Shown here: one piece after another, positions 1 to 64,000 of the stretch
Layout: each line of letters begins with the position of its first letter
Numbering within the stretch: position 1 is the first letter of the stretch
DNA from: an uncultured Lachnospiraceae bacterium
GTDB lineage: Bacteria; Bacillota; Clostridia; Lachnospirales; Lachnospiraceae
NCBI GenBank assembly: GCA_900317555.1
Contig: ONHF01000003.1
Location: 1-64,000, forward strand
Length of the DNA stretch: 64,000 nucleotides
Direction: 5' to 3'
The notes under the pieces: generated by a model
Database searches by the model: none
What the model was told of the DNA's origin: nothing
What the model saw: the letters and a program-made list of their open reading frames with translations, nothing else
Position numbers and translations under genes: made by a program

Positions 1-1965
1 ATGCAGCTCTTCCTCGCCATTTTTCTCGTTGACCGCGGACAGGAGCATGCCGCAGGAGTCGATCCCCATCATCGCTCTCGGCGGGAGATTCGTGATGGCA
101 ATCAGGGTCTTTCCGACCAGCTCTTCCGGCTCGTAATAGGCGTGAATACCGCTTAAAATCACGCGATCCGTGCCCGTTCCGTCGTCCAGAACGAACTTTA
201 AGAGCTTCTTACTCTTCGGAACAGCTTCGCACGCCTTTACCTTCACCGCCCGGAAATCGGACTTAGAGAAGGTGTCGAAATCGACCTGATCCGCAAACAG
301 CGGCTCGATCTTCACACCGGTAAAATCGATCTTTTCGTTCGGGGTGAAGAACCCGGACTGATCAGAAACAGCCTCGGAACTCTTCTCTTCGCCGGTCTTT
401 TCGTCCGCATGTGCTTCATTGTTTTCAGACTTGAGGGTCTTCATTGTCGGGAACAGCAAAACATCCCTGATCGCAGCGCTGTCCGTAAGCAGCATACACA
501 ATCTGTCTATACCATAACCAATTCCACCGGTCGGAGGCATGCCGATTTCCATCGCGTGCAGGAAGTCTTCGTCCGTATGGTTCGCTTCTTCATCGCCTGC
601 CGCCGCCAGTGCGTCCTGTGCGGCAAAACGCTCTCTCTGATCAATCGGATCATTGAGCTCTGAGTACGCGTTGCACATTTCCCAGCCGTTGATATAAAGC
701 TCGAACCGCTCCACCTTGGAAGGATCGGAAGGCTTCTTCTTGGTCAGAGGGGAAATCTCAACCGGATGATCCATGATGAAAGTCGGCTGAATCATCTTGT
801 CCTCGCAATATGTGTCGAAGAACAGATTGACAATATCGCCCTTCTTATGGCGGTCTTCAAATTCGATACCGCGCTCTCGCGCAAGAGCTTTTGCTTCCTC
901 GTCCGAAGAGACCTGATCGAAATCAATGCCTGTCTCCTCTTTGATTGCGTCAACCATCGTCAGTCTGCGGAAAGGCTTTCCAAGATCGATTTGTTTTCCG
1001 CCGTAAGTGATCAGTGTCGTACCACAGACCTTCTGCGCGACATCGCGGAACATGGACTCGGTCAGCTCCATCATTCCGTTATAATCGGTATATGCCTGAT
1101 ACAACTCCATGAGCGTGAATTCAGGGTTATGCCGGGTGTCGGTACCTTCATTGCGGAAAACACGCCCGATCTCATACACTCTCTCCAGACCGCCGATAAT
1201 GAGGCGCTTGAGATACAGTTCCAGAGAAATGCGGAGCCTTCTGTCCTCATTGAGCGCATTGTAATGCGTGATGAACGGTCTTGCCGCGGCGCCGCCCGCG
1301 TTTTCGACGAGCATCGGCGTCTCGACTTCCATGAAGTCGCGGCCGGCAAGAAATGTACGGATCTCCTGAATGATTCTGGATCTCATCTTGAAGGTCTCGC
1401 GAACATCTTCATTCATAATGAGATCGACATATCTCTGACGATAGCGGGTATCTGTATCTGTCAGTCCGTGGAACTTCTCCGGAAGGGGTTCCAACGATTT
1501 GGACAGCAATGTCAGTTCCTTGACATGCACCGAGATTTCTCCGGTCTTTGTACGGAACGGAAAACCCTTCACACCGATGATGTCACCGATATCCAGCTTT
1601 TTAAAGCCGGCATAAGCATCATCGCCCAGGTCGTTGCGGCTGACATAAATCTGAATCCGTCCGTCGCGGTCCTGCAGGTTGGCAAACGAAGCTTTACCCA
1701 TTACACGCTTGAACATCATACGGCCGGCAATCGAAACAGTCGCGGGCTCCTTCGTATAATTACCCTCGGCGTCCTGCTCTCCGCAAAGATCTTCAAACTT
1801 GTCTTTGATCTCCTGCGTATGGTAGGTCTGGTCGTAAGTTGTAATCTTGAACGGATCTTTTCCATCTGCCTGAAGCGCGGCCAGTTTCTCCATTCTGACC
1901 TTTTTCAGCTGTCCCGCATCCTGTGAAGACGCGCTCTGATTCCGGTTGTTCTGATTGTCTGCCAT
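1..1965 (-). CDS. lysS: Lysyl-tRNA synthetase, class II, with C-terminal tRNA-binding domain (3' end cut by window)
   Basis: Charges tRNA-Lys with lysine using ATP. Translation from ATG at 1965 gives at least 655 residues and runs off the window at base 1. An N-terminal OB-fold anticodon-binding region (about 70-170) is followed by the class II core, with motif 2 in [14 protein letters not shown] and the C-terminal motif GIGYGIDRL. After the core ends near residue 505 there is a charged linker ([11 protein letters not shown]) and then an EMAP/Trbp111-type tRNA-binding domain from about 550 ([29 protein letters not shown]). Standard LysRS is about 490-510 residues, so the extra domain is a real fusion, as in MetRS. 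It follows greA by 82 bases and probably shares its promoter. The function is secure; only the last residues are missing. Confidence 0.95.
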
Positions 1966-1994
1966 TTTCCTCTCCCCTGATGCGGACTGCAGTT

Positions 1995-2019
1995 ATAACG
2001 GCCTGTCTGCGGCCGTTAT
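1995..2019 (-). other. Intercistronic inverted repeat between greA and lysS
   Basis: A perfect 9-base inverted repeat (ATAACGGCC / GGCCGTTAT, 7-base loop) lies in the 82-base gap between greA and lysS. On the transcribed minus strand no T tract follows it, so it is not a typical terminator for greA. It could be an mRNA-stability or processing hairpin, or a weak attenuator setting the lysS/greA ratio. On the plus strand the repeat is followed by TTTCCTTT. Confidence 0.5.
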
Positions 2020-2047
2020 TTCCTTTACAGCGGCCTCTATGCAGTCA

Positions 2048-2530
2048 TTATCCTCTTTCGATGCCAAGTACCTTGTAGCCGAAGGTCCCTGCAGGCGTAT
2101 CCACATTGACGGTATCGCCGATCTTGGCGCCGATCAGAGCCTTGCCGACGGGAGACTCGTTCGAAATCTTTCCCTGCAGGCTGTTCGCCTCACTCGAGCC
2201 GACAATCGTATACGCGAGATCTTCATTGTCAACAATATCGTGTACCTTTACCCTGCAGCCTACACTGACCTTGTCAAGGGTAACTTCTCCTTCGTCAACA
2301 ACCTCAATGTTCTTGAGTCTTTCTTCCAGAAGGGAAATGCGCGCTTCGATTTCACGCTGCTCATCCTTGGCTGCGTCGTACTCGGCGTTCTCGGAGAGAT
2401 CGCCCTGCGCCCGCGCGTCCTTGAGTTTCTCGGCCACTTCTCTTCTTCTGTTGACTTTCAGATCGTTCAGCTCGTCCTCGATTTTCTTGAGACCTGCTGT
2501 AGTAATAACTGTTTTTGCTGCTTCTGCCAT
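2048..2530 (-). CDS. greA: Transcription elongation factor GreA
   Basis: Rescues backtracked RNA polymerase by stimulating cleavage of the extruded transcript. The protein is 160 residues, the usual GreA length. The N-terminal coiled-coil finger carries the signature DLSENAEYDAAKD (about 44-56) with the acidic tip residues, and the C-terminal half is the FKBP-like domain (SVGCRVKVHDI, ISNESPVGKALIGAKIGD). The ATG at 2530 is preceded by ACAGGAG. A perfect-consensus promoter lies about 80 bases upstream, so greA starts the greA-lysS unit. No anomalies seen. Confidence 0.97.
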   Translation of the reverse strand: MAEAAKTVITTAGLKKIEDELNDLKVNRRREVAEKLKDARAQGDLSENAEYDAAKDEQREIEARISLLEERLKNIEVVDEGEVTLDKVSVGCRVKVHDIVDNEDLAYTIVGSSEANSLQGKISNESPVGKALIGAKIGDTVNVDTPAGTFGYKVLGIERG

Positions 2531-2610
2531 GATATAACCGCTCCTGTATTTACAATATATTTATTGACGATGCATCAACCAGCTGCAAAATGCCAAACTC
2601 ATGGCCTACA

Positions 2611-2639
2611 ATTATATCCATAATCCGCATCCATGTCAA
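2611..2639 (-). promoter_or_regulatory. Consensus sigma-A promoter for greA-lysS
   Basis: On the minus strand TTGACA (2639-2634) and TATAAT (2616-2611) are separated by exactly 17 bases, matching the consensus at all twelve positions. The predicted start site is near 2604, giving a leader of roughly 70 bases before greA. Confidence 0.9.
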
Positions 2640-2651
2640 TTTAAACCGGGA

Positions 2652-2741
2652 AGCCGGCAGCCCGTGCAGGGCGCGGCGGCATGGCTGCCCGCCGATACCG
2701 TTTTCCGCGCTGCGGCGATGCGGCCGGCTGCCGCGCCCTGT
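2652..2741 (-). repeat. GC-rich inverted repeats with competing pairings between dusB and greA
   Basis: An 11-base arm at 2667-2677 (CAGGGCGCGGC) is exactly complementary to 2730-2740. A second arm at 2655-2662 (CGGCAGCC) is complementary to 2727-2734, which overlaps the first partner, so the two stems exclude each other. No T tract follows on the minus strand, so it is not a simple dusB terminator. Confidence 0.4.
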
Positions 2742-2742
2742 T

Positions 2743-3711
2743 TTACGCGTAAGGAAACTCCTTCGAAAGGAGCTCCTCCAGCTCGCTGAATGTCGTCACG
2801 GTGTTAACCTTTGAACGGATCTTTGAAGCGCCCGGGAATCCCTGCACGTACCATGCGACATGTTTTCTCATCTCGAGAATTCCCTGTTCCTCACCCTTGT
2901 ATAGCAGCATCAGCTGCGCGTGGCGTTCAATCATCTGCACGATCTCCCGTCTGGACGGGCGGCCGGGTTCTTCGCCGGTTTCCAGATAATGATTGATTTC
3001 CGCGAATACCCACGGGTTTCCCTGCGCGCCGCGGCCGACCATAACAGCCGTGCAGCCGGTTTCGTCCAGCATCCGTTTTGCACTCGGTCCGTCTTTGATA
3101 TCGCCATTGCCGATGACGGGAACGCGGACGGCCTGTACAACTTCGGCGATGGTCTCCCGGTCCGCCTCGCCGGAATACATCTGGGTGCGCGTTCTTCCAT
3201 GAACGGCAATCGCGCTGGCTCCGCCGGCTTCCGCGGCCTTCGCGCATTCCACGGCATTGATGTGATTACAGTCAAAACCGCGCCGCATCTTGACCGTTAC
3301 AGGTCTTGAAGAAGCGCGGACGCAGGCGCGGACGATCTTTTCAATCAGGGCCGGATTTTTCATCAAAGCAGACCCCTCCTGATTATTCACGATCTTCGGT
3401 ACAGGACATCCCATGTTGATGTCCAGGATGTCAAAGTCCCAGTCCTCTATTCTTCTTGCGGCCTCTGCCATCACCTCCGGCTCGTGGCCGAAAATCTGCA
3501 GTGCCACCGGAGCCTCGGAGGGGAGGGTTCTGGCGAGCTCCGCTGTTTTGCAGTTACCAAAAGTAACAGCCTTCGCGCTGATCATTTCCATGACGGAAAG
3601 TCCCGCGCCCTGTTCTTTGCAAAGCAGCCGGAACGGAAGATCAGACACGCCGGCCATCGGTGCAAGCACAGTCCGGTTCGGTATGGTTACATTTCCTATC
3701 TGCCAGCGCAT
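2743..3711 (-). CDS. dusB: tRNA-dihydrouridine synthase (DusB type)
   Basis: FMN- and NADPH-dependent reduction of specific uridines in tRNA to dihydrouridine. The 322 residues fit the Dus family: an N-terminal TIM barrel starting APMAGVSDLPFR, the catalytic cysteine in NMGCPVPKI (Cys102), VKMRRGFD, the FMN-phosphate segment IGNGDI, and a C-terminal helical domain. The start codon lies two bases after the stop of the upstream acidic protein gene, so the two are probably translationally coupled and part of birA-unknown-dusB. The separate greA promoter lies downstream. Which Dus subtype it is (B or another) is inferred from general similarity. Confidence 0.93.
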   Translation of the reverse strand: MRWQIGNVTIPNRTVLAPMAGVSDLPFRLLCKEQGAGLSVMEMISAKAVTFGNCKTAELARTLPSEAPVALQIFGHEPEVMAEAARRIEDWDFDILDINMGCPVPKIVNNQEGSALMKNPALIEKIVRACVRASSRPVTVKMRRGFDCNHINAVECAKAAEAGGASAIAVHGRTRTQMYSGEADRETIAEVVQAVRVPVIGNGDIKDGPSAKRMLDETGCTAVMVGRGAQGNPWVFAEINHYLETGEEPGRPSRREIVQMIERHAQLMLLYKGEEQGILEMRKHVAWYVQGFPGASKIRSKVNTVTTFSELEELLSKEFPYA

Positions 3712-3713
3712 CG

Positions 3714-4247
3714 TTATTCGACATCCTCCGGGGTACTTTCCTTGTGGTAATCGTCGCCGTTCTCCAGACGCCGGCCTGTATCCGCAGTCTCTTCGTTCCG
3801 CAGGCTCTCCTCCGGTGCAAGCGCGTCTTCCTCCAGCAGCTCTGAGGGGTCCATATGCAGAAAATGCACCTTGAAATAAATCGAAAGCGAATCAAACAGC
3901 TCTTTCTTGCTGTCTCTGACCTGCCGGATTAAAAGGCCGCAGCCGATGTCGTCATAAAGCAGGTCGTCTTCGTCCGCTTCGGATTCCAGAACAACTTCTC
4001 CGCCCGGTGTAAGATTCACCGTAAAAACACCGCCGACCTCCTCCGTAAACAGACAGCAGATGATGCGCAGCTCTTCCTTGACGGTCTCGGGAAGTCCGCT
4101 GAATTTCGGATTGATGTAGTATTTCTTGTCATAAGCGTTCGATCCGCATAAAACAACGCGGTAGTGCCTCTGTGCAGCTGCCGCGTCCGTGTCATCGTCG
4201 CTGTCTATGTTGGTATAAATCGTAGTTCTCTTTGCGTATTCCGACAT
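3714..4247 (-). CDS. Conserved acidic protein of unknown function (possibly DUF6145)
   Basis: A 177-residue soluble protein with no membrane segment. I see no catalytic motif. The middle (about 28-130) looks like a compact folded domain with the patterns YRVVLCGSNAYDKKYYIN and EELRIICCLFTEEVGG, and the C-terminal 45 residues are acidic and probably disordered. It resembles the DUF6145 proteins of Clostridia as I remember them, but I could not check this. The ATG at 4247 has AAAGGAC upstream. It is 22 bases downstream of birA and two bases upstream of dusB, so it is likely co-transcribed with both. Function unknown. Confidence 0.75.
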   Translation of the reverse strand: MSEYAKRTTIYTNIDSDDDTDAAAAQRHYRVVLCGSNAYDKKYYINPKFSGLPETVKEELRIICCLFTEEVGGVFTVNLTPGGEVVLESEADEDDLLYDDIGCGLLIRQVRDSKKELFDSLSIYFKVHFLHMDPSELLEEDALAPEESLRNEETADTGRRLENGDDYHKESTPEDVE

Positions 4248-4269
4248 ACTGTCCTTTCTGTTTCAGCGT

Positions 4270-5283
4270 TCAAACATACCCCATGACGCCGCGGACGGAA
4301 ATCTCGCCGCTGCTGACGGGTATGATTTTGTCATCGGCCGTGCGCACCAGAAGTTCTCCTGTGTCGGAAATGCCAAGAGCTGTTCCTTCATACTCGCCCC
4401 TGGGATCGAGCACACGCACACGTCTTCCGGCGTTGACCAGTCCCCGCTCATAGTCTGCCTTCAGCGGCTTCAGCGAGCCGGCAGTCAGGAATTTCTCATA
4501 ATCTTCTTCAAAACAGTTCCAGATATCCGCGACCAGCGCTGCGCGGCAGAGCGGTCGTCCCAGAGCATCCGCAATGGTTGCCGCCGTGTCCCGGACTTCC
4601 GGCGGAACTGTGCTGATATTGATATTCAGCCCTGTGCCGATTGTAATATCTTTGATTTCCCGTTCTTCGAGGCGCATCTCTGTCAGGATGCCGACAATCT
4701 TCTTGTACGTTTTGCCGCCGTCAACCGATACAACACCGTCGTTCGGCCACTTGATGCCAAAGCGTACACCGGCCGGCGCGCTCTGTTTCTCCAGCGTTCT
4801 GAAAACCGCAAGCGCCATAATCAAGGTCGTCATCGGCGCCCTGTCCGGGTTGATCGAAGGCTTGAGCAGAATGCTCATATATACGTTGCCGCCGGATGGA
4901 GAAATCCAGGTGCGGCCGCGGCGGCCTTTGCCTGCGGTTTGTTTTTCCGAAACGCAGAGTGTACCGTTGCCGTATCCCTCGTCGGAAAGTTTCTGAATGT
5001 CATTGTTCGTGGAGCCGGTCTCCTTCGCGCAAAACAGCGGCCGCCCCACCCACTTCGTCCGCAGCCGGCGTTCGATTTCAACGCCGTTGAAGACATCCGC
5101 GTTTTCTATGGCACGCAGGCGATAGCCCCGGTTTGTTACAGCTTCAATTTCATAGCCGTCTGCCCGGAGCGCGCTGATCGCCTTCCAGACAGCGGTTCTG
5201 GATACGCCGAGCGCTTCACAAAGCTGCTGTCCGGAAACAAAACCGTCCGCTTCTTCGAGCAGCTGCAGGATTTTTTCTTTCAT
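4270..5283 (-). CDS. birA: Bifunctional biotin--protein ligase / biotin operon repressor
   Basis: Activates biotin to biotinyl-AMP, attaches it to carboxylase subunits, and probably represses biotin genes. Residues 1-60 form a winged helix (SGQQLCEALGVSRTAVWKAI), as in group II BirA. The ligase domain carries the biotinyl-AMP loop GKGRRGRTW (118-126), then IKWPND and the C-terminal SH3-like domain (GEYEGTALGISDTGELLV). The 337-residue length is typical. I chose the ATG at 5283 because AAGAGG lies 9-10 bases upstream and the HTH begins immediately; the frame stays open further upstream through degenerate repeats, but that extension has no family counterpart. Confidence 0.94.
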   Translation of the reverse strand: MKEKILQLLEEADGFVSGQQLCEALGVSRTAVWKAISALRADGYEIEAVTNRGYRLRAIENADVFNGVEIERRLRTKWVGRPLFCAKETGSTNNDIQKLSDEGYGNGTLCVSEKQTAGKGRRGRTWISPSGGNVYMSILLKPSINPDRAPMTTLIMALAVFRTLEKQSAPAGVRFGIKWPNDGVVSVDGGKTYKKIVGILTEMRLEEREIKDITIGTGLNINISTVPPEVRDTAATIADALGRPLCRAALVADIWNCFEEDYEKFLTAGSLKPLKADYERGLVNAGRRVRVLDPRGEYEGTALGISDTGELLVRTADDKIIPVSSGEISVRGVMGYV

Positions 5284-5315
5284 GCTGATTGCCTCTTTAC
5301 TATTCGTAACCTGCC

Positions 5316-5430
5316 GTAGCGGCAAGCCCCGGCGCATTAACTCTTCGCAGAACGCGCGGCGGCAGACCCGGCGCATCTCTCTGCACAGACTTGCGCGGCG
5401 GCAGCCCCCGGCGCATCTACTCTGCATAGC
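5316..5430 (-). repeat. Three imperfect ~39-base tandem repeats spanning the end of argF
   Basis: The segment GGCGCAT recurs at 5331, 5370 and 5410 (periods 39 and 40), each time inside a similar context (GGCAGxCCCGGCGCAT, then CTCTGCA). The copy at 5410 includes the argF stop codon and last codons; the other two lie in the argF-birA gap. They look like tail duplications of the argF 3' end that have since diverged. Confidence 0.7.
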
Positions 5431-6418
5431 CCAGTGTGGCCGCCATAACCGCCTTGATCGTGTGCATACGGTTCTCGGCCTCCTGAAAAACAATGGACCG
5501 GCTGCTCTCAAACACCTCGTCCGTCACTTCCATCTCTGTAAGGCCGTACTTTTCATGGATCTTTTCACCAATGCCGGTATGCAGGTCGTGGAACGCGGGC
5601 AGGCAGTGCATGAAAACCGCGTCCGCGCTGCCAGGCTGCATAAGCTCTGACGTAATGCGGTACGGGAGGAGATCGTGAATCCTCTCCTGCCATACCTCAT
5701 CAGGCTCTCCCATCGAAACCCAGACATCTGTGTAGAAAACATCCGCTCCGCTTGCGGCTTCCGAAGTGTCTTCCGTAAGGCGCACAGAACCGCCGCTTTC
5801 CGCGGCAAGCTCTTCACACCGGCGGACCAGGGCAGGGTCTGGGAAATACTTTTTGTTCGAGCACAAGGTCACATGCATTCCCATTTTCGCTCCGAGAACC
5901 ATCAGAGAGTTTCCGGTGTTGTATCTTGCGTCACCGAAATAGCTCAGTCTGATTCCCTTGGTACGACCGAAATGTTCGCGAATGGTCAGAAGATCGGCAA
6001 GCATCTGCGTCGGATGAAATTCGTTGGTCAGGCCGTTCCAGACAGGAACCTTGGAGTACTTCGCGAGTTCTTCAACGATGTCCTGTCCGAAGCCGCGGTA
6101 TTCGATGCCGTCAAACATGGAGGCAAGGACTCTCGCGGTATCCGCGATCGACTCTTTCTTTCCGATCTGGGAGCCCGAAGGATCAAGGTAAGTCGTTCCC
6201 ATGCCGAGATCGTGCGCGCCGACTTCAAATGCGCATCTGGTTCGCGTGCTTGTTTTCTCGAAAATCAGGGCAACATTCTTCCCGCGCAGGCGGTCAACAG
6301 CAATTCCCTTTTTCTTCTTATCCTTGAAATCTGCGGAAAGATCTATAAGATACTGTATCTCCTCTGCCGAAAAATCAAGAAGTTTCAGAAAATCTCTGCC
6401 TTTCAGATCTACGCTCAT
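5417..6418 (-). CDS. argF: Ornithine carbamoyltransferase
   Basis: Makes citrulline from ornithine and carbamoyl phosphate (or the reverse in the arginine deiminase pathway). The 333 residues contain the carbamoyl-phosphate loop STRTR (57-61), HPTQ, the ornithine-binding [11 protein letters not shown] stretch and the catalytic-cysteine motif HCLPAFH, which separates it from aspartate carbamoyltransferase. ATG at 6418 is preceded by AGGAGG at a good distance. No other arginine gene is adjacent, so anabolic (ArgF) and catabolic (ArcB) roles cannot be separated from this window. The end of the gene lies in a tandem repeat array. Confidence 0.93.
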
Positions 6419-6515
6419 GCCGTGCCTCCTGTAATTTGCGAAAATTATGCTTTGCCTTTTTGAAGTCTTCTGATCGCGTTGCCCCGAAGTCTCATTGTCA
6501 CCCTTCATTGAGCGT

Positions 6516-6544
6516 ATTTTAAAACAATCGCAAACACCTTGCAA
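6516..6544 (-). promoter_or_regulatory. Probable promoter for argF
   Basis: Minus strand TTGCAA (6544-6539), 17-base spacer, TAAAAT (6521-6516). The predicted leader to argF is about 90 bases. No clear ArgR box is visible. Confidence 0.65.
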
Positions 6545-6587
6545 GCAAGCGGATGCCGCAGGCGGCCTTAAAGCGGGCGCCGTGAAG

Positions 6588-6630
6588 TTTAAAAAGCGGA
6601 CGCCGCACAGTTAAAAGCCGCGCGGCGTCC
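6588..6630 (-). terminator. Intrinsic terminator of the cell-wall hydrolase gene
   Basis: A perfect 9-base stem, GGACGCCGC (6598-6606 on plus) with GCGGCGTCC (6622-6630), is followed on the minus strand by GCTTTTTAAA. It lies about 80 bases past the hydrolase stop. Confidence 0.85.
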
Positions 6631-6708
6631 ACAAGGAATCTGTTGATATTTAAGTATGTCAGCGATGTCCGCCCATCAAGGCGCAGCGGCTGCAGCCCTT
6701 TCCGGCCG

Positions 6709-7941
6709 TTACATCATTCCCCAGAAGCAATGCGCTCCGATGATGGTTCCGCTCGAATGCAGTTCTCTGCGCATAAAGAAGACGGAACCTCCAACCGGCT
6801 TCGATCCCGCAAGTGCTTCGTCAGCCGCGGCATAGCAGTCAGCAGGAACGGTGCCTCTCTTCAATACGCGGTTTAACCATCCGGAGCCTGCCGGTGAAAA
6901 CTGTCCTCTCTGATAAACAACCGAAGAAATCGAGTTCGGGAACTTAGCGCTGTTAACACGGTTCATAACGACATTGCCAACCGCGACCTTTCCGGTATGG
7001 CTCTGGTTGCCTGCTTCGCAGTAAATGATCGCGGCGAGCAGCTCACGGTCGGAAGCGGACACTGCTGTATTCGTCTGTGCGGCTGCCGGCGCCTGTGCTG
7101 CCTGTGCAGCGGCCTGCGCCTGCTGCAGCTGAACCTGCTGCAGTGCCTGCAGCGCCTGTGCCGCCTGATAAGACGCGGCCGGCGTCTGCTGCTGAGTTTG
7201 TGTCTGCGCAGCGGCTGTTTCCGTAGTCGCTGCGGCGGCTGCCTCGGTGCCGGCTGTAGGAGCTGCGTCCGTGCTGGCTGCGGTCGCCGCTTCCGTGCTG
7301 GCTACCGCTGTAGCAGTCGATTCGGTGCTGGCTGCGGCGGCTGCTTCTGTGCTGGCTGCAGTGGCTGCGTTCGTGTTGGCTGTGGCAGCTGCATTCGTGC
7401 TGGCTGCCGCTGTAGCAGTCGATTCGGTGCTGGCTGCGTCCTCGCTGGCCATGGAAGCTGCGTCCTGAATGTCTTTCGCCTGCGCGGCTGCCTGCGAGAG
7501 ATAGAGTGCGGCATCGTTCTGGCTTTCCGCCTGTGCCTGCAGATCAGCGCCGCTCTGAGTGCTTGCTGCAGATGTCTCGGAGGATTCTGTACTTGCTGCC
7601 GCCGCGGACTGCACGGTATCTTCTTTCATGACTTCGTCCAGAATTTGTCTTTCCTCATCGGTAAGTTCATCGGAAACCGTTCCGTCCGAAATGTCTTCCG
7701 CCTTTTTCTGAACAATTGCCTTCTTGGTCTTGATGACCGCGTCCTGTGCGATCTTCATGGCCGTCTCTTCATCATTGCCTGCTTCAAGTGCCGCACGATA
7801 AAACTTCTGCGCCGCTTCTGTTGCCTGATCATTCATGGACGTCTGATCTGCCGCGAAAGCGGCGAGCGGACTCGACACGGTGAGGACGGCTGCTGCCATC
7901 AGTGCAAAGGTTTTAACTGTAATACTTTTTGTAAGCTTCAT
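6709..7941 (-). CDS. Secreted cell-wall hydrolase, SleB-like (Hydrolase_2), with Ala/Ser/Thr-repeat linker
   Basis: Probably a secreted peptidoglycan hydrolase. Residues 1-30 form a signal peptide (TVSSPLAAFAAD, cleavage near 30). Residues 31-110 are a helical region rich in Ala, Glu and Gln. About 115-290 is low-complexity Ala/Ser/Thr then Gln, with repeated AASTE units. Residues 295-410 match the SleB/CwlJ-type catalytic domain: LLAAIIYCEAGNQ (catalytic Glu309), VGNVVMNRV and QFSPAGSGW. The ATG at 7941 has GGAG 7-8 bases upstream. The gene has its own promoter and terminator, so it is a single-gene unit. A spore-cortex role is possible but not shown by the context; vegetative remodelling is equally likely. 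Confidence 0.85.
   Translation of the reverse strand: MKLTKSITVKTFALMAAAVLTVSSPLAAFAADQTSMNDQATEAAQKFYRAALEAGNDEETAMKIAQDAVIKTKKAIVQKKAEDISDGTVSDELTDEERQILDEVMKEDTVQSAAAASTESSETSAASTQSGADLQAQAESQNDAALYLSQAAAQAKDIQDAASMASEDAASTESTATAAASTNAAATANTNAATAASTEAAAAASTESTATAVASTEAATAASTDAAPTAGTEAAAAATTETAAAQTQTQQQTPAASYQAAQALQALQQVQLQQAQAAAQAAQAPAAAQTNTAVSASDRELLAAIIYCEAGNQSHTGKVAVGNVVMNRVNSAKFPNSISSVVYQRGQFSPAGSGWLNRVLKRGTVPADCYAAADEALAGSKPVGGSVFFMRRELHSSGTIIGAHCFWGMM
7195..7464 (-). repeat. In-frame repeats coding the Ala/Ser/Thr linker
   Basis: Tandem degenerate units encode AASTE-type peptides. One 32-base stretch occurs identically at 7305-7336 and 7407-7438 (offset 102 bases, in frame), a sign of recent repeat expansion or contraction. 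Confidence 0.8.
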
Positions 7942-8018
7942 TCACTCTCCTGCAAATGACAGCAGCTTTTGTAAGCGCTCTCATTTGTTTTCTGTTCCTG
8001 ATTATTAAATCGCGATTT

Positions 8019-8049
8019 CAATTTGTTACGTATTTGTTACGACAAATTG
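8019..8049 (-). repeat. Inverted and direct repeats in the hydrolase leader
   Basis: CAATTTGT (8019-8026) and ACAAATTG (8042-8049) form a perfect inverted repeat, and within it ATTTGTTACG occurs twice (8021-8030, 8032-8041), period 11. It begins at about the predicted transcription start, so it could be a 5' stem or an operator. The rest of the 297-base gap 7942-8238 holds the promoter below, the proC terminator, and nothing else I can identify. Confidence 0.6.
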
Positions 8050-8054
8050 GTTGT

Positions 8055-8083
8055 ACTCTATCACTGTGTAATAATTTTGTCAA
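8055..8083 (-). promoter_or_regulatory. Promoter of the cell-wall hydrolase gene
   Basis: Minus strand TTGACA (8083-8078), 17-base spacer, TAGAGT (8060-8055). The -35 is perfect and the -10 matches four of six positions. The predicted leader is about 105 bases. Confidence 0.75.
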
Positions 8084-8189
8084 GTTTTGACTTTTAAGGG
8101 AGTGAGATAGGCTTTTGCAGGTTACAAGATAGATGTGGGGCGACGCGCGGCAGTAATGCACAGATTATATTGTATCAGACGAGAACAAA

Positions 8190-8218
8190 GAAAAAGCCGG
8201 CAGGCCAAGCCCGCCGGC
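8190..8218 (-). terminator. Intrinsic terminator of proC
   Basis: A ten-base stem (8196-8205 with 8209-8218, one G-U pair, 3-base loop) is followed on the minus strand by TTTTTC. It lies about 20 bases past the proC stop and ends the pfkA-methyltransferase-proC run. Confidence 0.9.
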
Positions 8219-8238
8219 ATCACATTGGAAATATCACA

Positions 8239-9033
8239 TTATAATTTTCTGGTTTTATCAACACAGGCATCAATTGCTTTCATAACGTCGCCGGTGAAAC
8301 CGTCCGACTTCAGCTCCTCGACGCCCTCGATTGTAGTTCCGCCCGGTGAGCAGACCATGTCTTTGAGTTCTGCGGGATGTCTTCCTGTCTCCAGCATCAG
8401 CTTCGCGCTTCCCATCACGGTCTGCGCAGCGAAGCGGTACGCCTGCTTTCTCTGCATACCGCCCTTGACCGCAGCGTCCGCGAGGGCCTCGATGAACATA
8501 AAAACAAACGCCGGCGAAGACCCGCTCACCGCACCGACTACATCAATCAGATTTTCATTGACGACTTCCGCCATTCCAAAACTCCGGATCAGGGACAGCG
8601 CAGTGGCAAGCTCCTCATCCGAGACATTTTCATTTCTGCAGATCGCAGAACACCCTTCCTGCACAAGTGCCGGCGTATTCGGCATGCAGCGGATGATTTT
8701 CACCGGCTTGGAGAAGTACTGGCTGATCCACTTCGTTGTTTTGCCGGCTGCGATGCTGATAATCAGCTTGTTTTCATCAACATCATCCATGATTTCTTCG
8801 AGCACCACCGGCAGAACGACCGGTTTTACAGCAAGAATCAGGATGTCCGCTTCCCGCGCGACAGCTTTGTTGGAAGGCGTTGTCCTGATGCCGTATTCCT
8901 TGGCAACGGCATCCATGGTCCCCTGTGTGGCACTGGAACCTACGATGTCTTCCGGGTGCACGATCTGCTGACCCAGAATTCCGCCGATGATTGCCTTCGC
9001 CATATTTCCAAGTCCGATAAAACCGATTACCAT
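8239..9033 (-). CDS. proC: Pyrroline-5-carboxylate reductase
   Basis: Last step of proline synthesis: NAD(P)H reduction of pyrroline-5-carboxylate. The 264 residues begin with the Rossmann motif GFIGLGNMAKAI (5-16), contain AVKP, CMPNTPALVQEG, and the C-terminal dimerisation domain with the family signature (ELKDMVCSPGGTTIEGV). Its start overlaps the end of the upstream rRNA methyltransferase gene (ATGGTAA), indicating translational coupling. It is the last gene before a strong terminator. Confidence 0.96.
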   Translation of the reverse strand: MVIGFIGLGNMAKAIIGGILGQQIVHPEDIVGSSATQGTMDAVAKEYGIRTTPSNKAVAREADILILAVKPVVLPVVLEEIMDDVDENKLIISIAAGKTTKWISQYFSKPVKIIRCMPNTPALVQEGCSAICRNENVSDEELATALSLIRSFGMAEVVNENLIDVVGAVSGSSPAFVFMFIEALADAAVKGGMQRKQAYRFAAQTVMGSAKLMLETGRHPAELKDMVCSPGGTTIEGVEELKSDGFTGDVMKAIDACVDKTRKL

Positions 9034-9845
9034 TTGGGTCTCCTTTCCATGGCTGCCTGATACATCAGAATTCCGGCGGACATCGCGGCATTGAGCGACT
9101 CGATTTGTCCCTGCATCGGAATGATGATCTTCTCATCCGCAAGCCGCGCGGTTTCCTCGCGCAGTCCGTTACCTTCGTTTCCAATCAAAAAAGCACACGC
9201 CCCGGTATAATCCGGCTCCGTATAAATTCGTTTGCCGCCAAGATGCGCGGCATAGACCCGGACTCCCCGCTGCCGGAGAACACGGATTTCTTCTCCCAGA
9301 TCATCCACATACAGAAAAGGCATCCGGAAGAGGGAACTCATTGTGGAGCGGATTGTTTTGGGGTTAAAAACATCGACTGTTCCGCGGCTCATGATCACCG
9401 CGGAAACGCCGGCTGCCTCCGCCGTGCGGAAGATGGTTCCAAGATTTCCCGGATCCTGTATGTCCTCCGCAAGAAGATAGAGAGGGACATCGAAATCAAG
9501 GATCTGCTCTTTCGTATACGAAGGCTGCGACACGACTGCAAAAATGCCCTGCGGTGTCTGTGTGTCAGAGATTCTTGCCGCGATTTCATTCGTAATAACG
9601 AAGGTTTTCTTCTCCCATTGTCTGATCCGGTCAGCAAACTGATTGCTGCCCGATGCCTTGCCGGAAACCTCCGAAAGGAGCTCTTGCGTAATATAGAACT
9701 CCTGCAGAAATTTATCCGGCGTATCCTGACAAAGACGCTGGCCTTCGATAAGGAAAACACCCTCTTTACGGCGCTCTCTGGACTTTTGCCGGAGGGCGCA
9801 GAGGCGTTTGATTCTTGAGTTGGCAGCAGACGTAATAGTTTCCAT
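9027..9845 (-). CDS. TrmH/SpoU-family RNA 2'-O-ribose methyltransferase (RlmB-like)
   Basis: SAM-dependent 2'-O-methylation of rRNA or tRNA. The 272 residues have an N-terminal substrate-binding domain (ANSRIKRLCALRQKSR, FLIEGQRLC) and a knotted SPOUT domain from about 115 with the three family motifs: EDIQDPGNLGTIFRTAEAAG, IGNEGNGL and IPMQGQIESLNAAMSAGI. I placed the start at ATG 9845, preceded by GGAG, because the sequence before it (into the pfkA end) has no family match. The exact target nucleotide cannot be told from sequence. It overlaps proC by 7 bases. Confidence 0.9.
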   Translation of the reverse strand: METITSAANSRIKRLCALRQKSRERRKEGVFLIEGQRLCQDTPDKFLQEFYITQELLSEVSGKASGSNQFADRIRQWEKKTFVITNEIAARISDTQTPQGIFAVVSQPSYTKEQILDFDVPLYLLAEDIQDPGNLGTIFRTAEAAGVSAVIMSRGTVDVFNPKTIRSTMSSLFRMPFLYVDDLGEEIRVLRQRGVRVYAAHLGGKRIYTEPDYTGACAFLIGNEGNGLREETARLADEKIIIPMQGQIESLNAAMSAGILMYQAAMERRPKW

Positions 9846-9871
9846 AAATTCCGCTCCGCGCACCGGCTTCG

Positions 9872-9904
9872 TCTCCACGCCCCCGCTCCGCATGGGGCGT
9901 GAGA
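9872..9904 (-). other. Intercistronic hairpin between pfkA and the methyltransferase gene
   Basis: TCTCCACGCCCC (9872-9883) pairs with GGGGCGTGAGA (9894-9904) with one bulge. There is no T tract on the minus strand, so it is more likely an mRNA-stability or processing stem protecting the pfkA 3' end than a terminator. Confidence 0.5.
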
Positions 9905-9909
9905 GACAT

Positions 9910-10887
9910 TTATCTGGAGAGGTTCTGGCTGATCTTGTAATGATACTCGGGGATCGTCTTCTGCATCGCAAGAGCCTCCTCGATGTCGATGTCAACAACC
10001 TCGCCGCCCTTAAAGGATATGACTCTGTTACGCTTGCCTTCCGCGACAATGTCCGCTGCATAAGCACCCATAATCGAACCGTAGAAACGATCCTTCGTTG
10101 TCGGAGAGCCGCCGCGCTGCATGTATCCTAAAATCGTGGCTCTCGTCTCGATACCGGTCGCGGCCTCGATTCTTCTTGCCATGGATGTGGAATGGCCGAT
10201 GCCCTCCGCGTTGATGATGATGTGGTGCTTCTTGCCGTGCTTTCTGTTATTGATGATATTATCGACGATTTTCTGTTCGTCGTAGTCATACTTTTCAGGA
10301 AGCAGAATATCTTCGGCGCCGTTGGCGATGCCGCACCACAAAGCGATATATCCCGCGTTTCTGCCCATAACTTCGATGATGCTGCAGCGCTCATGCGAAG
10401 ACGAAGTATCCCGCACCTTATCAATCGCCTGCATTGCCGTATTGATGGCGGTGTCAAAGCCGATTGTATAATCTGTGCAGGCAATGTCCAGATCGATGGT
10501 TCCGGGGATGCCGATCGCGTTGATACCATGTCTGGAAAGTGCGAGTGCGCCGCGGTATGATCCGTCGCCGCCGATGACGACAAGGCAGTCTATGCCATGC
10601 TTTTTGCAGATCTCAGCCGCCTGCGCCTGTCCTTCCTCCGTCTTCATCTCTTCACATCTGGCTGTCCCGAGAATTGTACCGCCGCGCTGAATGATATCTG
10701 AAACACTGTGCTTGTCCATATCGGTAATTTCTTCGTTCAGAAGGCCGGTGTAGCCTCTCTGGATTCCCTTGACCGACATGCCGTTAATGATCGATTCGCG
10801 GACCACCGCGCGGATCGCGGCGTTCATTCCGGGCGCGTCGCCGCCGCTGGTCAGAATTCCTACCGTATGAATTTTATTATCAGCCAT
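9910..10887 (-). CDS. pfkA: 6-phosphofructokinase, ATP-dependent
   Basis: Phosphorylates fructose 6-phosphate in glycolysis. The 325 residues match bacterial ATP-PFK: GILTSGGDAPGMNA at the N terminus, the ATP motif GGDGSYRG (106-113, Gly109 position), the catalytic block PGTIDLD (128-134; Asp132 and Asp134 kept, the usual Asn between them is Leu), MGRNAGYIAL, and LGYMQRGGSPT. The Leu variant is, as I recall, common in Clostridia. ATG at 10887 follows AAAGGAG. It lies downstream of dnaE with a 149-base gap containing alternative hairpins. Confidence 0.95.
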   Translation of the reverse strand: MADNKIHTVGILTSGGDAPGMNAAIRAVVRESIINGMSVKGIQRGYTGLLNEEITDMDKHSVSDIIQRGGTILGTARCEEMKTEEGQAQAAEICKKHGIDCLVVIGGDGSYRGALALSRHGINAIGIPGTIDLDIACTDYTIGFDTAINTAMQAIDKVRDTSSSHERCSIIEVMGRNAGYIALWCGIANGAEDILLPEKYDYDEQKIVDNIINNRKHGKKHHIIINAEGIGHSTSMARRIEAATGIETRATILGYMQRGGSPTTKDRFYGSIMGAYAADIVAEGKRNRVISFKGGEVVDIDIEEALAMQKTIPEYHYKISQNLSR

Positions 10888-10943
10888 CGCTGTCTCCTTT
10901 CGATCGCCGTCTGCCGCAAGAAGCCCCATGTCTGCGCGCTGCG

Positions 10944-11004
10944 CGGAAGACCTGTCATCGCCTGTCTTCCGGCAAGCAACCTGCCAGCGCTTCTTACGGA
11001 AGAC
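10944..11004 (-). promoter_or_regulatory. Competing hairpins in the dnaE-pfkA leader
   Basis: CGGAAGAC occurs at 10944-10951 and 10997-11004, and its exact complement GTCTTCCG sits between them at 10964-10971. The middle element can pair with either flank but not both, the layout of an attenuator or riboregulator. A possible inner stem lies within the larger loop. No T tract follows, so any control would more likely act on translation or mRNA stability. Confidence 0.4.
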
Positions 11005-11036
11005 ATATTTATTATATTTTAAAACAAAGCCGGCCT

Positions 11037-14000
11037 CTATGCCAGTGTCACATTTCCGTTGCCGAACCGCGCCCGCAGAAGATCCAGCAGTGCCTTGTCC
11101 GCGCGCACGCCCTGTCCGGGCGGCAGAACTTTGCGGCTCCTTGGATTTTCCACATAAATCACGACCTGATCACGCCCGCCGTACTCATCGACAATCCGCA
11201 GCAGTTCGGCGCTCGCAGACGTATAGGCTTCCATATCGTGAAACCGTATCCAGAGACGTCTCGGCACATCGTCAAACGGCGTTATTGTGGAACACAGTAC
11301 TTCGGCGTTCTGCTCGTCGCGCAGCGAAACGCGGCCGCGCACGAAGATCTTGGCGTCTTCTTTTAGAAAGGGGCTGTACTTCTCATAACTTTTCGGAAAA
11401 ACAGTTACGCTCAAATCCCCCGTCAGATCTTCCATGGTAACGAATGCCATGACCTGATTGTTTTTTGTGTATTTGATGCGGACGTCCGTGATCAGGCCGC
11501 CGACGACAACGTCCTGCCCGTCGCGCAGCTGCATGCCCGGCTCTGTATCTCCCGGCGAAACCGCCGGAGCGGCATACGGACGGCCGGCGTCAGGACTCCC
11601 CTGCGCCTGCGCGTCATAATAAAAGTCCGTAGCCTTGTTGGTGATATGCCCTTTCCAGAGCGCCTCGTACTCTTCGAGCGGATGACCGCTGACGTAAATG
11701 CCCAGCACTTCCTTCTCGAAAGAAAGCAGCATCTCCTTGTCATACTCCCCGATATCGGGATAGGTGATCTCAAACTGATGCTTCTGCTCCTGCGGCACAA
11801 GGTCAAAAAGAGAGAGCTGTCCGGCCATGTTGTTTTTCGCGCTGGCCTGCTGCTCATCGACCATCCGGATGTAAACGCTCATCATCTGCTTGCGTGTAAC
11901 CCCGAAGGAGTCGAAAGCGCCCGCCTTGATGAAACTTTCAATGACGCGCTTGCTGACCTGCATTCCCTGCGTCCTGGCAATGAAATCCTGCAGATCGCGG
12001 AACCTGCCGTTTGTATTTCTTTCCTTTACAATCGCATCAATGACCGGACGTCCGACGCCTTTGACCGCGGTCAATGCGTAACGGATCGCACCGTCCGCCA
12101 CCGAGAAGCCGGCTTCACCTTCGTTGATATCCGGCGGCAGAATGCGGATGCCAAGGCTCCTGCAGGTCAGGATGTAGCCGGCGACCTTGGCCGGAAAATC
12201 GATGACCGAAGTCAGAATCGCAGCCATGAATTCGGTCGGATAATAGTACTTGAGCCAGGCAGTCTGATAAGTAACCACCGCATAGCACGCCGCGTGCGAC
12301 TTGTTGAACGCATAGCGGGCAAAGTCAATCATCATATCGAAGATATGATTCGCCGTCTTCTCGTCAATTCCCTTCGCGGCGCAGCCGGGTACATTCTCGG
12401 CAGGATTGCCGTACACGAAATTACGGCGTTCCTCCTGCATGACACGCTCTTTCTTCTTGCTCATCGCGCGGCGGACAAGATCCGCGCGGCCCAGAGAATA
12501 GCCGCCCAGATTCCGGACGATCTGCATAACCTGCTCCTGATAAACAATGCAGCCGTAAGTCGGCTGCAGAATCGGCTGCAGGAGCGGCGTATCATAGGTC
12601 ACTTTACCGCCGCTTTTCTTCCCGGCAATGTACTTCGGTATAAAGTCCATCGGGCCGGGACGGTACAGCGCGATGCCGGCGATGATATCTTCCAGACTCC
12701 CGGGGCGCAGTTCCTTCATGAAACTCTGCATGCCTCCGGATTCGAGCTGGAACACACCATCTGTGTGTCCTGTCCCCAAAGACGCAAAAACATCCGCGTC
12801 CTCCATCCCTATCCTGTCGATATCAATCGGGACGGGGCAGGGGTTTTTTGTGATTTTTGTTCTGGCGGGTCCGACAGACGGCTCATAAGGAGGATACGCG
12901 CCGCCGGCCCTGCGGATCGACGCATTCGCCATGCGGACCGCGTCCTTGATGACGCCGAGTGTCCTAAGACCCAGAAAGTCCATTTTTAAAAGGCCCAGCT
13001 CCTCGACTCTTGTCATCGTGAACTGCGTCGTGATCGAGCCGTCGGCCGCCCTCTGCAGCGGAATCAGGTTCTCCGCGGGCTCCGCGCAGATCACGACGCC
13101 GGCTGCGTGGATCGAGGTGTGTCTTGGCAGTCCTTCGAGCTTTCTGGACATGTCAATCAGAAGATGCACGCGCTCGTCCGAATCATAAGCCTTCTTCAGC
13201 TCCGGGTTCTGCGTAAGCGCGAGCGAAAGCGTCATCTTGAGATCGTTCGGCACCATCTTGGCGATTGAATCGCAGAAGCTGTACGGCAGATCCATGACGC
13301 GGCCGACATCGCGGATAACGCCTTTTGCCGCCAGCGTGCCGAACGTGACAATCTGCACGACATTGTCCTTGCCGTACTTCCGCGTTACATGATCAATGAC
13401 TTCCTGTCTTCGCTCATATTCAAAGTCCACATCGATATCGGGCATGGACACGCGCTCCGGATTCAGGAAGCGCTCGAACAGCAGGTCATACTTGATGGGG
13501 TCGAGCTGTGTGATGCCGATGCAGTAGGAAACAACGGAGCCTGCCGCCGAACCCCGACCCGGGCCGACCGCAATGTCGTGCTCTCTGGACCAGTTGATAT
13601 AGTCCCAGACAATCAGGAAGTAATCGACATACCCCATCTTCCGGATAACCGAAAGCTCATAGTCAAGGCGCTTCCGGACCGTTCCGTCGTCGTCCGGATA
13701 GTTCTTTGTAAAGCCTTCATCGCAGAGCTTGTTAAGATACGTCCACGAATCATAGCCTTCAGGGACGTCGAAGCGGGGGAGTTTTGTTTTGCCGAATTCG
13801 ATCGTAACATTGCAGCGGTCCGCGATCTTCTGCGTGTTGTCGCAGGCTTCCTGCGCGTACGGAAACAGCGCGCGCATCTCCTCTTCGCTTTTGACATAAA
13901 ACTGTCCGCCGGGATAGCGCATGCGGTTTTCGTCGGAAAGCTTTTTGCCGGTCTGGATGCACAGCAGGATGTCATGCGCCTCCGCGTCTTCCGCGTAGGT

Positions 14001-14633
14001 GTAGTGGCAGTCATTGGTCGCAACCAGCGGGATGTCCAGCCGTCGGCTGAGTTCCAGAAGACCTGCGTTGACCGTCTGCTGCTCGGGATAATCGGGGCCG
14101 TGATCCTGCAGCTCCAGGAAGAAGTTGCCCTTTCCGAAGATCTTTTCGTAGCGGAGCGCCGCTTTCTCCGCGGAGACTTTATCTCCGCGCGCGAGATCCC
14201 GCGCGACTTCGCCCGCAAGGCAGGCGCTGCAGCAGATAATACCTTCATGAAACTGCTCCAGAAGTTCGTAGTCCACACGGGGTTTGTAATAATATCCTTC
14301 CGTGAAAGAGCGGCTGACGATGTGGGATAGGTTGGCGTATCCCTGATTGTTCTCGGCAAGCAGGATCAGATGGTAATAGCGTTCCGAGTTTTCTCCGACA
14401 TTCCTGTCAAAACGCGAACCCGGCGCTACATACACTTCGCATCCGATAACCGGCTTGATGCCTTCGGCTTCACAGGTTTTATAAAAATCAATGACACCGT
14501 ACATGACGCCGTGATCCGTGATCGCGGCCGCGTTCATGCCCAGTTCCTTCACATGCCGGACATATTCCGTAATTTTATTGGAGCCATCCAGAAGTGAATA
14601 TTCTGTATGGGTATGCAGATGAACAAATGACAT
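11037..14633 (-). CDS. dnaE: DNA polymerase III alpha subunit, DnaE type
   Basis: Replicative or lagging-strand DNA polymerase (DnaE class; Firmicutes usually also carry PolC). At 1198 residues it has the PHP domain (HLHTHTEYSLLDG at 5-17), the polymerase core with catalytic aspartates in PDIDVDF (Asp401, Asp403), the finger domain (GVFQLES, YRPGPM), tandem HhH, and a C-terminal OB fold (VVVGGLITDVRIKYTK, MAFVTMEDLTGDLSVTVFP). Near residue 590-630 there is a Pro-rich stretch, slightly longer than I recall for the family. ATG at 14633 has GGGAGA upstream. It lies 18 bases after ispD in the same direction. Confidence 0.97.
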   Translation of the reverse strand: MSFVHLHTHTEYSLLDGSNKITEYVRHVKELGMNAAAITDHGVMYGVIDFYKTCEAEGIKPVIGCEVYVAPGSRFDRNVGENSERYYHLILLAENNQGYANLSHIVSRSFTEGYYYKPRVDYELLEQFHEGIICCSACLAGEVARDLARGDKVSAEKAALRYEKIFGKGNFFLELQDHGPDYPEQQTVNAGLLELSRRLDIPLVATNDCHYTYAEDAEAHDILLCIQTGKKLSDENRMRYPGGQFYVKSEEEMRALFPYAQEACDNTQKIADRCNVTIEFGKTKLPRFDVPEGYDSWTYLNKLCDEGFTKNYPDDDGTVRKRLDYELSVIRKMGYVDYFLIVWDYINWSREHDIAVGPGRGSAAGSVVSYCIGITQLDPIKYDLLFERFLNPERVSMPDIDVDFEYERRQEVIDHVTRKYGKDNVVQIVTFGTLAAKGVIRDVGRVMDLPYSFCDSIAKMVPNDLKMTLSLALTQNPELKKAYDSDERVHLLIDMSRKLEGLPRHTSIHAAGVVICAEPAENLIPLQRAADGSITTQFTMTRVEELGLLKMDFLGLRTLGVIKDAVRMANASIRRAGGAYPPYEPSVGPARTKITKNPCPVPIDIDRIGMEDADVFASLGTGHTDGVFQLESGGMQSFMKELRPGSLEDIIAGIALYRPGPMDFIPKYIAGKKSGGKVTYDTPLLQPILQPTYGCIVYQEQVMQIVRNLGGYSLGRADLVRRAMSKKKERVMQEERRNFVYGNPAENVPGCAAKGIDEKTANHIFDMMIDFARYAFNKSHAACYAVVTYQTAWLKYYYPTEFMAAILTSVIDFPAKVAGYILTCRSLGIRILPPDINEGEAGFSVADGAIRYALTAVKGVGRPVIDAIVKERNTNGRFRDLQDFIARTQGMQVSKRVIESFIKAGAFDSFGVTRKQMMSVYIRMVDEQQASAKNNMAGQLSLFDLVPQEQKHQFEITYPDIGEYDKEMLLSFEKEVLGIYVSGHPLEEYEALWKGHITNKATDFYYDAQAQGSPDAGRPYAAPAVSPGDTEPGMQLRDGQDVVVGGLITDVRIKYTKNNQVMAFVTMEDLTGDLSVTVFPKSYEKYSPFLKEDAKIFVRGRVSLRDEQNAEVLCSTITPFDDVPRRLWIRFHDMEAYTSASAELLRIVDEYGGRDQVVIYVENPRSRKVLPPGQGVRADKALLDLLRARFGNGNVTLA

Positions 14634-14651
14634 GCTTTCTCCCCCGGCCGG

Positions 14652-15380
14652 TTACCCTCTGTTTCTGATAAATGCCTCCGCGATCAGAAGGTCCTCCGGC
14701 GTCGTGACTTTGATGTTCCGGTAAGACGCTTCGACAAGGCGGACCCTGCGATGCAGCATTTGCTCGACTACCATCGCGTCGTCCGTGATCGATATTTCTT
14801 GACTTTTCAGGTCATCGATATGTGAAAACAGCTTTTCATAGGCTGTTTTGATTAATGCGTATTCGAATGTCTGCGGTGTCTGAACCAGCCACACCCTGCG
14901 GCGGTCCGGCGTATCCGTGACATGTGCCGTATCGTCCGTGAGCTTGACCGTGTCCTTGCTGGGCATGCCCGCAACCGCGGTTCCTTCCTGTGATACAGCT
15001 GCAAAGAGCCGCTGAAGCATTTCCTCATCAATAAACGGACGCGCACCGTCGTGAATATAAACATACCCGCACGGCCACGTAATCGCTTCAATTCCATGAT
15101 AGACCGAGGCGTAGCGCTCGCTCCCGCCCGGTACATATGCGCGGATTTTCTGTTCGGCGCCGGGGACAAGGGCGGTGATGTTTTGCCGGATATAAGCCTC
15201 CTCACCGTCCGGTATGACCATGACAATGTCCTGGATGAGAGGACTTTCTGTCAGCGTCCGCAATGAATATGCAAGAAGCGGCTGCCCGCACAGCATCATG
15301 TACTGTTTGCGGACACCGCTTCCCATTCTTGTTCCTTTTCCGGCAGCCAGCAGAATGGCGGTCGACGGCTTACAAGTCAT
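14652..15380 (-). CDS. ispD: 2-C-methyl-D-erythritol 4-phosphate cytidylyltransferase
   Basis: Third step of the MEP isoprenoid pathway, feeding undecaprenol and quinone synthesis: couples MEP to CTP. The 242 residues carry the nucleotide-binding loop LLAAGKGTRMG (10-20) with Lys and Arg, VYIHDGARPF, the RRRVWLVQTPQTF block, and ITDDAMVVE near the C terminus. AAGGAG lies just before ATG 15380. It sits 9 bases after tsaD and 18 before dnaE. Confidence 0.95.
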   Translation of the reverse strand: MTCKPSTAILLAAGKGTRMGSGVRKQYMMLCGQPLLAYSLRTLTESPLIQDIVMVIPDGEEAYIRQNITALVPGAEQKIRAYVPGGSERYASVYHGIEAITWPCGYVYIHDGARPFIDEEMLQRLFAAVSQEGTAVAGMPSKDTVKLTDDTAHVTDTPDRRRVWLVQTPQTFEYALIKTAYEKLFSHIDDLKSQEISITDDAMVVEQMLHRRVRLVEASYRNIKVTTPEDLLIAEAFIRNRG

Positions 15381-15389
15381 AGTATCTCC

Positions 15390-16406
15390 TTACTTCAGAG
15401 GAAGGTTCGGCATGGCGTTGAGGTCATACCCGGAACGCTTTCCCTTCAAAAAATCATAATACCCGGCGCACGCGATCATGGCAGCGTTGTCTGTACACAG
15501 AACCGGCGGCGGGCAGAAAAACCGGACGCCTCTCTCCTCACAGGCTTTCTGCGCGGCGGCGCGCAGTGCGCTGTTTGATGCGACGCCCCCTGCGATCGCA
15601 AAATTCTCAGCATGATACTCGTCCACCGCTTCCATCGCATGGCTGACCAGCACATCGACAACAGACTTCTGGAACGAGGCCGCGATATCCGGCACGGAAA
15701 TCTCATGTCCTGCCATCTTCTCGGTATTCAGATAATTGAGGACCGAGGACTTGAGGCCGCTGAAGCTGAAGTCATAGCGCGAATCCCGCACCTTGCCGCG
15801 CGGGAAATGCAAAGCGTCCGGATTTCCCTCCTTCGCTGCCTTATCGATCTTCGGTCCGCCCGGGTAGCCGAGGCCGACTGCTCTCGCAACCTTGTCAAAA
15901 GCTTCGCCGGCAGCATCGTCCTCGGTTCGGCCTAGAATCTCATACTCGCCATAGTCCCTGACAATGACAAGATGCGTATGGCCGCCGGAAACGACAAGGC
16001 AGATAAACGGCGGTTCCAGCTCCGGCGCCGCGATATAGTTCGCGCTGATGTGTCCTTCGATATGATGAACGCCGATCAGGGGAATATCCCGTGCAAAACA
16101 GATCGCTTTTGCCTCCGACACGCCGGTCAGCAGCGCGCCGACAAGCCCGGGACCGCAGGTGACCGCGACGGCGTCCAGATCGTCCAGCGTTTTGCCGGCA
16201 GTCTCCAGTGCCTTGCGGATAACCTGATTAATGCGTTCGATATGTTTTCTCGAAGCGATTTCGGGAACAACGCCGCCGTATAACGTATGAATATCAATCT
16301 GAGAAGAAATCTCGTTGGACAGTACCGTCCGCCCGTTTACAACTACGGCCGCGGCCGTCTCGTCGCAGCTGGATTCAATTCCCAGAATCGTGATGTCTTT
16401 TGCCAT
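15390..16406 (-). CDS. tsaD: tRNA N6-threonylcarbamoyladenosine transferase TsaD
   Basis: Transfers the threonylcarbamoyl group to A37 of ANN-decoding tRNAs, with TsaB and TsaE. The 338 residues show the Kae1 fold: [14 protein letters not shown] at 9-22, the metal site HIEGH (His115, His119), [22 protein letters not shown], and ASNSALRA and CTDNAAMIA toward the end. Length is standard. tsaE, tsaB, rimI and rnz lie immediately upstream in the same direction, so the full t6A machinery apart from TsaC/TsaC2 is encoded together. Confidence 0.97.
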
Positions 16407-16417
16407 AATCTGCTTCC

Positions 16418-17338
16418 TTATTCATCTTTAAAGTTCAGCGTAAGGCTCCGCCCGTCTTTGCCGCAGGAAACCGGAGGAAAGATCTGCTGCGCGCCGGAAA
16501 GGAACTGCTCGGGCCTTGTCTCGGAAGGGCTGAAATGCGTCAGCCACATGCGGGCAGGCTGCGCGGCCTTTCCGATTTCCGCGGCTTCGCGGAAAGTCAT
16601 ATGCTTCTTCTCTCTTGCCTTCGGCAGCTTTTCATCATCTCCGTACATGCCTTCGCAGATGAACAGATCCGCGCCCTCCGCGGCCTTCACGATATTCCCG
16701 CACGGACGGCTGTCGGTTGCGTACGCGACTTTTAATCCTTCTCTTGCAGGCCCCAGAACCATATCCGGCGTATACACGCGGCCGCCGTCTTCGATGGTCT
16801 CGCCCTTCTGCAGCCTCGACCAGAACGGCAGCGGAATCGAAAGCTCCTTTGCCCTCTGCGCGTCAAAACGTCCCTGTCTGCCAAGCTCGAAGCTGTAGCA
16901 GTAGCAGGTTACCCGGTGGTTCACTTTGCGGGCGGTAATACGCAGTTCCGGCGCGTCCGGCAGCGGAAAGCTTTCTTCATTCTCCGTCAGTTCCTTATAT
17001 CGCAGCTCAAACGGCAGTTCCGGCGCAATGACCCGAAGACTCGAGACAACTTTCTCAAGACCTCTGGGGCCTGCCAGAAGAACCGGTTCGGTCCGGTCCG
17101 CGTTGCCCATCGACAGCAGCATGCCCGGCAGCCCCGCGATATGATCTCCGTGATAATGCGTAAATAAAATCACATCAATCGGGTTCGGGCTCCAGCCGGC
17201 CTTTTTCAGCGCAATCTGGGTTCCCTCCCCGCAGTCGAGCAGAATCGTCCTGCCGTTATAGCGAAGCGCGAGCGACGTCAGCCACCTGTAAGGGAGCGGC
17301 ATCATGCCGCCGGTTCCCAGCAAACATACATCAATCAT
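16418..17338 (-). CDS. rnz: Ribonuclease Z
   Basis: Metallo-beta-lactamase-fold endonuclease trimming tRNA 3' ends. The 306 residues include the zinc motif THYHGDH (His61, His63, Asp65, His66), [15 protein letters not shown] and the later metal histidines ([20 protein letters not shown]). The start overlaps the rimI stop by 8 bases. Its position between rimI and tsaD puts tRNA processing and modification in one transcript. Confidence 0.93.
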
Positions 17339-17810
17339 TGCAAACTTCCCTCCCGGAGCGACGCCACATAATCAGCGCGTCTTCCGTTGGATTCGTGTAA
17401 TAGTTCCTGCGGCGGCCTTCGATCTGAAAGCCAAAGCTCTCATACAGGGAAAGCGCTGCCGTATTTCCTTCCCGCACTTCGAGCGTGAAGTCAGAAACGC
17501 CAAGCTCCCGCGCTTCTGAGAGCGCAAGCCTTATAAGACTTCCGGCAATTCCGCGGCGGCGCTCGTTCGGGAGGACCGCGACATTCGAAATCTCGCCTTC
17601 TCCCGCGATAATCTGCAGTCCCGCGGTCCCGACCAGCTCATTTTCCCGGAACGCGCCGTAGTAATAGCTGTAAGGAAGAAGGAGTGTCGCGTGGTAAACC
17701 CGTTCGGACCAAGGGACGGAAAAACAAGCCCTTTCGACATTCGCGGCCGCCCCCGCATCTTCCGGCAGGAGCCTTCTAAGCAGAACCCCGTCCCGCACCG
17801 GCGTTGTCAT
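17331..17810 (-). CDS. rimI: Ribosomal protein S18-alanine N-acetyltransferase RimI
   Basis: GNAT acetyltransferase, normally acetylating the S18 N terminus. The 159 residues contain the acetyl-CoA loop region VLPNERRRGIAGSLIRLAL and the RimI-type C-terminal block LEVREGNTAALSLYESFGF followed by RRNYYTNPTEDALIM. It overlaps tsaB (ATGA) upstream and rnz downstream. The tsaB-rimI-tsaD order is the widespread arrangement in Firmicutes, which supports the assignment over a generic GNAT. Confidence 0.92.
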   Translation of the reverse strand: MTTPVRDGVLLRRLLPEDAGAAANVERACFSVPWSERVYHATLLLPYSYYYGAFRENELVGTAGLQIIAGEGEISNVAVLPNERRRGIAGSLIRLALSEARELGVSDFTLEVREGNTAALSLYESFGFQIEGRRRNYYTNPTEDALIMWRRSGREVCND

Positions 17811-18598
17811 CTCGCGTCTTCCTCCATGGTCTCCTTCTTCAATGCCATTTCCTTTACAAGCCGGCCTGCAGCCAGTGCTTCCATCTCGCCCGCCTTTTCC
17901 GCTTCCTCTCTCTGCCGCTCCGCCTGCGACTTGCGCAGATACAGAGGCCGGAAATCATCGGCGTTCACATAGCAGGCATCGCCCTTCTTCCTATATAGAA
18001 GGTCCGCGAGAACAGCGGTCGACGCAGCTCTCTGGAGCGAAAGATGCGCCGGTGCAAACAAAAACGGAACGCGTAGTTCTTCCCGCAGCTGCTCCCGGTA
18101 AACCGGGACGCCGTCTCCAAGGAAGATGACTTCTCTGCCGAGACTGTTCAGACGGCTTACGACCTCTGACACCGGGACGGCGCAGGCGGGTAGAAGACAT
18201 GCCGGTTCTGTTTTTTCTTCATAGATACCGGTATAAACCTGGGAACGTCTGGCATCCATCAAAGGGCAGACCAGCGCGTCCGTGCCGAACAGATTGAATG
18301 CGAGGCTGTCTACGGTCGGCACCGGAATCAGCGGAAGATCCAGTGCGAGTCCGATTCCCTTGGCGGTCGCGGCGCCGATCCGCAGTCCGGTAAATGACCC
18401 CGGTCCCTCTGTGAGCGCAACTGCGTCCAGCGTTTTCAGGTCCAGCTCTGTCATGCGGCGCAGATTCTCGAGCATAGGCACCAGCGTCTGCGAATGGGTC
18501 TTCTTGAAATTAATGCTGTATTCTCCTGTCAGAACACCGTCTGTTACCAGCGCACAGCCGGCCACCTGGCCGGACGCTTCTATTGAAAGTATCTTCAT
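17807..18598 (-). CDS. tsaB: tRNA threonylcarbamoyladenosine biosynthesis protein TsaB
   Basis: Partner and scaffold of TsaD in t6A synthesis. The 263 residues have the ASKHA fold with the N-terminal ILSIEASGQVAGCALV, the signature ALTEGPGSFTGLRIG (near 68-82) and a C-terminal half with PLMDARRSQVYTGIY. I chose ATG 18598, preceded by GGAGGAG, over earlier in-frame starts that overlap tsaE. The last codons overlap rimI as ATGA. The C-terminal 45 residues are charged and helical, somewhat longer than minimal TsaB. Confidence 0.93.
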   Translation of the reverse strand: MKILSIEASGQVAGCALVTDGVLTGEYSINFKKTHSQTLVPMLENLRRMTELDLKTLDAVALTEGPGSFTGLRIGAATAKGIGLALDLPLIPVPTVDSLAFNLFGTDALVCPLMDARRSQVYTGIYEEKTEPACLLPACAVPVSEVVSRLNSLGREVIFLGDGVPVYREQLREELRVPFLFAPAHLSLQRAASTAVLADLLYRKKGDACYVNADDFRPLYLRKSQAERQREEAEKAGEMEALAAGRLVKEMALKKETMEEDAR

Positions 18599-18602
18599 TC
18601 GA

Positions 18603-19046
18603 TTACTCCTCCCGTTCCAGTCCGTCCGTGATCGTGATATCGCGGTAATCGGTCCCTTTCGACAGGTCCTTGCGGATCGTGATTGTCCGCGTTTTCTCCG
18701 GCAGAATTTCACGGATCTGATCCGCCCATTCGATCATGCAGACGCCGCTTCCGTATATATAGTCATCGAAGCCGACTTCGTCCATCTCCTCCGGCTCTTC
18801 AATTCTGTATACGTCGAAGTGATACAGGGGAAGCCGCCCGTCTTCATAAATCTGCAGTATTGTAAACGTCGGACTGTTCACCGGCTCCTTTATGCCGAGT
18901 CCTTCGGCGAAGCCTTTCGTAAAAACCGTCTTGCCGGTGCCAAGGTCTCCGTCCAGCGCGAATACCTGCCCGGCTTCGGCCTTTTCACCCAGCTCTTTTC
19001 CTATATTGTAGGTGTCTTCCGCACTGTTCGATTCAAAATGTTTCAT
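18603..19046 (-). CDS. tsaE: tRNA threonylcarbamoyladenosine biosynthesis ATPase TsaE
   Basis: P-loop ATPase that drives turnover of the TsaBD complex. The 147 residues include the Walker A GDLGTGKT (33-40), VNSPTFTILQIYE (switch I region), LYHFDVYR and IEWADQI. It is the first gene of tsaE-tsaB-rimI-rnz-tsaD, 4 bases before tsaB. The ribosome site is weak. A terminator lies between ribU and tsaE, but I see no clear promoter after it. Confidence 0.94.
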   Translation of the reverse strand: MKHFESNSAEDTYNIGKELGEKAEAGQVFALDGDLGTGKTVFTKGFAEGLGIKEPVNSPTFTILQIYEDGRLPLYHFDVYRIEEPEEMDEVGFDDYIYGSGVCMIEWADQIREILPEKTRTITIRKDLSKGTDYRDITITDGLEREE

Positions 19047-19070
19047 CTTAACACCCGATGTGCTCTTTCA

Positions 19071-19116
19071 TAAAAACAACCCGTTCGCGGCTGCCATTTC
19101 GCTCCGTGAACGGGTT
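19071..19116 (-). terminator. Intrinsic terminator after ribU
   Basis: AACCCGTTCGCGG (19078-19090 on plus) pairs with CCGTGAACGGGTT (19104-19116) with one mismatch, followed on the minus strand by GTTTTTATG. It isolates ribU from tsaE. Confidence 0.85.
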
Positions 19117-19161
19117 AATCTTACTCTGTCTGACCGTAGTTTGTAAAGTTTGCCGCGGGAA

Positions 19162-19788
19162 TTACCTGCCCTTAATGACCGTTGAGATCTTCTTGTAAAC
19201 GAGGAGCGTGACGAACACATCAATCATACCCTTTGCGAAGGTAAACGGCACGTTGAACAGAAGAAGGCTCTGTTCAATGCTCTTAACGCCGGGGAAAATC
19301 GCCTGATACGCGGCAAGAATAACATCCTTCGGCATGAAATTGTAATATACCGGATATACCACGAAAAGGTTCGATGGGAATGAAACCACCGCCATCAGAA
19401 CCGCGCCGACCGCCGCTGCGATAATCGCGGTTCTTCTGGTCTTGTTCCGCTTATAGATGCTGCCGGCAACGGCCACAAAAACAGCACCGAGAATGAAATT
19501 TGAAAGCTCGCCCACACCGAAGGAGCCTGTCGCAAGCGCGGCGTGCAGAATGTTCTTGATCAGCTCGATGATAACGCCGCAGACAGGTCCCAGAGCGAAA
19601 GAACCGATCAGCGCCGGCAGATCCGAAAAATCAAACTTGATGAATGCCGGCATAATAAACGGGAGCGGTATCTCAATCAGCTGCAGCACGAAGGCAGCCG
19701 CGGACAAAACACCCGTTACCGCAATATACCGCACGGTAATTGCGGATTTCTTACGAGCCGGATTTCTGGTTTCTGTGATTTCTGTCAT
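19162..19788 (-). CDS. ribU: Riboflavin ECF transporter substrate-binding (S) component, RibU-like
   Basis: Membrane S component that binds riboflavin and works with a shared ECF energy module encoded elsewhere. The 208 residues form five to six hydrophobic helices. Family-typical stretches are PLPFIMPAFIKFDFSDLPALIG, split here by function (FDFSDLP and ALGPVCGV near the binding site), and VVYPVYYNFMP. The assignment is fixed by the FMN riboswitch upstream, which reports intracellular flavin. ATG 19788 follows AAGGAG. It is a single-gene unit between the riboswitch and a terminator. Confidence 0.9.
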   Translation of the reverse strand: MTEITETRNPARKKSAITVRYIAVTGVLSAAAFVLQLIEIPLPFIMPAFIKFDFSDLPALIGSFALGPVCGVIIELIKNILHAALATGSFGVGELSNFILGAVFVAVAGSIYKRNKTRRTAIIAAAVGAVLMAVVSFPSNLFVVYPVYYNFMPKDVILAAYQAIFPGVKSIEQSLLLFNVPFTFAKGMIDVFVTLLVYKKISTVIKGR

Positions 19789-19905
19789 GGTTTTCTCTCC
19801 TTTTCAATGACTCTCCGAGCGTTTTCCGGATATAATCACGTAAGAGTGAAACCATGCGCTCCATCTTTACGGACAGAGTCTTCCGCTGCGGCAGGCGCCG
19901 CAACA

Positions 19906-19938
19906 GAAAAACCCCGCACGCAGAATATACGTACAGGG
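19906..19938 (-). terminator. Riboswitch expression-platform terminator
   Basis: Nine-base stem (19930-19938 with 19912-19920, two G-U pairs, 9-base loop) followed on the minus strand by TTTTTC. It lies just after the FMN aptamer and about 120 bases before ribU, as expected for flavin-induced premature termination. Confidence 0.85.
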
Positions 19939-19963
19939 CAGCCACTCATCATAATGGTGATTA

Positions 19964-20097
19964 TTTTTCTTCCATCCAGACTTGGACTGCACCGCAGTCG
20001 ACACTGTTGGTCCCGGAGTTTCACCGGGTCGGCACGGGCAGCACTGCTGCCGTGGTCGCGGACTTTACCGCCAGTAGGGAATTGCACCCTGCCCTGA
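19964..20097 (-). ncRNA. FMN riboswitch (RFN element)
   Basis: On the minus strand the conserved blocks appear in order: AGGGCAGGGTG then AATTCCC, GGCGGTA, AGTCCGCGA, CCGGTGAAACTCCGGGACC, a GACAGT-like segment, and AAGTCTGGATGGAAGAA. The spacing fits the six-helix FMN aptamer. It controls ribU through the terminator below it. The region 19789-20184 is otherwise only the promoter, this element, the terminator, and a small GC-rich hairpin at 19887-19902. Confidence 0.97.
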
Positions 20098-20126
20098 AAA
20101 ATACTCGTTATTTAGTTACAAAAACA

Positions 20127-20155
20127 AGTCTATAACGCGGCAGCGGATTTGTAAA
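20127..20155 (-). promoter_or_regulatory. Promoter of the FMN riboswitch-ribU transcript
   Basis: Minus strand TTTACA (20155-20150), 17-base spacer, TAGACT (20132-20127), starting transcription about 25 bases before the aptamer. Confidence 0.7.
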
Positions 20156-20184
20156 GAGGGAGACCCGCCGCATCTTGCGATGCC

Positions 20185-21495
20185 TTATCCGACGATTCTC
20201 ATATTGAATCCGTTGATCGCCCGCCGCTCTTCGTCTTTATTGGAAACCTTCGCGATGAAGGCGCCGAGGCTCCGGAGCTTTTCCGGAAAATCTTCATATC
20301 CCCGCTCGATATAGTGAATATCGTAGATCTCGGAGTAACCGCGCGCAGCCAGCGCTGCGGCGACGAGCGCCGCGCCGGCTCTTAAATCCGGCGCCGTGAT
20401 TTTCGCGCCGGTATAATTCTCCACGCCGTCAATGATCGCCGTATTGCCTTCCACACGCACATTGCCACCCATCTTTGCCAGCTCGTCCGTGTATTTGAAG
20501 CGGTTCTCAAAGATGCTCTCCGTTACAATGCTCGTTCCCCTGGAAAGGCCGAGCAGAACACTGATCTGCGGCTGCATGTCGGTCGGGAAGCCGGGGTACG
20601 GCAGTGTTTTGACGTTGGTATGTTCGAGGCGTCTGGTAGCGACAACCCGAACCGAATCATCCGATTCCGTAACTTCGCAGCCGATCTCGGTCAGCTTCGC
20701 GGTCAGACATTCCAGGTGTTTGGGGATCACGTTTGTGATCGTGACATCTCCGCGCGTACAGGCAGCGGCATACATAAAGGTTCCTGCCTCAATCTGGTCC
20801 GGAATAATCGAATAATTCGTCCCGTGCAGCTTCTCGATGCCGCGGATACGGATTACATCGGTTCCGGCGCCGCGGATCTTCGCTCCCATGCTGTTCAGAA
20901 AGTTCGCTAGATCAACAACATGCGGCTCTTTTGCCGCATTCTCGATAATGGTATTCCCTTTTGCCATGATCGCGGCCATGATGATATTGATGGTCGCGCC
21001 GACAGAGACGACATCCATATAGATATGGCTGCCGACAAGGCAGGACGCTTCCGCGCGCACATGTCCGGGCGGCACAACCGATACGTTCGCGCCAAGTGCC
21101 CGGAAGCCCTTGATATGCTGGTCAATCGGGCGCAAGCCGATATTGCAGCCGCCGGGCAGAGCCACTTCCGCCTTGCGGTACTTGCCGAGGAGGGCTCCGA
21201 TCAGGTAGTAGGAACCGCGGATCTTCCGGACGGCCTCGTTATCTACCGGCTCATCCTTGATATTCGCTCCGTTAATTACATATGTATGTCTTTCCGGGTG
21301 TGCGACTTCGCCGCCGATGTCGCTGATTGCTCCAACCAGCGCGCGGATGTCGCTGACATCCGGAACATTTTCTATGGTGACAGGCTCATCTGCCATGATT
21401 GCAGCTGCCACGATCGCAAGCGCCGCGTTTTTCGCGCCGGCAATTTCAACTTCGCCGGAGAGCGGGCTGCCGCCTTTCACGACATAATATTCCAT
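20185..21495 (-). CDS. murA: UDP-N-acetylglucosamine 1-carboxyvinyltransferase
   Basis: First committed step of peptidoglycan synthesis, enolpyruvyl transfer to UDP-GlcNAc; target of fosfomycin. The 436 residues form the two-domain EPT fold with KNAALAI at 22-28, the catalytic cysteine in LPGGCNIGLRP (Cys117, so predicted fosfomycin-sensitive), EPHVVDLANFL, DQIEAGTF and PYPGFPTDMQPQ. ATG 21495 follows CAGGAG. It has its own promoter, overlapping the end of the M23 peptidase gene. Confidence 0.97.
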   Translation of the reverse strand: MEYYVVKGGSPLSGEVEIAGAKNAALAIVAAAIMADEPVTIENVPDVSDIRALVGAISDIGGEVAHPERHTYVINGANIKDEPVDNEAVRKIRGSYYLIGALLGKYRKAEVALPGGCNIGLRPIDQHIKGFRALGANVSVVPPGHVRAEASCLVGSHIYMDVVSVGATINIIMAAIMAKGNTIIENAAKEPHVVDLANFLNSMGAKIRGAGTDVIRIRGIEKLHGTNYSIIPDQIEAGTFMYAAACTRGDVTITNVIPKHLECLTAKLTEIGCEVTESDDSVRVVATRRLEHTNVKTLPYPGFPTDMQPQISVLLGLSRGTSIVTESIFENRFKYTDELAKMGGNVRVEGNTAIIDGVENYTGAKITAPDLRAGAALVAAALAARGYSEIYDIHYIERGYEDFPEKLRSLGAFIAKVSNKDEERRAINGFNMRIVG

Positions 21496-21535
21496 GCTGA
21501 ACTCCTGAATTTGTTTTTTTAAAAAAAGCGAATAT

Positions 21536-21564
21536 AGAATACCCTACCATGTATTATCTGTCAA
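21536..21564 (-). promoter_or_regulatory. Promoter of murA, sharing bases with the upstream stop codon
   Basis: Minus strand TTGACA (21564-21559), 17-base spacer, TATTCT (21541-21536). The -35 box contains the TGA stop of the M23 peptidase gene. A run of T then A (about 21511-21526) lies in the leader. Confidence 0.85.
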
Positions 21565-23135
21565 CGATTTACATAACCCAGAGGGTTGACAGCCACGCCG
21601 TTCATGCGCATCTCAAAGTGCAGATGCGGACCGGTACTGTTACCCGTGTTGCCCGAAAGAGCAATCTTCTGCCCCTGCGAAACGGACTGTCCGGTCTTTA
21701 CGAGGATCCTTGACAGATGTCCGTACCTCGAGACAAGGCCGCCCGGGTGCTGGATATACACGACATTGCCGTATCCGGACTGCCAGCCCGCGGTAATGAC
21801 CGTTCCGCCGCTCGTCGCGCTGACCGAAGTGCCGATCGGCACGCCGATATCAATGCCCGGATGGTTTGTGCTCGCGCCGGCCTTGGGCTGTTTTCTCCTG
21901 CCGAAGGAGGATGTTATATAGCCTCCGGAAACCGGCCAGATATAGGTCGGCGGATTTACAGTACCGCGTTCGATGATCTTCGGCACGGCTTCCACCGTCG
22001 TCTGCTGCATGACAATTTCTGAAGAGATCTGCGCGCCATCCTTGTAACGGACAAGCTCGATTGCCTTGCGGTGTCCGGTAGAAGGTTCCTGAATGACCAC
22101 CGATTTTGTCGTATACCAGGAATCGTTATCCTTGTAAATGGTGTCCGCGGTATAGTCCTCTTCCTTATATTCCTGCATCGTGTAGATGACAGACAGCTTC
22201 GGCTCCGCCACCGTCACGGTCAGCTCGTCGCCGGGCCGGATTGTCGAATTCCCGCTTGACAGGATCGGGTTGATTGCAATCAGCTGGTCCGTAGTAAGAC
22301 CGTATTTTTCCGCGATCCCCGAAAGTGTATCGCCCTGCTGCACCTCATGAATCTGATTTCTCGCAACCTCTCCGGTCACGTCAGAAACCGCCGCGTCCAA
22401 AGACGCGATCTGATTCTGCGGCATGTAAGCTTCGCCGATTTCCACGGCTTCGCCGAAGTCAATCGACTGCAGTCCCAGCTTATAGTCATCAAAATTCTGG
22501 GAAACCGAAGGCTGCACCGAGCTGAAAACATCGGACATGAATTCGTCAATGCCGGCTGCCGGAAAGCTTTTGGCTTTCTCTTCGTTTTTCTGCTGCTCCA
22601 CCTGCGTCAGGACCTGCGGCGTATAGACATTTATCTGCCGCGTGTCATCTTTCACAAGGTTGACAAGGTAGGTGTTGTCGGAATCATATTTGGACAAAAC
22701 AGTTTTAAGCAGAGAAACAACGTCCCCCGCCGAACGCATATTGACTGTGTATTCACCGATTTTAACGGTGTAACACTTCGTCAGAGAAAGCTGCTCGTGG
22801 TCGGAAAGCACCTTCTTCATGTTGCCGATAACCGTACTGTTGTCATCCAGCGCGCCGAAAAGGACATTCTCTCCCTTGACCTCAAGCTTCGCGTCAATGA
22901 AGATCATGTCATCGCTCGTATGCGCGATCTCCCGGCGCGCCTGCCGGAGGCAGGAAAGCGCGTCCTGGCGGCTCCCGAGCGTCCCGACTTCCGTGCCGTT
23001 TAAAATCACGCGGTAAGAATTGTTGCCGGCCCGCCCGGACGGCGTAAACTGCGGCACAAAAAAAAGGCTGCAGGCCAGTACGAACATGGACACAGCCAGA
23101 AAACGTATTGTAATTCTGTGGACTAATCTTTCCAT
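21561..23135 (-). CDS. Membrane-anchored LysM/G5/M23 peptidoglycan peptidase
   Basis: Predicted extracytoplasmic metallopeptidase acting on peptidoglycan cross-bridges. Its 524 residues start with an uncleaved signal or anchor helix (about 8-29). A region with no clear domain (40-250) leads to LysM (262-309, HEVQQGDTLSGIAEKYGLT), a G5 domain (about 314-391), and the M23 domain from 398. All zinc ligands are present: His425 and Asp429 in HPGIDIG, His473 in RYGHLS, and HLH at 504-506, so it should be active. It follows the coiled-coil membrane protein gene by 13 bases, suggesting one unit. Confidence 0.92.
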   Translation of the reverse strand: MERLVHRITIRFLAVSMFVLACSLFFVPQFTPSGRAGNNSYRVILNGTEVGTLGSRQDALSCLRQARREIAHTSDDMIFIDAKLEVKGENVLFGALDDNSTVIGNMKKVLSDHEQLSLTKCYTVKIGEYTVNMRSAGDVVSLLKTVLSKYDSDNTYLVNLVKDDTRQINVYTPQVLTQVEQQKNEEKAKSFPAAGIDEFMSDVFSSVQPSVSQNFDDYKLGLQSIDFGEAVEIGEAYMPQNQIASLDAAVSDVTGEVARNQIHEVQQGDTLSGIAEKYGLTTDQLIAINPILSSGNSTIRPGDELTVTVAEPKLSVIYTMQEYKEEDYTADTIYKDNDSWYTTKSVVIQEPSTGHRKAIELVRYKDGAQISSEIVMQQTTVEAVPKIIERGTVNPPTYIWPVSGGYITSSFGRRKQPKAGASTNHPGIDIGVPIGTSVSATSGGTVITAGWQSGYGNVVYIQHPGGLVSRYGHLSRILVKTGQSVSQGQKIALSGNTGNSTGPHLHFEMRMNGVAVNPLGYVNR

Positions 23136-23148
23136 AAGCCTGCTGCCG

Positions 23149-23772
23149 TCAGCCGCCGATGATCATCCTGACAATCATGCTGATAACGCCGAAAGAATCA
23201 AGGACTTCGTAAGCAAGGCACAGAATGACAAGAAGCAATGTAAGAACGGAGACCGCGGAAGCTTTCTGCTTCTTCGGCGTAAGCTGCTCTTTCAAAGTTT
23301 CCATTCCGTCTTTGAGTTCCTGCGTCTGCTTCTGCAGAAGCTGATCGGTTGCCGCCTGAATATTGCGGTATACGCGGACATTTTCCTTGTGCGCGAAATC
23401 ATCGGACTGCTGCATAAGATCGGCAATCGTCTTTCTGGAATCCTCTACGGATGCCGCGATCTGCTGCTGCATGCCCGCGAGGTCGATGTCTTTGAAGGAA
23501 GCTGCGCTCTGTGTGATCTGTGCCGAGGCGTCCTGCACGCTCTTCAAGGTGTTGCGCGCCGTCTCTTCATTCATTGCGCGCAGCTGCTCGACAAGGGCGC
23601 TGTTCTTCTCATAGAGCTTCTTGAGTTCTTCAATCTCGCTCGAATATTCCGCAGCAGTACTGCGCAGGTGCTCCGCTTCTCTTGCCTCCGCCGCGCCGTT
23701 TGCCCGGATCATATCATCTGCCCGTTCTGAGGCGCCCGCGTAATAATCACTGCGAAAATACTCTTCGTTCAT
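23149..23772 (-). CDS. Unknown coiled-coil protein with C-terminal membrane anchor
   Basis: A 207-residue protein I do not recognise. Residues about 25-165 are almost entirely charged and Gln/Ala-rich helix (EIEELKKLYEKNSALVEQL, ATDQLLQKQTQELKDGMETL), predicted coiled coil. Residues about 172-204 form one or two hydrophobic segments (VLTLLLVILCLAYEVL, GVISMIVRMIIGG). The topology suggests a cytoplasmic rod tethered to the membrane. It lies 13 bases before the M23 peptidase gene and may be its cytoplasmic partner, by analogy with coiled-coil regulators of M23 amidases and peptidases, but this is inference from position only. Confidence 0.7.
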   Translation of the reverse strand: MNEEYFRSDYYAGASERADDMIRANGAAEAREAEHLRSTAAEYSSEIEELKKLYEKNSALVEQLRAMNEETARNTLKSVQDASAQITQSAASFKDIDLAGMQQQIAASVEDSRKTIADLMQQSDDFAHKENVRVYRNIQAATDQLLQKQTQELKDGMETLKEQLTPKKQKASAVSVLTLLLVILCLAYEVLDSFGVISMIVRMIIGG

Positions 23773-23815
23773 TTTCGATTCCTTTCAAAAATGCCGCTTC
23801 CCGCCTGCAGGAAGC

Positions 23816-23855
23816 ACCGGATTACCTTCCATGATAGCATCCGGTTTTCTTTTTT
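23816..23855 (+). other. Terminator-like hairpin on the plus strand
   Basis: ACCGGAT (23816-23822) pairs with ATCCGGT (23839-23845), followed on the plus strand by a T-rich run to 23855. No plus-strand gene precedes it. On the minus strand it sits in the leader of the coiled-coil protein gene, about 45-75 bases before its start. Confidence 0.45.
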
Positions 23856-23944
23856 ACAACGGGGCCGCAGGGCTGCCGGCTCCAATCAATATGTACAATA
23901 TATCTAATTTTTCTTTGTGCAAAACAACGTTTTTGTTTATAATG

Positions 23945-23958
23945 CGCAAATATTTGCG
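23945..23958. promoter_or_regulatory. Perfect 14-base palindrome in AT-rich intergenic region
   Basis: CGCAAATATTTGCG is a perfect palindrome in the 324-base gap 23773-24096. Just beside it, TTGTGC (23915-23920), 17 bases and TATAAT (23938-23943) form a plausible plus-strand promoter; on the minus strand TTGATT-17-TATGAA (about 24002-23974) is a weaker candidate for the coiled-coil/M23 unit. The palindrome could be an operator. The rest of the gap holds the two hairpins listed separately. Confidence 0.45.
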
Positions 23959-24039
23959 TTGTGTTCACAAAACGTTCATATCTTTCTGCTATATTACAAT
24001 CAAACAAAAGACAGGCAGACAGATAATTTTTTCATAATA

Positions 24040-24065
24040 GCCCGGGTGCCGCAAGGTACCCGGGC
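24040..24065 (-). terminator. Probable terminator hairpin after relQ
   Basis: GCCCGGGTGCC (24040-24050) pairs with GGTACCCGGGC (24055-24065) with a single mismatch around a GCAA-type loop. On the minus strand it is followed only by TATTATG, so termination may be inefficient. It lies about 30 bases past the relQ stop. Confidence 0.6.
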
Positions 24066-24096
24066 ACTCCTCATTTACAGGCTTTCCGGCAGGCAC

Positions 24097-24756
24097 TCAC
24101 ACCTGCCGTCCGCCGCGTTCTCTTTTCTCTTCGACCTTGATTTCCTGAATCTCGTTATTCAGATACAGCATTTTGTCGTCGAGTGCCGACACCATATTGG
24201 CGCACTCTAACAGCTCGTCCGCGATGCCCTGCGGCACATCAGTAAACTTATATTGGATCTTGTGTTCCAGAGACGCCCAGAAATCCATCGCGATCGTCCG
24301 GATCTGAATCTCCACCTTCGTATCCACGATACGGTCCGAAAGATAGACCGGTACCGTGACAATCATATGGTAGCTCTTGTATCCCGACGGCTTCGGATGC
24401 GCGATATAGTCCTTGATCGCGAGCACATGAATATCGCTCTGATTGCTGATCATGTCCGCGATCTTGTAAATATCCGATGTGAAGTCACAGATGACCCGGA
24501 TTCCGGCGATATCGTTGCAGTATTTGACCATGTTCGCGAGGGTCACTTCATAGCCGTGACGCTTCAATTTGGCGGCGATGCTGCCCGGCGTCTTGACTCT
24601 GGATTTGATATGCTCTATCGGATTGTAATTATGTACATGCTGAAATTCCTGATTCAGAATTTCCAGCTTCGTATTGATCTGCTTGAGGGCGCCGCTGTAA
24701 ATCAGCATGACCTCTTCATAGCTCTCTGCCCCTTCTCCCGTAACTTTCAGTTCCAT
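24097..24756 (-). CDS. relQ: Small alarmone synthetase, RelQ/YjbM-like GTP pyrophosphokinase
   Basis: Makes (p)ppGpp from ATP and GDP/GTP. The 219 residues are a single RelA_SpoT synthetase domain without hydrolase, TGS or ACT domains. Family motifs are HNYNPIEHIKSRVK, NDIAGIRVICDF, PKPSGYKSYHMIV, VEIQIRTIAMDFW and LEHKIQY. Length matches RelQ, which forms a tetramer. ATG 24756 has AAAGGTGG upstream, immediately preceded by a hairpin. The gene follows glmS by 60 bases with no terminator between, so it is probably expressed with glmS. Confidence 0.9.
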   Translation of the reverse strand: MELKVTGEGAESYEEVMLIYSGALKQINTKLEILNQEFQHVHNYNPIEHIKSRVKTPGSIAAKLKRHGYEVTLANMVKYCNDIAGIRVICDFTSDIYKIADMISNQSDIHVLAIKDYIAHPKPSGYKSYHMIVTVPVYLSDRIVDTKVEIQIRTIAMDFWASLEHKIQYKFTDVPQGIADELLECANMVSALDDKMLYLNNEIQEIKVEEKRERGGRQV

Positions 24757-24768
24757 CCTGCCACCTTT

Positions 24769-24784
24769 GGTGCCGGAAGGCACC
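24769..24784 (-). promoter_or_regulatory. Hairpin abutting the relQ ribosome site
   Basis: GGTGCC-TTCC-GGCACC on the minus strand, a six-base stem with a four-base loop, ends directly before AAAGGTGG, the relQ ribosome-binding site. It may influence relQ translation. Confidence 0.5.
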
Positions 24785-24816
24785 GGCACATCGCGCGGAT
24801 GCCGCTCCGCGCCGTT

Positions 24817-26655
24817 TTATTCAACCGTAACGGACTTGGCCAGATTTCTCGGCTTATCGACATCCAGTCCTTTCGCAACGCTGACATAATATGCCAGCAG
24901 CTGCAGCGGGATAATCGCGACGCTGGTCGCAAAAAGCGGGTCCGTCTTCGGAATATAGACCGTGAAATCAGCCGTATCCTCGATATTATAATTTCCGTAT
25001 GTTGTCAGTCCCATCAGATAGCCGCCGCGGCTCTTGACTTCTACCATGTTGCTGACAGTCTTTTCAAACAGCGAAGGCTGGGTCAGCACGCCGACAACCA
25101 GTGTTCCGTTCTCGATCAGGGAAATCGTGCCGTGCTTGAGCTCTCCTGCCGCGTACGCTTCGGAGTGAATGTATGAAATTTCCTTTAATTTTAACGAGCC
25201 TTCGAGCGAAATCGCGTAGTCCAGCCCGCGGCCGATGAAGAAAATGTCCTGCGCGTTCGAAAACTTGGCCGCGAACCACTGGATTCGTTCCTTATCGTCC
25301 AGCGCGCGGGAAATCTTCTCCGGCAGTGCCGTAATTTCCGCAATCAGCTCTGCATATCTCGCATCGTCAATGACGCCGCGCGCGTATGCCATCCGGACCG
25401 CGATCGCGTATCCCGCAATCAGCTGCGTGCTGTATGCCTTGGTTGTCGCAACTGCGATTTCAGGGCCAGCCAGCGTGTAGAAAACATGATCCGCTTCCCT
25501 TGCGATCGAAGAGCCTACGACATTGACAATCGCGAGTGTCTTCATGCCAAGTTCCTTCGCGAGTCGAAGTGCAGCCAGAGAGTCGGCGGTTTCGCCGGAC
25601 TGGCTGATCACGATTGCCATGCTGTCATCCGGAACGATCGGATTCCGGTAACGGAACTCACTCGCAAGCTCAATGCGGACCGGCACACGGGCGAGTGATT
25701 CAATGACATACTGGGTGGCCACCGCGACATGATATGCCGAGCCGCAGCCGATGATATAAATCGAGCGCAGGCTCTTCAATTCTTCATCCGTGATGCCGCA
25801 GGCGGAGAGATCTATTTTACCGTCCTTGACGACGGAATTGACCGTATCCCTTACGGCCTTCGGCTGCTCATGGATTTCCTTTAGCATAAAGTGCGGATAT
25901 CCGCCCTTCTCGGCTGCCTTGGCATCCATGGTTACTTCCACGGGTTCCTTTTCGATCTCTTCCTGATCGATGTTGTAGAAAGTAACCTTGTCCGCTTCGA
26001 GAACGCCGACTTCCTGATTACCGATGTAGTATACCTTTCTCGTGTATTTCAGAATTGCCGGAACATCGGAAGCAAGGAAAGTCTCTCCCTTTCCGACACC
26101 GATAATCATCGGCGCGTCCTTCCTCGCGACAAAAATCTTTCCCGGGTATTCCTTGAACATGATCGCAAGCGCATAAGTGCCGCGCACACGCATCATTGTA
26201 TGCGTAATCGCATGAATCGGTCCCAGATTGTACTTGCGCAGATAGAACTCGATCAGATTGATCACAATCTCGGTGTCCGTATCGGAATAGAACTTATATC
26301 CGTGCCGGAGAAGCTTCTCTTTGACGTCCTGATAGTTCTCGATGATTCCGTTGTGTACGCCGACAACCGTACCGTCGTTGCTGATATGCGGATGCGCGTT
26401 GTTCTCGGAAGGCTCTCCGTGCGTAGCCCATCTGGTATGTCCGATACCGCAGCAGCCGGACATGGAAAGGCCGCCGTTCGTCTTCTCGCAGAGGACTTTG
26501 AGTCTTCCCTTCGCCTTTACGATTTCAAAATCGCCGCTGCCGTCCCGCACCGCCAGTCCCGCGGAATCATACCCTCTGTATTCGAGCTTTCCAAGTCCGT
26601 CCAGAAGGATGGGCGCCGCCTGTTTCTTTCCTATATATCCGACAATTCCGCACAT
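24817..26655 (-). CDS. glmS: Glutamine--fructose-6-phosphate aminotransferase (isomerizing)
   Basis: Makes glucosamine 6-phosphate from fructose 6-phosphate and glutamine, the entry to UDP-GlcNAc and peptidoglycan. The 612 residues begin MCGIVGYIG, with Cys2 as the N-terminal nucleophile after Met removal. The glutaminase domain (GIGHTRWATHG, NGIIENY) is followed by two SIS domains (GCGSAYHVA, SQSGETADS, SLEGSLKLKEISYIHSEAY) and the C-terminal PRNLAKSVTVE. ATG 26655 follows GGAGAG. The usual Firmicute glmS ribozyme is not present in the 52-base upstream gap; the gene follows a glycosyltransferase gene. Confidence 0.97.
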   Translation of the reverse strand: MCGIVGYIGKKQAAPILLDGLGKLEYRGYDSAGLAVRDGSGDFEIVKAKGRLKVLCEKTNGGLSMSGCCGIGHTRWATHGEPSENNAHPHISNDGTVVGVHNGIIENYQDVKEKLLRHGYKFYSDTDTEIVINLIEFYLRKYNLGPIHAITHTMMRVRGTYALAIMFKEYPGKIFVARKDAPMIIGVGKGETFLASDVPAILKYTRKVYYIGNQEVGVLEADKVTFYNIDQEEIEKEPVEVTMDAKAAEKGGYPHFMLKEIHEQPKAVRDTVNSVVKDGKIDLSACGITDEELKSLRSIYIIGCGSAYHVAVATQYVIESLARVPVRIELASEFRYRNPIVPDDSMAIVISQSGETADSLAALRLAKELGMKTLAIVNVVGSSIAREADHVFYTLAGPEIAVATTKAYSTQLIAGYAIAVRMAYARGVIDDARYAELIAEITALPEKISRALDDKERIQWFAAKFSNAQDIFFIGRGLDYAISLEGSLKLKEISYIHSEAYAAGELKHGTISLIENGTLVVGVLTQPSLFEKTVSNMVEVKSRGGYLMGLTTYGNYNIEDTADFTVYIPKTDPLFATSVAIIPLQLLAYYVSVAKGLDVDKPRNLAKSVTVE

Positions 26656-26707
26656 AGTTTTCTCTCCAGTATCCGTAATCTGCAAACCGGCAGCCTGAGC
26701 TGCCTTC

Positions 26708-27700
26708 TCATTTATGTTTTCCCGTTTTTTGAGCACCCGGTTTTGCGGGGTTCTTCCAGTATTCTTTATTCGATGTCAGATGGAGCCGTACAGACGCCGG
26801 GAGTCTTTGATATGCCTTTCCCAGACGGTAACCTGCAAGGCGGAACGCGCACCGGTACAGGAAAACCGGGATCTCACGGGCTGCTCCATTCTCCCGAAGA
26901 TAGGTAAGTGTTTCCCGGACATATCTTGCGCCCTCACCTTCGCTCTTTGCGCCTGCGAAGATTTCCGGATGATCCGCCTGCGATACACCGAGATCAAAAT
27001 TACGCCGCAGCTGCGTCATCGCTCCGTAATTATGAGAATGCACAACTCTGGCTTCCGCTTCATAGCGGATGGCATAGCCATGCTGCAGCGCTGTGCCCGC
27101 GAAAACCATATCTTCATTAAAGATCGAAGGCTCCGAAAAACCTCCGAGCTCATCAAAGATCTGTTTCCTGTACATCGCGCAGACATCCGAGCAGAAGTAC
27201 GTCCTGATGCCCAGCCGCGCGAAATCCTGCTGCGTTTTAACAGAAGATTTCTCCGGGTAGTTGAAGCTTCTCGAAAAGCGTTCCGCGGCCGAAGCGTTTG
27301 CCGCAGGAATCTGCCGTGCGTACGCCACTGCGATCTTTTCGTCTTCGCAAAGGCCGCCTGCAAGCGCCGGAAGGAGCTCTTCGTCCGCCGGCACCGCGTC
27401 CTGCGTCATCATGCAGACAAAATCCGCGCCGGAGCATCTTTGCATACCAAGGTTTCTCGTTCCGGCATGATCGAACTCCTGCTTCCTGATATGTATTATA
27501 TCAAGAAACGGATACTGCCTGCACAGTTTCTGTTCATCCGTTCCAAGCGCCGAAAGTGCCTCGTCAAAAAGACTCTTCTCCGTATTGATCAGATGCACCT
27601 GCCGCGGCGGCATCTTCTGCTCCCGCAGCATTCGAAGAATATCCGGCAGCCGTCCATCCGGCCGGTACGTCACAAGGACGATATCAATCACTTTGTCCAT
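26708..27700 (-). CDS. Glycosyltransferase family 2, rhamnosyltransferase-like
   Basis: Cytoplasmic GT-A sugar transferase, likely for an envelope polysaccharide. The 330 residues start IDIVLVTYRPDG; EFDHAGTRNLGMQRC (about 76-90) matches the motif of RfbF/WsaF-type rhamnosyltransferases, and MMTQDAVP occupies the DxD position. The C-terminal region SRSFNYPEKSS, RTYFCSDVCAMYR, NEDMVFAG is also typical. The ATG lies only nine bases past a strong -10 box and no ribosome site is visible, suggesting a leaderless message. It is first in a unit with glmS and relQ. Confidence 0.87.
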   Translation of the reverse strand: MDKVIDIVLVTYRPDGRLPDILRMLREQKMPPRQVHLINTEKSLFDEALSALGTDEQKLCRQYPFLDIIHIRKQEFDHAGTRNLGMQRCSGADFVCMMTQDAVPADEELLPALAGGLCEDEKIAVAYARQIPAANASAAERFSRSFNYPEKSSVKTQQDFARLGIRTYFCSDVCAMYRKQIFDELGGFSEPSIFNEDMVFAGTALQHGYAIRYEAEARVVHSHNYGAMTQLRRNFDLGVSQADHPEIFAGAKSEGEGARYVRETLTYLRENGAAREIPVFLYRCAFRLAGYRLGKAYQRLPASVRLHLTSNKEYWKNPAKPGAQKTGKHK

Positions 27701-27709
27701 AACTTATTT

Positions 27710-27738
27710 ATTATAGCAAAACAGTCCCGCAGCCGCAA
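27710..27738 (-). promoter_or_regulatory. Promoter for the GT2-glmS-relQ unit, likely leaderless
   Basis: Minus strand TTGCGG (27738-27733), 17-base spacer, TATAAT (27715-27710). Only AAATAAGTT separates the -10 box from the ATG at 27700, so the predicted 5' leader is about 0-4 bases. Confidence 0.75.
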
Positions 27739-27753
27739 TCTTGCTGCCCGCAG

Positions 27754-27781
27754 CAAAAAGGGAGAGCCCGCCGGCTCTCCC
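27754..27781 (-). terminator. Intrinsic terminator of the LCP gene
   Basis: GGGAGAGCC (27760-27768 on plus) pairs with GGCTCTCCC (27773-27781), 4-base loop, followed on the minus strand by TTTTTGC. Confidence 0.93.
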
Positions 27782-27827
27782 CGTAAGATTTGATATCGGA
27801 TGATCTTTGTTATTCCTGCCGCGGACG

Positions 27828-29315
27828 TCATGCATGATCGGCATCGGTCATCTGCTCCGCCTGCGCTCCGGCGGTGTCCGACTCAATCGCCTTGCTGTAC
27901 TGGTCCACTTTGTCGGATACATTGTAAGCGCTGTCGTCAAACAGGAACTGATGGAGCCACTTTACATTCTCGGAAAGCGTTTCCGGAACAACGCAGTCTC
28001 CCTTTGCTCCGCCGAGGTTCGCCTGTATCCGCAGATTTTCCTGCGGGAAGCCGTTCTGCATGGTGTCGATACTGTCTTCCGTTTCCACCGTGTAATTTGC
28101 GATGTTGCTGACATCTTTAACCATGTCCGAAACGTCCATGGAGGTATAGATTTCCTTGAACGCGCTGTTCATGATTTCGGTTAGCTGCGAGGCATTGGCT
28201 TGTTTTGCCTTGGCAACGGTCGCGTAAATAACCGCGCGCTGTCTCGCGGCGCGTTTGTAATCCCAGCCTCTGGTATAACGGATACGGCAGTACGCCGTCG
28301 CCTGCAAACCGTCCAGCGTCTGGAGCCCCGGCTGTGTCACTTCGGTATATTTCATTCCGAGTTCCTGCGCCATGGTCGACTGGTAATTGTTCAGATGCGA
28401 AATTTCATCTTCCTCGACGTTGATCTGAATGCCGCCGAGCGCGTTAATGACATCCGTCAGGCCGCCGAATCCGATTGTAACAAAGTCCGTGATGTTCAGA
28501 TCAAGATTCTCGTTGAGCATGTTGATCGCCTGCTCGGGACCGCCCTGTGCATAGGCCGCATTGCATTTGTTATAAACATCGTTTCCGATATTCAGATACG
28601 TGTCGCGATATACCGATACCAGCTTGACCTTGCCGGTCTCCTGATTGATCGAGCAGATGATAATCGAGTCGCTTCGCGTATTCTTGTTCAGTTCTCCCCT
28701 GGTCGAGTCCACGCCGAAGAACGCGATATTGCGGTAGCCCTTCATGGCGCCGCTCTCGGCACTTTCCTTTGCTTCCTCACTGACGTTCTGCTCGATCTTC
28801 GCGTCCTGCAGGTTGACCTTGCCGACCTTGGAAAGCTGTGTGACCGCGTACAGAATACCGATTACGAGAACGAGGACCGCAGCTTCGACGATAAAGAGGA
28901 TGATTTTCTTCCTGCTGTTCTTACCGCTTCCGGAGCGTCTTGCGCTCTTTCGCGCCGTGCCGCCCCTTCTGCTCTTTGCACTCGCGCGCCTCCGATAACC
29001 GTCATCATACCCGTCATCGTAACGGCTGTCATAGTCGTCATCGTATCTGTCATCATACCGGTCATCGCCGGGCTCGTCATAGCGGCCGCTGTATTCGTAT
29101 TCGTCATCGTCCGCGTATCTGCAGCCGGAAGCGCTGTCATAGCGGTCATCGTCATAACCGTCCTGATAACCGCCATCGGTGCCGTAGCCGTCGTCGTAGC
29201 CGGCATTTCCATAGCCTTCATCATAGCGGTCATCATAGCCGTCCGCGCCATAGCCGTCGTCATATTTGTCATAACGATCATAGGAATCGTTATATCTGTC
29301 ATTTCGCCTGGACAT
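27828..29315 (-). CDS. LytR-CpsA-Psr (LCP) family cell-wall glycopolymer ligase with Tyr/Asp-rich N-terminal tail
   Basis: LCP enzymes move undecaprenyl-linked glycopolymers onto peptidoglycan outside the cell. The 495-residue protein has an unusual cytoplasmic N terminus: residues 1-108 are made of YDD/GYDD units with 23 tyrosines, then a basic stretch (109-137), one membrane helix (about 138-158) and the LCP domain from about 190. Key LCP residues are visible: FFGVDSTRGE, NTRSDSIIICSIN, SVYRDTYLNI, and the Arg-containing YCRIRYTRGWDYKRAARQ, in two blocks. GGAGGGG precedes ATG 29315. Its own promoter and terminator make it a separate unit, directly after the polysaccharide operon whose product it likely attaches. 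Confidence 0.93.
   Translation of the reverse strand: MSRRNDRYNDSYDRYDKYDDGYGADGYDDRYDEGYGNAGYDDGYGTDGGYQDGYDDDRYDSASGCRYADDDEYEYSGRYDEPGDDRYDDRYDDDYDSRYDDGYDDGYRRRASAKSRRGGTARKSARRSGSGKNSRKKIILFIVEAAVLVLVIGILYAVTQLSKVGKVNLQDAKIEQNVSEEAKESAESGAMKGYRNIAFFGVDSTRGELNKNTRSDSIIICSINQETGKVKLVSVYRDTYLNIGNDVYNKCNAAYAQGGPEQAINMLNENLDLNITDFVTIGFGGLTDVINALGGIQINVEEDEISHLNNYQSTMAQELGMKYTEVTQPGLQTLDGLQATAYCRIRYTRGWDYKRAARQRAVIYATVAKAKQANASQLTEIMNSAFKEIYTSMDVSDMVKDVSNIANYTVETEDSIDTMQNGFPQENLRIQANLGGAKGDCVVPETLSENVKWLHQFLFDDSAYNVSDKVDQYSKAIESDTAGAQAEQMTDADHA
28992..29315 (-). repeat. Tyr/Asp-codon tandem repeats in the LCP gene
   Basis: Degenerate repeats of TATGACGAC-type units encode the N-terminal YDD-rich tail. 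The period varies (12-30 bases), so it is a coding low-complexity region and not a CRISPR array. Confidence 0.85.
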
Positions 29316-29358
29316 GTCCCCTCCAAATATAGGTCTTTAAACAAACACACGTCTCATT

Positions 29359-29387
29359 ATTTTATCGCTATTGAAAGAATATGGCAA
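29359..29387 (-). promoter_or_regulatory. Promoter of the LCP gene
   Basis: Minus strand TTGCCA (29387-29382), 17-base spacer, TAAAAT (29364-29359), directly after the terminator of the polysaccharide operon. Confidence 0.8.
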
Positions 29388-29388
29388 C

Positions 29389-29438
29389 AAAAAGAAAAAC
29401 ACGGCGGCGGTCTCTGCTATGCCGGGTCCGCCGCCGTG
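29389..29438 (-). terminator. Strong terminator ending the polysaccharide operon
   Basis: Perfect 11-base stem CACGGCGGCGG (29400-29410 on plus) with CCGCCGCCGTG (29428-29438), followed on the minus strand by TTTTTCTTTTT. It begins 5 bases after the sugar-transferase stop. Confidence 0.95.
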
Positions 29439-29442
29439 CCTC

Positions 29443-30882
29443 TCAGTACGCGTTTTTATTGATAAAACCTTTGAAAATAGTAAGGAACAGAATCTTGAAA
29501 TCAAGCCCGAGACTCCAGTTCTCGATATAGAAGATGTCGTACTCAATCCGCTTGCGGATCGATGTATCTCCTCTGTACCCGTTGACCTGTGCCCAGCCGG
29601 TGATTCCGGGGCGCACCTGATGCTTGACCATGTATCTTGGAATTTCCTCTTTGAATTTCTCGACAAACTGCGGGCGCTCCGGCCGCGGTCCGACAAGGCT
29701 CATCTTCCCCATCAGCACATTGAAAAACTGCGGCATCTCATCGATGCTGGTCCTGCGCAGGAAGCTGCCGAACTTCGTGACACGGCAGTCTCCGCGCGTC
29801 GTCCAGCCCTTCTTCTCTTCCTCCGGGCTCTGCACACGCATCGTGCGGAATTTATACATCGTAAACGGCTTGGAGTGGAGACCGATTCTGGTCTGCTTGT
29901 AAATGACAGGCCCCTTGCTGCTGCATCTTGTTCCGATCGCCGCGAAAACCATCACCGGGGAAAACAGCACAATGCAGAAAATCGATCCCAGAATATCTAC
30001 AAGGCGCTTGAGCAGCGCGTTCCAGGTATTCGAGAGCGGAACGTAACGGATGTTGATGACCGGCAGTCCCATCAGATCCTCGGTGTACGGCTTGGAAGGA
30101 AAAAGCGAATTATAGTCCGGTATGAATTTGGTGTGGACGCCCGATTTCTCGCACTGATCGACGATGCCCTCGAGCTTTTCATAGTCGGTCAGCGAAAGCG
30201 TGATCGCGATTTCATCGAGTTTGTTTTCCGGGAGAATGTACTGCAGATTGTCGAGTGTGCCGAGGACTCTGACCCCCTTGTAGGTCGTCCCGCGCGGCAC
30301 ATGGTCATCCAGAATGCCATGCACGACATAGCCCCACTGGGCGTTCGCGCTGATTCTGTCGAGATACGCCTCGGCCGCGCGCGAGTATCCGATGAGGAGC
30401 ATGTGCTTGAGATTGTTGCCTCTTCTTCTGATATAATACAGCGTCTTTCTGACCAGATACCGGTACAGAATGGTCAGCGTCATATTGATCAGATAAAACA
30501 GCGCAATGAAGGTACGGGAGAAATTGACGACCCTGCTGTATCTTGTACTCAGCAGGAAGAAAGACACCATGACAATCGCGATGCCGACGGTGTTGGCCTT
30601 GATAATTCCCCAGATTTCCGTGCGTATTCTTGTGGAGCGCTTGGAAGAATAAAGATTATAGACCGAATACAGAACAAGATAGCCGGGGACAATGAAATAG
30701 AGCGCGGAGAAGTAAGTCTGCGCGGGCAGCGCCGTCACGCCGGGTGTCGTGTCCGCCCACGGGGTCATGAACTTGATGGCCCAGGCAAGCATAAAGCTTG
30801 CGGCGACGACAATTCCGTCCAGCACGACGTGCATTCTGTTGAAAAAGATCTGATTGTCCTTGATCATGCCTGATTGTTCCAC
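29443..30882 (-). CDS. Undecaprenyl-phosphate sugar phosphotransferase (WcaJ/CpsE-like)
   Basis: Starts the lipid-linked polysaccharide by moving a sugar 1-phosphate, usually glucose or galactose, from its UDP donor to undecaprenyl phosphate. The 479 residues have four N-terminal membrane helices (about 15-135), a CoA-binding-like middle domain ([18 protein letters not shown]), a fifth hydrophobic helix (about 295-320) and the catalytic bacterial sugar transferase domain ([53 protein letters not shown]). The start is GTG at 30882; an in-frame ATG at 30867 is an alternative, and neither has a strong ribosome site. Last gene of the polysaccharide operon. Confidence 0.92.
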
Positions 30883-30928
30883 TGCCGGCAGCGCCTGCAG
30901 ATTCCTTCCGGTTTAAAATAAGCGGCGC

Positions 30929-32014
30929 TCAGCCTTTCAGGCGCCTTGCGCAGTTCATCCAGAGCTGGCCCTGAATGTGCAGATAATTCGGCAGATTTGA
31001 AAATGCAAACGGCACCTTTCCGCCAAGGTACAGCGGCAGAATCTGATCCAGCTCTTCACTTCCCTCGATTGCCGCTTCTTCGCAGATGCTGTCCTTGCGG
31101 TACGGAAGACCTGCCGAAAGAAAAAGATCCCGTTCCTTCGCCATTTCCTTCAGATATTTTCCGCGGCGCAGCCCCTGCATGTATGCCTCTCCGAGCCCCT
31201 TCCTCTGAAAATACACCTGCTTGATCAGCCTGCCGAGTCCGATGAGCGGCGCATTCAGCGCGTATTGAAAAGCGGGCATGTTTTTATACAGAAGATACGC
31301 ATTATTGCCGGACGCCATCGACTCCTTGAACGGGTTGTGCACCGAACCGGAGGAGGCACTGCCCGCGTGATAGACAATAGCCTTCGGCGCGTACAGATTT
31401 CTGTAACCGTAAATAGCGGCGCGGTAGCCGATGTCCACATCCTCGAGATAACAATAATGGCGCTCATCGAACAGACCAATGCGGTCAAAAACCGACATGC
31501 GGTAAATTGCGGCGCCCGCGCAGGCGGAAAAGATTTCACCCGCTGTATGATAGCAGCCCCTGCTCTTTGCCTTGCCTCTCGCAAATGCCCAGCCGAGCGC
31601 GCAGTACAGATCTCCCGCGTCGTCGATCACTTCGGGGTCCTTCATAGACAGCATTTTCGCCTGCGCGCTGAACGCCCGCTGGTTCTGCACAATCGCGGTA
31701 TACAGTTCCTCTACGAAGCGCGGATCAGCCTTCGTGTCGTTGTTAAGAAGAATCACATACGGCGTTTTCGTCAGATGCAGCCCGCAGTTCACCGCGTGGC
31801 AGAAACCGGTATTAGCTTCCAGACGGTAAAGCAGCACCTGCGGATACTTCTCCCTGACTCTCTCGCAGCTTCCGTCCGAGGAATGATTGTCCACGACAAT
31901 GATCTCCGGCACAAAAGATCCCGCGAGCAGAGAATCTATACAGTCTTCAATATATTGCAGCCCGTTGTAATTCGGTATCACAACTGTGATGAGGCCCGTT
32001 TTCGATATTCCCAT
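30929..32014 (-). CDS. Glycosyltransferase family 2 (WbbL-like)
   Basis: Cytoplasmic GT-A transferase, 361 residues. The GT2 domain starts ITVVIPNYNGLQYIEDCIDSL, split here as VVIPNYNG; VDNHSSDGS, ANTGFCHAVNCGL, and the metal-binding LLNNDTK follow. The block GLFDERHYCYLEDVDIGYRA and VYHAGSASSG resembles rhamnosyltransferases of the WbbL group. The C-terminal 130 residues are helical. Its start lies one base after the stop of the upstream GT2 gene. Rhamnose as donor sugar fits the rfbBAC genes in the operon but is inferred. Confidence 0.88.
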   Translation of the reverse strand: MGISKTGLITVVIPNYNGLQYIEDCIDSLLAGSFVPEIIVVDNHSSDGSCERVREKYPQVLLYRLEANTGFCHAVNCGLHLTKTPYVILLNNDTKADPRFVEELYTAIVQNQRAFSAQAKMLSMKDPEVIDDAGDLYCALGWAFARGKAKSRGCYHTAGEIFSACAGAAIYRMSVFDRIGLFDERHYCYLEDVDIGYRAAIYGYRNLYAPKAIVYHAGSASSGSVHNPFKESMASGNNAYLLYKNMPAFQYALNAPLIGLGRLIKQVYFQRKGLGEAYMQGLRRGKYLKEMAKERDLFLSAGLPYRKDSICEEAAIEGSEELDQILPLYLGGKVPFAFSNLPNYLHIQGQLWMNCARRLKG

Positions 32015-32015
32015 T

Positions 32016-33362
32016 TTACTCCATCTTCCGCGTCATGGAGGGATCAAAGACCACCAGATACCCCTTATTCCTTGCCTGCCGGCAGAATTCCAGCGACTGC
32101 AGGGTCAGTACTCTCCTGTCTCCCTTTTTCATGATATGCGATTCATATTCCGAATTGAAAACGGTCTGGTAGAGAGGGCGCAGTTCCTCCCGGATCTGCA
32201 TGCAGCGCACATCCACAGCTGCCGCGTCCTGCACCGAGTCCGCACGGTGAGCGGGGCCGCTCTCCATCACATGCATGCCGGCAAAACAAACCGTGCCGTC
32301 CTCCTGCATCATGCCGCCGATGATGATGTTTTTCCGGTTTAACACCTTGCCGCCGACAACGCCCACATCCGGCCGCGCGGTGAAGATATCCGGATGATAG
32401 GTCACGCAGTAAAAGCCCCTGTGCCTTCCCTCCGTGACATCCGCAGTGATGCCACAGGAGTGCAGGTAGCTCTCCAGCGCGCGTTTGCCGGCTTCATAAG
32501 CATAGTTCTTGCTGTCCGGGTTCCCCGCTGTCGATCCCCGGTGCATGCGCCAGTGGTAGAGCACCTTCGGCACATGACAGACACAGGACCAGGGCGCGCG
32601 CAGAATCAGGTCGTAATCCTGCGCGCCGTCATATTCGCTGCGAAGCCGCAGCGCAAGGAACAGTTCCCGCTTCATCACAAACAGATGGCAGATATAGTTG
32701 TTTGTCAGCAGATAGTCCGCGTTGAAGTCCGGCTTGTTATTCGGTTCGAAGAAATGCCGCGCCGTTTCATCGCATTTGTCTTCATCGGTATAAACGATCT
32801 CCGGCTGCCGCCGCATCAGCACTTTCGTCACTTCACAGCACGCATCCGGCGTTAGAAGGTCATCGTAGTCAAGAAGCGCGATATAATCTCCGGCCGCATG
32901 CCCGGCTGCCGCGTTCGTGTTACGCGATATACCGCCGTTGCGCGGGAGGCGGTAATAATGAATGCGTGCATCGCCCAGGGAGGCCGCGGTCTTTTCAGCC
33001 ATAGTCGCGTAACCGGTTTCCCCGGAGGAGCTGCCGTCCGGATCGCTGCCGTCCGCCAGAATCACTTCGAAATTGCCGAATGTCTGCCCGAGCACCGAAG
33101 AAAGCATCTCTCGCAGAAATGTTTCGTCCGGATTGTAGAGCGGAACGAGGAAGCTGATAAGAGGCAGATGGATATTCGCGTCTTCGAGCGCCGCGCGGTA
33201 CGCGGAACGCTGCTTCTCCAAATCGGCAAGAGCCGGCGCCTCATAGGAATATGAAGTGCCGGTTCTTTCCCGCAGCCGTTCTCTTGCCGCGTAAAATGTG
33301 TCCGCGAGGCCGTTGCGCCCCGCGTATCGTATTGTTTTCCGGATATCGTCTAGAAAAGACAT
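32016..33362 (-). CDS. Glycosyltransferase family 2 with C-terminal extension
   Basis: 448 residues. After a helical N terminus (1-65) the GT2 domain runs about 66-290: ISFLVPLYNPDETFLREML, DGSDPDGSS, NGGISRNTNAA, and ALLDYDDLL at the DxD position, then SEYDGAQDYDLILRA and YHWRMHRGSTA. Residues 330-448 look like the incomplete second half of another GT2 (VGVVGGKVLNRKNIIIGG, MMQEDGTVCFAGM), matching part of the double-domain protein encoded upstream in the operon. Donor and acceptor unknown. Stop and next start are one base apart. Confidence 0.86.
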   Translation of the reverse strand: MSFLDDIRKTIRYAGRNGLADTFYAARERLRERTGTSYSYEAPALADLEKQRSAYRAALEDANIHLPLISFLVPLYNPDETFLREMLSSVLGQTFGNFEVILADGSDPDGSSSGETGYATMAEKTAASLGDARIHYYRLPRNGGISRNTNAAAGHAAGDYIALLDYDDLLTPDACCEVTKVLMRRQPEIVYTDEDKCDETARHFFEPNNKPDFNADYLLTNNYICHLFVMKRELFLALRLRSEYDGAQDYDLILRAPWSCVCHVPKVLYHWRMHRGSTAGNPDSKNYAYEAGKRALESYLHSCGITADVTEGRHRGFYCVTYHPDIFTARPDVGVVGGKVLNRKNIIIGGMMQEDGTVCFAGMHVMESGPAHRADSVQDAAAVDVRCMQIREELRPLYQTVFNSEYESHIMKKGDRRVLTLQSLEFCRQARNKGYLVVFDPSMTRKME

Positions 33363-33376
33363 AAGCCGCGTTACCC

Positions 33377-35104
33377 TTAAAGGAGCGCTTTTACCGCATC
33401 CGTAAGCTCTTCGTTTTTCTTCGCCGCATCTTCAAGGCCGGTTCCCTTCACGCCCATGTAGAACTTGATCTTGGGTTCCGTGCCCGAAGGTCTTGCGCAG
33501 CACCAGGCATCCTTGTCCAGCTGGAAGTAAAGAACATTGGACTTCGGCAGTCCCGTCGTTCCTTCTGCACCGGTCGCAGGGTCCACAGTCTTTCCGGTCT
33601 CATAGTCGCGGAACTGCACAACCTTCCAGTCCGCGAACTGCTTCGGCGGATTCGCGCGGAGCTTGTCCATGAGAGCCGCGATCTGTTTCGCGCCGTCCAT
33701 GCCGGGCATCGTGATCGCAAGCTGCGATTCCCTGTAATAACCGTACTCATCATAAATGCGGAGCATCTGATCACAGAGCGTCAGTCCCTGCTTCTTATAG
33801 AAAGCAGCCGCCTCACACAGCATCATGACCGCTGCCGGCGCGTCCTTATCGCGTGCGTGCGTTCCGGGCAGGCACCCGTAGGATTCCTCCAGACCGAAGA
33901 CATAGTTGTACGAATGCTGCTCTTCGAAGAGCCGGATCTGCTCGCCGATATATTTGAAACCGGTCAGAACTTCCACATAGTGCAGGCCGTATTTCTCCGC
34001 GACCGCCTTCGCGAGGTTTGTCGTTACGATCGTCGTCACGAACGCGGGATTCTCCGGCATGGTTCCGGTCTTTGTTCTCTCGCGCAGAATATACTCTCCG
34101 ATCAGCATGCCGGACATATTACCGGTGAAGGCCATATATTCGCCGGTCTTTGTGTCCTTCGCGTAAATGCCGAGACGGTCCGCGTCCGGATCGGTCGCGA
34201 GCACGATGTCCGCGTCCTTTTCCTTCGCAAGCGCAAGCGCAAGCTTGAATGCCTTGGGATCTTCGGGGTTCGGATATTCGAGCGTTGTGAAATCCGGGTC
34301 AGGGTCTCTCTGCTCCGGCACGACATAGACATGCTTGAAGCCGAGCTCGGAAAGGACTCTGGTTACCGGCACAAGGCCCGCGCCGTGGAACGGCGTGTAA
34401 ACGATCCGGATATCGTCCGCCATCTCACGGATGACATCGGGATGGATAATCTGCTTCTTGAGCGCTTCCATGTAGGCGTCATCGACTTCACTCCCGAAAT
34501 AAACAAGAAGTCCCTGCGCCTTCGCAGCCTCCTCCTTTATGGTCCGGACATCATTGTAGTCGGTCACCGCGTTGACATCCGCGATTATGCCGGTATCATG
34601 CGGCGGCGTTACCTGTGCGCCGTCTTCCCAGTAAACCTTGTAGCCGTTATATGCGGGCGGATTGTGGGAAGCCGTAATCTCGACGCCTGCCTGGCACCCA
34701 AAATAGCGAAGAGCAAACGACTCCTCCGGGACAGGGCGCAGTGTATCGGAAAGATAGGCCTTGATGCCGTTTGCCGCAAGACAAAGCGCTGTCTCCTTCG
34801 CGAACTCCGGTGACATCCTTCTCGAGTCATAAGAGATCGCGACCCCCTTCTGCGGATCGCCGTTCTTTAAAATGTAGTTTGCAAGTCCCTGCGTCGCCTT
34901 GCGGACCGTATATATGTTCATACGGTTCGTGCCGGCGCCGATCACGCCGCGAAGGCCGCCCGTGCCGAAAGCGAGATCCTTGTAGAAGCGGTCCTCGATT
35001 TCCTTTTCGTCCCCTTGCACAGACCGCAGTTCCTCTTTGGTCTTCTCGTCGAAATACGGGTCCGTGAGCCAGTAATTCAGCTGCTGCTGCACTCTTTCAA
35101 GCAT
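33377..35104 (-). CDS. Phosphoglucomutase / phosphomannomutase (alpha-D-phosphohexomutase family)
   Basis: Interconverts hexose 6- and 1-phosphates. The 575 residues show all four family domains: GTGGLRGVIGAG near the start, the phosphoserine loop TASHNPPAYNGYK (Ser146), the metal loop ATDPDADRLG, the sugar-specificity loop GLEESYG, and the phosphate-binding CARPSGTEPKIK. Length fits the PgcA-type phosphoglucomutases of Firmicutes. Lying inside the polysaccharide operon, it would supply glucose 1-phosphate for RfbA and for the UDP-sugar used by the initiating transferase. It is flanked by GT2 genes within 22 bases on each side. Confidence 0.93.
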   Translation of the reverse strand: MLERVQQQLNYWLTDPYFDEKTKEELRSVQGDEKEIEDRFYKDLAFGTGGLRGVIGAGTNRMNIYTVRKATQGLANYILKNGDPQKGVAISYDSRRMSPEFAKETALCLAANGIKAYLSDTLRPVPEESFALRYFGCQAGVEITASHNPPAYNGYKVYWEDGAQVTPPHDTGIIADVNAVTDYNDVRTIKEEAAKAQGLLVYFGSEVDDAYMEALKKQIIHPDVIREMADDIRIVYTPFHGAGLVPVTRVLSELGFKHVYVVPEQRDPDPDFTTLEYPNPEDPKAFKLALALAKEKDADIVLATDPDADRLGIYAKDTKTGEYMAFTGNMSGMLIGEYILRERTKTGTMPENPAFVTTIVTTNLAKAVAEKYGLHYVEVLTGFKYIGEQIRLFEEQHSYNYVFGLEESYGCLPGTHARDKDAPAAVMMLCEAAAFYKKQGLTLCDQMLRIYDEYGYYRESQLAITMPGMDGAKQIAALMDKLRANPPKQFADWKVVQFRDYETGKTVDPATGAEGTTGLPKSNVLYFQLDKDAWCCARPSGTEPKIKFYMGVKGTGLEDAAKKNEELTDAVKALL

Positions 35105-35125
35105 GTGTCATACCTCCTGATACAA

Positions 35126-37153
35126 TTAATCCTGTACTTTCAGTGAAAAATCACTTCTGTCCAGTGTGAAATTCGGATTGTAGTAAGGATCGCCCCTCTC
35201 AATAACCTCTTTCCACCTTGTGCGGAAGTGCTCCGCTTCCCTGTCGTAGCGTTTCGCGTTTTCGGAATGCGGATCCTCCACATCCGAGCCGCGCGAGAGC
35301 GACTCATAATGGTAGAGCTCCGCGAACGGCGTAAATACATTCAGATAATTCTTCTGCCTGCAGCGCAGACAAAAGTCAACATCATTGAGAGAAACTTCAA
35401 ATGTCTCGTCCAGGCCGCCGAGCTCGTCATAGATGCGCTTCTTAACCATCAGGCACGCGCCGGTCACCGCGCTCATATTCTGCGCGTAGCAAAGACGCCC
35501 CATGTATCCGAGGTTCTCGCGCCGCTGCCGGTAATGCACGTGTCCCGCCGTCCTGTGCGCGCCAAGGCCAATCACGATCCCCGCGTGCTGGATCGTCTTA
35601 TCCGGGTAATAGAGCTTGCCGCCGACACAGGCGACATCATCTCTTTGCGCGTACATCAGAAGCTCTTCGATCCAGTTAAGTGAAATCACTTCCGTATCAT
35701 TGTTCAGAAGCAGGATATATTCCCCGCGCGCCTTTGAGACACCGAAGTTGTTGATGCGCGAATAGTTGAAGGCTTCGCCTTCCGCGTATTTATATTCTAC
35801 TACAGATACGCGGTCTTTGTATGGCCCGCTCGTCACTTCTTTGTAGTAACGCTTTGTCTCTTCCTCCGTGCTGCCGTTTTCGACGATAATGATTTCATAG
35901 TTCTCGTAGGTCGATTTTTCAAAGATCGAGGTCAGGCAGCGCTTGAGATCCTGCGCGTGGTCCCTGTTCGCAATCACGATGCTGACCAGCGGATCTCCCT
36001 GAATCTCATAGGTGATTTTGAAAATCGTCTCAAACGCGCGCGTCGAGGTGATCTTGAAATTCGCAAAGCCGTGGCGGCGCAGATGATCCGCGACAGCGCC
36101 TTTGGCGGCGTCGATCGCGTATGTTTTGGCGGCAATATTGCCCGCGGTGGAGCCCGCGTGACTTCTCCAATAATACAGGAGTTTCGGCACATGTACAATC
36201 TTGCGCGCCTTGTCCGTCAGCCGCAGAATCATGTCGTGGTCCTGCGAGCCGTCAAACTCGCTGCGATAGAGCTCTTCTCCCTCAAGGAGCTTCCGGTCAA
36301 AACAGGACAGATGACAGATATAATTGTTCGCCCGGAGATTATCGATCGCGTAATCCGGCTTGAAATGAATCGTCACAAAGTGATTCAGGTTCGATTCCCG
36401 GAACGTCGTCTCGTCGCAGTACAGATAATCGGCGCCCTGTTCGTTAATGACCTTCGCGTACTCGTACAGAACTGACGGGTGCAGGTAGTCGTCATGATCA
36501 AACGGCGCGATATATTCTCCTTTTGCAAGCTCAAGACACTGGTTTGTGTTGTACGAGATGCCGCCGTTTTTATCCAGCTTCTTATATGCAATTCTCTTCG
36601 CGAGGTTTTCGCTGCGGCTTCTGTATTCGGCGACGACCTTTCCGACATAGGCATGGGCATCGTCCGAGCCGTCCGCGAGGCAGAGCTGCCAGTTGTCATA
36701 GGTCTGGTTTAAAACCGAATCCAGCATATCCCGCAGGTACTCTTCGGGCGTATTGTACAGCGGCACAAGAATGCTGAACAGAACGCGGTTCTGAAAAGCC
36801 GCCGATTCCTTTTCCTGTCTGGCCCGCTCTTCTTTGTCCGGAAAGCTTGCGGTTCCGTATCCCTTGACGGCCTGTTTTTCGCGGATCTTGTACTGCACCT
36901 TTTTGATGACGCCTCTTGCGTCGCCCTGATTGCGGATGCGGTCCGCCTGGCGCCGCACAAAGTGATATACCTCTCTTGCGGGCTTCGACACCTTCCAGAG
37001 TCCGTTGTTATGGATGCGGTCCAGCTTGAACTGCAGATCATCCACCTGATCCTCGAGCGACGCCACCCGTTCGAGAAGAAACGCGGCCTTCGCCCGTTCC
37101 TTCTCGTAGGCTTCTTTATAATCTTTTATCTCGTCTTTGTTCTGTGTATCCAT
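35126..37153 (-). CDS. Double-domain glycosyltransferase (two GT2 modules)
   Basis: 675 residues. A coiled-coil start (about 5-50) is followed by two GT2 modules: one at about 124-345 (FSILVPLYNTPEEYLRDML, KNGGISYNTNQCL, APFDHDDYL) and one at about 390-620 (VSIVIANRDHAQDLKRCL, VENGSTEEE, LLLNNDTEV, LNDVDFCLR, YHYESLSRG). Both keep an acidic metal-binding motif, so both may be active, giving a two-linkage polymerase. Similar tandem proteins occur in rhamnan and teichoic-type clusters. It lies 4 bases after the next GT2 gene, implying co-translation. Confidence 0.88.
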   Translation of the reverse strand: MDTQNKDEIKDYKEAYEKERAKAAFLLERVASLEDQVDDLQFKLDRIHNNGLWKVSKPAREVYHFVRRQADRIRNQGDARGVIKKVQYKIREKQAVKGYGTASFPDKEERARQEKESAAFQNRVLFSILVPLYNTPEEYLRDMLDSVLNQTYDNWQLCLADGSDDAHAYVGKVVAEYRSRSENLAKRIAYKKLDKNGGISYNTNQCLELAKGEYIAPFDHDDYLHPSVLYEYAKVINEQGADYLYCDETTFRESNLNHFVTIHFKPDYAIDNLRANNYICHLSCFDRKLLEGEELYRSEFDGSQDHDMILRLTDKARKIVHVPKLLYYWRSHAGSTAGNIAAKTYAIDAAKGAVADHLRRHGFANFKITSTRAFETIFKITYEIQGDPLVSIVIANRDHAQDLKRCLTSIFEKSTYENYEIIIVENGSTEEETKRYYKEVTSGPYKDRVSVVEYKYAEGEAFNYSRINNFGVSKARGEYILLLNNDTEVISLNWIEELLMYAQRDDVACVGGKLYYPDKTIQHAGIVIGLGAHRTAGHVHYRQRRENLGYMGRLCYAQNMSAVTGACLMVKKRIYDELGGLDETFEVSLNDVDFCLRCRQKNYLNVFTPFAELYHYESLSRGSDVEDPHSENAKRYDREAEHFRTRWKEVIERGDPYYNPNFTLDRSDFSLKVQD

Positions 37154-37157
37154 AGCC

Positions 37158-39245
37158 TCACTTTACAGTCAGCGTAACATCCGACCAGTTCACGATATTG
37201 CGTCTTGACGTGCGGTCGTCCGCCAGCATGCCGACGAGGTAGCTCCCCTTCGGCAGTGCGTCGGAAGTGATGACCGCGCCGAAGCCGGTCAGCTTGTCAT
37301 TGATCTGATCCGTCAGGTTTGCGGCAATATCCTCGCGGTACATGCTGCGCGCCGGCAGTAAGAATACGTCTCCCGACTGCTCGTTCTTCAAAAGGATCTT
37401 CCGCTCGTATACGGCATTGTCCGCGTTAATGACAAACGAATATCCCTTGATGTAGTAGCCCTGCCCTTCCATGAGCGGGTGCAGCGCGTACGGGCCGGTC
37501 AGCCAACGGTCCAGACTGTTCGCGAATTCAACGCCAAGGCGCAGCACCGGATCGGTCCACTCGGGTTTAATCTTACCGGTGACAAGCTGCGGCGTCACGT
37601 ACTCCGGATGGCGAAGGCTCGCGTCCTCGGCAGCAATGCGGAATCTTGTGACCGCCGGGTCCTGTTCCAGATACGGATGATAGAACGGGTCCCGTTCAAA
37701 GAGCGCAGGGTGCATTTTCAGGAGCGCTTCCTGCTCATTGGAAAGCCGCAGCGATTTGATCTGATCCTTCCTGTCGTCTCCCCTCGAAAGCGATTCATGA
37801 TGATAAAGATACATGTTGTTGCGGACAACATTGTAATAGCCGAGCTCGAAAATTTTAAGGCAAAGATCAATGTCATTAAAGGCAACCGCGAAGTGCTCCT
37901 CGTCAAAGCCGCCCGCCTGTTCGAAGACTTCCGCCCGTACCATAAGGCACGCGCCGGTCACCGCAATCACATTTCTGACGCCTTTGTTGAAGCCGAAATA
38001 ATGCACTTCCTTATTGCTGCAGTACTGGAGCTTGTGAATCGGGCCGGCATGCACGTTGACAACGCCCGCGTGCTGGATAATATCCGAGTTCGGATATAAG
38101 AGCTTTGTCCCGACCGCGCCGACATACGGAAGCTTCGCCTTTTCCGAAAGGTAGGACAGCCAGTTCGGCTTCGCAATCGTAATATCGTCATTCAGGAAAA
38201 GCAGCAGTTCCCCGTTCGCATGCCGTGCGCCGAGATTGCACATCTTCGAGAAGTTGAACGGCATCGGCTCATAAACATACTCGTAGCCGCCGATATCTTT
38301 TTCGCCGTGCACTTTAAGTGTCCGTTCGACCCACGCGCGGTTCTCTTCACTACTGCCGTTATCGACAACAATGATTTCATACGGCGAGGACTTGGTGTTT
38401 TCCTCAATGGACTTGATGCAGTCCAGAAGCACCTTCGGATTATCCTTGCTGGGAATAATAATGCTGACGAGCCGCTGCGAAGCGGATTCGTCGCTGAAAC
38501 GCCCTGTCAGGGAGCCGCGGATCAGATTGCTGTCCCAGGGGGTCAGCTTTCTGGACGCGTGAAACAGGACTTCCGGAATATGGCCGACCGGGAATCTTCC
38601 GGCGTTTCTTCTGGAAAAGCCGCCGTCGGCCTGCGCGATTTTCAGGCACAGGCTCCCGTAGATCCAGGAGCGCATGCGCTCGTCCAGTTCCGCTGAGGCC
38701 GCTTCCTTTTCCTCTTCGCTGTCCGCCGCGATGCTCGCTCTTGCCTCAAACGCGGCCGCGGTCCTCTCACCCGGATTGATCAGCATGAGCTCGCTTGCCC
38801 TGATCGCGAAGATACTGCCGAAGTAAAATGTGGACAGAAAGGTATCCGGCGACCAGTCCGGTTTCAGCCAGGGGTCGGTCAGATGGCCGTGTTCGTCGAG
38901 TCTGTCCTCATCGCCGTAGACCATATTGACCAGCGGATTTTCCGCAAAGTAATCGCGGATCAGTGTCTCTGCGCCACGGGCCAGCGTTCCGTCGTCTTCG
39001 CAGGCGATAATGATGTCGCAGTCCACCTTGCCGGAGAGAATATAGCTTCGCAGATGCGAGTACCTGACAACCTCCACGCGGAAGGCTTTGCCCCTCGTAT
39101 GGTCCTTCTCCACCAGCTGCCGGTCCAGATCCTGCAAGTGGTATTTGTACCAGACAGCGTAAATATCGCTTTTTTCGTGAAGTTCGTTTTCGTACCTTGC
39201 GTCGCACTTGCGCTTAAGATACTGTTTAACTGCCTGCTTGAGCAT
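37158..39245 (-). CDS. Large glycosyltransferase family 2 protein with C-terminal beta domain
   Basis: 695 residues. The N-terminal 45-245 resembles a shortened GT2 (VDCDIIIACEDDGTLARG, MVYGDEDRLDEHG) that may not be catalytic. A complete GT2 domain covers about 258-495 (VSIIIPSKDNPKVLLDCI, VDNGSSEENR, LLFLNDDITI, FAVAFNDIDLCLK, LYHHESLSRGDD). Residues 565-695 look like a beta-sandwich accessory domain (YYIKGYSFVINADNAVYERK, in two strands). It follows the methyltransferase/kinase-like gene by 16 bases and precedes the double GT2 by 4. Confidence 0.86.
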   Translation of the reverse strand: MLKQAVKQYLKRKCDARYENELHEKSDIYAVWYKYHLQDLDRQLVEKDHTRGKAFRVEVVRYSHLRSYILSGKVDCDIIIACEDDGTLARGAETLIRDYFAENPLVNMVYGDEDRLDEHGHLTDPWLKPDWSPDTFLSTFYFGSIFAIRASELMLINPGERTAAAFEARASIAADSEEEKEAASAELDERMRSWIYGSLCLKIAQADGGFSRRNAGRFPVGHIPEVLFHASRKLTPWDSNLIRGSLTGRFSDESASQRLVSIIIPSKDNPKVLLDCIKSIEENTKSSPYEIIVVDNGSSEENRAWVERTLKVHGEKDIGGYEYVYEPMPFNFSKMCNLGARHANGELLLFLNDDITIAKPNWLSYLSEKAKLPYVGAVGTKLLYPNSDIIQHAGVVNVHAGPIHKLQYCSNKEVHYFGFNKGVRNVIAVTGACLMVRAEVFEQAGGFDEEHFAVAFNDIDLCLKIFELGYYNVVRNNMYLYHHESLSRGDDRKDQIKSLRLSNEQEALLKMHPALFERDPFYHPYLEQDPAVTRFRIAAEDASLRHPEYVTPQLVTGKIKPEWTDPVLRLGVEFANSLDRWLTGPYALHPLMEGQGYYIKGYSFVINADNAVYERKILLKNEQSGDVFLLPARSMYREDIAANLTDQINDKLTGFGAVITSDALPKGSYLVGMLADDRTSRRNIVNWSDVTLTVK

Positions 39246-39261
39246 TTACACTCCTTTTGTT

Positions 39262-41412
39262 TTACCGCATGGCGTCCGCCATCGTGGAAGGCAGGCCGCA
39301 CATCTGCAGTGTGAAATGAACAAAACGCGTCTTCCCGGAGCTCTCTCTTCTGTGGAATTTCTTCAGATCCCACTCCATGTTCGGGTCGTCGGTCGTAAAA
39401 ACAAGCGCCGGTTTTTCACTCACCGCGTTGCTCTTTAAGTATCTTTGGAACGCGCCGGTATCCGCAAGCACCGTTCCGTCTTCTTCTGTTAAGGCTGTGT
39501 TCCGAAGAAGCACGACGCAGGGACACAGCGCGGGGTCCACGCGGAGGCACCGCACATTGCCTTCCACCGGGACCGTAAAGCGGATCATCCCCTCTGCTTC
39601 ATACTGCTCGGAGACAAAGTATGCCTCGTCTTCATTATACCCTTTTCCGGTATCGTAATACACACGGACTGCCGTCAAAGACCCGGCCTGTTCCTTCTTC
39701 TCTTCCGATGCCTGTGCTTTCTGCTCTTTTGTCTGCAGCTCCGCGGGAATAATGACCTGCATACCGGTCTGCGCGCGGAAATCACCGAGCGCCTGCATGC
39801 CGCCCGTCACTTCGATCTGGAACCGGCGTTCCGCTTCCATAAGGCGCTCCGCTTCTGCCTTTGTCTTACCGCAGATCTGTTCGGCAAAGTCTTCGCCAAG
39901 CAGGGCGTCCAGAGCCCTCGCGCGCCGTTTGTTTTCCAGTCTGTAAAGAAGAAGCGCCCGGTACAGAAGATCATTAACAGGAATGCAGCGGTCCGTTTCC
40001 CACTCGTAGTCCACCGCGGTCCATGCGTCTGCGTCAACCAGAAGATTAGCAAAGGTCATGTCCTGATCTGCCGCGGGAAGGTTTTCTCTGTAGGACAGAC
40101 GCTCCCTGTATTCTTCGATCAGCCGCAGGAAGCCGTCCTTATCGTGCCTAAAAAGGCACGCGTCCAGCAGTGCTTCCAGCGGTTCTCCCTGAACATAGTC
40201 AAAACATACGCTGCCGTCATCCATCAGCCTGCATGGCGCGATCCGGATGGAGCGGGAAACTGTCTCCGCGCGTGCAGCCTCGGCATTCCCTTCCTCCGGC
40301 TCAAAGCGCGCCCGCAGCTTCTCATACGACGCCGCCATTCTTCTGACATGCTCCTGTGCCTCTTTCGTCAGAGGATATTTGAGAATCCGGCGCGGATTTT
40401 CCGCAAGCTCTGTCCGTATCCGGTAACGCGGCGCCCGGTCATTGGAAAACTTCGCGTAGGAAACTGGAAGAGGGTCTCCTACGATAACCTCAAAAGAATT
40501 GGCAAAGACCGGATACAGGCCATCCCGTGTAATTCCCTCATAGGCTTCATGCTCATCAAAAAGAAGAAGCCGGTCCATGTCGAAATTGCGGATGTTGTCG
40601 GTCAGCTCGCTCCCGTCCGGAAGGCGGGTGTCGGAATAGATGCTGCTCATGAACTTGTAGTCCGGATACGGATAATAGAACGAGTATTCATTCATGCCGC
40701 AGCCGCGCAGGATTTTTTCAAGCGCGGGTCTTGAAAACGTCGTCGCGGGGTGCTCTCCCGGATAGTTCTCGATCCCGTCAAAATAACGCGCGGAATGATC
40801 CTCTTTACAGCCCGCAAAATATTTCAGTCCCAGACGGTTCTCGATCGCGATCACAATGCGGCCGGCCGGCGTTTCCCGAAGGTGTGCGTAAATGCGGCGG
40901 AGCTCCTCGCGGAACGGGTCCTCCGCCTTGATATAACTGCCGGCGTACTCGAATACGCCGATCAGAAAGATATAGTCATAATCGCAGGGAAGGTGCGGTT
41001 CGATATCTTCGAAATTACCGACCATGATCTTTACGTTCCCGCAGTCTTTGTGGCGGTACGCGTTGATCATGGAGCGTTTCCTTGAAAGCTCCACACAGGT
41101 CACCTGCGCGCACTTCTTCGCGAGAACACCGGTGATGGCACCCGGTCCCGCGCCAATCTCCAGAACCTTTTCGTTTCCGGTAAACGGAATCCAATCCACG
41201 ATATTACCGCGGATCGAGGAAAGGTGATACAACACCGGCCAGCTCTTCTTCTCCCGGATGATTTTCTCGAAGCACTCTGCGGGATTGTTCTGCACGATCT
41301 CTAAAATTTCGTCCTCGACCGCGCCGTCGCAGTAATAATCCTCGCCGGGATAATAAGTGTAATCGAGCGTCACCTGTCCGATTTTTTCAGTTCTGCTGCC
41401 TGCTTCCTGCAT
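39262..41412 (-). CDS. SAM methyltransferase / kinase-like fusion, possible polysaccharide chain-capping enzyme
   Basis: About 716 residues. Residues 60-250 are a class I methyltransferase (VLEIGAGPGAITG near 85-97, acidic loop CVELSRKR). Residues 310-495 look like a small-molecule kinase fold: KYSN-like YAKFSNDRAP, a Lys in RRILKYPL (347), then DQDMTFANLLV (Asp453, Asn458, spaced as in APH kinases) and VDYEW (Asp470, the DFG-type position). A helical stretch (about 497-565) precedes a C-terminal beta domain (580-718). Numbers count from an in-frame TTG at 41418; I prefer ATG 41412, 10 bases after AGGTG. The gene overlaps the Wzt-like ATPase gene. Domain order and size recall E. coli O9a WbdD. 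The methyltransferase is secure; the kinase is inference. Confidence 0.8.
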   Translation of the reverse strand: MQEAGSRTEKIGQVTLDYTYYPGEDYYCDGAVEDEILEIVQNNPAECFEKIIREKKSWPVLYHLSSIRGNIVDWIPFTGNEKVLEIGAGPGAITGVLAKKCAQVTCVELSRKRSMINAYRHKDCGNVKIMVGNFEDIEPHLPCDYDYIFLIGVFEYAGSYIKAEDPFREELRRIYAHLRETPAGRIVIAIENRLGLKYFAGCKEDHSARYFDGIENYPGEHPATTFSRPALEKILRGCGMNEYSFYYPYPDYKFMSSIYSDTRLPDGSELTDNIRNFDMDRLLLFDEHEAYEGITRDGLYPVFANSFEVIVGDPLPVSYAKFSNDRAPRYRIRTELAENPRRILKYPLTKEAQEHVRRMAASYEKLRARFEPEEGNAEAARAETVSRSIRIAPCRLMDDGSVCFDYVQGEPLEALLDACLFRHDKDGFLRLIEEYRERLSYRENLPAADQDMTFANLLVDADAWTAVDYEWETDRCIPVNDLLYRALLLYRLENKRRARALDALLGEDFAEQICGKTKAEAERLMEAERRFQIEVTGGMQALGDFRAQTGMQVIIPAELQTKEQKAQASEEKKEQAGSLTAVRVYYDTGKGYNEDEAYFVSEQYEAEGMIRFTVPVEGNVRCLRVDPALCPCVVLLRNTALTEEDGTVLADTGAFQRYLKSNAVSEKPALVFTTDDPNMEWDLKKFHRRESSGKTRFVHFTLQMCGLPSTMADAMR

Positions 41413-42661
41413 CTTCAATGGTCACCTTTGAATTCATGTCGTAGTAGCCGACCGTGTTCTTTCCCGATACCACGGTCATGTTCATGACATCATAAAGCCT
41501 GTGATAAACCGTGAAATTCTCGCCTTCATAACCGGTCACGCCGAACGAAATCAGGTACTCCCCTCCCTGCAGATCGACTTTCTGCCGGAAGGAAATAATT
41601 TTGACGTCGCCCTTGGAAACCGGCTCCAGAAACGCCTTCTCGAACATGGTGTTGGTTCCGGTGATCTCGACGCCGTATTTGTTCTTGATTGTGAAAGCGA
41701 AGATCGGCGCCTTTACGTCCTCGTTGAAACGCACCTTCATCCGGAATGTACACCCGGTGCCCTTCATGATCGTCGAGTTCGGGTTCCCCTGATTGTCCAG
41801 AATCGTGTAATCGACAATCGCTGCCTTCAGGGACCCGTACTCAAGCGTTTCCTTGTTGACCGGTGCCTTGTTCACGCGCTCCGGTACCTTCGCGGTTCCC
41901 TTCTTCGCGTCCGGGTCGTACTGGCCGACCAGCACCTGCTTGTAGATGTCGATCATTTCCTTCGGATCGCCTTCTCCGAGTTTGTGTCCCTGATTTAAAA
42001 GGACTACGCGGTCGCAGTATTTGCTGATGCTCGAGAGGTCGTGGGAGACGAACAGGACTGTTTTGCCCTGCTCTTTGAACTCTTCAAATTTGTGAAAACA
42101 TTTCGCCTGAAAAAAGACATCCCCGACCGCAAGTGCTTCATCCACGATCAGAATTTCCGGATCGATGTTGATCGCGACAGCGAACGCGAGGCGCATGAAC
42201 ATACCGGAGGAATACATTTTGACCGGCTGATAGATGTACTCGCCGATGTCCGCGAACGAAAGAATCGAATCCATCCGGGCTTCAATTTCCTTCTCGGTAA
42301 AGCCGATCATCGTACCATTGAGATAGATGTTCTCAATGCCGTTGTACTCCATGTTGAAGCCGGCGCCCAGTTCCAGAAGCGCAGATATGCGCCCGTTCAC
42401 CTTGACCTCTCCGGAAGTCGGCGTCAGGACGCCCGTGATGATCTTCAGGATTGTCGATTTTCCGGAGCCGTTCGTCCCGATGATGCCGACGGTCTCGCCT
42501 TTGTAGATCGTCATGTCGACATCGTCGAGCGCCATATGTTCGGTGTAGCGCGGCTTCCTCGAAAGGCCGAGCGCGTCGATGACGCGGTCTCTGTTATGCG
42601 CGTACAGTTTATATTTCTTTTTCAGATGCGATACCTGTATCGCGATTTTCCGATCCTGCAT
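41387..42661 (-). CDS. Polysaccharide ABC transporter ATP-binding protein with Wzt-type C-terminal domain
   Basis: Powers export of an undecaprenyl-linked glycan. The 424 residues have the ATPase domain at about 5-245: Walker A GTNGSGKST (62-70), the teichoic/O-antigen exporter motif LLELGAGFNMEYNG (about 95-108), signature YSSGMFMRLAFA (150-161), Walker B ILIVDEAL (Asp174, Glu175), switch His207. Residues 275-395 form a separate beta-rich domain (YGSLKAAIVDYTILDNQG, GVEITGTNT) like the Wzt C-terminal carbohydrate-recognition domain; plain TagH-type ATPases lack this. It overlaps the downstream methyltransferase gene and lies 4 bases from the permease gene. Confidence 0.93.
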   Translation of the reverse strand: MQDRKIAIQVSHLKKKYKLYAHNRDRVIDALGLSRKPRYTEHMALDDVDMTIYKGETVGIIGTNGSGKSTILKIITGVLTPTSGEVKVNGRISALLELGAGFNMEYNGIENIYLNGTMIGFTEKEIEARMDSILSFADIGEYIYQPVKMYSSGMFMRLAFAVAINIDPEILIVDEALAVGDVFFQAKCFHKFEEFKEQGKTVLFVSHDLSSISKYCDRVVLLNQGHKLGEGDPKEMIDIYKQVLVGQYDPDAKKGTAKVPERVNKAPVNKETLEYGSLKAAIVDYTILDNQGNPNSTIMKGTGCTFRMKVRFNEDVKAPIFAFTIKNKYGVEITGTNTMFEKAFLEPVSKGDVKIISFRQKVDLQGGEYLISFGVTGYEGENFTVYHRLYDVMNMTVVSGKNTVGYYDMNSKVTIEDAGSRQQN

Positions 42662-42665
42662 AGAT

Positions 42666-43664
42666 TTACATTACATCCGCGAACTGCGGCTTGAGTTTCT
42701 TGAAGATCAGCGACGAGATTACAAAAAGCAGCGATGTCGCGATCCAGAAATAGGTGCTGGAATAAAAGTGCGTGAAGAACCACTCGTGGCCGTACACCGA
42801 CATGCGGTAGCCTTCCACGATATAGGTCATCGGATTCAGCTTGATGATCCACTTCACTTTGTCGGGAACCATGTTGATGTTCCAGAGAATGGGTGTTGCC
42901 CACATGCCGACCTGCATGACGATTCCAACGATCTGCTGCAGATCCCGGAAAAACACCACGATCGAGCATGTCGCATAGGACAGACCCAGAATCAGAATGT
43001 ACTCGCAGAACGAATAATACAGCAGCTGCAGCCAGTATACACTCGGCGGATAACCGTAGAACCAGGCGATCAGAAGCAGCACCGCTGTGAAGCCGACATG
43101 CACGAACATTGCCGCCGTGATCTTGATGATCGGCAGCACGCTGATTTTGAACAGCACTTTTTTGACGAGGTAATTGTATTCGAGAAGCGAGGTCATCCCG
43201 CCCATCACCGCGTCGGAGAAGAAGAACCACGGCACAAGGCCGGCTGTTAAAAACAGAACATACGGCACCTCGATCCCCGCGGAGGTCCTCTGCGGTCCGG
43301 AGCCGAAAATCCTGTCAAAGACGACCCAGTACATGATGACCGTCACGACCGGCGGCACCATCGCCCAGATTGTGCCAAGATACGAACCCGCGTAACGTTT
43401 CCTGAAGTCATTGCGCGAAAGGCGCCAGATCAGCCGGCGGTTCTGGTAAAGCTCCTGCGGCAGCTGCGTGATTTTGTCGTACAGAGCCGTAAACAGCACC
43501 GTACCAAGGCCGAGGAGCAGACTTCCCGAAATCTTCTTGAGGCGCGCCGTATCCGGATCTTCCAGCGGATTGTCGTGGAGAATGAGGATGCAGAACAGCA
43601 CCGCGGCGGCCAGCCAGACGAGCAGAAGGATTATTCTTTTCCTGTTTCGTAATTTATTATCCAT
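42666..43664 (-). CDS. Polysaccharide ABC-2 type export permease (Wzm/TagG-like)
   Basis: Channel subunit of the glycan exporter. The 332 residues contain a typical ABC-2 core: cytoplasmic NDFRKRYAGSYLGTIWAMVPP (in two pieces: NDFRKRYAGSYLG, TIWAMVPP), then six membrane helices and GMWATPILWNINMVP, LNPMTYIVEGYR. Two extra hydrophobic segments precede the core (about 10-32 and 48-66), making it roughly 70 residues longer than minimal TagG/Wzm proteins. I chose ATG 43664, the only ATG after the rfbC stop that leaves the full first helix; its ribosome site is weak. Confidence 0.9.
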   Translation of the reverse strand: MDNKLRNRKRIILLLVWLAAAVLFCILILHDNPLEDPDTARLKKISGSLLLGLGTVLFTALYDKITQLPQELYQNRRLIWRLSRNDFRKRYAGSYLGTIWAMVPPVVTVIMYWVVFDRIFGSGPQRTSAGIEVPYVLFLTAGLVPWFFFSDAVMGGMTSLLEYNYLVKKVLFKISVLPIIKITAAMFVHVGFTAVLLLIAWFYGYPPSVYWLQLLYYSFCEYILILGLSYATCSIVVFFRDLQQIVGIVMQVGMWATPILWNINMVPDKVKWIIKLNPMTYIVEGYRMSVYGHEWFFTHFYSSTYFWIATSLLFVISSLIFKKLKPQFADVM

Positions 43665-43687
43665 ATGTGCGTCCGCGTCCCGCAGGA

Positions 43688-44305
43688 TCACAGATTTCTT
43701 TCCTTCCTGTACTGCGCGATGCCGGCCCACTTCTGGTCCTTGCCGGAAAGCGTAAGAGGCGTTCCGTCTTCGAGCGCGTAGCCTGCGGCGCAAGGGGTTC
43801 CGTCATAGGATCCTGTAACCTGCGGCCATTTGATGCCGATGCCGGGATCGTTCCACGCGATGCCGGCTTCATCATTCGGGTGCCAGAAATCATCCACCTT
43901 ATAGCAGAACTCCGCCTCGTCCGACAAAACAAGAAAGCCGTGGGCGAAATTCTTCGGGATAAAGAACTGTTTCTTATTCTCCGCGCTGAGGACAACGCCG
44001 AACCACTTGCCGAACGTTTCCGAGCCGGGGCGCAGATCCACCGCCACATCAAAGACAGTTCCGTTTACAACGCGGACAAGCTTGGACTGGGCGTACTGAA
44101 TCTGGAAATGAAGACCGCGGAGTACTCCCTTTTTGGAAGACGACTGGTTGTCCTGCACGAACTCGCAGTCGATGCCGGCTTCCACAAAATCCTTTTTCTG
44201 ATACGTCTCCATAAAATATCCGCGGTCATCTCCATGAACAGAAGGCGTAATTACCTTGAGTCCCTTGATGCCGCCGCAGTCATTTTCCACACTGATCTGT
44301 CCCAT
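43688..44305 (-). CDS. rfbC: dTDP-4-dehydrorhamnose 3,5-epimerase
   Basis: Third enzyme of dTDP-L-rhamnose synthesis. The 205-residue RmlC cupin shows the N-terminal block GLKVITPSVHGDDRGYFMETY, the catalytic His in VLRGLHFQ (His66), FDVAVDLRPGS, and FIPKNFAHGF with the metal-free cupin residues. It lies 103 bases after rfbA, the longest internal gap of the operon, with nothing recognisable in it. rfbD (the final reductase) is not in the window. Confidence 0.95.
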   Translation of the reverse strand: MGQISVENDCGGIKGLKVITPSVHGDDRGYFMETYQKKDFVEAGIDCEFVQDNQSSSKKGVLRGLHFQIQYAQSKLVRVVNGTVFDVAVDLRPGSETFGKWFGVVLSAENKKQFFIPKNFAHGFLVLSDEAEFCYKVDDFWHPNDEAGIAWNDPGIGIKWPQVTGSYDGTPCAAGYALEDGTPLTLSGKDQKWAGIAQYRKERNL

Positions 44306-44408
44306 AATATACCGTTACTCCTTCAATCTTTCCTAAAGTCCGTTTCCAGCGCGCGTCTGTCCTGCCCGCCGTGTCAGCTGCGGCAAAGTCCGCGCCGGCA
44401 GGCCCGCT

Positions 44409-45287
44409 TCAAAGCCCGTTCGCGATGTCGCACAGATACCTGCCGTAATTTGTCTTCATGAGCGGCTGCGCCAGCTTCAGCAGCTGCTCTCTGCCTATGA
44501 AGCCGCGCTTGTACGCGATCTCCTCGATGCAGGAAATATACAGTCCCTGGCGTTTCTGGAAGGCCGCGACAAAGTCCGCCGCGTCCAGAAGCTGGTCATG
44601 CGTACCGGTATCCAGCCACGCGAAGCCTCTTCCAAGCGTCTCCACGCGCAGCGTCCCGCGCCTTAAATACTCGTTGTTGATGCTCGTGATCTCAATTTCG
44701 CCGCGGGCCGAAGGCTTCACGTTCTTTGCGATTTCCACGACATCATTGTCATAGAAGTACAGCCCCGGGACCGCGTAATTGGACTTCGGATGCTCGGGCT
44801 TTTCCTCGATCGAAACCGCCTTGCCGTCCTTGTCAAATTCGACGACGCCATACGCTTTCGGATCGCGGACATAGTAGCCGAAGATCGTCGCTCCGCCGTC
44901 CCTCGATACGCGCTCATTTGTATGCAGAAGGACTCTCGAAAAGCTCTGCCCGTAGAAAATGTTGTCTCCAAGAACCAGCGCGCACGCGTCATCTCCGATG
45001 AAGTCCGCGCCGATGATGAACGCCTCTGCAAGGCCGTTGGGCTTTTCCTGCACTTTGTAGGAAAAAGACATGCCAAGCTGAGAGCCGTCACCTAGAAGAT
45101 CTTCGAAAACCGGCAGATCTCTCGGCGTCGAAATAATCAGCACTTCACGGATTCCCGCGAGCATCAGCGTGGAAAGCGGATAATAGATCATCGGCTTGTC
45201 ATACACCGGCATGATCTGCTTGGAGATTGCCTTCGTCAGAGGATATAGTCTTGTGCCGGAACCGCCGGCAAGAATTATGCCTTTCAT
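44409..45287 (-). CDS. rfbA: Glucose-1-phosphate thymidylyltransferase
   Basis: Makes dTDP-glucose from glucose 1-phosphate and dTTP. The 292 residues begin [17 protein letters not shown], the nucleotide-binding loop, and contain [54 protein letters not shown] and [15 protein letters not shown], all RmlA signatures. Length is standard. It lies 3 bases after rfbB. Confidence 0.97.
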
Positions 45288-45290
45288 GGA

Positions 45291-46388
45291 TTACCCGATC
45301 ACCTTTCTGTCGCCGTACATCTTTTCATAATACTGCTGATAATTTCCGGACGTTATGTGCTCCATCCAGTCCATGTGGTCAAAATACCACTTGATCGTCA
45401 TCCGGATGCCTTCCCGGAACATGGTCTCCGGCAGCCATCCCAGCTCCTTATGAATCTTGTCCGGCGCGATCGCGTATCTTCTGTCGTGGCCTTTTCTGTC
45501 TTCAACATACTCGATGAGATCTTCGGAAACATTCGCCTTCCTCGGATCGTCATCGGACAGCTCCTCGCGCAGCACTTCGATGATGGTTTTTACGATCTCA
45601 ATATTCTGCTTCTCGTTGTGTCCGCCGACATTGTAGGTCTCGCCGCTGATGCCCTTCTCGGATACCAGATCAATTGCCTTGCAGTGGTCCTCGACATACA
45701 GCCAGTCGCGGACGTTCCTGCCGTCGCCGTAAACCGGAAGCTTCCTGCCCGCCAGCGCGTTGTTAATCATCAGAGGAATCAGCTTTTCCGGGAACTGGTA
45801 AGGGCCGTAATTGTTCGAGCAGTTCGTGATATTCATCGGGAAGCCGTAGGTATCATGATACGCCTTGACCAGCATGTCCGAGGACGCCTTGGAAGCGCTG
45901 TAGGGACTGTGCGGCTGATAGGGCGTCGTCTCATAGAAGTACGCGTCCGGATCCTCCGGCAGAGAACCGTAAACCTCGTCTGTCGAAACATGGCAGAACT
46001 TCTTGCCCTCGCGGAACGAGCCGTCCGGCAGCTCCCAGGCTTCCTTCGCGCAGTTGAGCATGTTCGCGGTGCCGAGGACATTCGTCTTTACAAAAAGCTC
46101 CGGCTCCCTGATCGAACGATCGACATGGGACTCGGCCGCGAAGTGGATGACTCTGTCAACGTCATAGTCATGAAAAACAGCCCGGATCGCATCCTTGTCA
46201 CAGATGTCCGCCTTCACAAAGTGGTAATTCGGAAGGTTCTCCACGTCTTTCAGGTTCTCCAGATTACCGGCATACGTCAGCTTGTCGACGTTGATGATTT
46301 CAATCGAGTCCCCGTATTTGCCCAGCATATAGTGAATAAAGTTGGAGCCGATGAAACCGGCGCCGCCTGTAACCAGATATGTTTTCAT
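45291..46388 (-). CDS. rfbB: dTDP-glucose 4,6-dehydratase
   Basis: Converts dTDP-glucose to dTDP-4-keto-6-deoxyglucose. The 365-residue extended SDR has the NAD motif TGGAGFIG (7-14), STDEVYG (catalytic Asp137, Glu138) and YSASK (Tyr163, Lys167), plus NCSNNYGPYQFPEKLIP. ATG 46388 is preceded by AGGAGG at 11 bases. It is the first gene of the polysaccharide operon. A TATACT box about 40-50 bases upstream may be part of its promoter, but no good -35 is visible. Confidence 0.97.
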   Translation of the reverse strand: MKTYLVTGGAGFIGSNFIHYMLGKYGDSIEIINVDKLTYAGNLENLKDVENLPNYHFVKADICDKDAIRAVFHDYDVDRVIHFAAESHVDRSIREPELFVKTNVLGTANMLNCAKEAWELPDGSFREGKKFCHVSTDEVYGSLPEDPDAYFYETTPYQPHSPYSASKASSDMLVKAYHDTYGFPMNITNCSNNYGPYQFPEKLIPLMINNALAGRKLPVYGDGRNVRDWLYVEDHCKAIDLVSEKGISGETYNVGGHNEKQNIEIVKTIIEVLREELSDDDPRKANVSEDLIEYVEDRKGHDRRYAIAPDKIHKELGWLPETMFREGIRMTIKWYFDHMDWMEHITSGNYQQYYEKMYGDRKVIG

Positions 46389-46459
46389 TTAATCAGAATT
46401 CCTCCTGTGTTTGATCAAAAGCCGCAAAAAGCCGTATACAGTATAGCATATCCCGCGGT

Positions 46460-49400
46460 TCAGTACGCACGGTAAAACATATTCATGTCGACGTTCCCCT
46501 TAATGCCGCTGATCCGGCCGCTTGAGCTGTACTGCCATATATCATAGCGGCTTGCGGTATAGGTCGGCTTCGCGGCGTACTGCGCAAGCCAGATATGATA
46601 CCCTGTCAGTGCACCGACGTTGATATTGTGCGTAAACCACGACTTGTTCGCGTAAACGCCGGCCTTGTAGCCAGAGTTTTCAACCGTTCTGCAGAAAGCC
46701 GCGATATTCGCGGTTCTCTGGGCGACGCTGACGCGGTCGCCTCTTCCCCCCGATCCTTCGACATCAATGAAAATCGGGAGACTGACATGATAGCCGGATG
46801 CCAGCTGCACGGCCATGGAAGCCTCTTCCACAGCTTCCGCCTCATTCGTCGCCTGCGAGAAGATATAAATGCCGACGCGGATGCCTGCCGCGGTAGCGCC
46901 GGAAGCATTTCTCGAAAACGCGGAGTCACGGATCAGCGCGCCGGTCGAAGAGCCCCGGTATCCCGCGCGGATAATCGCGTAAGAGACGCCCGAGCGCGCG
47001 ACCTGGCTCCAGTCGATCTGACCGTTCCACGTGGAAACATCGATGCCGAGCCGGCTGTCGCTGCCGTTTAAAACGCCTTCTGCATTGAACGTATAGGAAA
47101 CACCCTGAATAATCTGTGTCCCTGTGACGGGCTTTCCTGTTTTGTCAAAGAAATAAGTGAGCCCGTCCAGCGTCTGCCAGCCGGTATAACGGTATCTCTT
47201 CGCCACCTTGCCCTTGCGGTAAAAGACATCGTATTTGCTGTAGTCGGCTGTCGTCGCTTCACGGTACGAATCACCGTCTTTGACGTAGAGCTGATTTCCG
47301 TCCTTGTCTTTGAGGGGCAGCACTGCTCCTTCCGTGACTTTGACCTGCACATCCGCCCGGACATTCGCGTCCGCGCGAAGCTCTGCCGTCACAGTTGTCG
47401 TACCTTTCGCCTTTGCGGTGATGACACCGCTTTCAGAAACGGAAGCAATCTTTTCATCCGCGCTCTGAAAGAGGACAAGTCCCGCATCGTTTGAAGTCTT
47501 CCCGTCTTCTCCCCTGACCGTAACCGAAAGCTGCTGCGTCCTGCCGGCAGCAAGTGTTATGGAAGAAGGGGAAAGCTGAACGGAAGCCTTCGTTTTCTTC
47601 TCTGTGACCGTGACCTTGATGGTGCCTGTCAGCGTTTTCGGATCAGCGTCCGGATCGGCAAGGCTCGCAGTCACCACGATTTCCGCAGTCCCTGACTTAA
47701 TGCCCGTGACCGTGATCCGCTTGCCTTTCTCGGAACTGATCTGCGCAATCGAAGCATCCGGTCTGCTCCAGGCAAACTGCGTAGCGTACGGCTCGTTTAC
47801 CGCGGCCGTAATTTCGGTTTTATCACCGACCGCAATGGTAATCTCCGAAGGAATCGTCAGCTTGTAATCTTTCTTCGGCTTGTCCTTTCCGTCTCCGGAA
47901 GTGTCTTTAGTGGACGCCGCGGAGGATGCTTCGGTGCTGCCTGTCTGTCCCGTCTGTGTGCCTGCCGTGCTGCCGGCACCGCCGCTTTCGCTGCTGCCCG
48001 AAGTCCCGCTCCCGGTACTGCCGCCTTCGCTGCTGCCTGCTGTGCCACTCCCGGTACTGCCGCCTTCGCTGCTGCCCGCCGGAGCGCTTCCTTCGCTGCC
48101 GGATGTTCCCGCAGACGACATGCCTTCTCCGTTATCACTGCTGCCCGCCGCAGTGTTCTCGCTGCTGCCCGAAGTCCCGCTTCCGGCACTGCCGCTTTCG
48201 CTGCCGCTGACCGTGCTCTGTGTGTTGTTATCCGCGGTGCCCGCCGCGCCTGCGCTGCCCGTTCCGGCGGCCTCGGAAGTTCCCACCGCGGGAAGCTCCT
48301 TCGAAAGCCTGCGGAAATTTCCGCTGATCTTACCTGTAAAAGCCTTGAGGGAAGGGTCCGGCACATCCTTTTTCTGCACTTCCTGATAGCCGTCCTCCGC
48401 TGTGACAACACCGGTGCCGTCGTCATCCGTGATTTCGGTCTTCGTGGATTCCACCCATTCGACCGTATCCTGGATCTTACTCTCGACGACCGTATCGTTG
48501 CGCGCGGTATCTTCCTTCGCGACGTTGACCTGTGACTCCGACTTGACTTCGTCTGCAACATCGACTTTCTTGTAGGCGATCTTGTCCGTGACTGCAATGG
48601 TCTGCGGCTCTTCGGGAATCTTGAACTTCGAATACAGCTTGAAATCTTCCGGCAGCGGATCGGTGTCCGCGATGACCTTTTCCGTATCGAGTAGCTGCTC
48701 GAGCGTCACCGTATATTTGCCGTTTTTAATACCGGTCTTGTAAATGATGCCGTCCTGATCGTCATCTTCATACTCTGTCTTTTTGCCGGCTTCGTCCGCG
48801 ACACTGATCTTGAACGGAACGCCGGAGATCAGAGAGCCGTTGTCGTCCCTGCGGATCTTGACCTTGATATCACTCTGAATGGTGGACAGCGTGAAACTGA
48901 CGGGAATTGTTCCCGCCTTTGACAGAAGTTCTTCTCTTTCTTTCTGCTGCTGCGCTTCCAGAGCCTTCTGCTCGTCCTTCTGCTGTCTGGCCTTCGCCAC
49001 CTGTTCGAATTTATCGCCGCCGATCACGCTGATGCCCTCAAGGCTCTGCCCGATTGAGGCATAGGAGGCTGCCGCGGCCGCGATTCTGCGTGTGCCGCTG
49101 ATCTGAATTCCCAGGTATACGCTGACACCGGCGATTGCCACTGCTGTAAGACCGATTGCCCAGTTCAGTAAAGAGCCGCGGCGCCTGCCCTCTTCCTTCT
49201 CCTCCGGTCCTTCGGGCAGCGGATTCTGCTCCTTCGCCGGAGCATTCTCTGTAAGTCCGGCCCGGGGCTGCGTCATATAGGCGTACGCGGCAGCATCTTC
49301 CGCATAGTCATCTTCTCCGCCTTCGAATTCACGCGCCCCCTCCGGGACATCGTCGTCCAGAAAAGACTCCTCCTCAAAGGTATCAGAAGATAGTACGTCT

Positions 49401-49495
49401 GTATCATCCAGAAAGCCGGTATCCTTTAAAGAAGCTGTATCATCCAGAAAGGTGCCGGTTTCGTCTGCATCCCGCCTGTTCTGTTCTGTCGCCAT
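46460..49495 (-). CDS. Membrane-anchored GH25 lysozyme with Big2 domains
   Basis: Predicted muramidase held at the membrane. 1011 residues: acidic cytoplasmic tail (1-100), one membrane helix (about 109-131), coiled coil (155-185), a SpaA/Cna-like region (about 190-300), Ser/Gly repeats (445-545), two Big2-type domains (about 555-735), a choline-binding-like repeat (GWQTLDGLTYFFDKTGKPV), and the GH25 domain 815-1011. GH25 catalytic residues are kept: Asp819 in GIDVS, Asp911 and Glu913 in FIDVE. ATG 49495 follows GGGGGG; a longer in-frame extension is rejected because a consensus promoter lies inside it. Divergent from the SGNH-like gene. Confidence 0.9.
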   Translation of the reverse strand: MATEQNRRDADETGTFLDDTASLKDTGFLDDTDVLSSDTFEEESFLDDDVPEGAREFEGGEDDYAEDAAAYAYMTQPRAGLTENAPAKEQNPLPEGPEEKEEGRRRGSLLNWAIGLTAVAIAGVSVYLGIQISGTRRIAAAAASYASIGQSLEGISVIGGDKFEQVAKARQQKDEQKALEAQQQKEREELLSKAGTIPVSFTLSTIQSDIKVKIRRDDNGSLISGVPFKISVADEAGKKTEYEDDDQDGIIYKTGIKNGKYTVTLEQLLDTEKVIADTDPLPEDFKLYSKFKIPEEPQTIAVTDKIAYKKVDVADEVKSESQVNVAKEDTARNDTVVESKIQDTVEWVESTKTEITDDDGTGVVTAEDGYQEVQKKDVPDPSLKAFTGKISGNFRRLSKELPAVGTSEAAGTGSAGAAGTADNNTQSTVSGSESGSAGSGTSGSSENTAAGSSDNGEGMSSAGTSGSEGSAPAGSSEGGSTGSGTAGSSEGGSTGSGTSGSSESGGAGSTAGTQTGQTGSTEASSAASTKDTSGDGKDKPKKDYKLTIPSEITIAVGDKTEITAAVNEPYATQFAWSRPDASIAQISSEKGKRITVTGIKSGTAEIVVTASLADPDADPKTLTGTIKVTVTEKKTKASVQLSPSSITLAAGRTQQLSVTVRGEDGKTSNDAGLVLFQSADEKIASVSESGVITAKAKGTTTVTAELRADANVRADVQVKVTEGAVLPLKDKDGNQLYVKDGDSYREATTADYSKYDVFYRKGKVAKRYRYTGWQTLDGLTYFFDKTGKPVTGTQIIQGVSYTFNAEGVLNGSDSRLGIDVSTWNGQIDWSQVARSGVSYAIIRAGYRGSSTGALIRDSAFSRNASGATAAGIRVGIYIFSQATNEAEAVEEASMAVQLASGYHVSLPIFIDVEGSGGRGDRVSVAQRTANIAAFCRTVENSGYKAGVYANKSWFTHNINVGALTGYHIWLAQYAAKPTYTASRYDIWQYSSSGRISGIKGNVDMNMFYRAY
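47960..48220 (-). repeat. Tandem repeats coding the Ser/Gly linker of the GH25 protein
   Basis: A 29-base stretch occurs identically at 48009-48037 and 48048-48076 (period 39 bases, 13 codons, encoding EGGSTGSGT-type units), with more diverged copies on both sides. Confidence 0.8.
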
Positions 49496-49577
49496 GAATT
49501 CCCCCCGGTAAATTTCTCTGCCGCAAATGCAAAAGGGCGCAGTATGCCCATGCGCAAAACAGCCATAATATGTAGGA

Positions 49578-49606
49578 ATTATACCCTTGCGGGACATATA
49601 CGACAA
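49578..49606 (-). promoter_or_regulatory. Promoter of the GH25 lysozyme gene
   Basis: Minus strand TTGTCG (49606-49601), 17-base spacer, TATAAT (49583-49578), about 80 bases before the gene. In the same 203-base divergent gap the plus-strand gene has only AT-rich -10-like sequence (49642-49650) and no clear -35. Confidence 0.8.
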
Positions 49607-49698
49607 GTGCGGCCGACGTGGATTTTTGCCCTGTTCTATTGTATTATATTGGGAATCACGTACTTTATTCGGAAATTTCTGACACAGAGAGGATACGG

Positions 49699-51174
49699 AT
49701 GGATAATAGAAAAAGGCAGGACGCAGGTCCTTCCGGACTGGAAATATATTCACTGGAGGACCTTCTTTCGGAGCCGCAGGAAACTCCGGACGCGGCTTCT
49801 TCGAGAGCGGACGCTTCGAAGAGCAGTGGCACCGGTGACAGTGCGGACAGTGATCACGTCGCGGACAGCGCGCACGATATACAGGACGCGGAGCATACAA
49901 CGCTCGACGAAGACATCATTGGCGCAGTGCGGAAGGCAAGAACCTCCGGCATTTCCCGGGATGAATTTACCGTGACGACAGATACTTCTCCTGTTCCCGT
50001 CATTGTCGGCACATCGCTTGTCGAAGAGGAAGACAAGGCCGGCAGAACAGGCAGGGACGACTCTCCGGTCTCCGGCGCCGGAGCGCGCCGGTCTCCGGCA
50101 GGCTCTGACGTCGGGGAACCGGACGCAGATGGGCTGTATGCGGATAACCCGGACGCGGGCGAGCCGGGAGGAAGAAGGCAGCGTCCGCGCGTCAACCTGC
50201 ACGTTCTGCTGGCTCTTGTCATCGTCGCTGTAGCGGCAGCCGCCGGCATCCGCTTCTATGTCTGGAGCCGCGGCGACAATTCCCTGCTGCCAACGACCTC
50301 GCAGAAGGAAAAGTATCTGGTCGAGGTCAACGACAACATGGTTCTTCTGCCGGAGGAGAAGCTGAAAGGGCATGAAGACGACGGCGTAACAACGATTCTC
50401 GCTCTTGGCAACGCGCCGTTCTCGGACGACACCGGCAAGTCCGGTCTCGCGGGGCAGATCGCCTCGCTTGGAAACGCGACCGTCATCAACGCGGCGTTCC
50501 CCGGCTCCGAAGTCACCTGTCAGAACGCAAGCTACAAGACCGATTCGCAGGAGGATATGGATGACATTTTCAATCTGTTTTACGTCTCCTACGCGATTTC
50601 CCTGCAGGATTACAGCTCTTTGGAAAATGTCGCGAAATTCCACGCGGACGAGCCGCAGTACGCTGCCGCGATAGAGAACCTGAAGAATACGGACATGAAC
50701 AAAGTCGACGTCATCGCCATCATGTATGACGCGAGTGACTACCAGAACAGGCGCCCGGTCTACAACGAAGGCAACCAAGACGAGCTTGTCACCTATGTCG
50801 GGTCGCTGCGCAGCTCGTTCAAACTGCTGCAGGAGAAGTATCCGTGGGTGCGGATTGTTTTTATGTCGCCTACGTACATGCTGCACAAAGAAGAGAACGG
50901 GACAAGCGAGGACGGCCGCACGACCGACCTTGGCAACGGAACGCTCATTCAGTACTGGCAGTTCGCCTATGACACCTGCGGCGACTGCAGCGTCTCCTTC
51001 CTCGACAATTATTACGGTTCGGTCAACGACAGCAATTACAGAAAGTATCTGAAGGATTCCATCCATCTGAACAAAAAGGGATTCACGAAGATCGCGGACC
51101 ATTTCGTGTATAAGGTCCTGCAAAACAAATACGACGAATACGACGCCGGAAGTCTGATGGTCAGCGGCAGCTGA
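49699..51174 (+). CDS. Membrane-anchored SGNH-hydrolase-like protein lacking the nucleophile
   Basis: 491 residues: a disordered acidic cytoplasmic region (1-160), one membrane helix (about 167-190), then an extracellular domain resembling SGNH/GDSL esterases. Where the nucleophile motif GDS is expected there is GNA (Gly237-Asn238-Ala239 in ILALGNAPF); the C-terminal Asp-His pair is kept (Asp453, His456 in KDSIHLNKKGF). It may therefore bind rather than cleave an O-acyl glycan, or use another residue. ATG 49699 has GAGAGG upstream. It is divergent from GH25, which has the same architecture, and 28 bases before metF. Confidence 0.8.
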   Translation: MDNRKRQDAGPSGLEIYSLEDLLSEPQETPDAASSRADASKSSGTGDSADSDHVADSAHDIQDAEHTTLDEDIIGAVRKARTSGISRDEFTVTTDTSPVPVIVGTSLVEEEDKAGRTGRDDSPVSGAGARRSPAGSDVGEPDADGLYADNPDAGEPGGRRQRPRVNLHVLLALVIVAVAAAAGIRFYVWSRGDNSLLPTTSQKEKYLVEVNDNMVLLPEEKLKGHEDDGVTTILALGNAPFSDDTGKSGLAGQIASLGNATVINAAFPGSEVTCQNASYKTDSQEDMDDIFNLFYVSYAISLQDYSSLENVAKFHADEPQYAAAIENLKNTDMNKVDVIAIMYDASDYQNRRPVYNEGNQDELVTYVGSLRSSFKLLQEKYPWVRIVFMSPTYMLHKEENGTSEDGRTTDLGNGTLIQYWQFAYDTCGDCSVSFLDNYYGSVNDSNYRKYLKDSIHLNKKGFTKIADHFVYKVLQNKYDEYDAGSLMVSGS

Positions 51175-51202
51175 AGTTCCCGGCAGCGAAAGGATAAACA
51201 TT

Positions 51203-52066
51203 ATGAAAGTCATCGACATTCTGAACCGGCACGAAGTTACGATTTCGTTTGAAGTCTTTCCGCCCAAAACAGACGACAGGTACGCGCAGGTCGAGGAAGC
51301 CGCGCGTAAAATCGCGGCGCTCTCCCCTGCCTTCATGAGCGTGACTTACGGTGCCGGTGGCGGAACGAGCGCAAACACGGCCGCGATCGCTGCGGATCTG
51401 CAGAATAAATACGGAACCACCGTGCTCGCCCATCTGACCTGCGTCTCTTCCACGCGCGCCCATGTGGCGGAAATGATCCACATCTACAGGGAAAAAGGCA
51501 TTGAGAATATCATGGCTCTGCGCGGGGATATTCCGAAGGAGGGCCGCTCGGTGTTCGATTATGATCACGCTTCCCAGCTGATCTATGACATCAAGTCGCA
51601 CGATTCCTCTTTCTGCATCGGCGGCGCCTGCTATCCGGAGGGACATATCGAATGCGAAAGCCCGTCCGAGGACATTTTGCACCTCAAGGAAAAGGTGGAC
51701 GCGGGCGTTGACTTTTTAACGACGCAGATGTTTTTCGACAATAATACGCTCTACAACTTCCTCTACCGCATCCGCGAGAAGGGCATCGAGGTTCCTGTGC
51801 TGCCCGGCATCATGCCGATCACGAACAAACGCCAGGTTGCGCGCAGTGTTTCCCTCTCCGGAGCCACAATTCCGCAGCGTTTCCGGATGATGGTTGACCG
51901 GTTTGGGGACGATCCCGCCAAAATGAAGCAGGCCGGCATCATCTACGCGACCGAACAGATCATCGACCTGATTTCGAACGGTGTGACACACATCCATGTG
52001 TACTCGATGAACAAGCCCGAAATTGCGGCAGGCATCATGAACAGCCTTTCGGAGATTCTCCGATGA
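51203..52066 (+). CDS. metF: Methylenetetrahydrofolate reductase
   Basis: Reduces 5,10-methylene-THF to 5-methyl-THF for methionine synthesis. The 287-residue FAD-binding barrel contains SFEVFPPKTDD, MSVTYGAGGGTSA, HLTCVSSTRAHV, NIMALRGDIPKEG, CIGGACYPEGH, TQMFFDNN and PGIMPITNKRQ. Length is that of the bacterial type without a regulatory domain. It overlaps the next gene by ATGA. Confidence 0.96.
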   Translation: MKVIDILNRHEVTISFEVFPPKTDDRYAQVEEAARKIAALSPAFMSVTYGAGGGTSANTAAIAADLQNKYGTTVLAHLTCVSSTRAHVAEMIHIYREKGIENIMALRGDIPKEGRSVFDYDHASQLIYDIKSHDSSFCIGGACYPEGHIECESPSEDILHLKEKVDAGVDFLTTQMFFDNNTLYNFLYRIREKGIEVPVLPGIMPITNKRQVARSVSLSGATIPQRFRMMVDRFGDDPAKMKQAGIIYATEQIIDLISNGVTHIHVYSMNKPEIAAGIMNSLSEILR

Positions 52067-52716
52067 CACAGATTCCAAGAAAAGAAATCTACCGCTACCT
52101 CGGCTACCGGGGCATCGCGCCTTCGGAGGAAGTTGCAGGAAGGATCGAGGCATGCGTTTCCAGGCTCCTGTCTGTTTCGTCGCCGCGGAGCGTTTTCCGG
52201 TACTTTCCGCTCTCCTTTCCCGCGGAAGACGAGATTCTCGCGGGAGAAGTCCTTCTGCGCTCCGCGAACCTTTCCAAAAATGTCCGGGGCTGCAGCGAGC
52301 TCTGCATGATGGCGGTAACGATCGGACAGGGCGTCGATCTTTTAATCCGAAGAAGTGAAATTACTTCGATGCTCGACGCCGCGATTTATCAGGCGGCCGG
52401 CGCGGCTTATGTCGAAGCGGTCTGTGATGAAGTGAACCTGAAAATCAAGGAGGAGGCGGCGGCGAGGGGACTGTTTTGCAGGCCGCGGTTTTCTCCCGGT
52501 TACGGAGACCTCTCCCTCCAATATCAAAAAGATCTCTTCCGGGTTCTGGACATCACAAGGAATATCGCCGTCAGTCTCTCGGACAGCTGCCTGATGACGC
52601 CGAGCAAATCCGTGACAGCGCTCGTCGGGCTTTCCCGCACAGAGAAAAACTGCAGCCTGCAGGGGTGTGAGGCATGCTCCTCCTCCGCAGACTGTCCGTA
52701 CCGCAGGGACTCCTGA
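52063..52716 (+). CDS. Methionine synthase activation domain protein (stand-alone MetH reactivation module)
   Basis: 217 residues matching only the C-terminal AdoMet-binding activation domain of cobalamin-dependent methionine synthase, including RFSPGYGDLSLQYQKDLF, SCLMTPSKSVTALVGL and the C-terminal cysteine cluster (CSLQGCEACSSSADC). Expected to bind SAM and let oxidised MetH-cobalamin be re-methylated. It lies between metF and a metH lacking this domain, so it should act in trans on that enzyme. The metF stop and this start overlap as ATGA. Confidence 0.92.
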   Translation: MTQIPRKEIYRYLGYRGIAPSEEVAGRIEACVSRLLSVSSPRSVFRYFPLSFPAEDEILAGEVLLRSANLSKNVRGCSELCMMAVTIGQGVDLLIRRSEITSMLDAAIYQAAGAAYVEAVCDEVNLKIKEEAAARGLFCRPRFSPGYGDLSLQYQKDLFRVLDITRNIAVSLSDSCLMTPSKSVTALVGLSRTEKNCSLQGCEACSSSADCPYRRDS

Positions 52717-52750
52717 CGGCATTTCATGTAAAAGAAAGCAGGTCAATCAA

Positions 52751-55231
52751 ATGCGCGATTTCATGCATCTTCTCGGAAAAGAATTTCTGTTCTGTGACGG
52801 TGGAACCGGAACTGTTCTGCAGGCCAGAGGTCTTCGCGGCGGCGAGCTGCCGGAGCTGTGGAATCTGACAAGAAAAGAAGACATTCTGGATCTTTACTGC
52901 GGGTATCTGAGGGCCGGCTGTGATATTTTCAATACGAATACGTTCGGTGCGAACGCTCTGAAATATCCGGACAATCTGCGTGAAATCGTCGAAAGCGCCG
53001 TGGACCTCGCGAAAGAGGCCCGCCTTCGCACCGGCAGGAAAGACGCCGCGATCGCACTCGACATCGGCCCCAGCGGAAAGCTGCTGGAGCCGCTCGGAGA
53101 TCTTTCCTTCGACCGCGCTGTCAGCCTTTTCGGCGAAGTCGTCCGCATCGGCGCGGCGCGCGGAGCCGATCTTGTTCTGATCGAAACAATGAATGACACC
53201 TATGAGGCGAAGGCCGCCGTTCTTGCCGCAAAGGAAAACTGCGATCTGCCGGTCTTTGTGACAACGACCTACGACGCGAACGGGCAGCTCCTGACCGGCG
53301 CTCCTGTAGAAGCGGTCGTCTCCATGCTGGAGGGTCTTCGCGTCGACGCGCTCGGCGTCAACTGCTCGCTGGGGCCCCGCCAGATGCTGCCGATCATCCG
53401 TCGCCTTTGCGAATGCTCGCACCTGCCCGTGATTGTCAATCCGAACGCGGGTCTTCCGCGGACCGAAAACGGACAGACGGTCTTCGACGTGGGGCCCGAA
53501 GAATTCGCTTCCTGCATGGAAGAAATCGCCGACATGGGCGTCAGCGTCCTCGGCGGCTGCTGCGGCACAACGCCGGAGCACATCCGGCGGCTCATTGAGA
53601 AGGTGCGTGCGGGGCATGTTTTGCGGCGGAAAACACTTCCTGCGGCAGGCGACACCTATGTCACTTCATTTTCCCGCGCGGTCCGGATTGGGAAGCGTCC
53701 GGTCGTCATCGGCGAAAGGATCAATCCGACCGGCAAAAAGAAATTCAAGCAGGCGCTGCGCGATAACGACATCGGCTATATTCTGAACGAGGGACTGACC
53801 GAGGAAGAACAGCATGCCGACATTCTCGATGTAAATGTGGGCCTGCCCGAAATTGACGAGCCGGCCATGATGAAGACCGTCGTTACAAGACTGCAGGGCG
53901 TCACGGGACTGCCGCTCCAGATCGATACGACCGATAAAGACGCGCTCGAACAGGCACTCCGCTACTATAACGGAAAGCCGATGATTAATTCAGTCAACGG
54001 AAAGAAGGAGTCCATCGAGACCGTCATGCCGCTCGTACATAAATACGGCGGTGTTCTCGTCGCTCTGGCTCTCGACGAACAGGGCATTCCGGAGACCGCG
54101 GACGGCAGAGTCAAGGTCGCGCGCAGAATCTACGAGGCCGCGGATCATTATGGTATTCCGCGCAGAGATATTGTCATTGACGGTCTTGCCATGACGATTT
54201 CCTCTGATCCCGGGGGCGCCCTGGTCACGCTCGAAACCCTCCGGCGCGTGCGCGATGAACTTGGCGGACATACGATTCTCGGCGTTTCCAACATTTCCTT
54301 TGGTCTGCCTGCACGGGAAGTCGTCAACGCGGCATTTCTGACCATGGCGCTCCAGAGCGGCCTTTCCTGCGCGATCATCAATCCCGGGAACGAACCGGCC
54401 ATGCGAGCGTTCTACGCCTCCTGCGCGCTTCTTGGCTTCGACGACAACTGCGGCACTTTTATTGAACGGTGCGGCAGCTATGTTACGGAGGCAAAGCGGC
54501 TCTCCGGCGGCGCGGGACAGCCTGCGGCAGCTCCGTCCGGGGCAGCTTCTTCCGATGCCGCAGCCGGCGCCCGTTCCGCAAATACGTCCCCGGTTAAGCC
54601 CGGTGCTTCCTCCGCTCTGTTTAACGCCATCGAACACGGCGTGAAAGAGAGTGCGGCAAAGGCGACCGCGCAGGCACTGGAAACCAGAAAGGGCCTGGAC
54701 ATTATCAACGAAGAACTGATTCCGGCGCTCGATGTCGTCGGCAAAGGGTTTGAGAAAGGCACGGTTTTCCTGCCGCAGCTCCTTTTGAGCGCCGAAGCCG
54801 CGAAGGCGGCTTTCGCCGTCATCAAGGAGTCCATGTCCGGCACGCCGCAGAAGAAAAAGGCAAAGGTCATTCTCGCCACGGTCAAGGGCGATATTCATGA
54901 TATCGGTAAAAACATCGTCAAGGTTATGCTCGAAAACTACGGCTATGATGTGATTGATCTCGGAAAAGATGTGCCGCCGGAAAAGATCGTGGAAACCGCG
55001 CTTTCGGAGGACGTGAAGCTGGTCGGGCTCTCCGCTCTTATGACCACGACAGTCGTAAGCATGGAAGAAACGATCCGGCAGCTGCGCGCGGCAAAACCGG
55101 ACTGCAAGGTCATGGTCGGCGGCGCCGTCATGACGCAGGAATATGCTGACAAGATCGGCGCGGATTTCTATGGGAAGGACGCGATGGCGTCGGTGCGCTA
55201 TGCGGACAGCCTGTTCGGGGCTGCGCAGTAG
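52751..55231 (+). CDS. metH: Cobalamin-dependent methionine synthase without activation domain
   Basis: Transfers methyl from methyl-THF via cobalamin to homocysteine. 826 residues: homocysteine/zinc barrel (1-285; Cys205, Cys270, Cys271), pterin barrel (about 315-565, VVIGERINPTGKKKF, ILDVNVG), an Ala/Pro/Ser-rich linker (about 585-620), the cobalamin cap and the Rossmann domain with GDIHDIGKN (713-721; His716 is the cobalt ligand). It stops where the AdoMet domain normally begins. ATG 52751 has a weak site (AGCAGG) 10-12 bases upstream; ATG 52763 is an alternative. A terminator follows. Confidence 0.95.
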   Translation: MRDFMHLLGKEFLFCDGGTGTVLQARGLRGGELPELWNLTRKEDILDLYCGYLRAGCDIFNTNTFGANALKYPDNLREIVESAVDLAKEARLRTGRKDAAIALDIGPSGKLLEPLGDLSFDRAVSLFGEVVRIGAARGADLVLIETMNDTYEAKAAVLAAKENCDLPVFVTTTYDANGQLLTGAPVEAVVSMLEGLRVDALGVNCSLGPRQMLPIIRRLCECSHLPVIVNPNAGLPRTENGQTVFDVGPEEFASCMEEIADMGVSVLGGCCGTTPEHIRRLIEKVRAGHVLRRKTLPAAGDTYVTSFSRAVRIGKRPVVIGERINPTGKKKFKQALRDNDIGYILNEGLTEEEQHADILDVNVGLPEIDEPAMMKTVVTRLQGVTGLPLQIDTTDKDALEQALRYYNGKPMINSVNGKKESIETVMPLVHKYGGVLVALALDEQGIPETADGRVKVARRIYEAADHYGIPRRDIVIDGLAMTISSDPGGALVTLETLRRVRDELGGHTILGVSNISFGLPAREVVNAAFLTMALQSGLSCAIINPGNEPAMRAFYASCALLGFDDNCGTFIERCGSYVTEAKRLSGGAGQPAAAPSGAASSDAAAGARSANTSPVKPGASSALFNAIEHGVKESAAKATAQALETRKGLDIINEELIPALDVVGKGFEKGTVFLPQLLLSAEAAKAAFAVIKESMSGTPQKKKAKVILATVKGDIHDIGKNIVKVMLENYGYDVIDLGKDVPPEKIVETALSEDVKLVGLSALMTTTVVSMEETIRQLRAAKPDCKVMVGGAVMTQEYADKIGADFYGKDAMASVRYADSLFGAAQ

Positions 55232-55250
55232 CGCTGCCGGCGGCAGATCC

Positions 55251-55274
55251 GGCGCGGGGATGCCGCGCCTTTTC
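55251..55274 (+). terminator. Intrinsic terminator of metH
   Basis: GGCGCGG (55251-55257) pairs with CCGCGCC (55263-55269), 5-base loop, followed by TTTT. A second imperfect hairpin at 55301-55325 without a T tract may stop transcripts arriving from the convergent MoxR gene. Confidence 0.8.
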
Positions 55275-55365
55275 AACGCTTTTACGTTTCAGCCGAACGG
55301 CCTGGCTCCCGGGCCGGGTGCCAGGCGCCAAATCCGCGCAGCGGGCGCCGCCATTGCAGGCAGTC

Positions 55366-56880
55366 CTACCCGGAAAGCTGCAGTGCCTCCTGCCGCAGCG
55401 CCTCCTCCTGATTCCCGGGGAGCAGCAGCTTGTTGTACTTGTAATACGCTTCGTTCCCGTTCTCGCTGACAAACTGCAGACTGTAATAGCCGGCCGAAAG
55501 CTCGGAAAGAAAGATCACCATCTCCTGCCCTTCGCCGAATGTTCTGCTCATGAACTCAAAGCTGTGTGTCAGGCGGTCACCGGCTTTCGTAATCTCTTCC
55601 TGCCTCTGCTTCTCTCTCTTGTCAAAGAGAGCTTTGACAAGCCGGAAATCCGCCCGCGGATCTTTGGCTCTTCCCGCTCTGTCCAGTGTAAGAGCGTTCT
55701 CCATCTCCTCCAGCGCCGCAATCATCAGCTTCATCGTCCGGATCTTCCCGCGCTCCAGCATCTTCGTCCTGCTGCCGCGCTCGATCTGTGCCTTCTCATC
55801 CGCGACGGCGCCCTGCAGATAAGAGGGCGCATCCGCGCCGCTTTTAAGCGCGCCTGCAAGCCCCTGCAGTTTGCCGACAAGGAGCTTCTGCACCGCAAGC
55901 TCTTCCGCGCAGCGGCGGAAATCCGTGTTCAGGCTGTCGATCAGAAGACTGATCAGACTGAGCTTCTCGTCAAACGGCGAGTTCTTGATCTTCTCCGCAT
56001 TGTCCGGATAATCGCCATTCAGAATATCCGGTATCCTGTACACATTCCGGTACTTGTTATAAAGCTCGTAATAGTCCGCGAAATCGCCCGCAATCTCCGG
56101 GTCCTGCAGATACTGGACGATCAGGTTTTTGGAAACGGGGAGGCCTGTTTTCTCGTAAACATGAAGAATCCTTGAAAGATCTTCCCAGCCTCTTGCCGTG
56201 ACGAAATACCTGTCCTCGATATCCGTGCGTATTCTGTAGAAGTTCTCACGACGGATATCGAGATACGCGATCACACTGCCGTGTACACCTGCCTTGTAAG
56301 CGTATTCCTTCCACGCGTCGAAGTCTTCCTCCACATTGATTTTCCGGACTCTGTCGAGCGTTGCAATGTCAAAATCGCGCACGGATTTATTGTACTGCGG
56401 CGGATTGCCGGCGGTCACAATGAGGAACCCTTCCGGCAGATGGTGTGTTCCGAACGTCTTGTACTGCAGAAACTGCAGCATCGTCGGCGCGAGCGTCTCC
56501 GAGACGCAGTTGATCTCGTCCAGAAACAGGATGCCTTCCTGCACGCCGCTCTGCTCGATCTGGTCATACACGGAAGCAATGATCTCGCTCATTGTGTATT
56601 CGGTCACCTTATACGGGCGGCCGCCGTAGCTTTTGTCAGTAATAAACGGCAGACCGATCGCGCTCTGCCGCGTATGATGCGTGATCGTATAAGCGACCAG
56701 ATTGATCCCGCATTCCTGCGCGACCTGTTCCATGATTGCTGTTTTGCCGATACCGGGCGGTCCGATCAGAAGAATCGGGCGCTGCCGCTCGGTCGGAATC
56801 TCATATGCTCCCGTTTCATCCCGCTGCGTGTAGGCGCGTACAGTGTTGATGATTTCCTGCTTTGCCTCTTTAATATTCAT
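55366..56880 (-). CDS. MoxR-family AAA+ ATPase
   Basis: Predicted AAA+ chaperone-like ATPase that works with a VWA partner. The 504 residues have Walker A GPPGIGKT (40-47), Walker B GILFLDEIN (Asp121, Glu122), sensor 1 VTAGNPPQYN and an Arg finger region (LDRVRKINVEED). The C-terminal half (about 270-500) is helical and charged, much longer than in minimal MoxR proteins (about 330), and has no domain I recognise. It follows the VWA gene by 9 bases; the pair resembles MoxR-VWA systems such as RavA-ViaA. Confidence 0.88.
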   Translation of the reverse strand: MNIKEAKQEIINTVRAYTQRDETGAYEIPTERQRPILLIGPPGIGKTAIMEQVAQECGINLVAYTITHHTRQSAIGLPFITDKSYGGRPYKVTEYTMSEIIASVYDQIEQSGVQEGILFLDEINCVSETLAPTMLQFLQYKTFGTHHLPEGFLIVTAGNPPQYNKSVRDFDIATLDRVRKINVEEDFDAWKEYAYKAGVHGSVIAYLDIRRENFYRIRTDIEDRYFVTARGWEDLSRILHVYEKTGLPVSKNLIVQYLQDPEIAGDFADYYELYNKYRNVYRIPDILNGDYPDNAEKIKNSPFDEKLSLISLLIDSLNTDFRRCAEELAVQKLLVGKLQGLAGALKSGADAPSYLQGAVADEKAQIERGSRTKMLERGKIRTMKLMIAALEEMENALTLDRAGRAKDPRADFRLVKALFDKREKQRQEEITKAGDRLTHSFEFMSRTFGEGQEMVIFLSELSAGYYSLQFVSENGNEAYYKYNKLLLPGNQEEALRQEALQLSG

Positions 56881-56889
56881 CGCTTATCC

Positions 56890-58293
56890 TCATATATACA
56901 GCTTCAGCGCCCAGGAAGGCACTTTTGTGTCATCCAGCTCTTCGTCTTTCCAGAAAACGAACGCGGTGTCATAGTCCGGCTTTTTCTTCGGATAAATGCC
57001 GAAGCCGTCGGTAAAATATAACAGGCCGCGAAGACTCTTCAGCACATGGGTTCTGCGCAGCTGCTCCACATATTGAAACGCGGGGCGGAAGTCCGTACCA
57101 AAGCCGCCTTTGACCGTGAAATGCTTCGCGTACTCTTCCATCTGACGCGTATCTGTAATCACGACATCATTCTGTACCTGATCGTCGCACTCGATGATAT
57201 GAATGTTTACTTTCCGGAAGAAAGTCTCTCCGGTGAACAGGATCGACGCCGTTTCATTCAAAAACTCCTGCACCAGCGTATCCTGACAGGACTGCGAGGT
57301 ATCAATCACAATCGCGAGCTCTTCGATCTTTCTGCTGATCCGGTACTCGTTTTCCTCGATCAGAGGCATGTTCCCGTAAAGCTGCATGCCGTAATTGTAG
57401 AAACCGTAATCGAAGGAATCCATATCGACCGCCGCTTCCTCGCGGAGAACCCGGAAACGCCGAAGGAACTCCCTGTAGTCTGTGCGCTTTCTGTCCTGCA
57501 GGGTGAGCGTTCGAAGGAGCGAGCCGGTTTCCTTCCCGGCCTTCTTTCCGATCAGAAGCTGTGCGCGGAGCTTCTTCGCGTTCTTCACCCACTCTTCTTC
57601 CCGGACTCTGTGCAGCGCACCGCCGCGGCCGCCCCGGTCTTCCGGTTTCCTGTCTTTATTTTCCAGTGTGGTTTGTTTTTCCCCATTTCCGCTGCCCGCG
57701 CCCTGCGGCTGTGCATTTTCCTGCGGCGCGTTCCGGTCATCATCCTGAAGCCTTGCCCAGAAGCTGTGATCGTCACGGACAAATTCCCGGGCAAGCTGCA
57801 TTTCATAGACCGGATCGCGCTTCCGGCTCCTGAAATACTGATAGAGCCGCTGCGCTGTCAGGACACCGACTTCCTTCTCGAGCCGGTCGTACACAGACGC
57901 GCGGAAATCGGTGATGATGTCATCAATCGCGGCATAGTCCATCGCGAAAGAGTCGATCACCGATTCGGCCGCGATATCGCAGCACAGATTGTAGAGATCC
58001 TTGTCCGCGTAATCCTTATAGGCGAACATATGCCGGAACAGGCAGTGCATCAGCATGTGCATGTACGCGCGGGAGAGAGCGCGCGGCCGCTCGATATAGA
58101 TCTCGCGCAGCCAGTTCGGGTTGTAGCGGATAAACGCCGCGTCCGTGCCGACCGAAAAAGTGGAGACATCCATGGTATAAGACAGACTCCCGAGCGCCGG
58201 CCCCAGAAAATGCATGGACAGATAGAGCTGCGTGCGCGTATTATTCAGGATTTTTTCGCCCAGAATCCGGAGCGCTTCATGTGTCTTGTTCAA
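56890..58293 (-). CDS. VWA-like protein with degenerate zincin-type N-terminal domain
   Basis: 467 residues. The N-terminal domain (1-140) resembles the metallopeptidase-like part of DUF2201 proteins, but the HExxH site reads HMLMH (His79, His83; Glu replaced by Met), so it is probably inactive. A charged Gly/Gln linker (185-235) follows. The C-terminal VWA-like domain (about 324-467) keeps the MIDAS motif DTSQS (Asp331, Ser333, Ser335) and a later TDG. The start is TTG 58293, overlapping the LRR gene stop (TTGA), with GGGAG 11 bases upstream. Likely partner of the MoxR ATPase. Confidence 0.87.
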   Translation of the reverse strand: MNKTHEALRILGEKILNNTRTQLYLSMHFLGPALGSLSYTMDVSTFSVGTDAAFIRYNPNWLREIYIERPRALSRAYMHMLMHCLFRHMFAYKDYADKDLYNLCCDIAAESVIDSFAMDYAAIDDIITDFRASVYDRLEKEVGVLTAQRLYQYFRSRKRDPVYEMQLAREFVRDDHSFWARLQDDDRNAPQENAQPQGAGSGNGEKQTTLENKDRKPEDRGGRGGALHRVREEEWVKNAKKLRAQLLIGKKAGKETGSLLRTLTLQDRKRTDYREFLRRFRVLREEAAVDMDSFDYGFYNYGMQLYGNMPLIEENEYRISRKIEELAIVIDTSQSCQDTLVQEFLNETASILFTGETFFRKVNIHIIECDDQVQNDVVITDTRQMEEYAKHFTVKGGFGTDFRPAFQYVEQLRRTHVLKSLRGLLYFTDGFGIYPKKKPDYDTAFVFWKDEELDDTKVPSWALKLYI

Positions 58294-59183
58294 AAGTCAA
58301 AGTCTCCCAGCGTCAAAACAGTCCCGCCGCTTCCATATTTCTTCTGCTCTTCCATCAGGACCGCGCAGATTTCGCTCTCCCCCTTCTGCGAAGCAAGCGA
58401 AAGAGAAGGTTCCAGCGCCTCTTTTCCGATCAGGCCTTCGGCCGACAGGAAGGAGACCGCCTGAACATCTTCCTGTCCGATCAGAAGTTTCAAAATGCGC
58501 TCCGATCTTTCCTTTACAAAATCCCGGTATTGTTTTTCCGCGGCGGCAGCGAGGCCCTCCGGGAACATCAGCCGGTCCAGAGAAATCTCGGCCGCGCTTG
58601 CAAAGTCATAATCGGTCAGCCGCGGGAGAAGCCGGTCGTATTCCGAAAGGTCGATGTTTTTCTTCGTGACGCACTCCCTGTAGGCAATGCCGCTGCCCCA
58701 GGTCGAAAAGTGAATCGCCCTTGCCATCGTGTCTTCTCTGGCTTCGCTGACATATTCGGGAAAGGTCAGCCGGATTTCCTTTCCGCCAAGAAGCAGCCGG
58801 AAGCGCAGCGCCATATCGACGTCGGCGAGCATCTGCTTCATCAGAGTGAAATTCTCCCCGCTCCCCTCAATCGTAATCTGCCGCAGTCCCGTGCACTGCC
58901 GGATGACACCGTCATAATAGTCGTCCGTCGTATCATGGAGAGAAAGCCGCTCCAGGTTTTGACAGGCGTAGAACGCAAAGGAGCGAAGCGTCTTCACAGA
59001 CGCGGGCACGATAAGCTCGCGCAGAAAAGACCGCTCCGCGAACGCGTGGCTTCCGATGCTTCTGACCGGCAGACCCTCCAGAGAATCCGGCACGCTGACA
59101 CGGCTCTGCCGGCTCTGAAGGCCTGTGATCTCAATGTATTCCGACCCGTCACGGGCGGTTTGTTTTACGTACGTAAATGACAT
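58290..59183 (-). CDS. Leucine-rich-repeat (LRR_5, BspA-like) cytoplasmic protein
   Basis: 297 residues with no signal peptide. The N-terminal part (about 15-120) holds three to four LRR_5-type units (SIGSHAFAERSFLRELIVP, LRSFAFYACQNLERLSL). The remainder is helical (DRLMFPEGLAAAAEKQYRDF) and may end in ankyrin-like helices. Unlike surface BspA proteins it seems cytosolic. It overlaps the VWA gene by four bases (TTGA) and is 4 bases from the membrane-protein gene, so LRR, VWA and MoxR probably act together. The repeats may select the client of the ATPase. Function unknown. Confidence 0.78.
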   Translation of the reverse strand: MSFTYVKQTARDGSEYIEITGLQSRQSRVSVPDSLEGLPVRSIGSHAFAERSFLRELIVPASVKTLRSFAFYACQNLERLSLHDTTDDYYDGVIRQCTGLRQITIEGSGENFTLMKQMLADVDMALRFRLLLGGKEIRLTFPEYVSEAREDTMARAIHFSTWGSGIAYRECVTKKNIDLSEYDRLLPRLTDYDFASAAEISLDRLMFPEGLAAAAEKQYRDFVKERSERILKLLIGQEDVQAVSFLSAEGLIGKEALEPSLSLASQKGESEICAVLMEEQKKYGSGGTVLTLGDFDF

Positions 59184-59187
59184 TGTG

Positions 59188-59982
59188 CTATTCTTTGACC
59201 TCTTCGGTCGACATGTTGATATCCGTATCCTTTTCCTCCGGATTTCTCCAGATCTGATACGCATCCAGCTCCGAAACCAGCTCGAGTCCTTCGGCGGAAA
59301 GATCCCCCTTCACCTGCCGTGACCGGTTGATGACGACATACCGGCAGTTGTACTGCGTAATCGCCTCTGCCAGCTGCTCCGCGTCAATCGGGTCCGACTG
59401 CTCCATCGCGGCATACACGGCATTGTAATAGTTCGCGTATGCCGGCATCAACATTTCCCTGCCGTACGGCATCATGATTCTGGTATCATACTGCCGCACA
59501 AACTGTACCAGCTCCGAAGGCATCGCGGCCATTGCGGGCTTCCCCCCGGTGTCATTGGTAATCGTGTTGCACACATCCAGCACCGCCTGCGGAATGTGCA
59601 GCCGGTTTTCGGCTTTCACAATATTGCGGTTTTCATAGACATTGCTGCCGCACAGAAAGATCAGAAACGCCATCAGAATCAGCATGCGCCGGAGATGGTC
59701 GGCAAATGTGCGCACGGCCGCGTAAACGATGGTCGTCCCCGCAGGCAGCAGCCAGAACAGGCGGTAATACGTATCGGAGCCTTCAATTTTCGAATAGATT
59801 CCGTGGACCGGAGGAAGCAGGAAAAGGACACACAGCGCGAGCGGCAGGTAGCCGAACAGGACTCTGTTGCCTCTGTCTGTCTCGTTTTTCAAAAGCAGAA
59901 CAAAAGCCGCCGCATACAGAAGCAGGATAAATCCCGAGCCTTCATACTGTATAATGATGTTGATTGTTGCCAAAGGATTCAT
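59188..59982 (-). CDS. Integral membrane protein of unknown function
   Basis: 264 residues: four hydrophobic helices in the first 130 (GFILLLYAAAFVLLL, LALCVLFLLP, LLPAGTTIVYAAV, MLILMAFLIFLCG), then a soluble C-terminal domain (about 135-255), with NRLHIPQAVLDVCNTI and YNCRYVVINRSRQVKG. The latter resembles soluble domains of large sugar-transferase-like membrane proteins. The start ATG overlaps the stop of the upstream gene by one base (TGATG), so the two may form one complex or be halves of what is a single protein elsewhere. I do not recognise the family with certainty. Confidence 0.75.
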   Translation of the reverse strand: MNPLATINIIIQYEGSGFILLLYAAAFVLLLKNETDRGNRVLFGYLPLALCVLFLLPPVHGIYSKIEGSDTYYRLFWLLPAGTTIVYAAVRTFADHLRRMLILMAFLIFLCGSNVYENRNIVKAENRLHIPQAVLDVCNTITNDTGGKPAMAAMPSELVQFVRQYDTRIMMPYGREMLMPAYANYYNAVYAAMEQSDPIDAEQLAEAITQYNCRYVVINRSRQVKGDLSAEGLELVSELDAYQIWRNPEEKDTDINMSTEEVKE

Positions 59983-61139
59983 CAGGCACCTCCTCTGAGC
60001 ACCGGCAGCATCAGAAAGACCAGGAACAGCGAATAGAGGATATTCGGGATGCAGCAAAGCAGAACCCTTCCGAACACCTTCTTCTGCTTCATGAAAATCC
60101 GGATGAACAGACTGCCCGCAAGAAGCAGTCCCGTGCAGAGCACCGGTGCAAGCGAGGTGCAGAAGCCCGAGGCAATGTTGACAAGTACCAGCATGATATA
60201 CGGAAAACGACCATACCCTTCCTCCGCGTATTCCATGCCTTCCGACCTGTGCGCGAGAACGAGCAGCAGCCAGAACAGGGACGGCAGAACCATGTTCGCG
60301 AAGACTGTTTTGCCCTGCCAGGTGCGCATCATCAGAAAGGTCTCGGGCGTATAGATCGAGACGTTCCCGAAGATCTGCAGCAGCGCAAAGAGAATCATCA
60401 TGGCCGGCAGCATCCTGCGCCTGGCGAGCTCCGGTTCCATGACCAGCAGTTCTTTGCTGACGCTGTAAAGACAGATGTCTGCAAAGACAAGAAAAACGAG
60501 CGGCAGCATCGTATGCGTAATAATCGTGGGATGCGTTCTGCAGAGCTTCGAGACCGCGGCGATCCACATCGGAATCATCGCCAGAGCGTGGCGCCCGTCC
60601 AGCGTCGTCGAAACGCCTGTGTACGGCACATAGTTGTACATTGTGCCGGTCTGGTAGGCCTGCAGCGACTGCGCGACATAATAGGCGTCGTCGCCGTCGT
60701 AGGAGGCGCGCGTAAGCGCCATATACAGCTGCACGCCGAGGATGCAAAGGAAGATCAGCCAGAAAAGAAAAGCTTCCTTCTCTCCGACGATCGCCTTTTT
60801 GCCCTGCAGTTTTCCCATCCTTGTCAGCAGGATGCGGACTCCCCGGGGCAGGCGGATCCCGCCGCTTTTCGCGCAGCGGACCGCTCCGGCGGCAATGACA
60901 GCAAGGCTGAAAAGAAGGTACAGAACAACAAGCAGCTTAAAGTTTCCTGCCCAGGTCAGAAACAGTACCGGAAGCCCTGTCAGCTCAAACAAGGCAAAGC
61001 TTGTGAAGTATCCTGCCGGAACCAGCAGATGAAATTCTCTTTTGTCGGCGGGCAGAAAACTGAGCGGCAGCAGTCCTGTCAGAACCGGCAGAACCACTGC
61101 GGACACAAGAAAGCCCAGAAATCGGATCAATGTACTCAT
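59982..61139 (-). CDS. Polytopic membrane protein, possibly DUF6077
   Basis: 385 residues with about nine hydrophobic helices. Between helices four and five is the conserved-looking extracellular loop YDGDDAYYVAQSLQAYQTG, NYVPYTGVSTTLDGRHA, rich in Asp, Tyr and Thr, reminiscent of the acidic first loop of GT-C transferases. It resembles DUF6077 proteins from memory; not verifiable here. No ribosome site is visible before ATG 61139. It is 63 bases after the YfhO-like gene and one-base-overlapped with the next. Likely role in envelope glycan modification, by context. Confidence 0.75.
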   Translation of the reverse strand: MSTLIRFLGFLVSAVVLPVLTGLLPLSFLPADKREFHLLVPAGYFTSFALFELTGLPVLFLTWAGNFKLLVVLYLLFSLAVIAAGAVRCAKSGGIRLPRGVRILLTRMGKLQGKKAIVGEKEAFLFWLIFLCILGVQLYMALTRASYDGDDAYYVAQSLQAYQTGTMYNYVPYTGVSTTLDGRHALAMIPMWIAAVSKLCRTHPTIITHTMLPLVFLVFADICLYSVSKELLVMEPELARRRMLPAMMILFALLQIFGNVSIYTPETFLMMRTWQGKTVFANMVLPSLFWLLLVLAHRSEGMEYAEEGYGRFPYIMLVLVNIASGFCTSLAPVLCTGLLLAGSLFIRIFMKQKKVFGRVLLCCIPNILYSLFLVFLMLPVLRGGA

Positions 61140-61202
61140 AAGGCAAGTTTACTTTGCAAAGCGCGTGATACCAGCGGCCGCGGCACAAGTCCACGCTTCT
61201 CA

Positions 61203-63323
61203 TCAGCGCGCTTCGTATACATAAATGGTATAAGGCGAGGCGTCTTCCATGCTGTATTTACCACGAAGCGAAAGTCCTTTCTCTTCCGCATTCGTAAGCT
61301 CCAGTCTCGAGAAAATGTACTTTCCTCCAAGCGCTTTAAAGGCAGCAACATCCAGATCGAGCGGCTCCTTCGTTCTTTCAGGCGTGCGGACCGCTTCCAC
61401 GGTCACCATGCTGCTTCCCGAATAAAGATAGCATCGCGCGCCCCAGTCGTCGAAATATGCTCTGGAAGCCGGCTGCTTGTCGAGCGCCGGCGCGATGATC
61501 TTCCGGAAGCGGTCCTTATAATCCTGCGAATAAAAACCGAGATACCCGTCCAGCGTCGCGATCCCGTTATACTCAAGCGTTGCGGGATGCAGGCCGTAAG
61601 CCGCGGACCATTCGCCGTGATAACCGGTCTCGCGCTTAATTTTCTCAAACAGGTCTTCCGAATAGAACTCACTGTAGGACAGAGACTGTTCGTTCACTCC
61701 GCGGAGCCTTGCATTCAGCTGCGCGTGTACCGTGTGGTACAGGTCATTGTACGGCACCGGCGTAAGAAGGACGATCAGCACTGAGAGGACCGCGGGCAGA
61801 TAACTTACACTCCGGAAAAGCCGGCTGCAGCAGACGCGTCCTCCCCTTCCTTTCAGAGCTTTCGTCTGCCCTTCGCTGCCTTTGCGCGCCGTCCATAGAT
61901 AAAGCCGGTACAGCGCGATGCAGAACAAACCGTACCACAAAAACGGATTGAAGAAATTGGTCCTTCCGAACTGCCAGCCGGTCAGCGGCGGAATCAGTCT
62001 GGAAATCAGATTTCTTACGCCTTCGCTGTAGTAAATCCCGAAGACAAAACAGTTAAACACCAGGATCAGCGCGCCCAGATTGAACACATCGTGAAATATC
62101 CTGTGGTAATCCTTTCGCAGAATGCATCCCGCATTCAGAATGATAAAATACGCGCAGCAGACCGGCAGCACGAGCTTTGCGTGGACACTGGTGACATGCA
62201 TCGCGCCGCCTGTCAGGAAGCACTGCTTCATCTGATCCAGAATCTGCGGCCATGTCATCGACGCGATCTTCATTGTCTGCCGGATCGTCGCCTCTTTGGA
62301 AAACAGCATCGAGGCAAACAGCCGGTTCTCAAAGAAAGCATAGCCTGCGGAAAGCGCGATAATCGAAAAGAACAGCCTGTGGTTCAGGCGCTTTTCCGCT
62401 GCAGAGCTCCAGATCCATGCGACGCATAAATACGCGATCAGAAACAGCCCGAAGTAAGAAAAATACGACAGGAACGGATACGCGAAAATGCCCACAAGAT
62501 ATAAAGCCGCGCGGCTCTTCTTCTGTTCGCGGTGGAAGCGCAGAACCAGCCAGATCAAAAGCGGAATCGAGGCAAAGCTGATCCCGAAAGCCGGAAACAG
62601 GCAAAGCGCGCCGTACGCAAAACCGCAAAGGAGCGACAGGTTGACGCAGGCGGTCAGCTGTTTCTTTGCTGCGGCCTTGTCGGGTGCGGCAGCCGGCCCC
62701 GCCGCGGATGATGCTTCCGCGGCAGGCACGGCGCCTGTCGGGGCCGCCGCAGGTCTTGCATCCGCGGCGCTCGTCGTCGCTGTTCCTGCCGCGCCAATCG
62801 CGGCGCCGTGCGCCGCACGCGGGCGGACGCCGTCCAGTACGCCATCCTGCCACAGCTTGATGGCGAGCAGGCAGAATGACGTTACTGCGATCGCGATTTT
62901 AATAAAATACAGAACAATGTACGCCGTAAACGACGGCAGAAACGCGTACAGAAGCCCTGAAAGCTGCCAGTCTCCCGGCAGGTCGTCCCGCGTTACGCCG
63001 TGCAGCATCGGAACCTGCGCGTCCCGCGCAAAGAACGTTCCGGTGTTCTTCATCATCTGATACTGCGCCTGAAAAAGGTCCAGATTGTCGGCAACCGCGA
63101 TTCTCGCATTCTCTCCGGTCAGAAGATAGACAAGCGCCGCGAGAACGAAAAACAGACCGATCAGCCACAGCGGCCACAGGTCGGCCGCCTTGAAAGGCTT
63201 TTCGCCGGCCCTGCAAGCCGATGCGCCGGCATCATGCGCCGCGTGCCCGGAAACTGCCGCGCCGGCGTCCAGCGATTCCCGGGCAGAAGCCGCCGCGCCA
63301 TGCCGCGCGCCGCCGCGCGTCAT
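61203..63323 (-). CDS. YfhO/DUF6044-like polytopic membrane protein
   Basis: 706 residues with about eleven membrane helices between 50 and 540, then an extracellular domain (about 545-706). The first loop NARIAVADNLDLFQAQYQ contains the acidic motif expected in GT-C glycosyltransferases and matches the start of DUF6044/YkoS proteins as I recall them. Residues 1-45 and about 165-222 are Ala-rich low complexity; the second is inserted between helices three and four. The start overlaps the stop of the GT2 gene (ATGA). A polyprenyl-phosphate GT2 plus a GT-C-like protein is the usual pair for adding sugars to wall polymers outside the cell. Confidence 0.83.
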   Translation of the reverse strand: MTRGGARHGAAASARESLDAGAAVSGHAAHDAGASACRAGEKPFKAADLWPLWLIGLFFVLAALVYLLTGENARIAVADNLDLFQAQYQMMKNTGTFFARDAQVPMLHGVTRDDLPGDWQLSGLLYAFLPSFTAYIVLYFIKIAIAVTSFCLLAIKLWQDGVLDGVRPRAAHGAAIGAAGTATTSAADARPAAAPTGAVPAAEASSAAGPAAAPDKAAAKKQLTACVNLSLLCGFAYGALCLFPAFGISFASIPLLIWLVLRFHREQKKSRAALYLVGIFAYPFLSYFSYFGLFLIAYLCVAWIWSSAAEKRLNHRLFFSIIALSAGYAFFENRLFASMLFSKEATIRQTMKIASMTWPQILDQMKQCFLTGGAMHVTSVHAKLVLPVCCAYFIILNAGCILRKDYHRIFHDVFNLGALILVFNCFVFGIYYSEGVRNLISRLIPPLTGWQFGRTNFFNPFLWYGLFCIALYRLYLWTARKGSEGQTKALKGRGGRVCCSRLFRSVSYLPAVLSVLIVLLTPVPYNDLYHTVHAQLNARLRGVNEQSLSYSEFYSEDLFEKIKRETGYHGEWSAAYGLHPATLEYNGIATLDGYLGFYSQDYKDRFRKIIAPALDKQPASRAYFDDWGARCYLYSGSSMVTVEAVRTPERTKEPLDLDVAAFKALGGKYIFSRLELTNAEEKGLSLRGKYSMEDASPYTIYVYEAR

Positions 63324-64000
63324 TTGCGCTCCTCCGTTTCCTTTAAGCCTTCCACATAATCCCTGTGCAGCAGATTTCTCTGCACCTCAAACTCCCGGCG
63401 CACGTTCTTCTGCATGTTCGATAAAATCATGCCGGAGAAAAACGACTGAATCGCCGCCATCATGACAAAGCCGCAGACAATGAGCGTCGGAAACTTTGCC
63501 ACAAGTCCTGTCGTCAGGTAATCGCGGAATACCGGGATGAAGAATAAAACGGAAATCACCGCCAGAATCGCCGCAAAGAAGCCGAAGAACGCAAACGGCT
63601 TGTAATTTCTTGTCAGATTGAAAATCGTACCGAGCACCTTGAAGCCGTCGCCGAAGGTATTGAGCTTGGAAACACTGCCCTCCGGACGGTCGCGGTACCC
63701 GATAATGACATTGTCGATCTGCATGTTGTTGCAGACTGCGTGAATCGTCATCTCGGTTTCAATTTCGAAGCCGGTGGAGAGGACGGGGAATGTTTTGACG
63801 AAATCATAGCTGAAAGCCCGGTAGCCGGTCATGATATCCTTGATGCTGCTGCCGAACAGCCGGTTGATCGAGGATCGCACGAGCGAATTGCCGAAGTTGT
63901 GAAACGGCCGCTTGTTCTGCGTGAAGTACGTCGAGGAAAGCCGGTCGCCGACGACCATGTCGCTGCCTTTTGACAGAACGAGGTCGACCATCTTCGGCGC
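63320..64000 (-). CDS. Polyprenyl-phosphate-type GT2 glycosyltransferase (5' end outside the window)
   Basis: Only the last 226 residues are inside the window; the frame is open at 64000. Visible are the second half of a DPM1/GtrB-like GT2 domain (MVVGDRLSS, NSLVRSSINRLFGSSIKDIMTGYRAF in two blocks, STGFEIETEMTIHAV, GYRDRPEGSVSKLNTFGDG) and two C-terminal membrane helices (about 155-175 and 188-205 of the fragment). Such enzymes load a sugar on undecaprenyl phosphate for periplasm-side transferases. It overlaps the YfhO-like gene, its probable partner. Confidence 0.85.
   Translation of the reverse strand, partial: APKMVDLVLSKGSDMVVGDRLSSTYFTQNKRPFHNFGNSLVRSSINRLFGSSIKDIMTGYRAFSYDFVKTFPVLSTGFEIETEMTIHAVCNNMQIDNVIIGYRDRPEGSVSKLNTFGDGFKVLGTIFNLTRNYKPFAFFGFFAAILAVISVLFFIPVFRDYLTTGLVAKFPTLIVCGFVMMAAIQSFFSGMILSNMQKNVRREFEVQRNLLHRDYVEGLKETEERK

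Follow-up and report, generated by a model that had tools for sequence, protein, structure and literature searches.

A methyltransferase–kinase protein beside a Wzt_C-type exporter suggests chain-end capping of a rhamnose-type polysaccharide in Lachnospiraceae

Introduction

Is the polysaccharide encoded by a Lachnospiraceae export operon capped at its chain end before it leaves the cytoplasm, and which proteins would write and read such a cap? The question is raised by a 64,000-nucleotide stretch of an uncultured Lachnospiraceae bacterium (GCA_900317555.1, contig ONHF01000003.1, positions 1 to 64,000; hereafter the window). An initial annotation, made from the letters alone, had proposed a WbdD/Wzt-style module in which the gene for an exporter ATPase with a C-terminal Wzt-type domain overlaps that of a ~716-residue protein with methyltransferase and kinase-like domains. 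Here we examine this protein, for which we coined the name MTK (methyltransferase–kinase protein), together with its neighbours and relatives.

Results

Organization of the operon

The operon is encoded on the minus strand, where its genes follow one another as rmlB-rmlA-rmlC-wzm-wzt-MTK-GT2-(coiled coil/GT2/GT2)-phosphohexomutase-GT2-GT2-priming enzyme (Table 1). The LCP gene, which had been noted in the neighbourhood, is in the same run; it follows directly after the priming gene, just past position 29443. A complete WcaJ gene followed by an LCP gene (>60 bits) was found in five of seven loci. This gene position suggests that the LCP enzyme may attach the product to the wall.

Table 1. Genes of the operon, with positions in the window
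Feature	Position	Strand	Evidence or remark
rmlB, dTDP-glucose 4,6-dehydratase	45291..46388	-	TIGR01181 above cut-off
rmlA, glucose-1-phosphate thymidylyltransferase	44409..45287	-	TIGR01207 above cut-off
rmlC, dTDP-4-dehydrorhamnose 3,5-epimerase	43688..44305	-	TIGR01221 above cut-off
Wzm-type ABC-2 permease	42666..43793	-	PF01061 E 4.6e-17; ORF taken from first TTG, start putative
Wzt-type ATPase with C-terminal Wzt_C, predicted cap reader	41387..42661	-	PF14524 E 3.3e-42; pocket N337, R388
MTK: methyltransferase ~1-305, kinase ~306-560, CBM-like beta-sandwich ~583-718 (model)	39262..41418	-	likely start ATG 41412
GT2 glycosyltransferase, 695 aa	37158..39245	-	PF00535
Coiled coil (~residues 13-47) and two GT2 domains, 675 aa	35126..37153	-	PF00535 twice
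Phosphohexomutase-like protein	33377..35104	-	TIGR03990 149 bits, below cut-off of 439
GT2 glycosyltransferase, 448 aa	32016..33362	-	PF00535
GT2 glycosyltransferase, 361 aa	30929..32014	-	PF00535
WcaJ-type undecaprenyl-phosphate sugar-phosphate transferase (priming enzyme)	29443..30882	-	TIGR03023 above cut-off
LCP-family enzyme, candidate for wall attachment	27828..29315	-	PF03816 E 1.2e-32

MTK combines a methyltransferase, a kinase and a beta-sandwich

Counted from TTG 41418, MTK has 718 residues; from the in-frame ATG 41412 (residue 3) it has 716, the length first reported. The latter frame shares 26 bp with the end of the wzt ORF (stop codon ending at 41387). Pfam recognized Methyltransf_12 at residues 86–182 and found no family in the kinase part or the C-terminal part when each was searched alone. 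An AlphaFold2 model built with 75 relatives reached a mean pLDDT of 89.7 and showed a kinase fold in the kinase-like region; a single-sequence model (pLDDT 34) was set aside. In a Foldseek search of the whole model against the PDB, WbdD accounted for the best four of the 50 matches listed (E 1e-10). The rmsd of these alignments was 15.6–18.9, indicating that the MTK domains are arranged otherwise than in WbdD. A Foldseek search against viral proteins returned mainly methyltransferases and was uninformative.

A profile of the kinase part alone found protein kinases in the PDB by sequence (best E 1.7e-4), with kinases making up 59 of the best 60 of 177 matches. Residues K347, D453, N458, D470, E472 and W473, which include the catalytic Lys, Asp, Asn and Asp of the kinase, are identical across all 76 aligned proteins, and all six recur in 38 of 38 rows of a kinase alignment with four separate kinase genes. 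The MTK alignment comprised 75 ORFs from 80 loci; L032, L073 and L083 (>770 aa) and L052 and L095 (split) were left out. The kinase-like part of MTK is real. The initial annotation was right about the methyltransferase and the kinase and missed a third domain (residues ~583–718), which is a beta-sandwich in the predicted model, appears CBM-like and lies in the same chain as the two enzymatic domains. It also missed the place of the coiled coil, which MTK itself lacks, its C-terminus being modelled as this beta-sandwich; the coil sits on a neighbouring glycosyltransferase.

The closest described architecture

Direct sequence homology between MTK and WbdD was dropped, as WbdD was absent from the 21 single-protein matches and from the best 60 of 118 profile matches; the fold match was kept. 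WbdD of Escherichia coli O9a shares with MTK a methyltransferase followed by a eukaryote-like kinase, and its chains are read by the carbohydrate-binding module of Wzt; as described in PMC3482155, however, WbdD has no CBM, includes a long coiled coil and acts on polymannose. Its C-terminal coiled-coil region, which serves as a ruler and recruits the polymerase, is lacking in MTK.

Compared by published description and through a proxy, the closest described architecture to MTK is instead the Klebsiella pneumoniae O7 terminator ORF6, in which a methyltransferase, an APH-like kinase, an Ig-like CBM, a coiled coil and two GT2 domains follow one another (PMC11231755). The WbdD/Wzt-style reading of the initial annotation stands for the domain order and the adjoining Wzt_C gene, with WbdD itself retained as a fold match. 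According to the same source, the O7 enzyme phosphorylates and methylates the glycan end in vitro, a reaction abolished by D441A, and its product ends in a rhamnose that carries methyl-phosphate on O3. Orthologues are named there from alpha- and gammaproteobacteria and cyanobacteria, and the main text contains none of the terms 'Firmicutes', 'Clostridi' and 'Gram-positive'.

The proxy, P0001, is encoded on a plasmid of Pseudomonas asturiensis next to a Wzt_C ATPase and comprises a methyltransferase, a kinase, a CBM-like part (weak profile match with the third domain of MTK, i-E 2.5e-4) and two GT2 domains. P0001 and MTK share 28% identity over 631 aa. Residues Y28, Y66, G91, G93, E112 and Y158, as listed for the O7 enzyme in PMC11231755, recur in P0001 with unchanged letters and numbering. 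In the alignments P0001 has Arg in place of the beta-3 Lys, and its coil score was non-significant (25 of 200 shuffles scored equally high). Gram-negative relatives were found in 2 of 72,556 plasmid records; a repeat search with the Pseudomonas protein yielded nothing beyond the query and the Citrobacter record already found.

The O7 and window systems share the domain order, a rhamnose-containing glycan and ABC export. They differ in that ORF6 is one polypeptide, whereas its parts are spread over two window genes with another glycosyltransferase gene between them, and in that the O7 product is an O-antigen on LPS, whereas the window has an LCP neighbour. The coiled coil lies inside the O7 terminator; in the window it is found on the product of 35126–37153. 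This coil is short (~35 residues), and its score was matched by none of 200 shuffles. The product is 39% identical to P0001 over 552 aa, and in the Lachnospiraceae relative L073 the counterparts of MTK and of this protein are fused in one ORF, coiled coil included. By sequence, the coiled coil-GT2-GT2 protein likely corresponds to the C-terminal half of O7-type proteins.

MTK and the Wzt_C exporter occur together

The Wzt-type domain claimed for the exporter ATPase was confirmed: the protein has an ABC_tran domain at residues 45–177 and Wzt_C at residues 273–409, above cut-off, and its gene adjoins that of its ABC-2 permease partner. Of 80 related loci, 77 contain both MTK and a wzt(Wzt_C) gene; the other three begin where their contig does, at MTK or shortly before it, so the pairing is not due to chance. 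Among the 77 loci holding that flank, a Wzt_C ATPase is near MTK in all 77 and within 300 bp in 72. MTK profile matches, some covering only part of the protein, were found in 100 of 200 sampled Lachnospiraceae genera; Wzt_C was detected in 97 of 100 Lachnospiraceae genomes with such a match versus 24 of the 100 that had none (Fisher p 2e-29). Among the genomes with a match, Wzt_C went undetected in 3 of the 100 from Lachnospiraceae and in 5 of the 15 from the phylum-wide set; one of these is G258, which carries both the methyltransferase and the kinase gene. In G281, G278, G305 and G258, methyltransferase and kinase are encoded by two neighbouring ORFs. Relatives containing LicD or cytidylyltransferase domains also exist, which indicates that the MTK scaffold has other uses.

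An arginine in the predicted cap pocket

The Wzt of Aquifex aeolicus (8dku) reads 3-O-methyl caps through a C-terminal cap-binding domain with Trp362 (PMC9445017). In our mapping, N337 of the window Wzt corresponds to Aquifex Asn313, whereas Arg388 takes the position of Trp362. R388 is present in 78 of 78 Lachnospiraceae Wzt proteins, and all 17 Wzt proteins surveyed in genomes that hold the MTK module have Arg at this position. It is also present in 2r5o, which is the Wzt of E. coli O9a according to the review PMC6286764; O9a chains carry a methyl-phosphate cap. The correlation between Arg388 and the module was rejected as independent evidence, since the tree gave only two independent contrasts.

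The Wzt_C survey had 75 rows, representing 73 distinct places, of which 60 were taken; residue calls for low-scoring rows are alignment-dependent. Thirteen rows were dropped as weak or partial (G386, G218, G454, G150:C109, G279, G120, G103, G192, G006, G001:C140, G009, G010 and G020:C8). Neighbourhoods covered 35 of the 40 non-Arg places, and in 3 of these 35 no Wzt was recognised by the script. Wzt_C, compared here by its pocket residues, is predicted to bind the capped end, and export may depend on that binding.

Discussion

Based on these data, we propose, with a probability of roughly 0.7, that the operon makes a rhamnose-type chain whose end is phosphorylated and then methylated by MTK, read by Wzt_C, exported and moved to the wall by the LCP enzyme. 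First, a rhamnose-type surface polysaccharide would be built in the cytoplasm on an undecaprenyl carrier, primed by the WcaJ-like enzyme and extended by the GT2 enzymes. MTK would then stop chain growth: its CBM-like domain may hold the chain, its kinase domain would phosphorylate the non-reducing-end sugar, and its methyltransferase domain would subsequently methylate the terminal phosphate. We speculate that the coiled coil on the GT2-GT2 polymerase joins terminator and polymerase and helps to set chain length. Wzt_C would bind the capped end, with Arg388 in the pocket facing the anionic cap, and the bound cap would license export via Wzm/Wzt. Finally, the LCP enzyme would transfer the chain to the wall.

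The view that Clostridia hold no well-described system of this kind was too strong. The S-layer glycan of Clostridioides difficile SLCT-11 (Ox247) is, by its description, a rhamnose-rich, ABC-exported glycan of a Gram-positive member of the Clostridia, with a 2,3-cyclophosphoryl-rhamnose end whose phosphate was proposed by the authors to have an O9a-like termination role (PMC6254364). It differs in that its phosphate is cyclic and the glycan protein-linked; the words 'kinase' and 'methyltransferase' are absent from the main text of that paper. A further Gram-positive precedent is the rhamnan of Geobacillus stearothermophilus, with Wzm/Wzt, a 2-O-methyl cap made by the methyltransferase WsaE, overlapping wzm-wzt-wsaE genes and rml genes in the cluster (PMC2943079). 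There, in contrast, the cap is methyl-only and the methyltransferase is fused to two glycosyltransferase domains, no kinase being mentioned in the part of the source used here; the capped glycan is attached to S-layer protein.

Because the glycan is S-layer-bound in each of the two Gram-positive precedents found, the window product might likewise be an S-layer or other protein-linked glycan instead of an LCP-attached wall polymer, which would leave the capping part unchanged. We consider this unlikely, given the LCP gene that immediately follows the priming gene here and in five of seven loci. It is distinctly unlikely that the kinase domain makes a plain or cyclic phosphate cap read by Wzt_C while the methyltransferase acts on a sugar hydroxyl or another residue. 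The SLCT-11 end group, the separate methyltransferase and kinase genes in four genomes, and the termination of O9a chains by phosphorylation alone (PMC3482155) are all in its favour, but the two activities are closely linked or fused and the product described for the O7 enzyme is a methyl-phosphate. That MTK instead places phosphate and methyl on internal or side-chain sugars, with Wzt_C reading another feature, is improbable: relatives with LicD or cytidylyltransferase domains and genomes lacking a detected Wzt_C would fit, but the enrichment of Wzt_C (97 versus 24 of 100 genomes) and the terminator role of the described relatives of this architecture argue against it.

Returning to the methyl-phosphate cap, a broader proposition, which is a real possibility if one we would bet slightly against, is that many Lachnospiraceae make a methyl-phosphate-capped rhamnan wall polysaccharide using a methyltransferase-kinase-CBM writer, a separate coiled-coil polymerase and a cap-reading exporter. 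One Wzt_C residue might then tell the cap chemistry, with Arg for anionic caps (phosphate, methyl-phosphate, or sulfate where a sulfotransferase-coiled-coil protein replaces the kinase) and Trp or Tyr where the cap is a neutral methyl group; this would offer a one-residue hypothesis for reading cap chemistry from Wzt_C sequences. Overall, the observation made in the initial annotation is confirmed and its interpretation partly supported.

Lachnospiraceae rhamnans include the glucorhamnans of Ruminococcus gnavus, for which immune effects have been reported (review PMC12413058). If our proposal is true, such rhamnans would bear a terminal group that may escape ordinary sugar analysis. A capping strategy best known from Gram-negative O-antigens is apparently common in a Gram-positive family, and export-coupled chain capping would then be a common device of a major gut Gram-positive family and not mainly one of Gram-negative O-antigens.

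Kinase-like and CBM-like parts of MTK

In MTK, the 716–718-residue protein of the operon, Pfam recognised the methyltransferase alone and no other family. The kinase-like part that the initial annotation had placed after it was borne out by structure prediction, structural search and profile comparison. An alignment of the window protein with 75 full-length relatives, drawn from 80 related loci that are nearly all Lachnospiraceae by record titles, showed that K347, H357, D453, F456, N458, D470, Y471, E472, W473 and R487 are identical in 76/76 proteins. The AlphaFold2 model computed from this 76-row alignment has a pLDDT of 89.7 (above 90 for most of the kinase part) and a pTM of 0.77, and its top Foldseek matches in the PDB are four structures of WbdD, the E. 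coli O9a terminator (E 9.8e-11 to 7.5e-10). The rmsd of 15.6–18.9 over 526–584 columns indicates that the parts agree in order and differ in mutual orientation. A kinase-part profile, built from 38 rows and searched against PDB sequences, matched GCN2 (E 1.7e-4), Ser/Thr kinases (6e-4) and JAK1 (1.6e-3); 59 of the 60 matches listed, from 177, are kinases, the remaining one being the artificial ThreeFoil. In the alignments listed, D453 and N458 align with the catalytic-loop Asp and Asn of kinases, and D470 aligns with the Asp of DFG in those extending that far. The third domain (about 583–718) is modelled as a beta-sandwich, which fits expectation for the Ig-like CBM described in the Klebsiella pneumoniae O7 terminator ORF6 (PMC11231755).

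Relationship to the O7-type terminator

ORF6 of O7 also matches MTK by module order. In vitro, it phosphorylates and methylates the terminal rhamnose, and the D441A mutation abolishes activity (PMC11231755). As its proxy in sequence comparison, we used P0001, a 1457-aa protein of a Pseudomonas asturiensis plasmid, in which all six SAM-site residues listed for O7 recur with identical letters and numbers and the catalytic-type Asp is D443, versus D441 in O7. P0001 contains a methyltransferase and two GT2 modules (Pfam), kinase and CBM parts (our own profiles), and a coiled-coil-like stretch recognised by eye, whose score was equalled in 25/200 shuffles. It shares 28% identity with MTK over 631 aa and 39% with the window's coiled coil–GT2–GT2 protein over 552 aa. 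The N-terminal coil of the latter scored above 200/200 shuffles, and 50 of 57 orthologues had a coil score reached by no more than 5/100 shuffles.

A single 1389-aa ORF in a Lachnospiraceae MAG (L073:7939-12105) comprises methyltransferase, kinase, CBM-like part, coiled coil and two GT2, thus uniting counterparts of both window genes, while in four genomes (G281, G278, G305 and G258) two neighbouring ORFs encode methyltransferase and kinase separately. Because the modules are fused and split in different ways, they suggest one common task. Two MTK-like proteins carry additions, a C-terminal LicD domain (L014:1219-3516, genome G001; E 1.4e-32) and a cytidylyltransferase-like domain (L126:181-2574, genome G202; E 3.5e-17), so that a related scaffold may serve other purposes as well. 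On a conjugative plasmid of Citrobacter braakii (L132:8944-10893), rml genes occur together with wzm, wzt and the gene for a 649-aa protein of methyltransferase type, a relative of the P. asturiensis protein; the DFG-type Asp of this 649-aa protein is Glu (by eye), and the plasmid's Wzt has Arg in the pocket.

Operon organisation and co-occurrence with Wzt_C

Features of the operon region
Feature	Position	Strand	Remarks
Whole run	29443-46388	minus	rmlB, rmlA, rmlC, wzm-type permease, wzt-type ATPase, MTK, five genes, WcaJ-type priming enzyme
Large protein	46460-49900	minus	upstream of rmlB; GH25 lysozyme domain, Big_2 domain, choline-binding repeat
Wzt	41387-42661	minus	exporter ATPase with C-terminal Wzt_C domain
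MTK	39262-41418	minus	methyltransferase, kinase, CBM-like domain
Five genes between MTK and priming enzyme			in order: GT2; coiled coil-GT2-GT2; phosphohexomutase-like protein; GT2; GT2
Coiled coil-GT2-GT2	35126-37153	minus	second of the five genes
LCP enzyme	27828-29315		after WcaJ-type priming gene

The Wzt_C domain reported for the exporter ATPase was confirmed (E 3.3e-42), as was the wzt–MTK overlap, which is 26 bp when the ATG at 41412 is taken as the MTK start. The rmlA, rmlB and rmlC genes predict dTDP-rhamnose; rmlD scored over the cut-off in 9/9 relatives tested and was not found over it in the window's genome, an 87% complete draft. In 5/7 loci, an LCP gene (>60 bits) comes after a complete priming gene, and the glycan may be attached to the wall.

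In the window's genus, 13/37 genomes have a strong match to MTK (E 1e-43 or better), and 12 of the 13 have Wzt_C, the exception (G012) being a contig-end fragment; no match of that strength turned up in the 24 genomes from elsewhere in the order. Among 200 Lachnospiraceae genomes, one per genus, the MTK profile (E <= 1e-20) was found in 100, some matching part of the protein only, Wzt_C in 121, and both in 97 (Fisher p 2e-29). Across 398 genomes of the phylum, 15 matched MTK at E <= 1e-10, with Wzt_C in 10/15 versus 33/383 others (p 1.6e-7); G258 is among the five without Wzt_C and has both methyltransferase and kinase parts. Wzt with its C-domain lies on MTK's strand in 77/80 loci and within 300 bp in 72; in L044 and L108, a coiled coil–GT protein lies between them.

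The putative cap pocket of Wzt_C

Using contacts of Aquifex Wzt (PMC9445017) and a PDB alignment, we mapped Asn313 to N337 of the window's Wzt and the methyl-stacking Trp362 to R388; both N337 and R388 are identical in 78/78 Lachnospiraceae Wzt. The nearest solved C-domain, 2r5o (E 4e-12; Aquifex, E 3e-4), also has Arg at this position. It belongs to E. coli O9a Wzt according to a review (PMC6286764), and the O9a chain end is methyl-phosphate (PMC3482155). In the window's genome, a divergent second Wzt_C ATPase (L231:6056-7411, G000:C29; 51.5 bits) has Lys in this column.

We surveyed 60 Wzt_C regions out of 73 places listed, and Arg occupies the R388 column in 20. All 17 regions from genomes flagged for MT-kinase have Arg, most of them adjacent to the MT-kinase, which lies on another contig in G305 and about 4 kb off in G281. 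Arg is also found in G221; a methyltransferase gene there precedes an ORF that matches APH weakly and under the cut-off (E 0.0049) and in which CBM-like and coiled-coil parts were recognised by eye. In the two remaining Arg cases (L194:7121-10681, G237; L195:6057-7250, G184), the protein encoded after the Wzt_C ATPase is sulfotransferase-like, has a coiled coil of heptad repeats and, in G237, is fused to GTs; the Sulfotransfer_3 match lies just under the cut-off, and these proteins are possible sulfate-capping terminators. The 40 non-Arg regions have Trp (19), Tyr (12), Phe (1) or others (8), and a recognisable Wzt was present in 32/35 neighbourhoods. Motif searches, which may miss divergent enzymes, found in the three genes after Wzt in these 32 a methyltransferase motif in 11, a kinase-like motif in one (G082, judged spurious) and a sulfotransferase motif in none. 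Since a tree of 66 C-domains explains Arg by two changes, giving two independent pairs, we advance Arg as a code for cap chemistry as a hypothesis and not as a demonstrated rule.

In the open-licence literature searched, we found no report of a methyltransferase–kinase terminator in Bacillota. The Gram-positive Geobacillus has a 2-O-methyl cap, a precedent for the capping principle (PMC2943079), and a C. difficile S-layer glycan, the second such precedent, ends in a cyclic phospho-rhamnose, its termination having been proposed by analogy to O9a (PMC6254364).
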